Shown here piece by piece: positions 1 to 64,000 of a stretch of DNA of 64,000 nt. The position numbers and the translations under genes are program-made. Each line of letters starts with the position of its first letter. The first letter of the stretch is position 1. This DNA comes from Pohlia nutans (taxonomy: Eukaryota; Streptophyta; Bryopsida; Bryales; Mniaceae): positions 7,960,213 through 8,024,212 of the forward strand of contig CM040093.1 of the NCBI GenBank assembly GCA_022496805.1, written 5' to 3'. Under the pieces are notes generated by a model, which was not told the DNA's origin, searched no databases, and saw nothing but the letters and a program-made list of their open reading frames with translations.

Positions 1-257
1 TAGCCACCATAGTCGAACTCTCACTTCAGAGCATGGGATCAACTCGCAAACGAGTTGATTGCCAGAAACTCCTACTTCACAAAACACTCGACTATAATAT
101 AAAAAAATCGCTACTTTTCTTGCTTTTCTTTCTCTATTTCCTGTTCAGATTTCGGTTTTGTATGGTCCTGGTGTTCCAAGATCCAGCCTCAGAGTTCGAG
201 TGATCTGCCCATCACATACAACAAACCGTGCATCAGAAGATACTTGCCAACTTGATA

Positions 258-488
258 TTAGTCCCTAAAGGACCAGGAAGCCCAAATTGGTTTTTTATAG
301 TGGTTTTGAATAGATCCTACGTAGACGGCCTTTTATTCAAATTCATTTGTCTTTTGATCAACACGTGCAATGTTCTTTACTGATTCCAGTGATACAAGAT
401 TTGGTCCTATCTGAATTAAAATTTTCACAATAAGATCGATTGAATTTGTCATTTTAAAACTACGAATCCGTGGTCCTTTAAAGGTTAG
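258..488 (-). mobile_element. TTAA MITE, family A, copy 1
   Basis: Ends TTAGTCCCTAAAGGACCA and the inverse of TAACCTTTAAAGGACCA. The interior matches the other A copies in inverted orientation (ATTCATGGTTTTAAAATGAC-like block). Termini are partly decayed, so this is an older copy. Confidence 0.65.
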
Positions 489-607
489 GGTTGGACAGAG
501 TTGCGTGTCACTGTAAACGTACATAACGACGGAGGACAGACTATTCATGATACAATTGAGAACCAGAAAGTTTCGCGCAACTGAGATTGACAAGGTTGCA
601 ATGAGGT

Positions 608-863
608 TTAACCCCTAAGCGTCTAAAACGCCCAATATGGCCATCTGCATATATCACTGAACTTTGCAACGGTGGCATTTTCTCATTTTACCTCGGTTTC
701 CTGATTGCAATACATCATTTAAAAGCTCTTGTTCTCTTCTACACGATCAACAGTGTCGATCGTGTCAAACTGCAATCATTTTCACACAAACAGATGATTT
801 GCAGCAGGGGTCCAATTTTCCTACACTACTACAGACAATACAAAGTGGACGCTTAGGGGTTAA
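608..863 (+). mobile_element. TTAA MITE, family B, copy 1
   Basis: 256 bp. It starts TTAACCCCTAAGCGTC and ends GACGCTTAGGGGTTAA, a perfect 16-bp inverted repeat including TTAA. This intact copy has an unoccupied interior site near 712-715 that is occupied in the B copy at 38672. Confidence 0.85.
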
Positions 864-1169
864 GAAAATTGCGTTAGATACAACGAATTGACTTCCAATA
901 ATTGGCCACAATCAAGCAATGCACTGTCATGCTCAAGATCGGCTTACCTTCTTTGCAGAAATTGGTAAAATCCCCGACCGCTTGGCAACTCCGCCTGCAT
1001 ACACGCATTCACTTTCCACCGCAAACAAAAAAGGACACTGCGCCTGCTCGACAATGCAAACTAATCCGATTCATCAAAGCCGTACCAAAACAGAATACCA
1101 GTTTTCTACTCCACCGATTATAGAATTCAAGCACTCTAAAACACTCATGTACAAACTATAAACCTGTAG

Positions 1170-1560
1170 TTCGAATTAACAACTAATAAGCTTCTGTTGC
1201 CAAAAAACAAAGTTTGCAAACAAGTACATTCTCGAAAAGTTGAAGCTATCGCTGCAATTAATAGGACCTCAAAATTCGTAAGGCAAAATCCACAGTCAGT
1301 CAGGCCTCGAACTAAGAGCCGAAAGGCAAGTATGCAAAACCCTGTTGTTTCCGTGTCTCAATCCAAGTCATCCCGGCTTGGATTATAATAGCAAGTTGAA
1401 ATCAGGAATCCTCGGAAGGCATCTGGGATCGTTGGGGCCAAGGGGGATGCACCTCGACAACGGCACAGATTGCAACCAGGTATCGTTAATCGCACGGTGC
1501 TCTCAAGCGCTCTTCAGCATCATCTGATTCCTGCCAGGAAGATGTCTACTTGCCTTCGGT
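1170..1560 (+). pseudogene. Interrupted coding-like segment, product unknown
   Basis: After a TGTAG acceptor-like site at 1169, one frame reads a basic stretch (VRQNPQSVRPRTKSRKA). It meets TAA and TAG at 1386-1391 and then continues in the same frame (NPRKASGIVGAKGDAPRQRH) to a stop near 1556 after CLRCCKP. GC content is locally raised. It may be two exons with an unseen intron or a decayed gene. I recognise no family. Confidence 0.25.
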
Positions 1561-2522
1561 GTTGCAAGCCCTAATTCTCTGATCTGAATGGGCCTAGGAG
1601 ATTAGGGTTTTGTTGGAGCTTCTATACTAGGGCATTTTTTTTTTGATTTTTCATCTAGTGCCCAACTGGCGATAGCTTCAAATTGACATCAAAAGGCAAC
1701 TTTGCTTTGGCTCTTCATGTGAGTTTTCCGCAAACTGATCTCTCTTTTGATGGACGTGACCCCCAAAAGTAGAGAAACGAAAATTGATCCCCTGGAATTC
1801 TGGAGGAAAAAAAGAAGGGCTGAGTTGAGGGGCCATCATGGACTGTCAAGTAAGGGATCCCATGGAAAAGAGACGCGTGGCGGATGAGGTCAGCGAAAAA
1901 AGGGGTTTTGAATTGGGGTCCAGAAAAAAAAAAAAAAAGGCACCGTTTTTGGACCTTCAAAACTTTGCAACCCGAATTTTTTTAGGCTCCAACATACACT
2001 CTTTATTGGGAATTTGAACTATTGTTCACACAAACTACACCCCACTCACCCACTGTTCAGTCACTTTGCGGATAACTCTATGGTTGTCTTGAAGAGATAT
2101 CAAATTTTCACGGTCCAAAAGAGCAGGTATATAAATGGTACCTTTGCGAATAGTCTTGGAAAAATCCGTAACGATTTGCTAGAATGCGCACGTGCTTGTG
2201 AAAAGCCTTTCCAGCCTTCTTTTCATCTATCCATTATTGGGGACAGGGGACAGACAATTCCCATTGCGTTCAAAACGTTATAGGAACTTGGGAATCGGTT
2301 GTCCAACTCTTGGGTCAATTGAGTTGCAGCCGCTACACACCCAAACACCCTAAATTGTTAGAATATTGAGTGTCACATATGTCCATCATTTTAATTCTCC
2401 TAGTGGATGACCTGGCTAGACCAACCCATTTTTTCAAGCATCATTGAATGAATGCAGTTCCAGATGCAACAGTTAATTGGGCAGACAATATATACAATCA
2501 TTGAAATTTCTCTTTATAGCCC
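1561..2522. other. Intergenic
   Basis: Nothing recognised. A frame at 2014-2283 is open but lacks an ATG start and any support. Confidence 0.3.
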
Positions 2523-3105
2523 TTAACCCCTAAAGGACCGGGGGGGTTTTTAGCTTAGCTCTTGTTTTCTTGACTAGCTCTTATAACAAGCTCAATTCCT
2601 CATTGGTGTGGGTTAATTTTGATGATCGGCACCGTTGAAATTAAAGAAGACTTACATAGCTTTTGTATGAAAAAAGGATCAACACAATCGCACAATTTTT
2701 GAGAAAATGCCACCGTTGAGAAGATTGATGGAACTTGTTCAGGGTATTTTGTACATATGCTGAAATCGGATTGATCAAAAGTGCTCCAAATTTTTTGAAA
2801 TTTCTACCATGCATAATGATCATCATTTTGAACATGTGCAAAAAAATTCAAATAATTTGGAGGTGTGAGGAGAAAGATATGAGGGTCTCAAGTGACGCCC
2901 AAATAACCTCCTTGCAACTCAAAAAAATCACCAAAAATTGCACACTTCATGAAATTTCGATCAAGAAGTACTCACGGATTCAGCTCTCAAAAAGAACTAG
3001 GGTCTCTTTGTTGCTCACTTTACAATTCACGGTCCAACAACTCGAAATTCCTCACTTTTTAGTTCCAAAAGCCACGTGGTGGCCTCGTGGTCCTTTAGGG
3101 GTTAA
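2523..3105 (+). mobile_element. TTAA MITE, family F, copy 1
   Basis: 583 bp with perfect 17-bp ends TTAACCCCTAAAGGACC and their inverse. The terminal inverted repeat equals that of family A but the interior is different. Confidence 0.8.
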
Positions 3106-3439
3106 GCTCATGCTCTATAGTATGTTGATTTGTGTGCTACAGTTAGGGACAAAACTCGATCACTATACCCTTGAAAATAGATAGACGAACTATCTCCAAC
3201 ACTCCATTCACAATGGTCCTTATTATTATTATTATTATTATTATTAAATTATGGATTTTTGAAGAATCAACACAAGCCCATGCATACATCAATTGACGTT
3301 AAAATTCTAAGTTATGATAGATTGAAAATTTGATAGTCAATTTTCATGTAGGGCTTATCAGTTGTCATCTACACACATACATTTTAGTAAAAAGTAGAAT
3401 ATTGCAATTGCTTACGCATGAAAATGCATGACTTCAACA

Positions 3440-3700
3440 TAAGGAGTTGGGAAATCACACCCTTTTGGATCTGTGGATCTATAGTAGTTCTTTTTATAAA
3501 ATAATCCGAAAATCATCAAAGCTCTACAGTATTATTTTATAAAAAATTCATAAAGTGTCAGGGAACATGGATTCAATGAACTATCATTGGAGAGAAGCAA
3601 TCAACTCAACCTTTGTTGGACTTAACTAATCTGACGAAATCTTGTATTTCAAAATCCCGTATGCTATTCTCAGACAAAATATGGCCTCGGGGAGGTGACT
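3440..3700 (-). repeat. Repeat P, copy 1
   Basis: Inverted match to 19384-19679, including AATGAACTATCATTGG and the TTTATAAAAAATTCATAAAG-like block. Confidence 0.45.
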
Positions 3701-4659
3701 ATCGGAATTTTAGAAAACAACGTGAAATAAAAAAATAGGGTCAATTTAATTTGTTTAGGGTAAAATTTATAATTTTGTTAGATCTACCATAGCATCGGAA
3801 ATATGTCCCCTACATGATTATATGTAAAATAGGGTGGTGGATAATTCCTCCATTTTACTAATCAATAGAAAAAAAGAGGATCATAGACATACTTAGGACC
3901 CCTCTAAAACTGTGTAGTAGGATCAGTAGAATAATTATGAATTTGACTACTTGGATGAAGAAGTGTGTAATTTCTGTCCAAACTTTGAATCAAGCGCGTT
4001 AGTATGGAGGGAAATGTCGTGGGATTCTTTTGGGGGGAAATAATGTGTTGGCACTCCTTCACGGCCGTTGGGTTTTGCAACGGCGCAGAACATGTGGGAC
4101 CTCGCTAGATGCTTAGAACTTGACAGCCTCCATAGTCACCCTCAACCACTTCCTGCGATCGGTTTTGGTTTTGTCACAACCTCAGTCCTTGATCGTCAAG
4201 CTCACGCTTTTACTGAGCATTTTCTAAGGTTTCTTTCATGCAGATTGGTGCTGCAAAGTGGCCACTTCTTTTGCAATGTTTTCCGCGTGTATTTGCTTTA
4301 GGGTTTAGCTTTCGTGGTTTGTTTCTTCTTTATTGGATTTGTGTTCAGGATTTTTCTCAAGTTTTGTTAGAGCGATTTCAAGGTAAGGCTTGCTTAGGGT
4401 TTGAGTAAGCATAGAGGATTAGGTGAAGCATGGAGTTTGGTTTTGCAATACTATAGTACTCCGTCCACTATTTGGTACTTGTACAATTTATAAAAAAACA
4501 TGTGCCAAAAATTAGCCTCTTTAAACAATTACAAATAAATATAGGGTGCTAAAAAATACGTCAAAGTAGCTTTTTATTTACAAATAGGGAGGGAAAAAAT
4601 ATTAAGAGGTGCATAAATATCCCCCTATTAAATACCCCATTATCGCACGTGGTTACGAA

Positions 4660-4735
4660 ACGTAAGGGGGTGTGATCGCCCCGAGAATATGGCCAGATTG
4701 GGAGATGAGTACCACAAGTGCTAAAGAACCTTATG
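4660..4735 (+). repeat. Repeat P, internally deleted
   Basis: It joins the two ends of P (GGTGTGATCGCCCC and ATATGGCCAGATTGGGAGAT) with no middle. Confidence 0.35.
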
Positions 4736-4970
4736 AAGACATAACTAACAATTCATCAGGTTAGCCATGCCTCTGGAAAATGGCGAGTTGGAGGGTGAAT
4801 TTGCCACAAGGCCGGTTTCAAAAGAGCCCTGGGCGAGCCTGCGGTGGGGGAACATTTGAGCCCGAGTGCACTAAGCAACTTTGCGGGCCCTTGTTGCGTG
4901 TGACGGTGGAGATGCTCTTAGAACCCACATGTGGGATAAGACGATAAGATATTTGAAAAATGATTAGGTT

Positions 4971-5341
4971 AAGAGCATCTCCACTCGTACATGAAAACTT
5001 TGTGACATTGAAACTTCATCACTAGTGGGGGCTACTTATTTGGAGGGTGGGTCACTTGATTACTCCACTCACTATATTAACTTTCAACCAATCATTTGTC
5101 TCCTAGTGTGCAATTTAAGCAAAAACTTAATAATCTTCATCATAATTTATTATCCAACCTATTAATTGTTGAAGGAAAAGTAATACTTACCGGAGAATCC
5201 TCTGGCACGTCCAAACATTTATTGCTCACATTTCATCCAAGGTTTGTCATCCTCATCTATTTTGCAGTACGATTGGCAATTCTCTAAATTTGGATAAGAA
5301 ATTCTTATCCAGTTGATCATTTTGTGGGCTGATGCTCTTAA
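4971..5341. mobile_element. PIF/Harbinger-type MITE (GAGCATC ends)
   Basis: Ends AAGAGCATCTCCAC and the inverse of TAAGAGCATCAGCCCAC, with TTA/TAA at the borders. This is a common plant Tourist-like terminus. A further single end of the same type lies at 4902-4922, and another near 22000. Confidence 0.45.
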
Positions 5342-5432
5342 AACTTGGAAAAACTCCAAAATCAATTTAAAATAAGATCACGTTGATAAAGTGCTTCCAA
5401 AAAGGTGTCCACGTTATATTTTTATTCATCCA

Positions 5433-5979
5433 TTAACCCCTAAACGTCCAGGCATCCAGTTTCTGGATGTTTGTTGGTCAAACCCAATTTTGATCTTGAA
5501 GACGACTTTTGTTGCTAATACACCCAACTAAGAAAATGAAGTTTATTAAGTCTAGTTTGAACTCCACTTTTCAAATCTTAAAAATTCCAATTATTGAGTA
5601 TTTTATTGCTTGTGCAAGCTTTGTAGCTCAAGGTTTGAATTACACTACATAGGATGTTCACCTTTCGAATTTCAAAATTTAAATAAAAATTTTCTATGGA
5701 AAACATATCATGTGATTCTCCATTGTAATTTGTACCTGCTCCCAAAAAAAAATTAATTTTTTAAAGCTTTTTTGTAATAAAATTTATTTTTTGAAGTATT
5801 TGACTTAAAAATTTGTTAAAAAGGCCGTATTAAATAAAAAAAATCTGAAAATTTCAAGACTGATAGGAAACATTCAATTCTATGCATGAAAAATATTACA
5901 AAATATATTTTGATAAATCTTGAAGGCTAAATTGTGTAGTTTGACTTTCCTACAAAGGAGTGGTACGTTTAAGGGTTAA
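5433..5979 (+). mobile_element. TTAA MITE, distant relative of family D
   Basis: 547 bp. It starts TTAACCCCTAAACGTCCA and ends TGGTACGTTTAAGGGTTAA. The middle (AAGTCTAGTTTGAACTCCAC) resembles the D elements at 39348-40817. Confidence 0.75.
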
Positions 5980-6030
5980 ATATGGACCACTTGTTTGTTC
6001 AAGGCTTGTCCAGAAAAATGTAAACCCACC

Positions 6031-6847
6031 TTAACCCTTTAGTGCCTAAGTAACTACTAAGTGGTCACTAGATCACTAGAAAATGAAATGTTGTAAAATC
6101 TGTGAACCATCTCAATTCAATGTCTGAAGTTCAGTAGTGTAACTTTGCAGATGATGCAAAAAGAAAATTTGGAATTTGACTTTTTTAGCTATCCAAATAC
6201 CTATGTACAAAACACCAAAATATTGCAAATACCTCAAAAGACAGCATATACTTACAAATACAACACATATACTACGTGGTATTTCTTGTGTTTGGAAGTT
6301 TGTTATCTTGTATTTTATTTTGGGACTCTGTTCTCTTGTTCATGTTCCATTAGTGTATGTAGTCCGATCTTGATCAATGTACCAACTCTTTTATTATTTT
6401 AACGTATAAACTTTGTCCTAAACCGTACATGGATAAGTCACCCTCACTTATAAAATTCACAATAATTATGTATGAGTCCATTCTTGACGTGAAAGATTGC
6501 AATAGAGAGGTGTTGGCACAGGTCATTGCTGAACATCTTCACTTTCATTTTAGAAAATTTAACCCAAATTCTATTTAAACTTGAAGTCACACCCCCCCCC
6601 CTCCCCAAATCTCATTTTTGAGTGTGCATTATACGGTTCAAAGACATACTACCGGTATAATCTTCCAATTCAACGGTTGGATCTTACCAAGATTTAACCG
6701 ACACTTGTTTTATTAAGCTATATTTACATTTATACAGTTGAATACTATTAATGGTATCCCTAATTTCAATAGAGATTTTTTTTTTAAAAATACATCACCC
6801 AAAGAACTGTGGTTTCTTCAGAACCACCCTGGGCACTAAAGGGTTAA
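6031..6847 (+). mobile_element. TTAA MITE, family E, copy 1
   Basis: 817 bp with ends TTAACCCTTTAGTGCC and inverse GGCACTAAAGGGTTAA. It contains an 85-codon open frame (6145-6402) that also stays open in the copies at 41279-41506 and 57434-57682. Confidence 0.85.
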
Positions 6848-7328
6848 GAATAAGAGTATATAATACACCGAAATGGCTATTTGGGATGGCATGATTATTG
6901 ATAAGTATGAAACTTGGTCCGTTCAACGTAACAACGCCACCATCACACATCACAAAAGTTGCAACGAAACCACCATATGTAGCTTATGTCAAATAGTACG
7001 TCATTATCACAAATACTATAGACCATAAAGATGGAACAGAACACCAAGCCTTTTTCGGGGCCAGGGCGAATAAAGTGTATCTTCGAACCACCCATCGTTC
7101 AAAGCCCACCGGACAACTTAGGACCCTTTAAACCATACTAAATGACCATTTCCATGGCACAAAATAGGCGAGTGAAACACACAAACTCAAAGTAACTTAT
7201 CCCAGGTCTGGTATGCATTCCACTTCAAGTTAAAAAAAGTGGATAAAATCAAAATTTTCTTGAACCTCGGAGAGACTCTGCACTCTAGAACTACTTGCAA
7301 TTCTGGTCAACAATTTGACTGCCTACAC

Positions 7329-7543
7329 TTAACCCTTGATGGGGATAATAGATACGTTGGCGTATATTTGACATTTGTTGTAAATAGAAAGTTCCAAATT
7401 GAGACCCCAATAGCTCATTAAAAGCATGTCAACGTGAATTTTTACTTCACTTTTGATCTTAAACCCATCAAAGGTGTGGAACCATGCCAAATACAATGGA
7501 ATATTGTTGTATAATACCGGTTGGAAAGTCCTTTAAGGGTTAA
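7329..7543 (+). mobile_element. TTAA MITE, family G, copy 1
   Basis: 215 bp bounded by TTAACCCTTGATGG and CTTTAAGGGTTAA. The interior (GTTGGCGTATATTTGACATT) matches the copy at 53036. Confidence 0.75.
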
Positions 7544-7907
7544 ATATTATTGCACACTCTGATATACTCCATATGGGTACTTCATGCTTGAACTTGAAAA
7601 AGGTCTAATATACAAGTTAAGCTCTAGAAATTAAAAAGGCTATTTAGCTCTTCCGCCAAAACCTCTGAGGCCGACAAAACTCTAATGACATTATTATTGC
7701 CGCTCATTTGAGAGGCTTGTAGGGAAATGGCTCCTCTTCTGACAATTCTGCATCCTCATCCTCCATCTTTGAGTAATAATATGCAAATTGGCACAGTATC
7801 TAATTTAGTCTGGTCAAAGAAACCAAGCAGAGTTTGACTGGTAAATTCCCACCATTGTGAACATTCAACCAGTTTTTCACATGGCTAGTTTGGCTTTTGC
7901 TAACTAG

Positions 7908-7910
<3 letters not shown>

Positions 7911-7939
<29 letters not shown>
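7911..7939. repeat. (TA)n microsatellite
   Basis: About 14 TA units. Confidence 0.95.
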
Positions 7940-7941
<2 letters not shown>

Positions 7942-8257
7942 CTAATTTAGATCCGTAACTATTTGGTGGTTTCAAATTTGAGTGATTGGACCGGTTCACT
8001 TTAAACTAACTGCTAATTCTTCCCAAACATAGGCAAAGAGAACCGACCTCTATTTACAAATTGATTAATCAAAATTGACACTTCACCAATTGAATTTCAA
8101 AACCTAACAAATTCTTAAGAAAAGTGACACGTGGCATGTCTTAATTGGTTGGAACCCCTAAAACAGACATAACAACTGACACATCTTGAGCCTATGACCA
8201 AATGATTTCAAAACAGTAGGGACTATTACTAGTTCTTCTCAAATCCTCTGTTAAAAC

Positions 8258-11200
8258 CTAAAGGACAATCCAAGTAAATTTTCCTCCAAGATTTATCAAT
8301 AGCAATACTTTTACATCAACACACAACACACAGAGAATCGAGATAATCGTATGACGATAATTAAAATTTCTCCTAGGCAAACAGAGTTTCTGAAAGGATA
8401 CGAAAATGTCAAGGAGGACACACACTGCTGCATCCACCAGCCATGCCAGATTCGGCTTCAGCTGCGCCCATTCCATGCTTCGAACCAGAATACTGCCGTA
8501 CATGAATGATCCCCATTAATCCAAAATCAATGTTTGCATGTCCAGATGATGACTGATAGACCATAAGTGACCGATAGGCCATTTTCTGGTCGCAGCCCAA
8601 ATAGTAGTGACTGCCCATGGTCAAGAAATGACATTTTTTCGGGTTTTGAATTTTGGGTCAAAATTAGGGGTAGAGATCATGTTCTACTGCTGTTTGAGTT
8701 TAGGGGTTAAAACTTCTACATTGCTACTGTTGGACTCAGACACTAACTGCTAAAGAACCATTGTGAATAAAGAGTCGATTAGAGGTAGTTCATCTATCCA
8801 TGCATGGAGGATATGGGCAGCGAGGAGGTTCAGAAGAAAAAACATACCTGCCCACATATGTCGCATTGCCCAAGAGAGCAAACACAAACATCAAAGGGTT
8901 GAGACCCTCCACTGTGCCTCTTTTAATCTGAAAAACAACACATGATCAACCAACATAAAATCCTATCCAAAATTCTTTTTGTGCACAATCTTGAGCTCAT
9001 CACCATGCATGCTCTCTATAGACTTTTGGGTTGTCATCCAAGGGTGAATTTAGAGAATATTAGTTATGCAGACCCCCAGTTTAAAACATGTTGCTGTCAA
9101 AATAACATTAAAAAGTACCACTGGAATATTGTTTCGACAGCGAGTTTTGCAGTAATGAAAATCGTCTGCCAGCAACAATGGAAAATTAATCAAGGATTTG
9201 TGAGTAGAGGTTTAGTGTTTACATTGAGGTAGATTTGAGGAAGCCGTCCGCCCATGTAGATACATGCCATGATCCATCCAAACACTTCACCTAAAGGAGA
9301 AGCCTCTTCTCCTAGAAATGGATCACCCAGGCTATGAAAACGACCAACATGAGTAGTACCCCCAGTAGTGCCACGTGGGCTTGTGATTAAGCTCAAGCCT
9401 AATGATCCAACTATCAACACACTGGATGCCATCTGCACCCCAAAAAGATCACAAAATATCCAAAATTAATAAACAAATCAATCCAGTACCTTGATGGTAA
9501 TATGGTAATAGCATTTGCTGATGAGTTTTATCAAGCATAATGTCAACTCAATCCAAAACATGCAGATGCTGCTAGAATGGGTGTGCAAGAGATTGTTGGG
9601 AGGGATCACAAGAGCATCCAAGTAACTGCGATCATTTAGACGCTCTTGCAATCCCATTTCACAAGTGAGATTTGTATATTACTAGTAGAAATCTTGTCAA
9701 ATATGACCTGTTTTCAACGACTAAATTCTGTTGTGACTTGTTTATAGTGACTCAAAATTACAATTTTCAGTCACTGTGTACCAAGTCACAACGAAATTTA
9801 GTCATTAAAGACAAGTCACATTTGACATGATTTCTATTACTATGGTCATATTCGTTATATTGAGACTTTTAGCTGATTTTGAGACAGAATGCCAGTTATT
9901 CAAAAATTCATTTAAAAAATAATAATTGAAACCAAAAAAAAATTAATGCTCAAATAGTGATTTTATAACGAAATTCCAAAAGGTGGTGTTGTTAAATATT
10001 TATAAAAAAATAGTAGTAAGGAGATAAAACGGTTTATCTTTGAGTCGAACATAAAAATGAGATTGCGAAAAGTCTGAATATAACGAATATGGCCTTTACT
10101 GTGTTGATCGTAGGGCTTAGGGCTTAGATTCAAGAGTAGGATTATGAGTTATGATCTTCTTATGACTAGTCAATGAGACAGTGACATAATTGAAGATTAG
10201 ACATGACATTGATGGCTTACTCCTCGTATTGCTGAGGTAGAGAGCGACGAAGACGAAGGTCGACGAGGGCGAGATTCAATGAAAACTGGCTGCTCTGAGT
10301 CTTCTCCGCTGAGCAAGTAGCTGTTGTAGCCACCTCCAGTTGAGCCTCTTGAGCCTGAGACACTGTATGAGCCTATTGGTTGGGCGTAGCTGCTGGCAAG
10401 AGACCTTGCAGATCTGCATAACAGATGTCACCAAATATAATTATGTCTCACATTCACCTTTTAAAAAGATTGTCACTTTAAATTTGTAACAACACGAAAA
10501 CGTAATTATGTAAACGTAATTACTTTTTCTACAACCACGTTTCGAATTTGAGTTACTTAGCATAATCTCAAAGAGGACACAGTTTGGTGATATGATAGTG
10601 ACAAAAATTAAAACTTGGGAATCTCTGAGTCGGAATAGAAACCAAAAAAAAGGAGTAGTTATGGATTAAATAACACTTAAGAGCATTATTGGATAAGTTT
10701 CACAATTCAATCATAAATCTCCATATTTGTGCTTTTGGTTAATCTAAAATCTTAGATAGAAGAGAAGGGTTATGGACTACATAATCGATGAGGGCTGGTA
10801 AGCCCGAGCCAATTACGGGACATAACCTATTGTACGCTCGTTTAATCAAGATTGTTCAATTTTAGCACAGTTTTGGTTATGAGTTCTAATCCATGAGTGA
10901 ATAGCCTATCATCTTGTGCCACATTTGCTCAAAAAATGGCACGGTAGGTTATGGGTTATAAATCTCCTTTGACTAGCTAATGATTGAGACAAAGCCACAG
11001 GTGCCTCAAAATCTAGACTTCTCTTCTCAAATGGCTGATATAAACTATAATAAGTGCAAACTTTCTGCTCTGTAATAAGAGGAGATTCTCAAACATGACT
11101 TGAAAACCCTACACAAAACTAATGTCTAAGGACAAGATTCTAGAGCTTAGAATTGTGCGAGGTCCATAATGTTTAAAAGAAACAATGAAATCTCACAAGC

Positions 11201-13952
11201 TTCAAAATCCCTTATTTGTTAGATTATTAATCCAAGTCCTAAGTCCTAATTCTATTAGCCAACATTACTTCTAGTTTGGTTGGTTACTACCAGTTAAGAT
11301 ACAAAAGGACAATCATGGGTAATGGTCTGATATGGGTACCCCGGTTACGTGTAACCGTATGTGTGACTGTGTGTAACTCATTTTATGCGTGCCAAAAATT
11401 TCGTTTTTAGCATAGTGTATGCAGCACCTACTATGCCATCTACAACACCATCTAATTTTTGTAATTTTTCAATATTTTTTCCTTACCAAAAAGATTTTTT
11501 TCTAAAATCACACTAATTCAGGAGGGGGTACCCATATCAGGCCATCACCCTCATGATCTTTCTCTGTATATGTTCTTCATGAACTTTCACAAACTCATCT
11601 TTTGTATTATTCTTGTTCTTTAAAATATGTGTTTTTGTTCTTACATGCATAATTTAATACTATTGGAATGCTGGACAACTTACTGGTAATATAAGTGGTC
11701 TCTGGTTCCCGGCGAGCTGCCGTGCTGATGATGGGGCACCCGGATGGACGTGGGTTGGCTGGATGCTAGACTTGCACTTTCGGAGCCTTCTTCTCCTGAC
11801 CCAGGAATGGGGATTCGCTTCTGCGCCTCCATGTCAGCTGTTTTTTGAATCTACGCACACATATACACACACTCCAGTTTAAACCTCCTGTAGTTTTAAC
11901 AGTTGCAATCATGCATCCAGGAATCAAGTGCGACACTCTTAATTTTATTTAGATTATTTTGTATGTTTAATGCTAATCCAAATCTCACGAATTAGTGTAC
12001 ATACTTATCATGAACACCATTTACTTGCACAACTAGGATTAATTAGCTAAGTAAGTTTGTTAGCAATGTAGGAGAGTAGCTATAACAACATTACAATTCT
12101 TAAATGTTGTTGAACAAGCTGTGACGTTGCTTAAATTACTCCCCCTACCTATGTGTATTATTCTAGTAATGTTGCTTTGATTTCTTGTTGATCACTCGTG
12201 AGTCACTATTCGATGATGGTGAGATTTTCAATGAGAAAAACTCATTTACTTTATCATACACTAAGGTCGTTACAAAAAATTAGAGATGACACTAAAGAGA
12301 ATGAAGAATGTAGCTACTACAAGTAAACAATAGAGGTTGAAAAACTTTCCAACTTTCTCATGAACTCAACATGTTGAAAGACTTTTGAAAGGTTTGGAGA
12401 ACTCTAACAAGTTGAGATTTTACTGAAGAGGATATCGTTAGCTGACCTCGGGAAATAGATCCACCTGCTCGCCTACCCACCAGCTGACAAGATGATCGTA
12501 GTAGATGGTTTGCAGTACCAGAACAATTGTCGTCAATGTGTACAGCTGATGCATGATCCACATATTCATCTCAGGTAAATTAGCTCTGGGTTTAGCCAGG
12601 GGTTTAAGTAGACATGCATCCCAATAAAGTTCCTTTTCTGCCACTTGGATATATGATCCATTGTGGATTCATACCATGGTTACCACGTATAGAAAGAGAA
12701 AAATGGTTCAGAATCTCACAAGCGCCATATAGAATTGAGTTGGCAGCTGCAAGGATCGACGAATCACAACCCACACGAGCCAAGTACTTCACCCTGTTAG
12801 CATTCATTCATGAAATAACAGAGTAACTTGAAAAAGATCTACTAGCACAGTCAAGCACTCCTTGGATATTAAGTAGTTTATATAACAATGGGAGAGGATC
12901 GACAGGTTAAGTTCAAGGCTAAAAATCGTGTGCTAATGTGGAAAACAGGGACTACTAATTAATTTCTTACTCTGTTATTTGAGCTCAGGCTAATTGCCAC
13001 GATCCTCCCAGTGAAAGCTACAACATTAATTTGAGATGAATTACAATGGGATGAATTAATCATCATACCGTGGCTGGCTCCAAGTAGCATCCCAATAGAT
13101 TAAACCCGTCCCTGCACATCAATTTATCAAGAGACGTATCGATCATTCAATGAACATTAAATTCAATGCCTTTCCTATCAGTAAAATATTCTTTGTTTGT
13201 TAGCTGTATAGTACAACTGTCGTTTACCAAAACAAAAATTCTCCGAGAGTGGTACAATAGTGAATACAAGGAACGAAGAGAATACGAGGAACTAAGAGGA
13301 CCAATTGTCACAAAACGCGTTTTGGTCACATTATACACAGTTCATCAAAGCTCCGTAAGAATTGTGCAGTAGTGAAGTAAAAGAGTCTGAAGGCCATGGA
13401 GTTTCTGTCGATGCATGTTTTCTTGTTCAAAAAACGGAGATTAGCGGTGAGCCTGCGGCAATGTCAGTGAGTAAAAGTCTAAAACGCCCAATCTGCATCA
13501 CTGAACTTTGCAACGGTGGCATTTTCTCATTTCACCTCGGTTTTCTGATTGCAATACATCATATTAAAGCTCTTGTTATATACTACAAGATCAACAGTGT
13601 CGATCGTGTCAAACTGAAGTCATTTTGACACAAACAGATGATTTGCAGCAGAAGTTAGTCCAAGTTTCCTACACTACAGAAAATACACAGTGGACGCTTG
13701 GGGGTTGATCAAGTACCCGACGACCCATGTCATGAGGAAGAGCAAGGAGACGCCCTCCGTGGACTTCTCCCGGAAGTTGGTGAGGATCTGCGGCACCTCG
13801 GCCACGCCCCAGCTCACCACGCTCATCAAGCCCAGCGCCAGCGAGAATCGATCTCGCGTGCTGCACACGCAGTCCAGCAGGTACCGCTGCACCCATCGCA
13901 CGCACGGCAAATCAACCGGACACTGCGGTTGCGGCCCAAACACTCCCTCCAT
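8258..13952 (-). CDS. PQ-loop vacuolar amino-acid transporter (YPQ / SLC66A1-like), 8 coding exons
   Basis: The gene joins eight exons: 13952-13717, 13111-13069, 12569-12447, 11850-11684, 10413-10221, 9432-9223, 8927-8848 and 8492-8258. All have GT/AG borders and consistent phases, giving about 428 aa. The first PQ-loop repeat has the PQ at residues 54-55 (WGVAEVPQILTNF), followed by DGFNLLGCYLEPAT. The second has its PQ at 319-320 (YMGGRLPQIYLN), followed by KRGTVEGLNPLMF and NATYVGSILVRSMEW. Between them is a hydrophilic Ser/Gly-rich loop. Seven membrane helices are expected. Family knowledge: yeast Ypq1, human PQLC2 and plant PQ-loop proteins export cationic amino acids from the vacuole or lysosome. 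The start is the ATG before EGVFGPQ; a longer reading begins with a non-ATG codon. The acceptor of exon 3 (12569) and the C-terminus after LLDIF are the least certain parts, because the last 40 residues may be intron read-through. Introns 1 and 5 carry MITEs. Confidence 0.9.
9679..9842. mobile_element. Small foldback element in intron 5 of the PQ-loop gene
   Basis: The arms match as TAGAAATCTTGTCAAATATG against the inverse of ACATTTGACATGATTTCTA, plus further pairing around GACTAAATT. It is about 164 bp, mostly arm. Confidence 0.5.
9844..10094. mobile_element. TIR MITE in intron 5 of the PQ-loop gene
   Basis: 251 bp with about 23-bp inverted ends, GGTCATATTCGTTATATT against GGCCATATTCGTTATATT. 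It is directly adjacent to the foldback. The superfamily is not evident. Confidence 0.55.
12614..12826 (+). other. 70-aa open frame inside intron 2 of the PQ-loop gene, antisense to it
   Basis: ATG to TAA on the plus strand, with balanced amino-acid usage (KVPFLPLGYMIHCGFIPWLP, later PTRAKYFTLLAFIHEIT). It may be a captured fragment of another coding sequence. I do not recognise it, and a chance frame is possible. Confidence 0.25.
13465..13708 (+). mobile_element. TTAA MITE, family B, degenerate copy in PQ-loop intron 1
   Basis: The interior is colinear with 608-863. The left terminus has lost its CCCCTAAG, and the right end reads GACGCTTGGGGGTTGA, so the TTAA is mutated. The right end lies five bases from the 5' splice site GTAC at 13716. 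Confidence 0.75.
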
Positions 13953-15464
13953 CACCACCAACCTCCTGAACCTGGAAGCCAACGATGTACGTTTACAGTG
14001 CCCGAATCACGCAGTTCTGTAACAATCGTTGCCCTTCAGTCTTCCTGGCAACCTCCTCAACTTGGAAATTGAGCCTCCACGCACCTTGTCCATGTACGTT
14101 TCTCTTGGCTCTCACAAGTAATCAAACTCACACAGAATTTAACTACGTCATCAGTTAATGCATGTCAGAGCAAACTTAGACTGGTTAATATACGCACTGG
14201 AATCGCCTTCGAGGTTCTAAAGCGTGAATTTAAACGTTCTTTCAACTACATCAGAGAGCTAGGTTAAAGCTCGAGAATACAGGACGTTGCAATATCCGAC
14301 CGTAATGACTCTTGAAATCCAATTTCAGACAAAACCTTGTGCGCGCATTATGTATCTGTCATCTCCACCGAAATCTAGCTAACCGCAAATGAACTCAGAT
14401 AGTCACCGATCGATTGAAGCTCAATAGTGGGCTGTAAGTGGAAAATATGGCAGTGCTCACCTTGTAGTAGAGATGAGAGATGCTAAGTAAGCGACTGTAC
14501 ATGCATGTCCTAGAAGATACTGGAGAAATAAAAGAGGATTACTGTTTCAGAATCTAGTCTTACTAACTTATCCTGACAGTACGTCGATGTTGATCACGAT
14601 GATGACGACGACGATGATAAGTAGAAATCATGGCTGCATCGTGTGTCGTTCGAAAGAAAGAAAGAAAGAAGGGTGCAAGTGGCGATAGTGATATATCGAT
14701 TCCTGACAGCACTATCGACGAGGCTCTGGGCCCGGAACGCCGCTACAGTGAATTGAAACGAATCCTGTCAATGTCTAGGCGTCTACTATACACTAGTACT
14801 GTGCAGGCAGGTGAATGAGTGGCAGCGGTGGAACGATCGATATATGCGCTTCGTCTTATCTGCAATTTCAATCTGTACGAGATGGGATTCCGCCTTTTAA
14901 TGTTTCAAAGTATAATACTGACAGTGTTCATTTGACTTCTTGTTTTATTGTCTCTGCCCCACCAGGAGAGAGACTACGGAAACGCTTCGTTTTTAAGGAG
15001 TTACATGGCTGAACAGTACAAACAAGGTGTAAAAGTAAATCTAGGGTAAATACTAAGACAGAGACTACGCGACTAGCCGCTTACGCGACTAGCCACTTGT
15101 TAAATTACAAAAAAATTGTTTTATTTGTGGAAAATTTATTATTAAAAAAAAGGAGAAAGAGTTGGTGATCTGAGTGAGTGATGATGGTGATCTGGCGGAA
15201 GTGGGGTCAGCGTATATCATGGGCGACGTGAAAGACGGTGGCGATGACACGATGCCCATGCACTTAATCCACGCCGCTGTAGTAGCGTAGCTTAGCTCAC
15301 TCTGACCGCATGCATGCACTAGCACCTGACTGCAAAGTACAGTGCAAAATTAGTCGAATGGAATTGACAAATTACCGGTTGAAACTCATAGTTTTAGGGG
15401 TAAAATTTGTGATACTCGGGTGCTACCTAGGTGAAACATAGGTAATAATCAGATGGGTTCTTGT
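13953..15464 (-). promoter_or_regulatory. Upstream region of the PQ-loop gene
   Basis: No element or other gene recognised. GC content is raised near the gene (to about 14100), and the region presumably holds 5' UTR and promoter. A 62-codon ATG frame at 14630-14818 is not supported by anything else. Confidence 0.3.
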
Positions 15465-15838
15465 TTAACCCTTAAACGTCAAGGTAAGCCCCATGGGCTT
15501 ATTTAAAAGAGAATAATCAAGAAAAGAGTAGATTTTCTCAACCAAATCAAGCGTGGATTGGTGCGTTGGAAAGCTACTGAAAAAGCGATCTAGATTGCAA
15601 ATTTGCGCCTCATTTGAGAGATTGTGGAGTCGTTGGTAAGCAATCAAAGTTGTGAAATTGAACAAGTTTTTGAGGTTGGGGCAGCTGAGATGCCGCAGTG
15701 CTACAGTGTTACAGTGAAAGCCAGCAGTGTCCCACAGAGCCGTTTTTGCATTTTTTTCGTTTTTTTTTTTTTTTCCTCCGAAAATTTAGATGCCTTCCGG
15801 GCTGCCCCGCCCAGGCCCTCTTGACGTTTAAGGGTTAA
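15465..15838 (+). mobile_element. TTAA MITE, family H
   Basis: 374 bp with a perfect 19-bp inverted repeat, TTAACCCTTAAACGTCAAG at the left and its inverse at the right. Confidence 0.85.
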
Positions 15839-15935
15839 AACCGGTTGCTTTTGTAAAATATTGGATTCAGTTAGCTAGTTTCCTTGAAAAACTCCCCATT
15901 CAGTGCCTAACTGACTATTATATGGATTGTTCTCT

Positions 15936-16458
15936 GACTCTAAATCCCCTTGACGTTAATGCATGAGGACAAAAATTGGCCTTTATTTTGTGCCGGTTGG
16001 GGTTCACTTTTAAAACTAACTCCCTCAGTCTTCTAATGGTTTAATATTCCCGAGTTTAGGACTTCACTAATTTCTAACGATTTCCGTTCGACATCTGTTA
16101 TTTCATGGGTTCGTACATTTTCCGCACGGATTTCGCACGGATTTTGCGCTAATTCTGCACTGGATTCGCATGGCTTCTACATTCACTCTTTTTGTTATCA
16201 ACAAAGTGCGGAATCCGTGTGAAATTAGCGCGAAATCCGTGCAAAAAATGTACGAACCCATGAAATATCGGATGTCGCACGAAAATCGTTTAAAATCCGT
16301 GGTGTTCTAAATTCGTGATGTTGGGGCAATAAACCCCAAATTTGAAAGAAAAAAATTGTCAAAAAAACTAGGCTAGGATGCCCAAAATGGAAATTTTAAA
16401 GAAATGGGCCCGGGGATGAATAGTGTTTGCATTTATGTCAAAGGGGGGATTTGGAGTT
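15936..16458 (+). mobile_element. Element K, copy 1, with a nested foldback
   Basis: Ends GACTCTAAATCCCC and inverse of AACTCCAAATCCCC. The blocks around GACGTTAATGCATGAGGACA and AAATTGTCAAAAAAACTAGG match K copies at 17414 and 58814. A foldback of about 270 bp interrupts it. Confidence 0.55.
16054..16320. mobile_element. Foldback element nested in K copy 1
   Basis: Two arms of about 115 bp pair across a short centre. Both carry TTTCATGGGTTCGTACATTT and GCACGGATTTCGC in inverse orientation. Confidence 0.7.
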
Positions 16459-16787
16459 GGGGTGGACAGTTGATGAATCCGTAAATTCATCCATGCAGCC
16501 AAAAAAAGATTTGTTTTACACCTTAGAGTGTAACCACGTAGGGAAAAAGTTGATAGAATCATTCATATATGTATGTGTTCATCCATAAATTGTCTACTAC
16601 AAGGTACTTTCATCCAAATAGTAGCAATTTCAGAAAAAAATTAAGAGTACTTTGACAATTTCATCCATTTTTTGGCCCATTTTTTCTAGTGTAAAAATAG
16701 TCGCTTCCAAAATTAGGTAAGACAAATTCAGGAGAAAATTTGCCAGAAAAAAATTGGCTGAATCCCTGGTTCCTCCACTTGTGTATA

Positions 16788-17193
16788 ATAGGGTAGATTG
16801 TCCTATTACCAACCACTTAAGCAATCTGACCTATATTTGGCAGTGGTAAATCCGGAAAAAAATTATGACCGCATTCGAAATAGGATTTCATGAGGATTGC
16901 AAAAAATTGCAACTTATAATTTGCATTTCTCAATTTTATACAAAATTCCAAAGTGGAAAGTAACCTGTGACCCAAATCCAACCACTAGGCTTCCCCATGT
17001 CCACACCATGTGGTGCTAACTTTCACTCACAATGATACCCAAAACCACCAACTATTTCTTCGCAATGCTTGGCGTGCCATTGATCTACTTGAATAGTGAA
17101 ATTGGTGGTTTTGGGTCTCAACTGTGGTGGCTCCAAGAAAAGTCTACATGTCATAATTGGGGCAGTGGTTGGTAATAGGACAATCTACCCTAT
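16788..17193. mobile_element. TIR element with GGGTAGATTGTCC ends
   Basis: About 405 bp. Both ends carry the same inverted stretch of about 28 bp beginning GGGTAGATTGTCCTATTACC. The flanks read TATA, so a TA or ATA duplication is possible. Confidence 0.65.
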
Positions 17194-17413
17194 ATGCCTT
17201 TTGGGGTACTTTTTTGGCTCCCTCCCATTTTGGAGGAGACTCGGTCCCGCTCTTCGATGACGACACTGGGCTATGACTGGCATCTCAGAAGCTTATCACA
17301 CGGCTTAAAAGGTCGTTTCCTCATTCCTCAGGCCAGTTTTTTTGTTTCTTTTTGTTTCTTTCAAATTCTCGCCAAAGAATCTTACTTGGTTTTGGGAGTG
17401 GCTACCTCAATGG

Positions 17414-17922
17414 AATTTCTGTAAATCCTCCCCCCCCCGGACGTTAATGCAAGAGGACAAAAATTGCCTCCTATTTTGAACATGTAGGGGCCCACCTTAA
17501 AAAATAACCCCCTCTTCCAAGGGTTTAAAATTCATGACAGGGTCCTCCTAGATCAAATTGGGGCTGTAGGTCCCAAATTTGCAAAAAAAAAATTGTCAAA
17601 AAAAGACCTTATGGTGCCCAAAATGGAAATTTTAGAAAATGGGGCCCATGGGTGAACAGTGCTTGCATTAACCCCTAAAGGACCAAGGATTCATGGTTTT
17701 AAAATGACAAGTTTAAACAACCATATTGTGAAAATTTTAATTTTAATGGGATCAAATTTTATATCACTCGAATTAGTGAAGAATATTACATATGTTGAAT
17801 AAATAAATAAAATAAAAAATAAACAAAAAAGAATCTATATAAAAGCTACTCAAAATTACTGACCACATGGTGACCTTATGGTCCTTTAGGGGTTAACGTT
17901 TTGGGGGGCTTTAGAGTCGAGG
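17414..17922 (+). mobile_element. Element K, copy 2 (MULE-like)
   Basis: It is flanked by the 10-bp direct repeat ACCTCAATGG (17404-17413 and 17923-17932), a length typical of Mutator-like elements. Its right end is the inverse of GACTCTAAAGCCCCCC. A family A element sits inside it. Confidence 0.6.
17668..17896 (+). mobile_element. TTAA MITE, family A, copy 2, nested in K
   Basis: 229 bp with a perfect 18-bp inverted repeat TTAACCCCTAAAGGACCA. K copy 1 at the matching point reads GCATTTATGTC without an insert, against GCATTAA...TTAACGT here. Confidence 0.85.
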
Positions 17923-18185
17923 ACCTCAATGGGCCAAAAAGTGGCAAAGTCCATCCTCTCCCAAAAATACTATAATTACCAATATTTGGATGAAAATGTA
18001 TTATAACAAATAATTTCATGGATGACCATACATTTATGGATGATTCTGTTTTTTTTTTAACCTAGCTACATTTCAAGGTGTTTATTGCTTTACCAATGAA
18101 AATGGAAAAAAAGGTTGCCTATGGTTGAGTGTATTTCCTATTATTAAACCACAATTGTGGATCTTGAGGACTAACGCACCTAACC

Positions 18186-18991
18186 CTAACCCCTAACCGT
18201 CCATATTTTGGACGGATTTTGGGTTGCTTTCACCTTTGAAGAGCTGTAACTTTTGCATATAGTGTTCGATTTCAATGAATTTTTTCAAAAGCCTGCATCT
18301 TAATGTTTAGTTTGTGTGGTAAAAATTTCAGATCAACCCAACATGTTATGAAACTTGAAGAATCATTTTTAGTGTGTGGGTCTTAATTTTGGTTTACTAA
18401 AGTGCACTTTAATGGGTGCAACTTTGGAGGCTTTTCTCCTTGATCCAATGTCCACTTTCAATAAACATTGTTGGGTTGGATTCTCCTTGAAGTCTATTTA
18501 TCATGGTAAAATTTTCATGTCAATTCAACTTGTTTTGAATGTTTGGGAATCATTTTAGTGCACAAGTATATTTTGGACACTTTTTGCTTTTTGAATCTAA
18601 TGGGTCACTTTTCATGCTACTTTTTGACATTTCAAAGCCATTTTTGGACACATCAAAGATAATTATAAAAGAAATTGTACCAATGTGTTTATATTTATTT
18701 ATTTGAACCACTTTATAGTTTAAAGTTTTTTCATTTGAGTAGATTTAGAAATTTAATTTCACCTCAAATGTGTTGTTAGGAAAATCTCATAACCCTTTTT
18801 CAACACTAAAACATTATGATCTTGCAATCTATGTGGCGAAATGACTCCAAATTTTATTAACACCATCTACAACATGTATACTATAAGATTGTATTGTTGA
18901 GATTTCTATACCTACTTATATTTAGACCTATAACACTTTAAAAGCTATGATGTTTTTAAGCCCAGAAAAGCTAGGGACGCTTAGAGGTTAA
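18186..18991 (+). mobile_element. TTAA MITE, family I
   Basis: 806 bp. Left end CTAACCCCTAACCGTCC (one TTAA mutated), right end the inverse of TTAACCTCTAAGCGTCCC. Confidence 0.7.
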
Positions 18992-21900
18992 GTACTCCGT
19001 ATGCATTATTAGGAAACCAAATGAATTGGTTTTAAGTTTCTGAAGCTTCGCTTATTGATTACTCAAAAGTTGTTGACTTTGTATTCTTGTCCATTTACTC
19101 GAAAATAGTTCTAGTTCTAGCCTATCCACAGGAATGAAAAAACTACCTCATAGAAACTAAAAACAATGAAACAAAGGCATGTCATTGGTCTATTAGAGTA
19201 AGGTAATAACTAACCCAAATAAGGGTCATGTTCCTGACGTTTGGATTGAGCCAGAAGGAAGAGGTTAGAGTTGACAGGTACTAGAGTCTTTACTCAATTT
19301 TTATGCACAAAAATGGTTGTAACTAGACCGTAACTATAAATATAAATAAATAAATAAATAAAATTTAAAAACAAAAAAACTTTAAGGTTCTTAAGCCCAT
19401 GTACTGCTCATCTCCTAATCTGGCCATATTCTGTCAGGAAAAAGCATAAGGGATTCGGGAATACAAGATTTTGTTAGTAAGTTAAACTTAAGTGAGGTTG
19501 AGTTGGTTGTTTCTTGCCAATGATAGTTCATTGAGTCTATGCTTCCTGACACTTTCCGGATTTTTTATATAGTGATTATTTTAGAGCCTTGATGATTTCC
19601 GGATTCTTTATAAAAAAAAACTATTGTAGAGTCCCACAGATCGAGGAGGGTGTGATCCCCTAATTGCTTAAGAACCTTATGACATACATCAAGTTTAGAC
19701 TTTTGTCCATAGAATTTGACTGGGTAAAAATTTGTAAGGTTTAGTTTTGAGTAAGGGTTGGTTTTGGGTAATGGTCATTGTTTGATTGAAGAAAAAAGAA
19801 AGAAAATCTGGTCCTTTGTAGGGCCAATTTGAATGAAGAGTTTGTTTATTCAACACCCATACTACGGTGATTGTATGAAACACATGTACTATTTTGGTTG
19901 CCCATACGACAAATCTTATATCGCAGCTTTTCAAATATTGAACCAATAGAGGCGAAATTTATATTGAAGGTGGATGACATCCTTTTAATTATAATTTACG
20001 ATATTCTTTTAATTTTGAAAAATCATTCACTTTTTTAAATGTAATTTTGCTAATCTGTCATGTTGTCAATTTTTATGGTTTGTAAAACTTTTGAGCAAAA
20101 TTAACAATCTAAAAGTCACCTTTTCTAAGAATATTTTGCATATTGTCATAAACCTATGGTGCAAGGGGCAATCAAAAGTAGTAAATATCTTTGTTTTCCA
20201 CAAGGGTGCAATTCAAATAGGACTCCTTTTAACATCAAAAATCACTTATTTACCATTTCTTTGTTGAAATCTCTTCTGCAAAAAGTTCTCACAAGTGGCA
20301 AATAATTAGTTTACTCTTTATTTTCTTAACGATTTAAATGTCCTTATATCCATTTTCTTGAGATTTTAGACTTTCTTAGTTCTTACTCTTAGAAAATTTT
20401 CCTAGTCTTGGTCTTTCTAGGGTAATTATAATCTTCTTATAAATCTAAACATTGGCTTTATTTCTTTATTTTTATAAATCAATTTTAAATTTTAAAATAC
20501 TCCAAAAAATAATCACTTATATTGAACCAAAATGCAACAAACAATACAGGTGTTTCGTACAATCACCCACCAAAATGGAAAATTTAATACTATTAAAGTA
20601 TGTGTCTCCGATATAAGAGGAACGCCAAAAAAAAATAACAAGTATCTAATGTGGTATATGCAAAACGATATAGGAATGAAGATGTAAGTGTTCTTTTAAT
20701 TTTTAATTTTTTTGACCACTTTCATTTTACCAAAGATTGTAAAATGAGAGAAAAAAACTAGTTTCATTTATTAACCATGCCATGCAAAGTTGCGGACTGA
20801 ACTCCATCTGCTAAAGTGTGTTGTTTGAATCTGCTTTATATACCGTAGTTCCATAGTTGGGTCACCACCCCACGAACGAATATTTAATATTTTTTGAAAA
20901 ACAAGGTTCGTTTCTCAGAAAATGAATTTTTGGTTTTTTTTAGCAAACAGATTTTAAAATGGCCCAAAATAGCTTAGAAGTAGCAAAATATAGCTTTAAA
21001 TAGTTTATTCTATTTTTTTAGGTCCTCGTACTTTCCAATTTTTTACATTTTTATTTTTTGAATTATTTTTTGGTGACCAGCTCTGGTACTATGGTAGTAA
21101 TGCACTAATGCCTTAAAACTATCCTCATCATTGAATAATAAAAATTCATCCCTTCCATATTATTTTGCTTGCATATTTTTTTTAAATAAGCTACTTGTAT
21201 ATCCTACATGTATATCCTACATGTACAATATAATTAAAGACACCTTAACAAGCAATCCTTGAGTTAATCAATGAGAGCTCAATGGGTGGTTTCAGATATA
21301 TTGAATATAGATGTATTTGAACAAAACTGCGACTTAGCATGGCCAAAACTTGGCATTTGTAAAACTCTAGCAATTTATAGACCCTCAATTTAATCAGTTG
21401 TTCATGAGACATGTAATGCAAAGATGAAATGAGATTCTAGTTTGCATTGAATTGAGTCATTGACATGACATGATCCTCAACTCATTCTTTGTGGCCTGAG
21501 CTACTCTGTAATGTACTCAACTTTGGAAGGCTATTTCTTTGAATAAAATGTAGCTTTCACTGTATTCCAATTTTTTTTTACTTTCTAATTTGATATATAA
21601 TCCAACCATCTATACCGCACTTTCGGTTCTCAATTTTCAAATTCAACCAACTCTGTTGGCTCCATCACAATTAGTCGTTTCCTCTCTGATTGACTCAAAG
21701 ACCGATTGTTTAACAATTTCAAGTCCCCAAGTGTACTAAATCAATCATATGAATATAAACATTTAATGTTTATATATATATAGTATTACTATAATTGTTA
21801 CTATAATTATTCAAGATATAAGTTAGAAAAAGACAACCTATTAATAATGTTTTGATAACTGTAGCATTTCTTACAAATGTCTCCAATTGATCATCTTTCC

Positions 21901-22132
21901 AATCGATCATCTTTCCAATCGCTCATCTTTCCAATTGGGCTTGATGACAATGCGATTGATAATCAAATACCGTGTATGTCACCCTTGGAGTATCATGCTA
22001 AGAGCATCTCTAGTAGCACTCCGAAGAGGCCCCGACCTTTGGATAATGGATGAAAAGCTTATTTAGAATCACTCCAAGGCTCTAAAAATTTCCTAGGTAT
22101 CAAGAGTCCTCAACTCACCACTAGAAGTTAAC
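18992..22132. other. Intergenic, mostly featureless
   Basis: It contains repeat P at 19384-19679 and a single GAGCATCTC-type end near 22000. Otherwise this is AT-rich DNA with no gene seen on either strand. Confidence 0.4.
19384..19679 (+). repeat. Repeat P, copy 2
   Basis: Short inverted ends AAGGTTCTTAAGC and GCTTAAGAACCTT. The interior matches 3440-3700 in inverted orientation, and both its ends match the short form at 4660-4735. Confidence 0.5.
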
Positions 22133-22600
22133 TTAACCCCTAAAGGACCATAAAGCTCCTAGGGGGACTTTTGGAACTAGAAAGTGAGGAAAGTCAAGTT
22201 GTTGTAGTGGGAAATGTAACGTGAGCAATAAAGAGACCATGGCAAAGACCTTGGCTCTTTTAGAGAATTGAATCCGTCATTACTTTCTAGTCAAAAATTC
22301 ATGAAGTGTATGGTTTTTGGTGATTTTGAAGTTGCAAGGAGGCTATCAGGTTGTCACTTCTGACCCTCATATCTTCCTCTTTACACCTCCAAATTACGTA
22401 AAAACAATATCCTATGAGGATCATGATAATTTCTACGCTTGGTTAAAATTTCAGAATTTTTGAAGCACTTTGGACAATCTTGTTTCAACATATATATACA
22501 AAATACTTCAAACAAGTTCCATCAATCTTCTCAATAGTGAAATTTTCTCAAGAATTGTATAATTTTGTTGATCCTTTTTCATGCGACTTTGTGTTCTTTA
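22133..22600 (-). mobile_element. TTAA MITE, family F, copy 2, truncated
   Basis: It starts TTAACCCCTAAAGGACCA and follows family F copy 1 in inverted order to the AGATTGATGGAACTT-equivalent block and beyond. The other terminus is missing. Confidence 0.65.
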
Positions 22601-22704
22601 GGGTATGCCTCAAGGTATGCCTGTTTTGCATAGTTTAGTTGGAAATACTCTAGTGGTTCAGTCAAATTGTCCCTATAACTTGTGTGGGTTGCATGTGCCA
22701 AAAA

Positions 22705-22729
22705 TAATAATAATAATAATAATAATATA
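22705..22729. repeat. (AAT)n microsatellite
   Basis: About eight AAT units. Confidence 0.9.
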
Positions 22730-22782
22730 CTCTATATTATTAAACGAGGAGTGTCACGAAATATGTCACAAATTCACCCAAT

Positions 22783-23020
22783 TTAACCCCTAAAGGACCA
22801 AGGATTCATGGTTTCAAAATGCTAACTTCAATCGATCATATTGTAAAAGGAGAATTGTGATGTGGTCAAGTTTTATATCATTGAAATTAGTGAAGAACAT
22901 TGTGTGTGTTGATCAAAACACAAATACATTTGAACTAAAGGAAATCCACATAAGACTTGCTCAAAAATGCTATAAAAAACATGAGGCCCAATTCAAACTT
23001 CTTGGTCCTTTAGGGGTTAA
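22783..23020 (+). mobile_element. TTAA MITE, family A, copy 3
   Basis: 238 bp with TTAACCCCTAAAGGACCA at the left and the inverse TTGGTCCTTTAGGGGTTAA at the right. The interior is colinear with 17668-17896. Confidence 0.85.
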
Positions 23021-23251
23021 TGATCACTCGTTTTCATCCATATAATTTTTCGTACAATAAGATGAAGATACTTTGCTTCACAATTTCATGCCTTACGGCA
23101 ATGCAAAGTGGTGAAAAATCAATCCAAACATGGTATTATTGCATTGCAATGGGCTTTGTTGGCTCTCACCACAGGGAAGAGGCATTGCGAGAACACCCAT
23201 TTTCTTAGGCTAAATATCATTGTAGCAAATATATTCCGTCCATGATTCCAC

Positions 23252-23825
23252 TTAACCCCTCAAGGACCAAGGCTGATTTTCCAAGTTCGGTCAGCTCACT
23301 GTGGAATGAGTATTGATCCTCAATTCTTGAGATTTTTTGTGGTGATTCTACTCTTTGTAACGAAGATGGGGTGGTAATTTGCGTACGTAGGTGATGTATA
23401 AATCAAAAGACACAATCATGCAAAGGTGAAAAACCTAACTGCGGGCAGCTCCTGAAAATTTTCATACAATGAGCTATGCATCTGAATTTTTGCACACAAT
23501 GAGCTAACACCCTCATGCACACATTTGCCAAATTCATTTTACCAAATTTGAGACTAAACTTTGCATTTTCGGCATTTTCAGAAAGTTTCAAATATGGGCA
23601 GCATGTCAAAAAAAAAGGTGCAACCAACTTTGAAGCTTATAATCTTACTATTGAAGAACCCTGAACGGTTGAAAATTTGTAGGTTGTAATAAATTCAAGT
23701 TGCTTGAAATATCCCACGGTTGGATTGGTCAAAAAGGTCATAGATCAAAAATATTTGTCTTTTTATGAAAAGGGGTACGTTGGAGTGTTTGGAGAGGAAC
23801 ATAGATGTGGTCCTTTAGGGGTTAA
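23252..23825 (+). mobile_element. TTAA MITE, family L
   Basis: 574 bp. Ends TTAACCCCTCAAGGACCA and inverse of TTAACCCCTAAAGGACCA. No second copy of its interior is in the window. Confidence 0.75.
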
Positions 23826-24086
23826 ATACATTCTCGTCCTTCATCTGTTCTATTCCGGTCAGAGCTCCTGGTAGCGGAGTTGCTTGTTCTATTGATAAAT
23901 AAATAAAATCAACCATTGGTAACAAACCCTAACTGAGATGACTCAGACCGAGTATTATACGTATATGGGGTATTATATTTGTGCTATACATGTGATATTA
24001 TTAGCTTGTATTCCTTTGAGAGAATAATACCATAACTGAACATTCAGTCGACTGATCGATGGAATGCATGAACAATGCGCCATAAA

Positions 24087-24671
24087 TTAACCCCTAAACG
24101 TCCTCACCTCTCTCCATATTTGGCATTTTTGCAAAGATGCAATATAAAATGCGACTACGAGGGATATTTTGAACTTGATGTATGAATAAAAGTTGTTCGC
24201 AAGGTTGTATATAATGAATTTTAAATTCTATCCCTACAGGTAGATCTGCAATAGCTACCACCAATTATTTTGTGTAAAATTTGGAACTTGAAAATCAAAA
24301 TTATTTTGTAATTCAATTACGAATAAGATATTGACAATTTGTGGATGAAATTTGTTGTGATGGGTTGAAATGTAATAAATGTAGTGATTTTTGGAGATTT
24401 TTGGTTTCCTAATTTTATGAGTTGGTTTTTCCAAGATGCTTATTTAGGCTAAAATTTTCAAATTTTTTGGTGAATCACTACAACATGAAATGAGGCGTAA
24501 AAAACTCACAAATTATCCTCTTTCAAATCAAATCACACATGCATGAAGCTAATTTCCCATAAAATCTACTATAAAATCTCATGCTGCAAAAGATTACCAC
24601 GGATGAGAAAACAGGAAGTGATTATGTACATCAGGAGTTTTCTGTTGTTTGGTTGGGCAGCTAGAAGTTAA
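24087..24671 (+). mobile_element. TTAA MITE, family C, copy 1
   Basis: 585 bp, starting TTAACCCCTAAACGTCC and ending GGGCAGCTAGAAGTTAA (decayed). The interior matches five other C copies. Confidence 0.75.
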
Positions 24672-24774
24672 GCTATCCTTTTGTGCAACATGATACTAAT
24701 GTGATTCCAAAATTTTATCTCACCTTGTATAGGTTTATTTCAAATCATAGTTGTATTAAAGTTATCCACTAACA

Positions 24775-25199
24775 ACACCCAATTCCCTAATTTTGCACTT
24801 GGCCAAGTGCACTCATTTCATGAGCAAACTTGGCTTTAAAAAAAATTGTTTGAATTTTTTTGTAAAAAATAGGGATTTTTGTCTTTCTACAATCTCTTCA
24901 TTGTAAAGAAACAATTATTTAATTTGTTTTTTATCCTTATCTTTATCTTATATCTTTATCTTTATCTTATCTTTTTCTTTTATTTTGTTTTTTTTCCTTG
25001 TCTTCTTTCTTGTCTTCCTCTTGTCTTCCTTCTTCTTTTTCTTCTAGTCTTCCACTTGTCTTCCTTTTTTTTTCTTCACCTTGCCATTTTTGGAGTTTAA
25101 ACGATAATTTTTAAAAACATAAAAATTAGGGAGCAGGCTGAATCCAATACAGGCCCTGAAATGAAAAATGAAAAAAAAAAAAAAAAATGAAAAAAAAAA

Positions 25200-25233
<34 letters not shown>

Positions 25234-26027
25234 GATTTTCCGGGCAGGGAGGGTCCGCGCGCGCGGACCCTACTCTTATTTTGACCCACTCTCCTTCCCT
25301 CCTCTCCTTTCCTTTTTCTCCCCTCTCTCTTATATAAACCCTCCCACATTTTTCCTCCCTCACACTTCCTTCCTCCTCTCTCTTCTTCCTTTATATTGAG
25401 AAGGGAGAAGGAAGAGAGGGAGAAGAACAAGAGAGGAAAAGGGGTGGAAAGAGAGTGTGAGGGAGGGAGAGTGAGAGAAGGTTTATATAGGGGAGAGGGG
25501 GGAGTGAGGGAGGGAGGGTCAAAATAAGAGTAGGGTCCGCGCGCGCGGACCCTCCCTGCCCGGAAAATCCGGAAAATCCAGAAGAAATAAATAAATAAAT
25601 AAATAATTCTTTTCATTTTTCATTTATCATTTCAGGGCCTGTATTGGATTCAGCCTGCTCTATAATTTTTATTTTTTTTTAAATTATCGTTTAAACTCCA
25701 AAAATGGCAAGGTGAAGAAAAAAAAGGAAGACAAGTGGAAGACTAGAAGAAAAAGAAGAAGGAAGACAAGAGGAAGACAAGAGAGAAGACAAGAATAAAA
25801 TACAAGATAAAAGAAAATATAAGATAAGATAAAGATAAAGATAAAATAAAAGATAAAGATAAGGATGAGAAATAAATTAAACAATTGTTTCTTTATAGTA
25901 TAGGGGATTGTAGAAAGACAAAAATCTCTGTTTTTAAGAGATTTTTTCAAACTATTTTTTTAATGCGCTTGGGGGCCAAGTGCATGATTATATGGCCGAG
26001 TGCAAAATTAGCGAATTGGGTGTTTAA
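24775..26027. mobile_element. 1.25-kb foldback element
   Basis: Two arms of about 600 bp are inverse copies around a centre near 25400. The outer ends read ACACCCAATTC and GAATTGGGTGTT. Both arms carry CCATTTTTGGAGTTTAAACG and GGGTCCGCGCGCGCGGACCC. The arms include long purine or pyrimidine runs. TAAC flanks both sides, a possible 4-bp duplication. Open frames inside it are by-products of low complexity. Confidence 0.8.
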
Positions 26028-26612
26028 CTCACCTTTAGTTTGAGTTAGATACCAAGAGTTTTTTTTAATATACTCTTATTTGTTTGCTCCAAATAGTTAT
26101 AAGGTATGGAAGAACTAGGTGGTCTCTCATTATTAAGTGTGTAAGAGCTTGGTGGTTTCTAAATTCAACAAAAAAAATAAAAATTGCCATCACATTTTCA
26201 AGAGAAATTCAATGTAACAAGGATTAGTAAACAAGACAAATCACTACTAGAATACCTTGCAAAAAAACACTGTAGTCAAAATCGGTTGCAATTCTTTTGA
26301 CACTATTAGAAAATGGCGACCGAATCGACAAAAAATCAACAACATTTTGTTGTTTTGTTCATTTATTTTCAAACTCATGGTTAGGCAACAAAAACATTCG
26401 TTTGGTTTTTGTTGGTTTAGGCACTATAAAAGAAATTGTGATCTGATCAACAAAAATCCAACAAATTTCATAACTTACTAATTAAAAAATGTTGAAAAGT
26501 ACATTATGAAGCATCAATTTTACATAAACATTGAAAATCAAATTGAAAAATATAAATTTTAGATTAATTCTTTGAAAATAGAGTCAACAAGTTCATTGTA
26601 TATAACAATGTA

Positions 26613-26622
<10 letters not shown>

Positions 26623-26646
<24 letters not shown>
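26623..26646. repeat. (TA)n microsatellite
   Basis: About 12 TA units. Confidence 0.9.
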
Positions 26647-27589
26647 AAGAACATAATAATATTATACAACTTATATTCAAGGGTGTTTATGTACTACAGG
26701 TGTCATAGTTATGAACAAAAAAAGTTTCTATTGTTGTAAAACAATTGATTCAATGATGTAATATAATAAATGGGGAAAATACCAAAAATCTTTTAATATT
26801 GTAAGATGGAACATTTTTTAATCTTTTAGATATCTTTTGGCATCTTTTAGAATATCTCATATTATTTTGGAATATTTTGGAATATTCTTTACAATATCCT
26901 TACGGTCTAATTTCCCATAATAGTTTTAGATCTTCATTTATAGAATTTAGAAGAAATTAACATTAAAATTCAATAAAATTACATGATATCTTTTTAGAAT
27001 TCAAAACTTGGTATTATTGGTTATAATTGTATTTTTCATCACAGAAGCAAAAATGAAGATGTACTGAAAAGAACAACGTAACTTTTCCTAAATAGTAAAA
27101 TTTGTAACACAAGACAATGTAGAGGTGTTGTTTTAAAAAAGTTTCCCTAGGGTTCAAAAGCATATTTGATTTCCTATTAGAAAATAATTATAATTTAATC
27201 GTATTTTAAATTTCTTAGTTTTGGATAGCTCATAAAAGGGGGCATTGACCAAAAAATGGTATGTCGAAGCATTATGGGTTAAATTGAGTTTAAAATTAGA
27301 TATTCTTTGAACTCAATTTGAGCAACTTTTTCAGAATAAATTGCAAAAGCTTTTATTTACTTGCTACAACATTCTGACCATTGAATTTTTTTCATTCAAT
27401 CCCAAAGTTATGCACTTTCAAATTTAGTTTTTTACTTTCATTCTATAGACCTTTATCATTACTTCATTTCAAGATGAACATCCAAGGTTTTACTTTATTT
27501 TATTTTTTATCACACCCACAACTCGTTTCTCTAACATACAATTAAAAAAATTCAATTGAAACAAAAGGGCAAATAGATAAATACTAGAT

Positions 27590-27730
27590 AAATAGAAACT
27601 CCGGTCCTCTTTCAAGGCCGGCGTGAATAAAGTGTCCGTTTGTAATGTCAATGACCTAGTGCCCACCACACAAAGGGCCATTGGAACAAAACTACTCTCC
27701 CTTACCGAGAATGGACACTTTAGTAACAAG
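27590..27730 (-). repeat. Repeat R, leader part only
   Basis: It shares GTGAATAAA and the AAACTACTCTCCCTTACCGA block with 61440-61590 but lacks the coding-like part. It lies inside the CACTA pair. Confidence 0.35.
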
Positions 27731-27804
27731 TATCATAACTAAAAGTAACCATGGATTGATGATTGGGAATTTGTTTTGAGTAAAAGGTATGTTTTTGTAT
27801 TTAG

Positions 27805-27933
27805 TAGTATCGCCAAGTCATGAGTTCTTTGGTTGGTTGGTGAAGGGCAATGTATCACATTTGTGTGGTCCGGGTTCGATTCACATCGGGTTTGTTTGAG
27901 CAGCGGTGTGATATACATGACTTGGTGGTACTA
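27805..27933 (+). mobile_element. Small TIR element with a tRNA-like box B
   Basis: Inverted ends TAGTATCGCCAAGTCATG and CATGACTTGGTGGTACTA enclose a box-B-like GGTTCGATTC at 27873-27882. It is 129 bp. Confidence 0.4.
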
Positions 27934-28160
27934 GAGAGTTATCAAACAAAAAGGCATATATGATGAAATGTCAAAAAGTGAAAAAAAAAGAAAAAGAAAA
28001 GCGAAAAAAAACATAAAAAAGCTTACAATGAAAAAAATGATTTGTGGTTGAATCAAATATAAAATGAAAAAATAAATTGGAAAACGATGTTTTTCTACCA
28101 CAAAACAAACTCTAACATTGAAAAACGAAATGTTTTGAGCATCAATAAAATATGCAAATT

Positions 28161-28161
28161 G

Positions 28162-28197
<36 letters not shown>
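28161..28197. repeat. Poly(A) run
   Basis: About 37 adenines, possibly an old retroposon tail. Confidence 0.9.
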
Positions 28198-28202
<5 letters not shown>

Positions 28203-28554
28203 TAGCCATTATGATTTCGTCCCAAAAAAAATTCAATTTAAAAAAAAATTCTAGATATAGAAAAAAAATCCTGCATGATCTAGTGCAAAACAATTTGGAA
28301 ACAAAGTTTTTTTTAGATTGCTAAAAATATCCAAAGTACACTTAAGAAAAAAGCAGGTCACAACCTTCACGATTTTGTTATAAAAAAAAATCAAGATTTT
28401 TTGAAAATTTTCTAGATATAAAGAAAAGCCTACATGATCTAGTGCAAAAAAATTGAAAGAAAAATTAAATTTACATGGAAAAAATATCGTTAATGGTTAC
28501 GTTCATTTATAATCATCAAAAAACTCCATTGACTTGCATTAAGAATTCTATGTA

Positions 28555-28690
28555 GTGTGGTGGTTTAGTGCTTGGTTAGGGGTTAGAAGGTCTTGTATTT
28601 AATTCCGACCCCCGGTGATTGAGCTTGGGTAGGCCGTGGTAGACCCCGTGGTGGTGTTTTCGTAGCCCCAATTGTTAGACTAGGCTGCCA
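28555..28690 (+). mobile_element. SINE-like sequence, plus strand
   Basis: Box-A-like TGGTTTAGTGCTTGG, then a decayed box B (GTATTTAATTCC) about 35 bp on, as in tRNA-derived SINEs. Confidence 0.3.
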
Positions 28691-28959
28691 AAGGTTTTTT
28701 GGGCAGCCAAAATTTTCAAAGCAACAACTTTTTCCCGTTGTCGTGCAAGGAAATGGCCTAATATGTAAATATATTGTGAAATGGTATGAGAGTAAGGTTC
28801 AAAGCAAATAAAAATAAAACTAAGAAAAATAAAAGTATAGACAAAAGGGAAGGGAGAGATCAGAGGAATGAAGGGGGATGAGAAAGAACCGTGGTTATAA
28901 CCACGAAACTTGGGGTCTCTGCATCTTCTCGCATGCTCAGGGGGGGGGGGGGGGTAGGT

Positions 28960-29115
28960 GGCGCCAACTGGTAGTTACCTGCCTAGTTTACACACTAGCA
29001 GTGCCAAGCCACGTGGCCATACGCCCGCTCATACAGGTCCAAGGGGTTTCGAACCTGGACCGGTGCTATGGCGCTTAAAGCGCATTACCAGTTGAGCTTC
29101 CGCGGCTTGGCGTTT
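28960..29115 (-). mobile_element. tRNA-derived SINE-like sequence
   Basis: On the minus strand box A AGCTCAACTGGTA and box B GGTTCGAAACC are correctly ordered and spaced, starting near 29115. No complete cloverleaf is possible. Confidence 0.5.
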
Positions 29116-29185
29116 AACAGAGCATGCTAAAGGGATTTATATCCCCATCCATTGTTTATACATTATTTATTTTATATTTATTTGA

Positions 29186-29787
29186 GTGGACTTTGATTGG
29201 TGTAAAGGATTATATCTTTTGGGGAAGCTTCAAGGTGACGCTTTCTTGCTAGAAAGTATTCAAGTTATAAGAAGAAGGACCATCTTAGAGCTTCATCAGT
29301 TTGATATAGTTATTTTGAATTTTTTGAACATATCGAATTGGAGAGTTTATTCTGAGTCCCAAGATGAAGAGCTTCGACCAGAGCTTGAGCTGAACTTTTC
29401 TTTATCTCAATTGTCGATTCGTACTCTTTGCCACTTAGTCCTGCACCACTGCATGAACGTCTACAAGAAGAAGCTGGGCCTTCTCGACCGTCAAAGCAAC
29501 CTCGTGTGGAGCAGCGGTGGCACGGAAACCTTCAACGAGATGCTCGTGCATTGGTGATTTTGTTGCAGGTTGGATGTGTTGAACCTGGCAGTCGAGATGT
29601 GACGTTTGAAGGAATTTTTGACGGCTTGAATGATGACCAATACTCTTGTTGTCTCAGGCCTATCAAAGGAAGTCGCAGCCATCAATGTTGGTTAGAAGGG
29701 TTAGTTAATCCATTGGCTAAGACTGATCGTGTAGACTATGTTGTACTAACTGTTCGATGCATCCTCAAGTTTTTGCAGATGGAGTAA
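29186..29787 (+). other. Coding-like segment inside the inner CACTA element
   Basis: Two overlapping frames look protein-like: 29186-29557, and 29428-29787 with LHERLQEEAGPSRPSKQPRV then VDYVVLTVRCILKFLQME before the stop. GC content is raised relative to the flanks. It could be a remnant of a CACTA-encoded protein or a captured host exon. No transposase motif was recognised. Confidence 0.3.
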
Positions 29788-31744
29788 TATTCCTCTTGGA
29801 ATCATTTTCAACCTCTTTTAGGCATATATTTGATTTTATGTATTTATTTTTAATGTTTTCAAACTTCATCTTCTGTGTTTGAAGTTTGGTAAAAGAAAGG
29901 AAGATATAGTTTACCATTTTGGTAGACTTTTGATGCCTTGTGGCTAAGATAAGGGGTAGATAAAGCTGAAGTAAACTAATGGAATTAGCCAATGACAAGT
30001 TGGGGCCCATGTGGCATAGGTATGAGCTGGTGTGGACATTGAAAGGAGGCTAAGGGGTCGGATGCCCCTCTCTCTTTCACGATAGTTTTAGTTTTGAGGT
30101 GGGTAGTGTGTGGAGAGGCATATCTTAGTATGTACTGTGAAGTTTTCTATGAGATTTTGGGAGTTTGTACATCTTGTCGTTGTGGTCTCAAAATGCTATA
30201 GCGCGCTCTATTTGAACTCTGTATGTGAATTTTATGAGTGTTAAAGTGTAACAGTATCTAATGTCTAGAAGGTTAGAAGACCGAGACTTTGAAAGCTTGT
30301 AGAAACTTAACTATAGTGTTTTTGTTTATAAAATTTGAGTGCCTGAAGTGTTATTGTATCAGCTCTCTAAAAAGATTTAGAACTCTTAATTCAAAGTTTT
30401 GAGGAGAGAGTTATGGCTTTCAAGGTGAGAGGGTGATGAGCTGCCAACCAGATTCAAGATTGAAAGAGTGTACCAACTTCGACAGAGCATAGAGAACGTT
30501 TTGTATAGATTCTAAGGATGAGTTTTGAAGAGAACATATATGATGTTGTTAGCTTTCTAGAAAGCTATCACATGACGTTTGCAAAGCTCATATGAAGTCA
30601 AAGCGCTCTATGAAGTGAAGGGAGTTACAGCTGATATTAGATTTGGAAGTATAATCTTTGACAAGATATGGAACCTTGGACAGTACCTCACTGACCTTTG
30701 AACTCTGTTAGATTTTGTTAAACACTTTGATAGCTTTCCAAAATGCTAAAGCACGCTTGATTTGAAGTGTTTATGCTAATTTGGTGGTTATTCAAAGTTT
30801 GACTATAATTTAAAGGGGAGATTTGGGATTTTGAAGGTATGTACAAGACTTATACAGTTTTGTAAACAATCGATTTTTATTCATACTTGATACATGTACG
30901 TATAGGAATATTTTATTTGTACGTATAAATCATGTATTTGTATAGTATCTTATACTATATTTATACATGTCAAATACAAGTATAAAAATACTATACATAT
31001 ACGTATAAAAATACTCCATGTATATGTACTAAAGAAGTATTGGTATAAGTATGTATACATGATGTATTCAAGGTTGACTATTCAAGAATGGATACTTCTT
31101 GCATTATTACTGTCTTTCGTGTTTTAAGCCAAAACTAATTGCAGCCAAAAATCCTGTATTTTCCCAAAGCAAAGACTTCTCTACCCGACACGGTGCAGCC
31201 ACTTTTTTTTGTTTAGGCAGGCCGGAAAAGATTTCGAGCAGGTTTCATATATTTGATCTTAGATCTTTTTTCTCTAATTTTTTTTTTTACCAAAACAACA
31301 GTCTGGAACAATAGGTTTCGGTTAAAAAATGTCCGGGACAACTCGTCCTATTCAACTGCCGCGATCAACATTTTTCTGTTGATATAGTCACAAGATTTTC
31401 TAGTAGTGTGATTAGCATGATTTGCAGTCGCTAAACGACTACATTAAATGACATATTTATTTTCTAGGACACTACTTAATTTTAGGGAGATATAATGTGG
31501 TCGTAAGAAAAATGAATGTAGTATTCCAATGACATATGACAACTTTATAATAAACATGACATGCTACCTCATGTTATTCTCATTACCTGGATAGAATATA
31601 GCACTCTCAATGAAAGTAAGAATGACAAGTGGCAAACTCTTATGCAGTGTCAAGAGACATTGTTTCTCTTCATTTTTGAACAAGTTGTGGTAAAAGACAT
31701 CAATTATCTCCGGACACCAAATACGCCATTTAGTGTGTAGATTT

Positions 31745-31890
31745 TGTTTTTTTGTTTTGCCACTGCAATTTTAGGAATTACAATATGCACAATATATTGT
31801 TGGAAGGGTCTTGAAAATATGCTTCCAACGGTATATTATATGCCCATAATTCTTAAAAATGCAGTTGCAAAACAAAAAAAACAAAAAAAT
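31745..31890. repeat. Hairpin in CACTA subterminal region
   Basis: TTTGTTTTGCCACTGCAATT pairs with the inverse at 31860-31890 (GCAGTTGCAAAACAAA), and ATATTGTTGGAAG with CTTCCAACGGTATAT. Confidence 0.6.
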
Positions 31891-31990
31891 TGTAATCATT
31901 TAGCAACTACATATCAAGCTGGTCAAAAGAAAAAGAACTGCAACCGATTTTGACTGTGATTTTTTTTTGCAAGGTGTTCTAGTAGTCAAT

Positions 31991-33237
31991 GGATAGAAGA
32001 ACCTCTAAAATGACATTTGGAATAACATTAAGATGTCATTTTAACCAGGTTGTTCTAACATGTCATTCTAAGTGCATGCTTCCATATGTATAGGGAAGCC
32101 CCGAACAACATACCTATTAACTAGGGTTTCCTTCATTACATAATTGATCAACAATGAATAAATAAAAAAATCCTTATTTTCATTTGCAATCCCCAATCCC
32201 TTTTTAATAGTATCCATATGCCTCAACAATATGCACATTTCAACACATGTTGGTTTTGTAGCACATGACATTGTATTATAGTTCATATTAATCAAAAATC
32301 ATAACGTTGTGAAAATGTTGAATGAAAGATACTAATTGTATATTACGAAAAAACAAATCATGCATGTTTGCATAGATTGGTGTACCAACTTTTGTGCCGC
32401 AACGCACAACTTTGCAATTTTTTAAAACTCTTAGAAATTCTTAAAAAGAAACTGATGGTAGAAATTATCAAAAGAATTTAACTACTTTAACTAAAGTGAT
32501 GTCTTCTATCAATGACAAAATAGGTTAAAACTAACATATATGTAAATGAAATTAATGTTTATGTAAAATAACTAGTGTCTCATTGCAGCGCAAAGTGCAC
32601 TAAAAATTTCTAAAAGAAAAGAAGAAATGAAGATTGTGGATGGAGTTTTGAAGTATAAAACTTTTCAATGTTCAAATATGTGAAGAAATATATCTTCAGT
32701 TTCAGTTTTTTTTTTTTTTTCTCATTCTTAAAACTTTAAAAAAAAAATTTGGTATCATCAAATTGTTTCTCTATTTAAATTGTTTTTTTTTGATGAAATT
32801 GTTTTTAGGATGTGCTTGAGAATGAAATTTTGTAGGTGGATTTATTTTTTAAAATTCCAATATAGAATCAAACATGGACTATATTTACATTCAAAATTTG
32901 ATCATAATTTGGTCAAACTCTTATTAAAATGGGAGTTTTGATACTTATGATCTTCATAATATATTCATTTTGAAAAACTAAGATTTTATTCTATGGTTGA
33001 TATGTACATAAATTTAAAAGTTGGTTCACTTTATTTTTCATTGTATCATTACTACATATTTTTAAAATCGGTTTAAGGTTAACTTTTTAGACAAAATGTA
33101 CAATGCGCATAAATGTGCACCAAAAGCCACGATATTGCACAACCCAAAATTCCCTCAATGTAGTCTACCGTACCTTACAACACCCTACTACATGCACTAC
33201 AATGTTCATGTCAAGCCTAATACAATACAATTCTAAA
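31991..33237. other. Intergenic, AT-rich
   Basis: I see no gene or element in this stretch. Confidence 0.35.
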
Positions 33238-33523
33238 CTAGTTGGACGTAGCCATGTCACTTTTGCGGTGTGGAAAAGCCCATGAATAATACGTAATCCT
33301 AGTGACCATTTCCAATTCTCTAAGGTGATTTTCCATTTCATCTGTCCAATCCAAAGGACCTCGATCTTTAGCCACTTTATACAATTCCCTCCAACAAGAC
33401 AAACCCGTTACATCAATGTAGGACGGGTACTTCTTTGCCATTCTCCACACAAATTCCAAAAAGACCTTCAACTCATCTGTCGTGGCTGGATTGCCATATC
33501 CTTGAATCCATCGAGGGCCATCT
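33238..33523 (-). CDS. Unassigned coding exon (partial gene)
   Basis: A frame opens after an AATTTAG acceptor and reads DGPRWIQGYGNPATTDELKV, then FLEFVWRMAKKYPSYIDVTG and a Trp-rich stretch with DRGPLDWTDEMENHLREL, before a stop at 33238. Its amino-acid composition is protein-like and its GC content is higher than its surroundings. I do not recognise the family. It lies 1.1 kb downstream of the LEA-like cluster on the same strand, so it could be a last exon of something longer or a gene fragment. No start codon or further exon was found. Confidence 0.4.
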
Positions 33524-34649
33524 CTAAATTTAAATTCAAAATTATATTTTGTAGTTAGAAAACAGAATTAGCATGTATGGGGTTGAAAGTTTGAATTTCT
33601 ACTCTTTTCAAAAAATATAGGCACATTAATTTTTGAAATTACCACTTCCATTTTTAATAATTAATAAGTACTGAACATTCAATGGCCCTTTATGATATAG
33701 CTTATATTTGCAAGTAGGAACTTCCTATGAGTATAATAATTTGGTGAATGATAAATGTACTTTTATCAATTCATTCTACAATGCTAAGCATACAAATTTA
33801 AGTCAATTAACAGAAAGTCATGAAATTCTGAAAAATACAAATCACTTAGCAACCTTGGACATATTATAATATATTGGACAATACGCATGCTTAAATAATT
33901 TTAAATTTAAAAAATTATATATAGATGCTTTAGTTATTCATCAAAAAAAATTTTGAGTAGAGCTTTTTCTACACAAGTACAAGATATATAAGACTCTAAA
34001 GTAGGTACAATGCAAAATTTTGTAAAAATTGACTTAAAAACTTATAAATTAAATTTATTTATTGGATCAAATCTCAATGATTGAAAGATGTTGCAAAAAA
34101 ATTACTTTTTAAAATCCTACTTCAAAAATCTCGAAAACAATTGTCAAAAAATCACTTTTTTGGTATATTTTAATTTTTAGGATTTTTAAAGTTTTCTTTT
34201 TAATATTTAAAATATGTAAAAATTTAAAGAGTTCATTTCAACTATTAAGATCTTATCCAATAATATGCCTAATTTAATGGTTTTTTTTATCTAACAGTTT
34301 CAAAAAGGAAGTACATTTTCCTACTAAAAAATTATTGTAAATCTCGTGTTTGTATAGTCACTTTATTCTTACTTTTTTTATAATAAAAAATTAGATTTAA
34401 ATATGAATTATTAGAATTGAAGCTTATGTTTATACAAATTTTATGTAATGATCATATCATGCTCAAATTTTGTTTTGTGATTTCAATTTTTTTGGTTTAT
34501 TATGAAATTTTTGTGAACCAAGCACAATTTGTTTTTGAGTGTAAAACCATTAATCGTAATTACTTTTTACTAATATTTCCTAATACATTTATAAATTTTA
34601 AGTATAACTTTGTTTTAAGCAATTTTTTCATTTTTATTTATTTTTTAAT
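33524..34649. other. Intergenic, very AT-rich
   Basis: No feature recognised. It probably includes the 3' region of the LEA-like gene. Confidence 0.35.
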
Positions 34650-35825
34650 TTACCGATCTTGATAATCATTATCAGAAGATACACTTTCATCTTTGGGTTC
34701 ATCTTCATAATCTACAAAAGGATCATACTCCATAGTATTATATTTTCTACGTTGAAGTTTTTCTTCAACGTTTCCTGCCTCATCTTTAGCAATCTTGTAG
34801 GATTCGCTTGCTTTATGACTTGCATCTTTATAATATTGGCGTGCATGGTTTTTTGCACTTTTAGTATTTTTACCAAATTTATACCCAACACTTGCACCAC
34901 TTTTTGCGCCTTTGTAAGTTCCATGCAAACCACCATATAATCTGCCCACTCTTGCACCAATTTTAGCACCATCATATCCTATTCGAACTCCGTTATAATA
35001 TTCTCCAACTTTATTTTTAACATCATTATACCTCTCCTCGCCATATTGGTGAGCATAGTCATTATAAAATTTTGGCCTATATCTTTTATGTGTTTCACTT
35101 ATTTTATCATGCATATCATTAGAATACTTTCCCATTCTCTCTTTGATACCTTCATAATTTGTATTGTCATAATAATCATCATCAAGATGCTTATATTGTT
35201 GAGTACTAACTTCACGATGATTTTTTTCTGTATCTTCATCAAAATGCTCATATTGTTGAGTACTAACTTCACGATGATGTTTTTGTATGTCTTCATAATT
35301 TTTTTCATTTTGATTTTGAATTGGTTGATCATAATTACTTTTATATTCAGATTCTTTAGGAAAGATCAATTTGTTTTTTACTTCATCTATTTTATCATCT
35401 CCCACAAATGTAGACCATAAGTTATTCACTCCTGTCATTGATCGTTCAATCAAATTTAATCCTGTATCTTTAGACATTTGATCCCATCGTTCACCCAACT
35501 CTTGCGGATTTTTATGTGCATCCTCTGCAATGAAGTCATCAGAATTGTCCACTCCAAGCAATCGCGCATTATTGTGTACAATATTTGAAACATTTTCAAC
35601 ATTACCCTCCATATCGTTTGAACCAAGCAATTGTACATTATTGTGAACTACATTTGATGAATTTTCATCATCACTATCCATATTGTTTGTGCCAAGCAAT
35701 TGCAAATCATTATGCAACACACTATTACTTTCATTTACATCTTCATGGCATACATTTTTTTCTAAAAGTCCAATAGTATTGGAAACATTATTACTTAGAA
35801 ATTCTATAGGTTTTTCCATATCCAT
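34650..35825 (-). CDS. LEA-like, repeat-containing hydrophilic protein, 391 aa
   Basis: A single open frame starts at ATG (MDMEKPIEF). Residues 38-91 hold three copies of a 23-aa unit around HN(D/N)xQLLG, with an exact period of 69 bp. Near residues 180-220 a 19-aa unit with HREVSTQQY occurs twice. The C-terminal third has a glycine-rich stretch (GYDGAKIGARVGRLYGG, then GAKSGASVGYKFG), followed by Lys/Ala/Glu-rich helix (YYKDASHKASESYKIAKDEAG) resembling LEA group 3/4 repeats, and an acidic tail. Composition is Asn/Lys/Glu/Asp/Tyr-rich and very AT-rich. There is no signal peptide or membrane helix apart from the Gly-rich zipper-like part. LEA-type stress protection is inferred from composition only. 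It lies about 240 bp from the next gene, on the same strand. Confidence 0.6.
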   Translation of the reverse strand: MDMEKPIEFLSNNVSNTIGLLEKNVCHEDVNESNSVLHNDLQLLGTNNMDSDDENSSNVVHNNVQLLGSNDMEGNVENVSNIVHNNARLLGVDNSDDFIAEDAHKNPQELGERWDQMSKDTGLNLIERSMTGVNNLWSTFVGDDKIDEVKNKLIFPKESEYKSNYDQPIQNQNEKNYEDIQKHHREVSTQQYEHFDEDTEKNHREVSTQQYKHLDDDYYDNTNYEGIKERMGKYSNDMHDKISETHKRYRPKFYNDYAHQYGEERYNDVKNKVGEYYNGVRIGYDGAKIGARVGRLYGGLHGTYKGAKSGASVGYKFGKNTKSAKNHARQYYKDASHKASESYKIAKDEAGNVEEKLQRRKYNTMEYDPFVDYEDEPKDESVSSDNDYQDR

Positions 35826-36060
35826 CTGCCATCAACATTTAATAGGTCTTAGTTTATAAAAGATATTGAAGCTATTATTCGTAAATGTTAAAAGAATGTT
35901 ATACATGGAATACATATATACATAGATATAACATCATTTATTACAATTCAAATTTTTATTACATGATACAAATTTACTATATATATAATTGATTAATACC
36001 ATGTTTAAATGTTTTTAAATATTTAATTAAAAAATAAAATACTACATAAATATATGATCT

Positions 36061-37555
36061 TTATCCTACCCTTCGAATAGTCGCATTCATAATTTTATCA
36101 ACCTCATTTTCAACAGTAATCAATTTTGCACCTGATTTGTCAAAAACATCATGGGCAAGATCTGCAACCCATTCATCTGCTTTTTCTATTGCTGCTCCAG
36201 CATTATTGATTATATGAGATGCTTTCTTTTCAGCATTTTTTTCTATTATAAATGTAACAAATCATTATATTAATTATATTTTTATTATTAGTTGAATTTA
36301 GCAAAAATTTATAAAAATATTAAAGTAAAAAGTTCTATTCTAGTTTATAAAAAAATTATCTTAAATTTTTATAAAAAAAGAACACTGATTTTATCATTAA
36401 TATAGTACTTGAATTTTTCTTTATAAAATATTTTAATTTAAAAGCTATTGATTGAACATTAAAATTTGAAAATGTTAAAATACATTAAATTACACCACAT
36501 GTTTAATAGCATTATAATTATACAATGTCTTTTAAATAATTTAAGTTATTAAAAGAATGAGTTACATAACTTATATTGTATTGGTTGTATTTTAAATAAT
36601 TTGTACATGCTAACCTTATGTATAATGAATTTGAAATAGAAAATTAATAAAAAAAAATGAATATCAGATGCAAAATATTGCAATTTAAATGTGGTATTCT
36701 TGAACAATCAATGATAATAATTGAATTTTCCATTTTGCCATGCATGATAATTCTTGAAAAATGAATATACATATACAAAAACAATGTTAAAACAACTCTT
36801 TAGCAAAAAAATTTACAAAGAAACCAAACAATTGTTTTCAATCACTCCACACATATTGTATTTTGCAACAAATAATTCTCTTACAAAACTTCATCAAGCT
36901 CTTAAATTTTTTGAACTGCAAATTTGATTTTGTCAATAATATAACCAATACAAATACGAATGCAAATTTATAATATACAGTGACGAATAATATTTTATTC
37001 AATGATCTACACTAAATTTTCAATACTTGTTTGATCAAATGCAACAGCTGTTTGTTTATATACTGCTCCAGTTTGTTGATTAACCCTGTCTTTCAAATCA
37101 TTAGAAGCTATTTTTAATGTCTCCAAACCACGTTTTCCAATTTCTATACTTGCATCTTTGGCCTCAAAAACTTTTTTTGTTGCCTTATTCAAATGTTCTT
37201 GCGGTGTTGATGAATGTTTATTTAAGATGTCAAATGTTGGGTTTTCAACCCATTCTGAAACTTTAATTGATGTTGGCTTCATGATTTCTTCATTTGCTCG
37301 ACTCAAACTATTTCTATATTGATTTTTATTATCTTCAATTTTTCCGTTCATGCCACTAATCATATCCCTACTAGCAGAATTTACTTTGAATGGCATACTA
37401 TTAGCTTTCTCCCAAATTTGTATTTCACTTTCAGATACTTTCACTATTGAATTATCAAAATTATGTGAAATTGAATATAGTTTGGGTGACCAAAACATCA
37501 CTGACACAATTGAAAGCATAAACAACCCCAGGCCAATATTATCAAGAATTTTCAT
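36061..37555 (-). CDS. LEA-like protein with N-terminal membrane anchor, two exons
   Basis: Exon 1 (37555-37027) starts at ATG with MKILDNIGLG and a hydrophobic segment at residues 7-22, a signal anchor or signal peptide. Lys/Glu/Ala/Ser-rich amphipathic helix follows (KKVFEAKDASIEIGKRGLE). Donor GTATTG at 37026 and an acceptor after TTTATAATAG at 36242 join in phase to exon 2 (36242-36061), which reads AEKKASHIINNAGAAIEKAD and ends MNATIRRVG, for about 236 aa. Without splicing the first frame alone is 182 aa (37007-37555). The amphipathic pattern resembles LEA_4-like proteins; the family assignment is inferred. It shares strand and base composition with the 391-aa neighbour. Confidence 0.5.
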
Positions 37556-37829
37556 ATTTTGAGTTGTGATGGAGTTTTTATTTTAAAACATAATTGTTTA
37601 TTATAGACTTTCTTTCTTACATAGTGTTAAAAATATATATTTTCATGTTTTAAAGCACATATCATTATTGTGGTTATTTTTCATATAATTTGTTTTCTCA
37701 TAATCAGGTAATAAAAAACACGATATATTTCTTGAATACTAATTTCAAATAATTTTAATATGAAGCACTTAATTTTAAAATTTTGAATTATTCAATAATG
37801 TATCTTCAACATAATATGTGAGCATAATA

Positions 37830-38671
37830 CATCACTTGCCCAAACAAAGTGTAAAAATCAATTTGCTCAAACAAAGCATAGAACACAATTTTTTAAAATT
37901 GCATTTGATATAAGACATGCTCAAACCAAGTTTAAAACAAATTTTACTCAAACCAAATGTTACATATGACTTGTTCAAACTATACTCAAAACAAAGCTTG
38001 TTTCAAATCACGCTTGAAATCTAACTTGCTCAATTCGCTTAAGTATAAAACAAAACTCATTCCAAATCACGCTTGAAATCCAATTTGCTCAAATCACTAA
38101 TAAAAATAATTTGTTCCAATCACGCTTAAAATCCAACTTGCAAAATCACTTATAAAGCAAAATTCGTTCCATTCACGCTTAAAAACCGAACTTGTTCAAT
38201 TTGAAAAACAAAGTTTGTTTCCAATCGAAGGTGAAAAACAAACATATAACAAACAAAGTGTGAAACAAAATTTGCTCAAACCATACATATAACATTACTC
38301 ACTTAACCCTAAAAGACTAAGGATTCATAGTATTGAAATATCAAATTCAATTGATCATAAAGTAAAAATAATAATTTAGATGAGACCTAGTTTTATATCA
38401 TTAGAATCAATGAAGAACATTACATGTGTTGGTCAATAAATAAATAAATTTGAACAAAAAGAAGTTCACAAAGGACCTACTCAAAACTGCCAATTAAAAA
38501 CATGAGGCCCAATTTGGGCTTCTTGGTCCTTTCTCTCCGTAGGGATTAAATCGAGCATCAAACAAAGCTTCCTCAAACCAAGCGCAAAACAAAGCTTCCT
38601 CAAACCAAGCGCAAAACAAAGCTCCCTTGCAAAACAAAGCTCCTTAAACTGAACGTAGATCAAAGCCCCAT
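37830..38671. repeat. Degenerate minisatellite upstream of NDUFB8, left part
   Basis: Units of about 27 bp around GCTCAAACCAAGCGCAAAAC. They are loose at the left and clear at 38550-38660. A family A element interrupts the array at 38303-38549. Confidence 0.7.
38303..38549 (+). mobile_element. TTAA MITE, family A, copy 4
   Basis: Ends TTAACCCTAAAAGACTAAGG and TTGGTCCTTTCTCTCCGTAG then GGATTAA, both diverged. The interior is colinear with the other A copies. Confidence 0.7.
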
Positions 38672-38778
38672 TTAACCCCTAAGCGTCTAAAACGCCAAAT
38701 ATGGCCATCTACATCACTAAACTTTGCAACAGTGGCATTTTCTCATTTTACCTTGGTTTTTGATTGAAATACATCATT

Positions 38779-39351
38779 TTAACCCCTAAATGTCCAACTG
38801 TCTAGATTTCAGACGATGAACAAATTTGAACTCCATTTTTTATTCATCATGCACTTTTTACAGTGTGAATTTTTTACTAATTTTTTATGGAATGGTAGCT
38901 TAATGCATGTATGATCCGATTAGAAAGGGGATGATTTGTGAAAATTTTATGCCTCATTTCATGCCACATTGTTCCACCAATTTTTTTGAAGATTTTAGTG
39001 TAAAAGTGCTCTTGAAAAAGTCAACTCATAAAATCAAGCAACAAAAGAATCTCCAAAAATCACTACAGATAGAGTATTACATTTCAATCCATCACAACAA
39101 AATTCATTCTTAGATTGTCAATATTTTATTCGTAATCAAATTACAAAAGAATTTTGAATTTTGAGTTTCAAATTTTATACAAAAATATTTGTGATAGCAA
39201 TTGTAGATCTAACCGTATGGATAAAATCTAAAATTCATAATGTACAACTTTTATTCATACATCAAGTTCCAAATATCCCTCTTAGTTGTATTTATAATGC
39301 ATCTTTGCAAAATTGCCAAATTTGGGGAAGGTTAGGACATTTAGGGATTAA
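38779..39351 (-). mobile_element. TTAA MITE, family C, copy 2, in the nested train
   Basis: 573 bp. It starts at the TTAA inside B and ends at TTAATCCC, which is also the start of the next element. Confidence 0.85.
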
Positions 39352-40088
39352 TCCCTAAATGCCGCCGAGACCAAAAATTGGCTTCTGAATGAAGTTGACT
39401 GTTCAATTCCAACTTCTACGTGGATGATTTCCATCCAATTCTTCATGTAAAGGACTTTTCTTGGTCATGCCACCTTTTCAAGTTAGATTCAAATCATTCA
39501 AGCTATTTTAAGATTTTACATGGGGTCCCAACTACAAAAAGAGTCGTAAAAACGGTTCACCGTGTAGTGTATTTTGAATTTTTTTGCTTGTTCTACTTAA
39601 ACTAAATTTAGGCCATGAAAATGAGTTCCATTGCATGTGAGCTTAACCAACAAAATAAAGCTTGCCAAGTCTAGTTTCTACTCCACTTTGAATTTTTGGA
39701 AAGAATTGAAAATTGAGTGTTTTATTGTAGTTACAAGTTTGGTAGGTATCACCAAGGTGTAGCAAAATTTTCTAAATTTAGATACACAGATGATTTTCAT
39801 TAACTAAACTTTTCTTCATTGTAATTTACACCTTAGGTAAAAAATCGGAATTTTCTAGTACATTTTGTAATTAATATAGATTTTCTTTACAATCACTTCA
39901 TAAAACCATAGTAATTTCAAATTTTCACCAAAATTTATGAAAAATTCATGATTTGTAGTAGACATGTGACTTCATCTACTAAAATATAAATATGAATTCT
40001 TGTATTATTTTTAGTAGCAAAATTGAGTGTGATAGATAAAGCATGATTGCATGGTCATAGGCCCAACCTTTAGGGGTTTAGGGGTTAA
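39348..40088 (+). mobile_element. TTAA MITE, family D, copy 1
   Basis: It starts TTAATCCCTAAATGCCGCCG. The interior reads through GGCCCAACCTTTAGGGG, then a short TTTAGGGGTTAA duplication where it meets copy 2. Confidence 0.85.
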
Positions 40089-40817
40089 CCTCTAAAGGTT
40101 GGGCCTATGACCATGGAATCATGCTTTATTTACCACACTCAATTTTGAGACTAAAAATAATACAAGAATTCAACTTTATATGTTTATTAGATGAAGCCAC
40201 ATGCCTACTACAAATCATGAATTTTTCATAAATTTTGGTGAAAATTTGAAATTACTATGGTTTTATGAAGTGATTGTAAAGAAAATTCATATCAATTACA
40301 AAATGTACTAGAAAATTCCGATTTTTTTACCAAAGGTGTCAATTACAATGAAGAAAAGTTTAGTTATAAAAATCATCCGTGTATCTAAATTTAGAAAATT
40401 TTGCTACACCTTGGTGATACCTACCAAACTTGTAACTACAATAAAACACTCAATTTTCAATTCTTTCCAAAAATTCAAAGTGGAGTAGAAACTAGACTTG
40501 GCAAGCTTTATTTTGTTGGTTAAGCTCACATGCAATGGAACTCATTTTCATGGCCTAAATTTAGTTTAAGTAGAACAAGCAAAAAAATTCAAAATACACT
40601 ACACGGTGAACCGTTTTTACGAATCTTTTTGTCGTTGGGACCCATGTAAAATCTTAAAATAGCTTGAATGATTTGAATCTAATTTGAAAAGGTGGCATGA
40701 CCAAGCAAAGTCCTTCACATGAAGAATTGGATGGAAATCATCCACGTAGCAGTTGGAATTGAACAGTCAGCTTCATTCATGAGTCAATTTTTGGTCTCGG
40801 CGGCATTTAGGGGTTAA
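40085..40817 (-). mobile_element. TTAA MITE, family D, copy 2, inverted
   Basis: 733 bp. It is almost identical to copy 1 but inverted, ending CGGCGGCATTTAGGGGTTAA. Confidence 0.85.
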
Positions 40818-41621
40818 TCCTTTAGTGCCCAGGGTGGTTCTAGAGAAACCACCATTTTTTGGGTGATGTTTCTTTAAAACTCTCTCTGTTGAAATTAGGG
40901 ATACTATTAATAGTATTCAACCGTACGAATGTAAGCATAGCTTAATGAAACAAGTCTCGGTTAAATCTTGGTAAGATCGAACCGTTGGATTGGAAGATTA
41001 TAGTATATCTTTGAACTGTGTAATGCACACTCAAAAATGAGATTTTGGGGGGTGTGTGACTTCAAAGTTAAATAGAATTTGGGTTAAATTTTCAAAAATA
41101 GAAGTGAAGATGTTCAGCAATGACTTGTGTCAACACCTCTTCATTGCAATCTTTCATGTCAAGAACAGACTTATACATAATTATTGTGAATTTTATAAGT
41201 GAGATTGACTTATCCATGTACGGTTTAGGTCAAAATTTATACGTTCAAATAAGAAAGGAGTTGGTACATTGATCAAGATTAGACTACATACACTAATGAA
41301 CATGAACAAGAGAACACAATCCACAAAAAAAATACAAGATAACAAACTTGCAAACACAAGAAATACCACATAGTACGTGTGTTGTATTTGTAAGTATATG
41401 CTGTATTTTGAGGTATTTGCAGTATTTTGGTGTTTTGTACATAGGTATTTGGATAGCTAAGAAAGGCAGATTCCAAATTTTCTTTTTGCATCATCTGCAA
41501 GATCAAAAGTTACACATCTGAACTTCACACACCGGACTGAGATGGTTCACAGAGTTTCCAGCATTTCATTTTCTAGTGATCTAGTGACCACTTAGTGGTT
41601 ACCTGGGCACTAAAGGGTTAA
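40814..41621 (-). mobile_element. TTAA MITE, family E, copy 2
   Basis: 808 bp with ends TTAATCCTTTAGTGCCCAGG and CCTGGGCACTAAAGGGTTAA. Inverted relative to 6031-6847. Confidence 0.88.
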
Positions 41622-41759
41622 AGCTCTTGTTATATACTGCGAGATCAACAATGTCAATTGTGTCAAAACTGAAGTCATTTCCAGACAAACAAATGATTTG
41701 CAGCAGGGGTCCAACTTTCCTACACTACAGAAAATACACAGTGGACGCTTAGGGGTTAA

Positions 41760-41885
41760 ACCAAGCGCAAAACCGAGTTCCCTCAAACTAAGCGCGAAAC
41801 CGAACTCTCTCGAACCGAGCGCAAAACCGAGTTCCCTCAAACTGAGCGCGAAACCGAACTCTCTCGAACCGAGCGCAAATCGAGC
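41760..41885. repeat. Minisatellite upstream of NDUFB8, right part
   Basis: About five units of 27-28 bp alternating between CAAGCGCAAAACCGAGTTCC and CGCGAAACCGAACTCTCTCG forms. It is the continuation of the left part, split by the B element with its insertions. Confidence 0.8.
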
Positions 41886-41897
41886 CTCGTGGCTGGG

Positions 41898-41914
41898 TGG
41901 GCTTCAAACCCTAA
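41898..41914 (+). promoter_or_regulatory. Site II (TGGGCT) plus telo-box (AAACCCTAA) upstream of NDUFB8
   Basis: TGGGCT lies at 41898-41903 and AAACCCTAA at 41906-41914, about 105 bp before the ATG. By established knowledge of plant promoters, site II (TGGGCY) combined with a telo-box is common upstream of genes for ribosomal and mitochondrial respiratory proteins. The pairing and position fit a core regulatory site for NDUFB8; function is inferred. Confidence 0.5.
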
Positions 41915-42016
41915 TCAACCCCACTCTTGCTTTCACATTTTGCATTTCGCCTTTCACTTTACGCATTTGCATTTGGTAAATCGTTGTGGGAGGAATTGCA
42001 ATATTCACAGGGAGCG

Positions 42017-44796
42017 ATGGCATCGGGAGGGATGAGTGCCGCAAAGGGCATGAGCACGCTGTTTCGGCGAGGCTGCAACCCCATTACCTCGGCAATGCGC
42101 TTGCGAGCTGGTGCGGGCCTGCCCGTAGGCGTCATGGAAGCCCCTTCTTCTCCTGTGAGTGCCGGGATTTTTTTTCATTGCTTTGTTGTACGCGACAATC
42201 AATCTTTTGTATATGTTTTGAGGAGCTTTTTAGGTCACGGAGTTAACCCCTAAGCGTCCATTGTGTATTTTCTGTAGCGTAGGAAAATTGAACACCCTGC
42301 TGCAAATCATCTGTTTGTGTGAAAACGACTTATCGACACTGTTGATCTAGTAGTACAGAACAAGAGCTTTAAAATGATGTATTGCAATCAGAAAACCGAG
42401 GTAAAATGAGAAAATGCCACCGTGTGATGCAGATGGTCATATTGGGCGTTTTAGACGCTTAGGCGTTAAAGTTGTCGAAAGTCTTGTAATAATGATCTCG
42501 GGGAGGAGGACGCTTTTAATTTGCAGCTTGATCATGGCCATGATCTGTCCATTTCCTTCTGTCCTGTTCTTGGAGAACAGTAGCCTGTTTTCAGACCTAC
42601 AAGATTGTGTCTGGTGATCATACACGGCTAATTAAGTTTTTGTTGAAGAAACTTTAGTTGAGCTTGTGTATAGGACTAGAAATTCACTGTTGTTCTTGTG
42701 GGTCTCTGTCTATAGAATTTCTTTGCGATGGATCGATGTCCAGTTAGGGTTTTGGTTTTCAGGTGCCGAATTGGATTTAGATTCCGTAGAATGTGTGAAC
42801 GGGAGATTACTATTTCTCGCGAATATGATTTTTTGTATAGTTTCTGCATAAGAAGTCTTTTGAGGGTTCTTTTTGGAGTACATGTGCAAGGTCTTTACAT
42901 TATTTCTCCATGTGACGGAGTTTATTCTAGTTAGGGTTTTATTGTTTTTTCGACCCGTCAATAGTATTTATCGAATTTCGTTCTGTTTTGCTGTGTTGAT
43001 GTGCAGCTCCCCGAGAGTGCAGAGCTTCTTTGGGACGATGGAAGTCCGTTTCCGGAGCCTTGTCTTGATAATGTGGCGCCCATGGTTGGCAAGGTACAAT
43101 TGTAAGAGACATGATGTGATTTTGTAGAGGAATTTTGAGCTATGGTAGGTCTTGTCTTCGTGTCTGCCTACTGCGATACTCAATTCCTAGAATTATCTGA
43201 ATTATCACTCAATCACATGTTTCCTCTTAATGATGTAACATTTTTCTACAGCTCTGCCCATTCTATAATTGTTCACAAGCTAATCATTATGTATCTAGCG
43301 TAAATTTAGGGTGAAAATGATAGTGGAATGGGTAGGCTTTGACCGTATCAAGCAGAAAGGAAATCTACCTCTGGGACCCGATTGAGTTGTAAATTTTTTG
43401 GCCCTATGCTCTTTTTTTGCTTCTTTCAATTGATCACCGTCACTGTCAAAAAGAAAACAAAGAAATGTACATCGGATGTAGAATATGTCAGTGAACTACA
43501 TCTCTCTTGACAGGATTTAGAATTAAAAGAGGTGCCTCTCAGCCCCTGTTTAAACCCCCGAATCCGATTGATCCCAAAATATCTTGGAGCTTGTGCAGTA
43601 CGAAGCGTTAGCTTGGACGACGGGAGGTATGGGATTGTTTGCTGCAATTGCTGGAGCTGCTGCCTGGAGCGACAAAGCTTCAAGAATTCCATTTGTAAGT
43701 AAAGCTTCCTTTTTGCTTCCATCTCGAGTCAATACTATGTGATCCCATTGCAGATTGCTGCAGTGCGAGCTATGTACTACTCCCTCTGTCAGGAAATAAC
43801 TGTCCTAGTTTTTGGCGTGTTTCAACTGAACGCTTTTTTTTTTTTTTTTTTTTTTTTTTCCCAAAAAAGTGCCGTCTCAGTACTCAAAAATGGTCTATCT
43901 TTGAGTACCCTTTGACGCTCCTGTGTCCATATAATAGACAATGAACAGATTGTCAGCCTTCTCTTGACTACATCCTGTACAGTTTTTCACCCATTCAAAT
44001 TTTCCTTGGTTATTGTGCTAGTTGACTACCATTTGTACAGTATAGATCTTCAAAGTAAGATATTGTGATTAATTTTTTTAAATGACAAAATTGGTTTATG
44101 TAAGTTTCACTCTTAGTTCAAAAAGTGAGACCTTAACAATGATTCTCCAAAATAAGTAGAATCAAATAATGGAAATTATACCATCATAAGGTGCATATTA
44201 TTCCAAATTCGTTATAATTATTTTTAATTAAATTGTTAATTTGGGATTTTAAAGTGAATTTCAAAAGAAAACCTTGCAAAATTAACTGAAAACTATTAAT
44301 AAAAAATATGATAAATCCAACCGTACAGATGTGATCTCCACATTGAGATTTACAACTTTCCTTTATATATCAACTCCTTTTTTTGATTCATCAAACATTT
44401 TATAACACATCTTTGAAATCGGTGGTGGATCTGGATGTTAAAGGGCAATAGTATGTAGTTTTTGCGTCACTTTCATTGTCCGCCCCATTTGAAGTATAAA
44501 TCAGAGGACAATTTTGTTGGAAAAAAAAATGCCAAAAACTAGGACAATTATTTCCAGACATAGGGAGTATGTACTAATGTCTTGTCGAGAGCCGGCTATG
44601 AATTTGGATGTATGTGTGGCTATCCACTCAGTGTTGATGTTGCCAGAAGAGGGGTATGTATCGACTGTTTTCCCTTGTACATTATGACCGCTGAATATCA
44701 ACATGTGACCCAGAACTCTTTGATTTTTTCCTGCAGACACCACGGGAGTACCCTTACGACAACTTGCGAGTGGAGCTCGGTAAAGATCCTTGCTAA
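42017..44796 (+). CDS. NDUFB8: NADH dehydrogenase (ubiquinone) 1 beta subcomplex subunit 8, complex I accessory subunit
   Basis: Four exons, 42017-42154, 43007-43093, 43599-43694 and 44737-44796, all phase 0 with GT/AG borders, encode 126 aa, the usual length of the plant protein. Exon 1 is an Arg-rich, Ala-rich N-terminus (SAMRLRAGAGLPVG) typical of this subunit. Exon 2 has the LPESAELLWDDGSPFPEPCLD block. Exon 3 has YEALAW followed by a single membrane helix (about residues 82-98). Exon 4 ends TPREYPYDNLRVELG. By family knowledge it is a single-pass subunit in the membrane arm of mitochondrial complex I. Intron 1 holds an inverted B-type MITE and intron 3 a 788-bp MULE-like element containing an old J element. 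A donor inside exon 4 (after GAGCTCG) and an acceptor near 44847 could give an alternative tail. A site II motif and a telo-box lie just upstream. Confidence 0.95.
42243..42469 (-). mobile_element. TTAA MITE, family B, in NDUFB8 intron 1
   Basis: 227 bp with TTAACCCCTAAGCGTCCA and the inverse end AGACGCTTAGGCGTTAA. It has an unoccupied copy of the interior TTAA. Confidence 0.88.
43780..44567. mobile_element. MULE-like element in NDUFB8 intron 3
   Basis: Flanked by the exact 9-bp repeat TATGTACTA (43771-43779 and 44568-44576). The inverted ends of about 37 bp begin CTCCCTCTGTCAGGAAATAA and CTCCCTATGTCTGGAAATAA. It contains a poly(T) run and an old J-type TTAA element. Confidence 0.75.
43904..44449 (-). 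mobile_element. TTAA MITE, family J, old copy nested in the MULE-like element
   Basis: 546 bp, colinear and inverted with 62057-62604. Shared blocks include CCTTGCAAAATTAA and AAATCCAACCGTACAGATGT. The ends are decayed to TACCCTTTGACG and GTTAAAGGGCAAT. Confidence 0.75.
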
Positions 44797-46057
44797 GGTA
44801 GTAGTTCTAATGTAGGGTAGAATAACACCTATTGTGTGTCTTCGCAGTTACCAAACTGAAGGGAATTCTCTACAGACATTGTAACCCATTATGCATGTCT
44901 ATGGAGCTAGCCTCCAAGACTTCAGGCATTGTGGCTGTGTGGCATTGTGCAAGTAACATTGTTACCCAAGTGGATTGCCAATCTTTTTCTTGTACAGGCT
45001 GACTACAATAAAGTGACGATGGGTAGGGTTTCTTGCTTCCACGTTATTGTTATTATTTGGCTAGTTGTTACATGCTATGTTCTCTGGATCATCCAGAATG
45101 TTCTTGGAAAAGCCAATTAGTGTGCAAAATGAACTGGGAGGTTTGAAATGGCTTTAGCTTGGGTCATAAGAGATTTGTGATCGTGAGATCGTTGGATATC
45201 TGCAATGTAGTGAAAATACAGGAAGCTCATGTTGTGTCAGCGAAAAGGACTGGGCGAATCCCAATTACAGGAAGCTGTTTAGGGTTCTTTAAAAAAATGG
45301 AGCATGAGATTTATTTTCTGCAAAAAAATTCGGGTGATGGGTTTTCGTCGGGATCCTATTATTATACTTGATTTTCTTGTGACTTAAAAGTATAATTAAC
45401 ACTAAGGTACTGAGATAGGGACTGGATTTGCATTTTGACAGTAAAGAAGCATACAGAGAAAATGAGTGGTTGATTCTCCACATTGGTTGATCAATTCTTT
45501 GTTGAGCATTCTATATTCATATTCATTGATATGAATGAGTAAGCTTTGTGGAGTTCATAAATAGGTTGATATTTTCATATTCATTGAGAAATCATGAAAT
45601 ATATATTTTAGATATTATAGTTATTTGAAAAGAGGCCCTATGATTTGAGACTTGTAGTCTTGTAAGGTGAGTTTGCATCCCAATATAAGCAAAATCTAAC
45701 ACATATTGTTCATGAATAGTCCTTTGGTTGACTCTCCTAGGTTTGGGGGAACTTGTGAGAATTTTCTTCTTGCATTGAGGAGGTCATAAGTTCCATACTC
45801 CAACGATGCAGGGCCTTGCTTTAGATTATTCTCCAATTCATCATAGACTAGTTTTGCAATTTTTTTGAATCCAAAACGAGTCTAAGGTGAGTTTTCACTT
45901 TGAGACACTCTTTTCGGTTAACTCTATTGTATGTGATTTATTTAAGATTTTGATAAGAACCTTGGCAAGGACAAAGTAGTAGTATCTTATGTCTCCAATG
46001 ATGAGAAATAATTGAAACGAGGATATTATTAACAAATGAGAGATAGTAACTTGTTTG
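44797..46057. other. NDUFB8 3' region and intergenic
   Basis: It holds the 3' UTR and a partial M-type element at 45700-45930 ending CTTTTCGGTTAACTCT. No other feature was recognised. Confidence 0.35.
45007..45012 (+). terminator. Possible poly(A) signal AATAAA of NDUFB8
   Basis: The first AATAAA after the stop codon lies about 210 bp downstream on the gene's strand. Plant poly(A) signals are loose, so this is only a candidate. Confidence 0.3.
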
Positions 46058-46636
46058 TTTAGCTCCTAAATGCCCTGACCTCTCTCCAAATTTGGCAATT
46101 TTGCAAAGGTGAATTATGAAATGCAACTAAGAGGAATATTTTGAACTTGATGTATGAATGAAAGTTTTACATTATGAATTTTAAACTCTATTTATATAGT
46201 TAGATTTGCAATTGCTATCACCAGTATTTTTGTATAAAATTTCAAACTTGAAATTCAAAATTATTTTGTAATTTAATTACAAAATAAGATATTGACAATT
46301 TGTGGATGAAATTTGCTGAAATGGTTTGAAATGTAATACTCTAAGTGTAGTGATTTTTGGAGATTTTTTGGTTGCTTAAATTTTATGAGTTTAATTTTGC
46401 AAGAGCACATTTAGACTAAAATCTTTGAATTTTTGGTGAATCACTGCAACATGAAAGGAGGCATAAAATTTTCACAAATCTTCCCCTTTCTAATCAGATC
46501 ACACATGCATGAAGCTAACTTCCCATAAAATCTACCATCAAAATTTCATGCTGCAAAAAGATCATCACAAATGAGAAAACATGAAGTGATTCTATACATC
46601 AGTCATTTTCTACCTGATTGGGCAGTTAAGGGTTAA
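46058..46636 (+). mobile_element. TTAA MITE, family C, copy 3
   Basis: Left TTAGCTCCTAAATGCCCTGA, right GGGCAGTTAAGGGTTAA. The interior matches the other C copies. Confidence 0.75.
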
Positions 46637-47665
46637 GAAATCGACATTCTTTCTTTTCATAGGAACAGAAGACAACAATACCTTGAATAAATTATTCTTC
46701 AACCTAATCTCACCTCCAAAACTTTTCTTGCAAACAACTTGGCCCATAGGGTAAGGTTATATTATAGCTAGCATTATCCTATATATTGTTATTTAAGGCG
46801 GGCCTATGTTTGGCTTAAAACATATCAAGTGCATGATTGTACTTGGGCTTTTATAACATTTATCTCAACTATTAACCCCCATGCAAATTTGCATTTCTTC
46901 AGGTATCAACAAACATATATAAGGAACCATTTTTTCTTCAATTGCCCTTATACCAACAATTTTGAAAACCACTTTTGCAGTTTTTCAATTGATTTTTCAA
47001 ATAGAAAAAGGGGTTAGGTGACATATAGGTGATTGCAAGCTGCAGTCACCCAAGAGAGGGTTGTACTTAGTGTAACTAGTGTAACTAAAACATACACTAG
47101 TATTGTAGTGTGCACCTCTCAATTTTCAATTAAATCAAAAAAATTACCATCCAAAATAGGGTTTATGCCAATATTTCCTCTCTAGCGATTGCTAAGTTTA
47201 TTTCGAGACTTTGGGCTTTACTCAATGGCCTTTTTTGTTTTTTTGCCCATCAGAGGTAATTAGAGCCTTTTTTTTCATAACCTCCTTAGCTAGGCTTTAT
47301 GAAAAGTGTATTTCATATTCCACCTTTGATTATTTTATTTCTTTAAAAAAATCCGTTTTTTTAATTGCACAAAAATTTAAAAAAACAAAAACATCATGAA
47401 ACAATTTATTAAAAAATAAATAAGCGTGATACCCAAAAAAAGAAAATATGGTAGCTTTGTATGCGCTTGTGGTATGTTGCTATAAATTTGTGAAGTCCAT
47501 ATTTGACCCCCTTCTAGCATTTCCCATATTATAGGTTCATAAAGGTGCACTTTTGACAAGCCACACATACCTTTTTCAAGAGTTATTGATTAATTTAGAG
47601 CCGAATAAAAACAATTACAAAAATTGTTGTGGTAGGCACTTTGGAATTGTATTTCTCTAAACAAT
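46637..47665. other. Intergenic
   Basis: I see nothing beyond AT-rich DNA and chance frames. Confidence 0.3.
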
Positions 47666-47991
47666 AGAGTTAACCGAAAAGAAGGCCATGGAACATGCCT
47701 TTTCAACCTTCTTTCAAGCGCTCTTTTGAGCTCCCTTGAGCTATGTTTGGGTTGAATAGTGTCGTGTCATAACTTGTCCCCTTCTGGGCGATGGGCTTGG
47801 AGCTTTGGTAGGAGGTGTGGAAATCATTGCGAGGTGTGGAGAATAATGACAGTGGCTTGTTTTAGATTGTCTCCCAACTCACCTTGAACTAGTTTTCGGT
47901 CTATTTATATTTCAATATGAGTTCAAGAGGAGTTCAAAAGGAATTTGCTAAAACTTTCCTCTTTGAGCTGACTTTTCGGTTAACTCTAATG
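47666..47991. mobile_element. Element M with TAGAGTTAACCGAAAAG ends
   Basis: 326 bp with inverted ends TAGAGTTAACCGAAAAG. Related ends lie at 45909, 52990, 60128 and 61140. Confidence 0.6.
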
Positions 47992-48682
47992 CCCTTTGTT
48001 TTACAAGAAGTTCCCATCCCAATATTTATTGGTGATTTTTCAAAGATTGAAAAAATGCAGCAAATCCAATACCGCGACAAAAAAATTGGGTGACCGTAGC
48101 TTGCAATCATCCACCTCCCAAATGATAAGTATCATTCCCGGTATCATTTAAGTTGTGTTGTTGCTAATTATTTTATGTGTCATTTAAGTTATTTTGAATT
48201 TAATGTCAAAAAAACAAGGCGGCCTTCTATGGCAGTTTCTTTTGTACTCCCTTCTAGTCTCTTATTTCCCACCGATGAGTTCAAAACGAAACACATGTCC
48301 AAATCACATGCTTAAAAAGAAAATTCAACAATGTTGAGATTTGTAGGAAAATCAATCTTAATTAAGGCAAAATTGTTCCTTTAATTTCAATTGAAAGAAA
48401 CTCAGAGATTTAGGAAGAATGATTCTCTAAAAAAAAGGTGGAAGGAGGTCGGAGGCCTATCTATGTTAGCTCACAAAGAATATTCTTTTATTTGAGCCTA
48501 AAGGTTAATATCTAATTCTTGTCACACTCATTAAACACGCATCTAAAAAAAACTACACATTTAAAAATCGATCTCATACTATTTTTTTCCTATTAGTAGT
48601 TAGTAGTCACTTGTTTGGGTCGTAGAGTCTACCTTTAATATGAGGTCTGGAAGGTACCATTTGTTACCTACATTTGTGTGGC

Positions 48683-48720
<38 letters not shown>

Positions 48721-49068
48721 TCTATCATCTATCATCTACACATTCATACAACTCCAATTATAGAAAATTAACTTTGAAACTTCAAATATTTGCAAAAAGA
48801 TATAAAGATGATTGGGACAAAGCTTTGTAGTTAGAGCATTTGCACCTATGCCTTAGAAGGGCATGACACACTAAAAATATTGAATGAAAAATGTTGCAGG
48901 GCCTTCCAAATAGCCTATGGATCTTTAAGCATAGCTTATTAAGCAATGACCCTTCAAATTTCAGTGTGCAACGGTGTGGATGGTCTCATACCATCCCTAT
49001 TCATATAATCTAAAAACTTGAATAACTTTTTCTTGAATGAAATGAGACTTTTGGAGGCCAAAATTTCA
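47992..49068. other. Intergenic
   Basis: A (TA)n microsatellite at 48688-48718. Nothing else seen. Confidence 0.3.
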
Positions 49069-49100
49069 TTAATCCCTAAGTGACCGAACGACCATTTTAT
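49069..49100 (+). mobile_element. Single TTAA-type terminus
   Basis: TTAATCCCTAAGTGACCG resembles the TTAA MITE ends, but no partner end was found. Confidence 0.3.
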
Positions 49101-49440
49101 GGTCGCCGCCCATTTTTTACGGGCTGCCTAGGATGAAAAAATTAATTTTAATTTTTAAAAAAAAAAAAAACTCCAAATAGGAAAAAAAGTTTACTTTCCA
49201 ACTCAATTTGAATCATGTCAATCTGAGTTAAACTCCACCAAGGATAATTTTTCAAAGTCAAAGATCCCAATATTGTCCTAGTGTTATAAAATTTACTATT
49301 TCGGGAAACTAATGATATTCTCTCCTTTGAGAAAATTGCTTTTCTAAATTTTAGAATAGAATGTTTAGTTTTAACCAATCATACCAACTTTCAAATACTA
49401 AAAACAAAATTTATAATTTTGGTAAATATTAAATGGAAAA

Positions 49441-49514
49441 TGCTTCTAAATTCATTAAACGAGTATTTAAAACATTTTTGAAAGTTTGACAGTACAGATA
49501 ATTACTAAACATCA
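49441..49514 (+). repeat. 74-bp tandem duplication, first unit
   Basis: The unit TGCTTCTAAATTCATTAAAC... is followed at 49515 by a second copy, which is interrupted at its TTAA by a C element and resumes at 50104 (to about 50165). Confidence 0.85.
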
Positions 49515-49531
49515 TGCTTCTTCTAAATTCA

Positions 49532-50107
49532 TTAACCCCTAACTGCCTGAGCGTCCATTTTTTGGACGATGTATAGATTTCATCCATAATTTCTCATCCG
49601 TCATGCATTTTTTGCAGTGTGGAATTTTTAGTGTAGATTCTATGGGAAGTTAGCTTCATGCATATGTGATCCGATTAGAAAGGGGATGATTTGTGAAATT
49701 TTTTTGCCTCATTTCATGTTGTAGTGATTCACCCAAAATTCTGAAGATTTCAGTGTAAAAGTGCTCTAAAAAAAGTCAACTCATAAAATTAAGCAACCAA
49801 AAATCTCCAAAAATCACTACACTTAGAGTATTACATTTCAACCAATCACAAAGAATTTCATCCTTAGATTGTCAATATCTTATTCGTAATTGAATTACAA
49901 AATAATTTTGAATTTCACCTTTCAAATTTTATACAAAATTATTGGTAATAGCAATCATAGATCTAACCGTATGGATAGAATCTAAAATTCATAACGTACA
50001 ACTTTTATTCATATATCAAGTTCTAAATATCCCTCTAGGTTGCATTTTATAATGCATCTTTGCAAAACTGCCGAATTTGGAGAGGGCTCTAGGCATTTAG
50101 GGGTTAA
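49532..50107 (-). mobile_element. TTAA MITE, family C, copy 4
   Basis: 576 bp with ends TTAACCCCTAACTGCC and GGCATTTAGGGGTTAA. Inserted in the second unit of the 74-bp duplication. Confidence 0.9.
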
Positions 50108-50764
50108 ACGAATATTTAAAACATTTTTGAAAGTTTGACAGTACAGATAATTACTAAACATCATGCTTCCCATTTTTTCTTTTACACCAAACTTCATCGA
50201 AATTGTAAAAGTAATATTTTGTAACACATATAGGTTTTGCCCTTACCCCTCTGTCATTTAGGATTAAGTCAACTCAGTTATTCTCAATAGGAAAGTGACA
50301 CAAAGCAGTAAATGATCCCATTAATTTTTTCAGCGTGTTGGTAGCTGGCATTTGTACATTTCCCAAGCAACGCTGATGACCTCAAGAATCTCCGGCGATT
50401 TGAATAACTTAATTTATGTGTTGACATTTACAAGTTATTAAATCTTCATTCCATTTATTTCAAGCCAACAACTAATGAAGGAAGTTCATTTCATACAGTT
50501 GTTAAAATTCTCTAAGTGTTGATAATACGGTTGTTTGTGTCCAAAAATTAAAATTAAAAAATTTCTCTAAGTGTTATAGAAATTTGTATTCCTCCTTTTG
50601 AAAAAGAAGAAATGATTAGAGAGATTTGTAAAGTCGTGAAATCTCAGGCTTCCGGTACTGTGTCAGTCAAGATTCTAGCTTACATGACAATAAAAGTAAG
50701 AGTGTCGGGTTCTAAAAATAAAATCTGGATGAGTTATATTTTCGGAAATTAAACTTGGGTGACT

Positions 50765-50935
50765 TGGTTTGGTCCCGTGTCAAGGCACGCCATTGGGTAT
50801 GGCGCCGGAGCCCGTTTATAAATAAACCACATGACCGGATTATAGCCGCCGTCAAGGTTTGAACCTTGGACCTCATGGCCCCAAGAGCCTTATGGGCTTC
50901 TAATCCTAGCCCGGCACACCTCTCTTGAGCTTGTG
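50765..50935 (-). mobile_element. tRNA-derived SINE-like sequence
   Basis: Box B AAGGTTCAAACCTT (inverse at 50854-50867) and box-A-like GGGCTAGGATTAGAAG (50897-50912), in the order expected on the minus strand. It does not fold as a tRNA. Confidence 0.45.
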
Positions 50936-51342
50936 ACAATTAATTTTCGGATATCTATAAAATAGGGGATGGGGGATGCAACTATGGATGGGTGATCCAG
51001 AGACTTTGCAAATTTCTCTATTGTGTTGAATGTTAAGTGTTAACATTATGGATAATCTTTTTTTTTAAACTTATCGTCTATGTGTTAACTTTTAATTTAT
51101 CAAATTTCAAATTCATTTGTTATTTTATGTGTCTGATGTTTATTTTTATTTGTAAATATAAATATTAACCATCTTGAATTGATAGTTTCTAAGTGTTGTT
51201 TACAAGTGTTCTTAATAAGTGCTACTTTTTAGACTCACACTTGTGCATTGAAATAAAATAGTTGTCCATCAATTCTAACTTCCTATCTACAAATTTGAAA
51301 TTTTTATAGTTGTAAAGGGCTCTTTATTTCATTAAAAATGAA

Positions 51343-51785
51343 TTAATCCCTAAATGTCTTCACCCCCTCTCCAAATTGGGCAGTTTTGCAAAGATGCATT
51401 ATAAAATGCAACTAAGAAGGATGTTTTGAACTTGATGTATGAATAAAAATTGTACATTGTGAATTTTAGATTCTATCCATACAATTAGATTTATGATTGG
51501 AATCACCACTATCTTTGTAAAAAAGTTAAAATGTAAAATTCAAATTCTTTTGTAATTTGATTACGAATAAGATATTGACAATTTGTGAATGAAATTTGTT
51601 GTGATGGGTTGAAATGTAATACTCTAAGTGTAGTGATTTTTGGAGATTTTTTGGTTGCTTAATTTTATGAGTTGATTTTTTCAAGAGCCGACTTTTGAAC
51701 TAAGATCTTAGATATTTTGGGTGAATCTCTACAATATGAAATGAGAAAATGCAATAAAATACATGGTTGGGCAATTAAGGGTTAA
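51343..51785 (+). mobile_element. TTAA MITE, family C, copy 5
   Basis: 443 bp, TTAATCCCTAAATGTC to GGGCAATTAAGGGTTAA, with about 130 bp missing from one side relative to the other C copies. Confidence 0.8.
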
Positions 51786-52911
51786 GACCCAATTTCATTT
51801 ATGACATGGGATTTTCACTAACTTGTTGGGATTTGTAATGTATCTTATGTGGCCTGCAAAAATTTAACGTTTTAATACAAGAGTGCCAAAATGTAAACAT
51901 ACGTATTATTGGAATATTTTGACAATATGATGTTGCATGTAAAGGTTCTCAAGGTGTGAATAGACAAATCACCTTCAACACACTCTTCATTCATGATGTT
52001 CTTCATGTCAATGCTATATTTATGATTATTGCATGTAAAAATGACAATAAAGAAGTATTTGGGGTTGCAACAGTCAAGATAGTGGTCTACAATCTTTTTT
52101 ATTTTCACTTGTGCCAAACTATTTATTATCACATTTGTATAAAATTTCTTGTAATATAAAAGAATATAATGGGAAAAATACAAAGAGAGTTTTGAAGTGG
52201 ATGTATGCATTTTTTAAGGTTTAGTGACAAAACAAAGGATGTGTTATTAGAGAAGGTCATATTAAAGAGGCATTTGTGTCTTATCACCATTGCAACGTCC
52301 ATTACATTCTTGAATTGTTTTAGCACTCTTGAAGAATGATGCTTCTACACTAGCATTTTAGAAAAGATACCAAGCCATAGCAGTTCAAGAATGTCATGTT
52401 CATTAGTGAATGATTTGGCTTTCATCTCAAGGCCACACAAGCCTTGGATCAATTCATCTAGAATAAATGAAATAAAATGCATTTTTGTAAACAAGAAGAC
52501 AAGAAAATGAGTTCAAAATTTTAAGTGTTGTTTGACTATACATAACCTTTTCACCAATAAAAGAACCGAGATTTGTTTTGTAACACACTATAAGCTTGAG
52601 GTTAAACGCCCCACCGCGTTTAAACCCATGGTTAGAGTAATAAGACCAACTTTTCATTGATCAAGAGTGACTTCCTACCAATGGCAAGAATTGTCCTTTT
52701 TTTTTCCCCGTAAACCATGTGGTTATACATACATACTTAGTAGCTTATACATAGCATACTCATATCAATATATCATTTCATGTGCATGCATGATCTCCCT
52801 GAAGTTGACATTGTTTTCTTTCACAATCCAACAATTTTTAAAAAGTGACCAATACTTACTGGAGGGTACTGTACAGTGGAGTCAATAAATAATTTGATTT
52901 TAAAAAAAAAA

Positions 52912-52957
<46 letters not shown>

Positions 52958-52985
52958 TGCCATTACAATGAGAATTTTACATAAC
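51786..52985. other. Intergenic
   Basis: A (TA)n microsatellite at 52917-52952. No gene supported. Confidence 0.3.
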
Positions 52986-52987
52986 AT

Positions 52988-53790
52988 TAGAGTTAACCAA
53001 AAAGAGTGTTTCTCCGAGTGTCTCAATGTGGAACTTTAACCCTTAAAGGGCTGATGGGGATAGTAGATATGTTGGCGTATATTTGACATTTGTTGTAAAT
53101 AGAAAGTTCAAAATTGAGATTGCAATAACTCATTAGAATCATGTCAACGTGAATTCTAACTTCATTTTTGATCTTAAACCTATAGGAGGTGCGGAACCAT
53201 GCCAAATACAATGGAATATTGGTGTACAATACCGGTCGGAAAGGGCTCTCTAGACCCTTAAGGGTTAAACCATTAGGAGAAATATGGGGTCCCAAAGGGG
53301 CCCTGTAAGACAACCCGTGTTAGGTGAACCGGTTGCCCAATTACCCCTCTCCATGTAAACCTATTGGTGCAGGTCGCTGCTCGCTGACAGTGTCGGAAGC
53401 CGCAGTGTTGGCAGAGCTGGCAGTGCTGGCAGCGTCGATTCGCTTGACCCACGAAACTGCACTGCTGGCACCACGGTGGCCATTGGTGCCAGCGTGTAAA
53501 GTGCACGGTTTTCCCTCAAAATTTCAGCACATGCCAAAGGCAAAGGCCCCTTTGTGACCCCAGAATTCTCCTAATGCTCACCTTAGACATGTTTACAGTT
53601 CAAAAAGACTACAAAACCAATCTATGGTAAGTTGGAGAATAATCTAAAGCCAGGCCCTGCACTGCTCGTGGGAGTAGAATTCGTAACCTTTCCAATGCTA
53701 GAGGAGAGTTCCCACAAGTTCCTCCAAGCCAAAGGGACTATTCATGAGGGGATCAAGGAACTATTCATACACAATCCGTGTCACATATTG
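52988..53790. mobile_element. Element M copy with GC-rich insert and nested G
   Basis: It starts GAGTTAACCAAAAAGAG. The block GAGAATAATCTAAAGCCAGG matches the M relative at 45730-45850. A G element occupies 53036-53268. A GC-rich part with a GCTGGCAGTGCTGGCAG minisatellite lies at 53340-53540. The right end is not defined. Confidence 0.4.
53036..53268 (+). mobile_element. TTAA MITE, family G, copy 2
   Basis: 233 bp, TTAACCCTTAAAGGGCT to GACCCTTAAGGGTTAA. The interior is colinear with 7329-7543. Confidence 0.82.
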
Positions 53791-53848
53791 ATAATATTGG
53801 GTGGCAAACTCAACATAGTTCACTGCTTGTTTTCAATTAAGTCAATTG

Positions 53849-54421
53849 TTAACTCCTAAACGTCCTTACCCCTCTCCAAATTCGGTAGTTTTGCAAAGAT
53901 GCATTATGAAATGCAACTAAGAGGGATATTTTGAACTTGATGTATGAATATAAGATGCACATTATTCATTCTAGATTCTATCTATACGGTAAGATCTGTG
54001 ATTGCTATCACCAATGTTCTTGTATAAAATTTGAAGTTTGAAATTCAAAAATATTTGTAATTTGATTACGAATAAGATATTGACAATCTGTGGATGAAAG
54101 TGTTGTGATGGGTTGAAATGTAATACTCTAATTGTAGTGATTTTTGGAGATTTTTTGGTTGCTTAACTTTATGAGTATATTTTTAAAAGCACATCTAGAC
54201 TAAAATCTTTAAAATTTTGGATGCATCACTGCAACATGAAATGAGGCATAAGATTTTCACAAATCATCCCCTTTTTAATCGGATCACACATGAATGAAGC
54301 TATCTTGTCATAGAATTTTTTAGTATTTTTTTCCTTGCAAAAAGTGCATGGCGATTGAGAAATACGTTGATGAAACTTGTACATTGTCCAAAAAAAGGAC
54401 GGTTGGGCAGTTAGGGATTAA
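53849..54421 (+). mobile_element. TTAA MITE, family C, copy 6
   Basis: 573 bp, TTAACTCCTAAACGTCC to GGGCAGTTAGGGATTAA. Confidence 0.82.
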
Positions 54422-57094
54422 GCCCTAAACTTTGTACCCCTACTAAAAATTGGATTCTCTCCGATGCTCTTGGATGCTCTTTTTTTTCACATCTGAAGTT
54501 TGTTTTACTTGCTTGACTCCTACTAAATTCCTTCGTATAATGGCAAGTGTCATCTTTCACTCTAGTTCCAAAGAAAGTTATTGTATGAGTAAAAATCAAA
54601 CAATGCAGTAGGAGGTTGCAAAACCCTACTATTATAGAATGTAATGTAGGTTCTATGAGGCAAAGTTAGACATGTTGTAGTATACAAGATGCACTACACA
54701 TACATATGAGTTTCAATCTAAAAATAATAATATGTTGGCCTTTTTTTAGCTAAATGGAAAAACCCCATTTTAAACTTTTTCTTTAGGAAAAAATGGATAC
54801 AATTTTTGTTACTCAAGGTTTTAATAGAAATATGGAAATTATCTTAAGACTCAAATACAAAAAGAATCATGATTTTTGGGTTATTTTTACTAATATTAAA
54901 TATTATTACAAAATTGTTGAAGGTTAAAATTAGACTTTATTACCTTTCCAATGCACTTTGCGGTTTGAGGTTTGATGCAATTTTGAGCCCAAAGGAGCTT
55001 CTCAAAGATCATAGTTTCTAGCTTGGAGAAAAAAATTAAATAGTTTCTTGACCCCATAGTACATTCATGTACAGTAACCTACCAAAGAAATTGTCACTTC
55101 TTCTACCCACCAATGTAAAAATTGATCTAAATTGACACGAAATTGGTATTTTGTAAAAAAATTAAGGTCCACTTTTATCAAACACTACGATAATAAATTA
55201 CACCAAGTTTCACTTTCCATGAATAGATATGATAGATTTAAAGTTCCGATTGGACTTGAAAGTTGAAATTACCAAGATAAGAAACTTTCAGGTTAGAATA
55301 GGTTCAAAAAAGTTACAAATTTTTCATGTAAACGCAACATCATATCGATTATCGCCTATTACATTTGACTAATTCAAGCTCTACAACTATTTTATTGTCT
55401 ACACTTCTCCTACACACAAAAGTGATTTAATGTTTACCAAACTTGACCAATCTACTAATGTATGTGTCCATCCTTTGCTTTGATCACTACTTCCAAATTA
55501 GAAGTTATAGATCCACACAACTCAAGGAGATTGTTTTCACTAATCAAATTTCATTGGCATTGAAGATTACTCCTCCAAATTTTGGTCAAATGGATACTTG
55601 GACCATGCTCAATGGAATCTTTAAGGATCTTCCGAACATTTTCAATTGGGTTGAGATTGGGTGAATTTGTTGATCTAGTGATTAGTTCATCAAAATATTG
55701 TTGATATTTCTAAGTTCACATGATATTTGCTATACTCATGTCAATCACTCATCAATGGTCGATGACTCACTGATTACGAATCATCAAAACTTGTCAAAGT
55801 TAACCATGGTAATTTGAAAAAAATTCTTCAAATTTGTACGATTTGTGATTTTTGAGGTTTAAAAGAGATAAAAGAAATCATTAAAATCATAAAATAACTT
55901 AAAGTACTCTAAGTTTTTAGTGAATGGTGAGTTTCACAATGGAAAACCATACAGTACTACGTTTTAAATTTTGGCACTCTTGTGCTGAACAATTATTTTT
56001 ATTTTTATTTTTAAGTCTGGCAATCCCGAAATATTGGAATTTTTCTAAACTATTCATATTAGTTTTTTTTTAAATCTTGAAAAGAAATTTTCTAAAATTT
56101 TGGTATTTTCTAAAATAATATAATCATAGCCGAAAGTCCAAAAATATAAAGGTACTACGGTATTGTGCAAAAAGAATCTCCAAAACAATTATTTTGAAAA
56201 TTTGATAGGTTTTCATGTTCCAAAATGAAAGTTAGTTTTTGACCCACAAGGTTTTAAAATGCAATAAAGTTCTCAATATTTGGAATTTTTGAAAATAAAA
56301 AGTGAACTAAAAACCGGATTTGATGAAGTTTGGAAAATTTTATGAAGAATTCCTGAAAAATGGTGACATGGGTAATTTTGGAATAAGTTATAATTTCATG
56401 GTTTTGGGTGACAAACAACAATGTTTATGGTACTAGGGTAATGGACAGTAACTAATTACAGTCTACCTGTAAAGAGGGCATCAAAAGTAGCATGCGCCAT
56501 CTTGGTCTTGGTAGTCACATTGGTAGCACTTCCCCCAACAGACTCTTCATTCACGTTGGCCCTTCGGCCTAGAATTACCCCCTCTCTCTAACTAATTACA
56601 CTGCTTAAAAGTAGACAAAGATCGTTTTTAAACATACTTGGAAAACTTCATTCATTTCAAACAACACTAGTAACCCTTAAACGTCAAGAGGGTCCTTGGA
56701 GGGTAGCCCGAAGAGCATCTCTAAAAGTCTACAACAGTTGTTGTGCTTAAAAATAAATTAATAATTTTTATTTTATTTTAAAACAACCAGTCTACCACCA
56801 GCATTGGCAAACATGCACTGTTGGCCAACTTTTTTTTTTCTTATGTTTTTTTAATAAAAAAATGCTTTGTCTTTTTCCACAGTTGTTGCCTGATTATAGT
56901 TCCCCTCTTCCCCCAATTCCTTCATTTGATTGTGGAATCTACAATTGCCTAATAATTTAGTCGCAATTTGAGAATCTAGTCTTGTTGTTTCATCACCTTT
57001 CCAAGGCACCAATCCATTTCAATTTTGATTGAGAAAATCCACTTTTTACTCCATTCTTCTCTCATTAACAAGCCCGTGAGGCTTGCTTTGACAT
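54422..57094. other. Intergenic
   Basis: It holds repeat R (56461-56600) and an H-family fragment at 56669-56720 (TAACCCTTAAACGTCAAG). Nothing else recognised. Confidence 0.35.
56461..56600 (-). repeat. Repeat R, second coding-like copy
   Basis: It aligns in frame with 61262-61429 (NEESVG and AHATFDALF blocks) but lacks the ATG and stops early. It is probably a decayed copy. Confidence 0.35.
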
Positions 57095-57625
57095 TTAACC
57101 CTTAGTGCCCAACTAAGTAACCGCTAAGTAGTCACTAGATCACCAGAAAATGAAATGCTGTAAAATCTGTGAAACATCTCAATCCGGTGTCTGAAGTTCA
57201 GATGTATAACTTTTGATTCTGCAGATGATGCAAAAAGAAAAATTGGAATTTGACTTTCCAAGAGGATAATTTTATAAGTGAAAGTGTGCATTATACGAAA
57301 TTTGGAATCTGACTTTCCTAGACTTTCTCATTTTTGAGTGTGCATTATACGAAAGTCATACATAATTATTGTGAATTTTATAAGTAAGAGTGACTCACTT
57401 ATCCATATACGGTTTAGGACAATAATTTATACGTTAAAATAAGAAAGGAGTTGGTACATTGATCAAGATCGGAATACATACACTAATAAAACATGAACAA
57501 GAGAACACAATCCAAGAAAAAAACGAGATAACAAACTTCCAAACACTAGAAATATAGCATAGTACATATGTTGTATTTGTAAGTATTTGTTGTATTTTGA
57601 GGTATTTGTAGCATTTTGGTGTTTT
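57095..57625 (+). mobile_element. TTAA MITE, family E, copy 3, truncated
   Basis: It starts TTAACCCTTAGTGCCCA and follows E copy 1, but with a rearranged middle. It ends abruptly in sequence shared with 60815-60850 (CAAACTGGCATAGTTTCC). Confidence 0.65.
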
Positions 57626-57639
57626 GTAAGCAAACTGGC

Positions 57640-58813
57640 ATAGTTTCCAAAGAATCCTAAATAGAAAGGAGGGTGAACTCATGGTCTTTTAGATATAATT
57701 TTAACACTTAAATATCATTGCCATATCAAGGGGCTGGTCAAACAACGTGTTGAACCATCCTTTTTTTACATTGATTATTATTTTTTACGTATCATCTATG
57801 GTATTAATAGTATACTTATTACATATATATGCAATAAAGATTTTTTTTCGTTTGTATGTTACATTGACTGTATCTCCCAAACCATGCGCCTACCATCTGC
57901 ATTCTTGGTATCGTTGAAAAGCTCTCGACGAGAAGTTGTTTCGTAGCTTTCAGACCTATGATGTGGAAGTTATAGAATAGGAAATTTTAATCCAATTTTG
58001 TCACCATGAATTGAGTTAAATTATGGATAAATTATTCTAAAAATAAAATAGAAGCATGGCTAAATCACGGATAACACTTGGGACAACAACATAAAGCCAC
58101 ACTAGTTTGGATGAAAAATGCCCTTTATAATAGATAATTTGATGTATATATTAAATGCAGAGTGTCACGACCTGATGTCACAACCTCTATCACGTTTTCA
58201 TCCTTAGTTCTTCAACCACTACACTTTAGCCACTGTTCTTCGTCCACCGAAATCCATCCAATTTTTCATACCCATGTTGATATTTTTCGTGCTGAAGTTC
58301 CACTTGCAACATGCATATTGTTGCTTTGTAATAGGCTATTTTCTATCTCATCTCGTAGGGGAGGCATACTCCCCTCCAAGAGACCGAGATACCTTGCTTA
58401 GGACATCGTTCGCCTCGCCATTCTTTGGCAACTCTAGTGTGCCACGAATCATTTTATTTTCCAACATAACCTAATTATCAATGTTCTTCAAATTTGCCAC
58501 CTAGCTTAGAGGGACACTATTCACGCAAAGATGGCATGTAGGAACTCAGTCTTCAAATACTTTTACAAGTGTGGGGAGAAGAAACAAGCAACATCGGCTA
58601 AAGAGTTTTCTTCTACTTGGTGCGTTAATGAGATATTTTTACACTAGTAGTATTTTCTTAGCCAGATAAAAGCTCGCTTCCAATCTCACTTGCCTGTCGC
58701 CCTTCATTTGGAACCCTAGTTCATTGTTTTCTTCCTCTTTTTTTTGCACTCAATCGATTAGTCCCCACCCTTTCAAAGGAAAACGAAGGCTATTTGCTCT
58801 CTCTCTCTCTCAA
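57640..58813. other. Intergenic
   Basis: No gene supported. GC content is slightly raised at 58160-58470 and 58640-58760, with chance frames. Confidence 0.3.
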
Positions 58814-58980
58814 GACTCTAAATCCCCCCCCTTCCCACAGACGTTAATGTAAGAAGATCAAAACTGCCCCCTATTTGGAACATGTAGGGGCCCACCTTAA
58901 ACAATAATCCCCTCTTCCAAGGGTTTGGAATTCCCAAGGCAGTCCCCCTAGATCAAATTCGGACCAGGGGATTTAGAGTC
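58814..58980 (+). mobile_element. Element K, copy 3, internally deleted
   Basis: 167 bp with perfect ends GACTCTAAATCCCC and inverse, and the shared GGGGCCCACCTTAAACAATA block. Confidence 0.7.
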
Positions 58981-58982
58981 CA

Positions 58983-58989
<7 letters not shown>

Positions 58990-59048
<59 letters not shown>
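58990..59048. repeat. (GT)n(TA)n microsatellite
   Basis: GT units pass directly into TA units. Confidence 0.95.
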
Positions 59049-59051
<3 letters not shown>

Positions 59052-59639
59052 AAAGATTATATCCGGTGTTTCCCTGGCTACATCTTCAGGGTGCGTTCTA
59101 CCAACGGAGACAAGAAAAAAAAACATTGGCATTGTTCTCATCTTAGTCCACTACCAAGCAGCTTATAAGGTCAAGACACCTAAAACCGATCAAATAAGAC
59201 ATGTACTTTACTTGGGATAGATGAATCAATATTTTGAGTATTTTCCTCTTTTAGCAATAAGAAATTAAGAAGTTTTCATATTTAATTTAATTTTTTTGAT
59301 AATTATTTGAATAAGTACAAATTTTGAAAGTGGAAGTTGTAGGTTTACCAAAAACCGATCATATGTTCTAATGTACAAATGAGATACATCTTCCCTTCCA
59401 AAATCTAGAAATTAGGCAAGAATCTAGGGTGGTTGGTTTTGGGTACCTGGTCGGGAATGGGTGTCTCAACCTTACAAACTATTTGTGAACAAGTTAGACA
59501 AAATTTGAATTGAGCGAGACGCGGTTTGCAAGCACAGACCTCGTGAGTAGGTGCACATATACTGATATACTTTTAGCACAATAGTTATAATAAGGCGTGA
59601 TCAGCCAGCGAGTGGGAAGGCTCTTTCAATTCATGCAAA

Positions 59640-60054
59640 AGCCTGGCTGCAATGCCACTTATGACCGGTACTGATCTTGTGGCCATTGAGGCGCTTTGGC
59701 GAGGTCCCGCAAAGAGCGCGGACGCACCCACCGAAAACGCGTCCCTCTCCTCTCCATTTGGCATACCGCATTCAAACGCAGGTGAATGTGTTGCACTCGG
59801 AGAGCGAATTCGGGGATTTCACTGTACATTTGCTAATTTATCGAGCTCTGATCGAGAGGATGGTTTGCTCATTTGGCAGATTCTGTGGTGTGGAAATGAA
59901 GCAAACTCAGTTTTGGTTTGAACTCATCAGTCTGGATTTCTGGGAACCTCCCCTCTTTTTCCTTTCCCGAATTGGGAGCCATGAATTTTGGGATACTTTG
60001 GACTGCATAATTTTCATTTCGGTGTTTGTTAAAAAAAAGAACGAAATTATGTAA
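59640..60054 (+). other. GC-raised coding-like segment, product unknown
   Basis: Two frames stay open, 59652-59921 and 59677-60054, and GC content is clearly higher than around it. This fits a first exon or a gene fragment. I recognise no domain. The sequence lies just before an element with GAGTTAACCG termini. Confidence 0.25.
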
Positions 60055-60127
60055 TTTTGAAGAGAATAGATGCTGCTCATGCAAAATGTATTGTTTTTTT
60101 TTTGTTAAACTTGGTGTTAAATAATCT

Positions 60128-61153
60128 GAGTTAACCCCTAAACGCCGCCGAGACCAAAAAATGGCTTATGAATGAAGTCGACTCTTCAATTCCAACTGCT
60201 GCTTGGATGATTTCCATCCATTTCTTTATGTGAAGGGCTTTGCTTGGTCATGCCACCCCTTCAAGTTAAATCAAACCATTCCAGCTATTTTTAGATTTTA
60301 CATGGGGTCCCAACTACAAAAAGAGTCGTAAAAACGGTTCACCGTGTAGTGTATTTTGAATTTTTGGAAAATTTTGAAAATTGAATGTTTTATTGTAGTT
60401 ACAAGTTCGGTAGGTATCACCAAGGTGTAGCAAATTTTCTAAATTTAGATACGCGGATGATTTTCATCAACTGAACTTTTCTTCATTGTAATTTACACCT
60501 TAGGTAAAAAAATCGGAATTTTGTAGTACATTTTGTAATTGATATAGATTTTCTTTACAATCACTTCATAAAACCATAGTAATTTCAAATTTTCACCCAA
60601 ATTTATGAAAAATTCATGATTTGTAGTAGACATGTGACTTCATCTACTAAAAATGTAAATTTGAATTCTGGTATTATTTTTAGTAGCAAAACTGAGTGTG
60701 ACAGATAAAACATGATTCCATGATCATAGGCCCAACCTTTAGGGGTTAACCGAAAAGAAGAGAAAATACATATTAGGTGAGGTGAGTATGACCTGTATCT
60801 AAGGCAGCCAAACAAACTGGCATGGTTTCCAAAGAATCCTAAATAGAAAGGAGTGTGAATTAATTTTGCCGTCACAAAAGAGGCAAAATTGGTGTGTTCA
60901 AAGAGAGCCAAGGCTTGGTGGCGATGGCCCACATCCAATTTGAGATAATGGCAAGGCATGTGGCAAATTTGAGATATAATTAGTTGACTGGTTTGATTAG
61001 TTGGCTCTGACAACTTGGAGCTCATGTTTAAAATTGAAGTTGGAGGGTGTTGAGTTCACTATTTGCTTTGATTTCGGTTATACTAAAAGAAGGCAGACTC
61101 TGGTTTCCTGATATTTTGGGGGTCAGAACACTTGTTCTGATTTCGGTTAACTC
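60128..61153. mobile_element. Element M split by a D element
   Basis: GAGTTAA at 60128, then the D copy, then TTAACCGAAAAGAAG. Right end the inverse of GAGTTAACCGAAATC at 61141-61153. Confidence 0.5.
60131..60749 (+). mobile_element. TTAA MITE, family D, copy 3
   Basis: 619 bp, TTAACCCCTAAACGCCGCCG to CCTTTAGGGGTTAA, with an internal deletion of about 120 bp relative to copies 1 and 2. Confidence 0.88.
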
Positions 61154-61261
61154 AAGTGCTTCAGTCTTGATATGGTTTATAATATGAATGTTTCAAGGAT
61201 TAAGTTGTATTTTTTGAATGGATTGGATTTAACCAAAAGTAGAAAATTTCTAATGATAGGA

Positions 61262-61429
61262 CTAGTGTGAGCAAAGAGGTTGTTGGTGATAGTTCTTATT
61301 TGTTTTGTGATCATAAAGTTTATCCTCGAAGACGGTATCGAGGGTAGCATGCGCGAACTTGGTCCTCATGGCTAAGTTGACAGTACTTTCTCCAACAAAC
61401 TCTTCATTCATGTCAGTCCTCCGAGCCAT
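61262..61429 (-). other. Dispersed coding-like repeat R, copy with open frame
   Basis: From ATG at 61429 a 55-aa frame reads MARRTDMNEEFVGESTVNLA and continues AMRTKFAHATLDTVFEDKL. A related frame occurs at 56470-56580 (RRANVNEESVGGSA then KTKMAHATFDALF), with an ATG-to-CTA change at the start. The upstream part (61440-61590) matches 27590-27730. It may be the 5' leader and first codons of a retroelement or of a duplicated gene; unassigned. Confidence 0.35.
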
Positions 61430-61599
61430 AGTTTCTCTCTCTCTCAGTGATAGAAACTTCAGTCTTTTTTCGAGGTCAGCGTGAATAAAAGGTCTGTTCA
61501 TTTAATCATTTTGACAATGAGCCAATGCACACTCAACGAAAGACCATTGGTGCAAAACTACTCTCCCTTTCCGAGAATAGGCACTCGGACTAGTGATTA

Positions 61600-62056
61600 A
61601 GTCACGGATATCTATAAGATTTTTTTGCGGCACAAAAATATGATTTTTTAAATTCTTACAAACTCCTTTATGGCTAATTGATTGTTTCAACATCCTTTCT
61701 GTTTGAATAACAACTCGTACTTGAAGACCTTACACAAAGAAATTCCTATCCTCTAATGCAATGGACAATTAAATTGTGGTAGCAATTGATTTTTGGTTGA
61801 ATGTCAATTCTGAAAGAACTTCCAGGTTTTTTTATTCAAAAATAATATTGTTTTTAAACTTGCAGGAGATTTTTTTTTTTTTCCCCAATGACACCAAATT
61901 TGAGAGAATCCAGGCTTGGATATATATATTTTATAATGTAGGATGTGCATGCACACAAGGACAATTCTACCACCATAAAGTCTATGGTGTCAGAGTCTAA
62001 CCTCATTTGAAGATAAAGCATATATTTTGAAAATGCATTGATTTTTTTGCCAATTT
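61600..62056. other. Intergenic
   Basis: Nothing recognised. Confidence 0.3.
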
Positions 62057-62604
62057 TTAACCCTTTAACGTCCCGATTCAACACTGTTTTTAAAGAAGCG
62101 CTATAAAATGCTCGATGAAAACCAAAAATGGGGCTCATGGTCAAAGAAAAGTTGTAAATGTCAATGTGAAGATCACATCTGTACGGTTGGATTTATTATA
62201 TTTTTGTTTAATAATTTTAAATTAATTTTGCAAGGTTTTCTCTTGAAATTCAATTTAAAATCCAAAATTAGCACAATTTTTTATAAAAATACGGTAATGA
62301 AATTAAAATAACATGCACTACGAGATGGTATGATTTCCATTATTTGATTCTACTTATTTTGAAAAATCATATTTAAGGTCCCACTTTTTGAACTAAGAAT
62401 GAAACTTGACATAAACCAATTCTGTTGTTTTTCTAAAAATCATAATAACCTTTTTTGAAGATCCAAACCGTACAAAGGATAGTCAACTTGCTCAAGAACT
62501 AAGAGAAATTTTGGTGGATGAAAACTACCCGATTTGGATGAGAATCGAGCAGTTTCAATCTGTGCGTCGTCCTCTATGTGGACGCTGGCGCGTTAAAGGG
62601 TTAA
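62057..62604 (+). mobile_element. TTAA MITE, family J, copy 1
   Basis: 548 bp with ends TTAACCCTTTAACG and CGTTAAAGGGTTAA. An older copy lies in NDUFB8 intron 3. Confidence 0.85.
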
Positions 62605-62940
62605 TAGGAAAATGGAGCCTACTACTATGTTTTGAGTGATCTACTATATGCCTCAAGGGCATGAGTAGCAAGATTTACACTTGGTGCCTCCTCTCATCGG
62701 TATACTCTGATCACTCTATAGCAAGAACGAGTATTCAATATCGTAACCAATAGCCGGTGGAGAAGTATCCATTGTTAGTTTCTACATTATTTTGTTTTAA
62801 TGGAATACAATGTTTCTTTTCTTCCAGGTGATCACTCCTTTAAGATGAAGTATGATTGCAAGAGGTTAATGAGCATGTATAATCAAAGACCCATCTCATG
62901 TGTTTTCCTATACACAATCCTTTGCAATGCACTACTAGTT

Positions 62941-63147
62941 GCTAATAGTGCCACCTACACTAATTGATTTAAAAAAAATATAACTCTTTACGCAACATGA
63001 ATATTTTTACCAAATATGTTTACAGAGTTTCCCCTACACATATAGTTTCAATATCTTTTCTCTTATAAAAAATATTCATTTTGTATAAAAATTTGTATGA
63101 AAATTTATAGCCTCAAGAAAATAGTTAGTGTGGGTGACACTATTAGC
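62941..63147. mobile_element. Small TIR element
   Basis: Inverted ends GCTAATAGTGCCACCTACAC and GCTAATAGTGTCACCCACAC, about 207 bp. No duplication is clear. Confidence 0.5.
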
Positions 63148-63205
63148 ACAAAGCAGTGTAGTTTTCATTAAAAAATATTGTTGTTATGGCCGGCTGAAAT
63201 GATTA

Positions 63206-63419
63206 GTACACTAATTATCCCATTTAGTGAGGGAGGGTTTATAGTGCCTGTGGGAAATTAGTGAAAGTGATACTAAATATCATTATGATGTAATTAGCGT
63301 GATATGAAGATTCCAGCCTATAAGTAAAAATTTCAACCCTCACTAATTTTAAGATTTTACAAAATAGTGCCTGCTTCGGGAATTAGTGCCACAAGCACTA
63401 AATGGGATAATCGGTGTAC
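63206..63419. mobile_element. Small TIR element
   Basis: Inverted ends GTACACTAATTATCCCATTT and GTACACCGATTATCCCATTT, about 214 bp. Confidence 0.55.
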
Positions 63420-64000
63420 TGTACCACAGCTTGCTAAAATCAGAAGAAATGGAACCTAAAGTCTTGAAAACACCAACAATTGTCTCAACTGATCTAGGGA
63501 TTCATCATTACACAAGCAGCCAATGCTGGGGCCCAAGGCTCTTTACCTCTACAGTATTTATCTCCCTTTGTAAATCAACCAGAGGAAGATGGACTTCCAT
63601 ATTTGACGCTTTCTACGTGTAACAATTTATGGAGAAAATAAACCCAATTTTTTTTATAATCTTTTTATTTCTTGTACGAAAACTGAATGGTCAAGTGCTC
63701 GTTGTAATGTTGTATCATTTAAGGATCAATGACCAAAAATTTGGAATTCATTTTTCACTTATTCTATCAAATTACGCATCTTCATAAAAAAAAGCCAACA
63801 AGTCAAACCTTTTAAAATCTACATCTACCATAAATTTCAACTTAGATTTAGCCACTTGAACATCACATTTTTGGCACTCTAGTAAAATATGCCACCTACA
63901 TAAAAATGACCATCGTTTCAAAACTTTTTGGACACTATGAAATGCACCAATCTAACATATATAAGATTGAACGGTTTAATATCTATTACACCATTGGAGA
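63420..64000. other. Intergenic, window end
   Basis: No feature supported. Confidence 0.3.

Follow-up and report, generated by a model that had tools for sequence, protein, structure and literature searches.

PiggyBac of Trichoplusia ni and its animal relatives target TTAA and have short TIRs starting with CC, and short non-autonomous piggyBac relatives are described in animals, such as mPok of Daphnia and the coral MITEs. For angiosperms, a review includes PiggyBac among the MITE superfamilies, in a passage without a transposase, and TTAA is absent from the text of that paper (PMC10004981). For the fern Ceratopteris, a repeat table gives 1,230 PiggyBac annotations amounting to 122 kb, or 0.00% (PMC6890710). 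Because of these two mentions, the original prediction that active or abundant piggyBac-like elements are undescribed in land plants is too strong; the part that stands is that our search of the open-access literature found no land-plant report of transposase-bearing or abundant piggyBac elements. The 'piggyBac' matches of a moss paper turned out to be the word 'piggybacking'.

Here we describe repeats in a 64-kb stretch of DNA, which is referred to as the window, and in the genome assembly to which it belongs (698 Mb, 23 large contigs). Like the animal elements, these repeats have TTAA as the target and short TIRs starting with CC. We consider it very probable that they are non-autonomous piggyBac-superfamily MITEs, residing in the nuclear genome of a land plant and mobilised by DDD transposases of longer elements with CCCYTWA termini in the same genome.

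Results

The window contains 31 catalogued intervals, which self-BLAST divides into 11 groups and one single interval. Their combined span is 14,053 bp, i.e., 22.0% of the window, counted as the union of 25 top-level intervals with the weak interval 8097-8710 excluded. These figures agree with the earlier estimate of about 28 insertions in about ten families covering about 14 kb (now 14.05 kb), and the outer coordinates 258 and 62604 are correct, with decayed ends at 258-488. The interiors had been called unrelated. The groups indeed separate by self-BLAST, but families C and J have a weak 104-bp match (72% identity), and hence the interiors are not wholly unrelated. Except for the split host at 38672-41759, the intervals are 215-817 bp in length. 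Both ends have two mismatches or fewer in 23 of the 31 intervals, TTAA is present on both flanks in 24 (including 57095-57711, the right end of which is doubtful), and 21 have both properties. The eight intervals with more than two mismatches at one end are those starting at 8097, 13472, 22133, 24087, 38303, 43904, 56670, and 57095.

Both termini are exact in the copies of family B at 2523-3105 (+), family C at 5433-5979 (+), family F at 15465-15838 (+), family G at 17668-17896 (+) and 22783-23020 (+), and family K at 62057-62604 (+). TTAA is found on both flanks of family A at 608-863 (+), family D at 6031-6847 (+), family E at 7329-7543 (+) and 53036-53268 (+), and family I at 51343-51785 (+). 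Families C and H have one window copy each. Decayed copies include the family G interval at 258-488, which matches the family of 17668, another family G copy at 38303-38549 (+) with a decayed right end, a family B copy at 22133-22579 (-) with one end missing, and a family K copy at 43904-44449 (-) that was grouped by self-BLAST. At 56670-57711, a decayed family F copy (56670-57098) adjoins a decayed family D copy (57095-57711). A family A copy with decayed ends, at 13472-13708 (+), adjoins the exon edge of a PQ-loop gene. The possible single element at 8097-8710 has a clear right end only, its left end having four mismatches. A Pfam search of ten window ORFs detected PQ-loop exons only, with no transposase, and an Rfam search of the window returned nothing at gathering scores.

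The TIR consensus derived from the end columns is approximately CCCYTWARNGNCC. Exact TTAACCCYTWAA ends occur 24 times in the window, compared with a mean of 0.15 and a maximum of 1 in 20 Markov-1 simulations; when up to one mismatch is allowed, there are 48 such ends against a simulated mean of 3.65 and maximum of 8. Genome-wide, exact ends number 61,610 + 61,760 and the reversed motif 795 + 906, while the 17-mer TTAACCCCTAAACGTCC occurs 4,990 + 4,878 times and its reversed control 0 + 0. We also sampled contig C1 at even spacing, taking 20 loci of 10 kb each. Matches to the window elements make up 10.0% of these 200 kb, with three of the 20 loci having no match; hence, the window is richer than the sample.

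We then inspected the flanks of 93 distinct ends, using references trimmed of TTAA. From positions -4 to -1, T, T, A, and A are found at 82, 83, 83, and 85 of the 93 ends, respectively, and position -5 and those further outward are flat. An exact TTAA flank is present at 64 of the 93 ends. The 20 C1 loci alone give T 42, T 44, A 45, and A 43 of 48. Conservation thus extends over exactly four positions, as expected from the predicted duplication length: the target site duplication is the 4-bp TTAA, and a 2-bp TA reading is disfavored. Within the ends, base 2 is C in 93/93, and base 1 varies (78 C, 10 T, and 5 A).

Empty sites were found for both a MITE stack and a full-length element. Four later insertions, forming a chain, interrupt the family A MITE at 38672-41759 (+) at an internal TTAA. 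They are a family I copy at 38779-39351 (-), two family J copies at 39348-40088 (+) and 40085-40817 (-), and a family D copy at 40814-41621 (-). A related, uninterrupted family A copy at 42243-42469 (-) displays the empty site. The full-length element at locus L037 has its empty site in L031, where the empty copy reads TTGA. In addition, homology between related elements that occupy different sites ends, in two pairs, no more than 1 bp beyond the terminal TTAA.

A search of the genome with DDE_Tnp_1_7 gave 1,305 first-look candidates, and all 116 that were scored lie far above the cut-off and on the chromosome-size contigs C1-C22. Ten transposase loci were fetched. Both ends are present in four of them (L030, L032, L035, and L037), the right end alone in five, and neither end in L034 (7 kb). 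The four are full-length elements of 5.4-6 kb bounded by MITE-type ends. Three measured elements are 5,383, 5,503, and 5,964 bp long. The left end of L031 is decayed, and the two right-end candidates of L038 (6069 and 6344), being similar to MITE families K and I, may be foreign to L038. At the end density of the 20 loci, the chance of finding an oriented end beside the transposase is P = 0.008 for 9/10 right ends and P = 0.93 for 3/10 left ends. Because ends are too dense, we rejected such counts as proof and relied on the homology break, the empty sites, and the terminal matches instead. The proposed search for longer elements that combine these termini with a DDE transposase succeeded at four of the ten loci, and the assignment to piggyBac, made from termini and target, is supported by the DDE_Tnp_1_7 transposases that these elements encode.

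The first and third aspartates of the DDD triad are conserved in all ten transposases and the second in nine, L031 having an asparagine; in L034 the triad is D231, D317, and D434. By sequence, the transposase matches 6x67 (5.6e-35), and the three aspartates align with residues that we take to be the catalytic ones of 6x67. The AlphaFold2 model of the L034 transposase has a pLDDT of 81.6, and its top match is 6x67_C (E 3.3e-27, TMt 0.76), followed by 9c0f. This one model predicts a piggyBac fold. The C-terminal tail is Cys-rich with six Cys/His invariant in all ten transposases, and none of the curated zinc models of Pfam reaches its cut-off in the eight transposases scanned. The dN/dS values of three transposase pairs are 0.30, 0.10, and 0.10. 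In the tree, a branch with 100/100 support separates the ten copies, together with many metagenome relatives, from ten named animal proteins.

Among the window families, only I and J, and weakly H, could be linked to one of the autonomous elements that were fetched. The left 108 bp of the family I MITE at 49532-50107 (-) match the left end of L037 at 80% (E 5e-24), and so do the right 86 bp of the copy at 53849-54421 (+; TTAA on both flanks) at 73%. The family I copy at 24087-24671 (+) resembles the left end of L032 over its right 71 bp (73%) and the right end of L037 over 20 bp of its left tip (95%), and the right 51 bp of the copy at 46059-46636 (+) resemble the left end of L032 at 78%. The three family J MITEs each match the left end of L030 over 45 bp, at 87% for the left end of the copy at 60131-60749 (+), 84% for the left end of 39348-40088, and 82% for 40085-40817. 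For the family H MITE at 23252-23825 (+; TTAA on both flanks), the left 29 bp are 86% identical to the right end of L033. With the fetched long elements, families A to G and K share short tips and no long terminal match. The repeats are hence MITEs in being short, non-coding, present in many copies, and having ends common with autonomous elements, the terminal link being that of families I, J, and weakly H.

In seven of the ten loci, the transposase is preceded by a second open frame, which is likewise conserved. Pfam gave no convincing match for the frame, with one stray at 0.11 and, for L035, a stray proline-rich model match below the cut-off, and a search of solved structures found nothing below E 1e-3. 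The frame may encode an accessory protein or be a 5' exon of the transposase.

Discussion

Plants are rich in Stowaway MITEs, and the repeats might be Stowaway-like Tc1/mariner MITEs that duplicate TA and have ACCCYTWA termini, the outer T being a mere target preference. The collapse of TTAACCC...GGGTTAA to TTAA at an empty site fits a 2-bp and a 4-bp duplication alike. However, the outer T and the inner TA are conserved to the same degree beside a flat position -5, and the transposase located between such ends in the fetched elements is that of piggyBac, which makes this reading highly improbable. Kolobok elements duplicate TTAA likewise, but their termini are 5'-RR (PMC9587614), and the CC termini of the present ends argue against them. 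As the fetched transposases with these ends belong to DDE_Tnp_1_7 and the modelled one is predicted to fold like piggyBac, a Kolobok origin is barely conceivable.

It is also very unlikely that no relationship links the MITEs to the piggyBac transposases beyond a common TTAACCC tip. The short TIRs, the differing interiors, the partly chance-expected ends near transposases, and the eight families without a long terminal match would fit such a coincidence, but the terminal matches of 45 bp and up to 108 bp, the sibling-element homology stopping at the same TTAA, and the empty site of a full-length element would not. Contaminant DNA of animal, fungal, or algal origin could explain why the transposase's named relatives among the matches listed are all animal proteins and why its frames have a G+C content of 0.45-0.54, above the 0.35 of the window. 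Yet these relatives have at most 34% identity, all scored matches lie on chromosome-size contigs, and a window MITE adjoins an exon of the plant PQ-loop gene. The land-plant host assumed in the original prediction is corroborated by the named relatives of the window gene, which are all land-plant among the matches listed, and by an intact green-plant rbcL in the assembly; this plant is probably no angiosperm. Contamination has next to no likelihood.

In the preferred reading, i.e., piggyBac-superfamily MITEs in a plant nuclear genome, the transposase of the longer elements probably moves the MITEs, the piggyBac-type DDD enzymes cross-mobilising those with the same CCCYTWA termini. By analogy with the known piggyBac mechanism, the transposase would nick the element ends, after which TTAA hairpins would form, and excision would leave no footprint. 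The joining of the ends to a TTAA target would then be staggered by 4 bp, giving TTAA on either side. The elements may be active at present.

We are evenly divided on a broader proposal, according to which a land plant that is probably not an angiosperm has piggyBac as a leading DNA-transposon group: MITEs would form about one tenth of the sampled sequence, more than 1000 transposase candidates would fall into several deep lineages, and a plant-hosted branch would encode a further helical protein not described before (or a 5' exon), which is conserved upstream of the transposase and required for movement. If the upstream frame proves to be a separate protein, piggyBac would no longer be seen as a transposon with a single gene. 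Complete-looking transposases in a land plant, alongside TTAA MITEs numbering in the tens of thousands, widen the known host range of thriving piggyBac, and the route by which piggyBac entered the plant lineage becomes a question. Native plant piggyBac systems could serve footprint-free genome engineering.

The plant elements share with animal piggyBac a DDE_Tnp_1_7 DDD transposase, the Cys-rich C-terminal tail, and, as judged from the one model, the fold. They are longer, as the three measured elements (5.4-6 kb) compare with 2,472 bp for piggyBac of T. ni (PMC10803768) and 2.1-3.2 kb for beetle elements in a table passage of PMC12732532, and they differ from animal piggyBac in having the second conserved frame upstream. 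In contrast to animal piggyBac MITEs, the present ones reside in a land-plant host, with 11 groups in one 64-kb window and exact ends numbering about 123,000 genome-wide. Unlike the PiggyBac annotations of angiosperms and the fern, which were assigned by name, they are accompanied by a transposase, and their ends match.

TTAA-flanked MITEs in the window and across the genome

The repeats of the window are very probably piggyBac MITEs. The MITE end sequence TTAACCCYTWAA has 24 exact matches in the window and 48 with at most one mismatch, compared with means of 0.15 (maximum 1) and 3.65 (maximum 8), respectively, in 20 simulated first-order Markov sequences. We delimited 31 MITE intervals. Both ends carry at most two mismatches in 23 of them, TTAA is present at both flanks in 24 (the right end being doubtful in one), and 21 combine the two features; eight have more than two mismatches at one end. 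Self-comparison of the window gave 11 groups, referred to as families A to K, and one doubtful single interval (8097–8710). Families C and H have a single copy each within the window, and a weak 104-bp match is common to C and J. With 8097–8710 left aside, the intervals cover 14,053 bp, or 22.0% of the window. The original prediction, which had counted about 28 insertions in some ten families over 14 kb, was a fair estimate.

A TTAA in the family A MITE at 38672–41759 is the site of an interruption that the copy at 42243–42469 lacks. Four head-to-tail MITEs, all within one family A MITE, occupy 38779–41621 with a single TTAA per adjoining pair, so newer insertions took the TTAA bordering older ones.

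The 698-Mb assembly consists of 332 contigs; 23 of them (C1 to C23) are chromosome-sized, at 12 to 52 Mb, and the window lies in C9. Genome-wide, there are 61,610 exact ends on one strand and 61,760 on the other, versus 795 and 906 for the reversed motif, and the 17-mer TTAACCCCTAAACGTCC is found 4,990 and 4,878 times versus none. Along C1 we sampled 20 loci of 10 kb at even spacing, and 20,027 of their 200,000 bp match window elements (0 to 3,803 bp per locus, none in three loci); a figure of one tenth for the genome extrapolates from this single chromosome and from the window's own families.

Long elements encoding a piggyBac-type transposase

A whole-genome search for DDE_Tnp_1_7, the piggyBac-type transposase domain, returned 1,305 first-look candidates, and none in 14 control genomes. 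The best 116 were scored; all are above the cut-off (E 1.6e-81 to 3.1e-74), and they are located on contigs C1 to C22. The matched stretch is free of stops in about 78 of the 116 by hand count, a sample biased towards intact copies because scoring covers the best candidates only. From the best stop-free matches we picked ten loci (L029–L038), and element bounds were set by inward-facing ends with at most one mismatch. The longer, same-ended elements with DDE_Tnp_1_7 for which a search had been proposed do exist, and four of the ten loci have both ends. Full-length elements span 215–5721 in L030, 624–6591 in L032 and 843–6229 in L037; that of L035 has its left end in the additional locus L058. 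L029, L031, L033, L036 and L038 have the right end alone within the fetched stretch, and the left end of L031, in the additional locus L057, is decayed. Both candidate right ends of L038 look like families K and I of the window and may stem from adjoining MITEs. Such ends are absent from the fetched stretch of L034.

As ends are dense in the genome, their association with transposases by itself gives P = 0.008 on the right (nine of ten loci) and P = 0.93 on the left (three of ten). Stronger evidence comes from homology breaks, an empty site and terminal matches of MITEs. In the pairs L030/L031 and L033/L036, which are at different sites, homology ends one base past the terminal TTAA. The full-length element of L037 lies inside a repeat that L031 carries without it; the empty site in L031 reads TTGA, and the filled site has TTAA at both sides. 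The MITE at 49532–50107 resembles the left end of L037 over its first 108 bp (80%, E 5e-24). The left end of L030 is matched over 45 bp by three ends of family J (82–87%), and that of L032 over 51 bp by the MITE end at 46636. Among right ends, that of L037 is matched in its first 20 bp by the MITE end at 24087, and that of L033 over 29 bp by family H. Tip matches of families A to G and K are short or weak, the longest being 42 bp at 74% (E 0.002) in B.

Target site

Flanks were read where 13 reference elements, trimmed of TTAA, matched the window or a fetched locus of 3 kb or more. The sample comprises 93 distinct ends, namely 25 from the window, 48 from random loci, 13 from L001–L008 (loci whose selection had used this very end motif) and seven from transposase loci; three duplicates from overlapping loci were left out. 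Flank positions −4 to −1 are T in 82, T in 83, A in 83 and A in 85 of the 93, position −5 and those farther out are flat, and 64 flanks have exact TTAA. In the 20 random loci by themselves, the counts are T 42, T 44, A 45 and A 43 of 48. A collapse to TTAA would by itself look the same for a 2-bp and a 4-bp duplication; the outer T, being as conserved as the other TTAA positions, speaks for four.

Transposase protein and upstream open frame

The first and third aspartates of the DDD triad are present in all ten aligned transposases and the second in nine, that of L031 being Asn. Six Cys/His residues of the tail are invariant. The sequence matches T. ni piggyBac (6x67) at 5.6e-35 with the aspartates aligned, and the model of the L034 transposase (mean pLDDT 81.6) has 6x67_C as its best fold match (E 3.3e-27), followed by piggyBat (9c0f) and then Tn5. 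Three transposase pairs have dN/dS values of 0.30, 0.10 and 0.10; synonymous sites are saturated in three more distant pairs. In an arbitrarily rooted tree of 54 proteins (ten from the genome and 44 picked from relative lists), the ten form at least four lineages interspersed with metagenome proteins, and a 100/100 branch sets off ten named animal proteins and six unnamed ones. Organism-named relatives are all animal, with identity of at most 34% (among the best 120 of 182 and the best 120 of 248); transposons are often masked in plant annotations, so the lack of named plant relatives is weak as proof.

The L032 transposase is very close to P0001, from a short JGI metagenome contig (total branch 0.08), and environmental data thus contain DNA with a near relative of the L032 element. 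The ten transposase frames have a G+C content of 0.45–0.54, versus 0.35 for the window.

Unexpectedly, and beyond the original prediction, seven of the ten loci have homologous open frames roughly 100 residues long 5′ of the transposase: L030 855–1268, L031 193–606, L033 612–926, L036 625–939, L037 1596–1907 and, on the minus strand, L032 5480–5767 and L035 6272–6682. Identity of the aligned rows to L030 ranges from 25 to 85%, and 12 columns are invariant. At E 0.01, the frame was found in none of the window, the 20 random loci, L001–L008, L029, L034 and L038; for some of the last three, truncation may be the reason. No convincing match came from Pfam or from PDB sequences. The model is helical across residues 1–120 (pLDDT blocks 66–92), and its fold search returned nothing below E 1e-3. 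The transposase is in +1 relative to the upstream frame in L030, L032, L033, L035 and L037. Possible readings of the upstream frame are a 5′ exon, an accessory protein and a frameshift fusion.

Host genes and plastid DNA

A PQ-loop repeat gene (Pfam 3e-15) has its exons within about 8,260–14,006 of the window. Among the best 120 of 156 matches, its named relatives are land plants only, ranging from seed plants to Diphasiastrum, a lycophyte, and the closest are unnamed, at 79–91% across part of the query. A decayed family A MITE (13472–13708) adjoins one exon end, apparently a few bases from the splice donor as judged by eye. Open frames at 34650–35831 (393 residues) and 37007–37582 on the minus strand (191 residues) have no Pfam match and are possibly exons of one gene.

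Intact plastid rbcL has many copies on small contigs; dozens of these (C26–C329) carry it with identical score and are unplaced plastid DNA in the assembly. The rbcL copy in L059 has its best match in the large subunit of the hornwort structure 9chz (about 95%, hand count), followed by 1wdd (rice), 1aa1 (spinach) and 1gk8 (Chlamydomonas). This points to a land-plant host outside the angiosperms.

Comparison with known piggyBac elements

Open-access literature, which leaves subscription journals and preprints largely outside, yielded no land plant with a transposase-bearing piggyBac or with these MITEs. The hosts of piggyBac are given as animals, fungi, protists and now and then plant genomes such as red algae (PMC12732532), or, in brief mentions, as plants, fungi and animals or insects (PMC10140906, PMC10813416). 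Other papers include PiggyBac among angiosperm MITE superfamilies (PMC10004981), count 1,230 PiggyBac annotations in a fern (PMC6890710), name PiggyBac among plant superfamilies and also as a tool (PMC10794571), and treat Kolobok termini (PMC9587614) and the piggyBac mechanism (PMC7351741). The kind of transposon itself is not new; new are its host, scale, element size and upstream frame.
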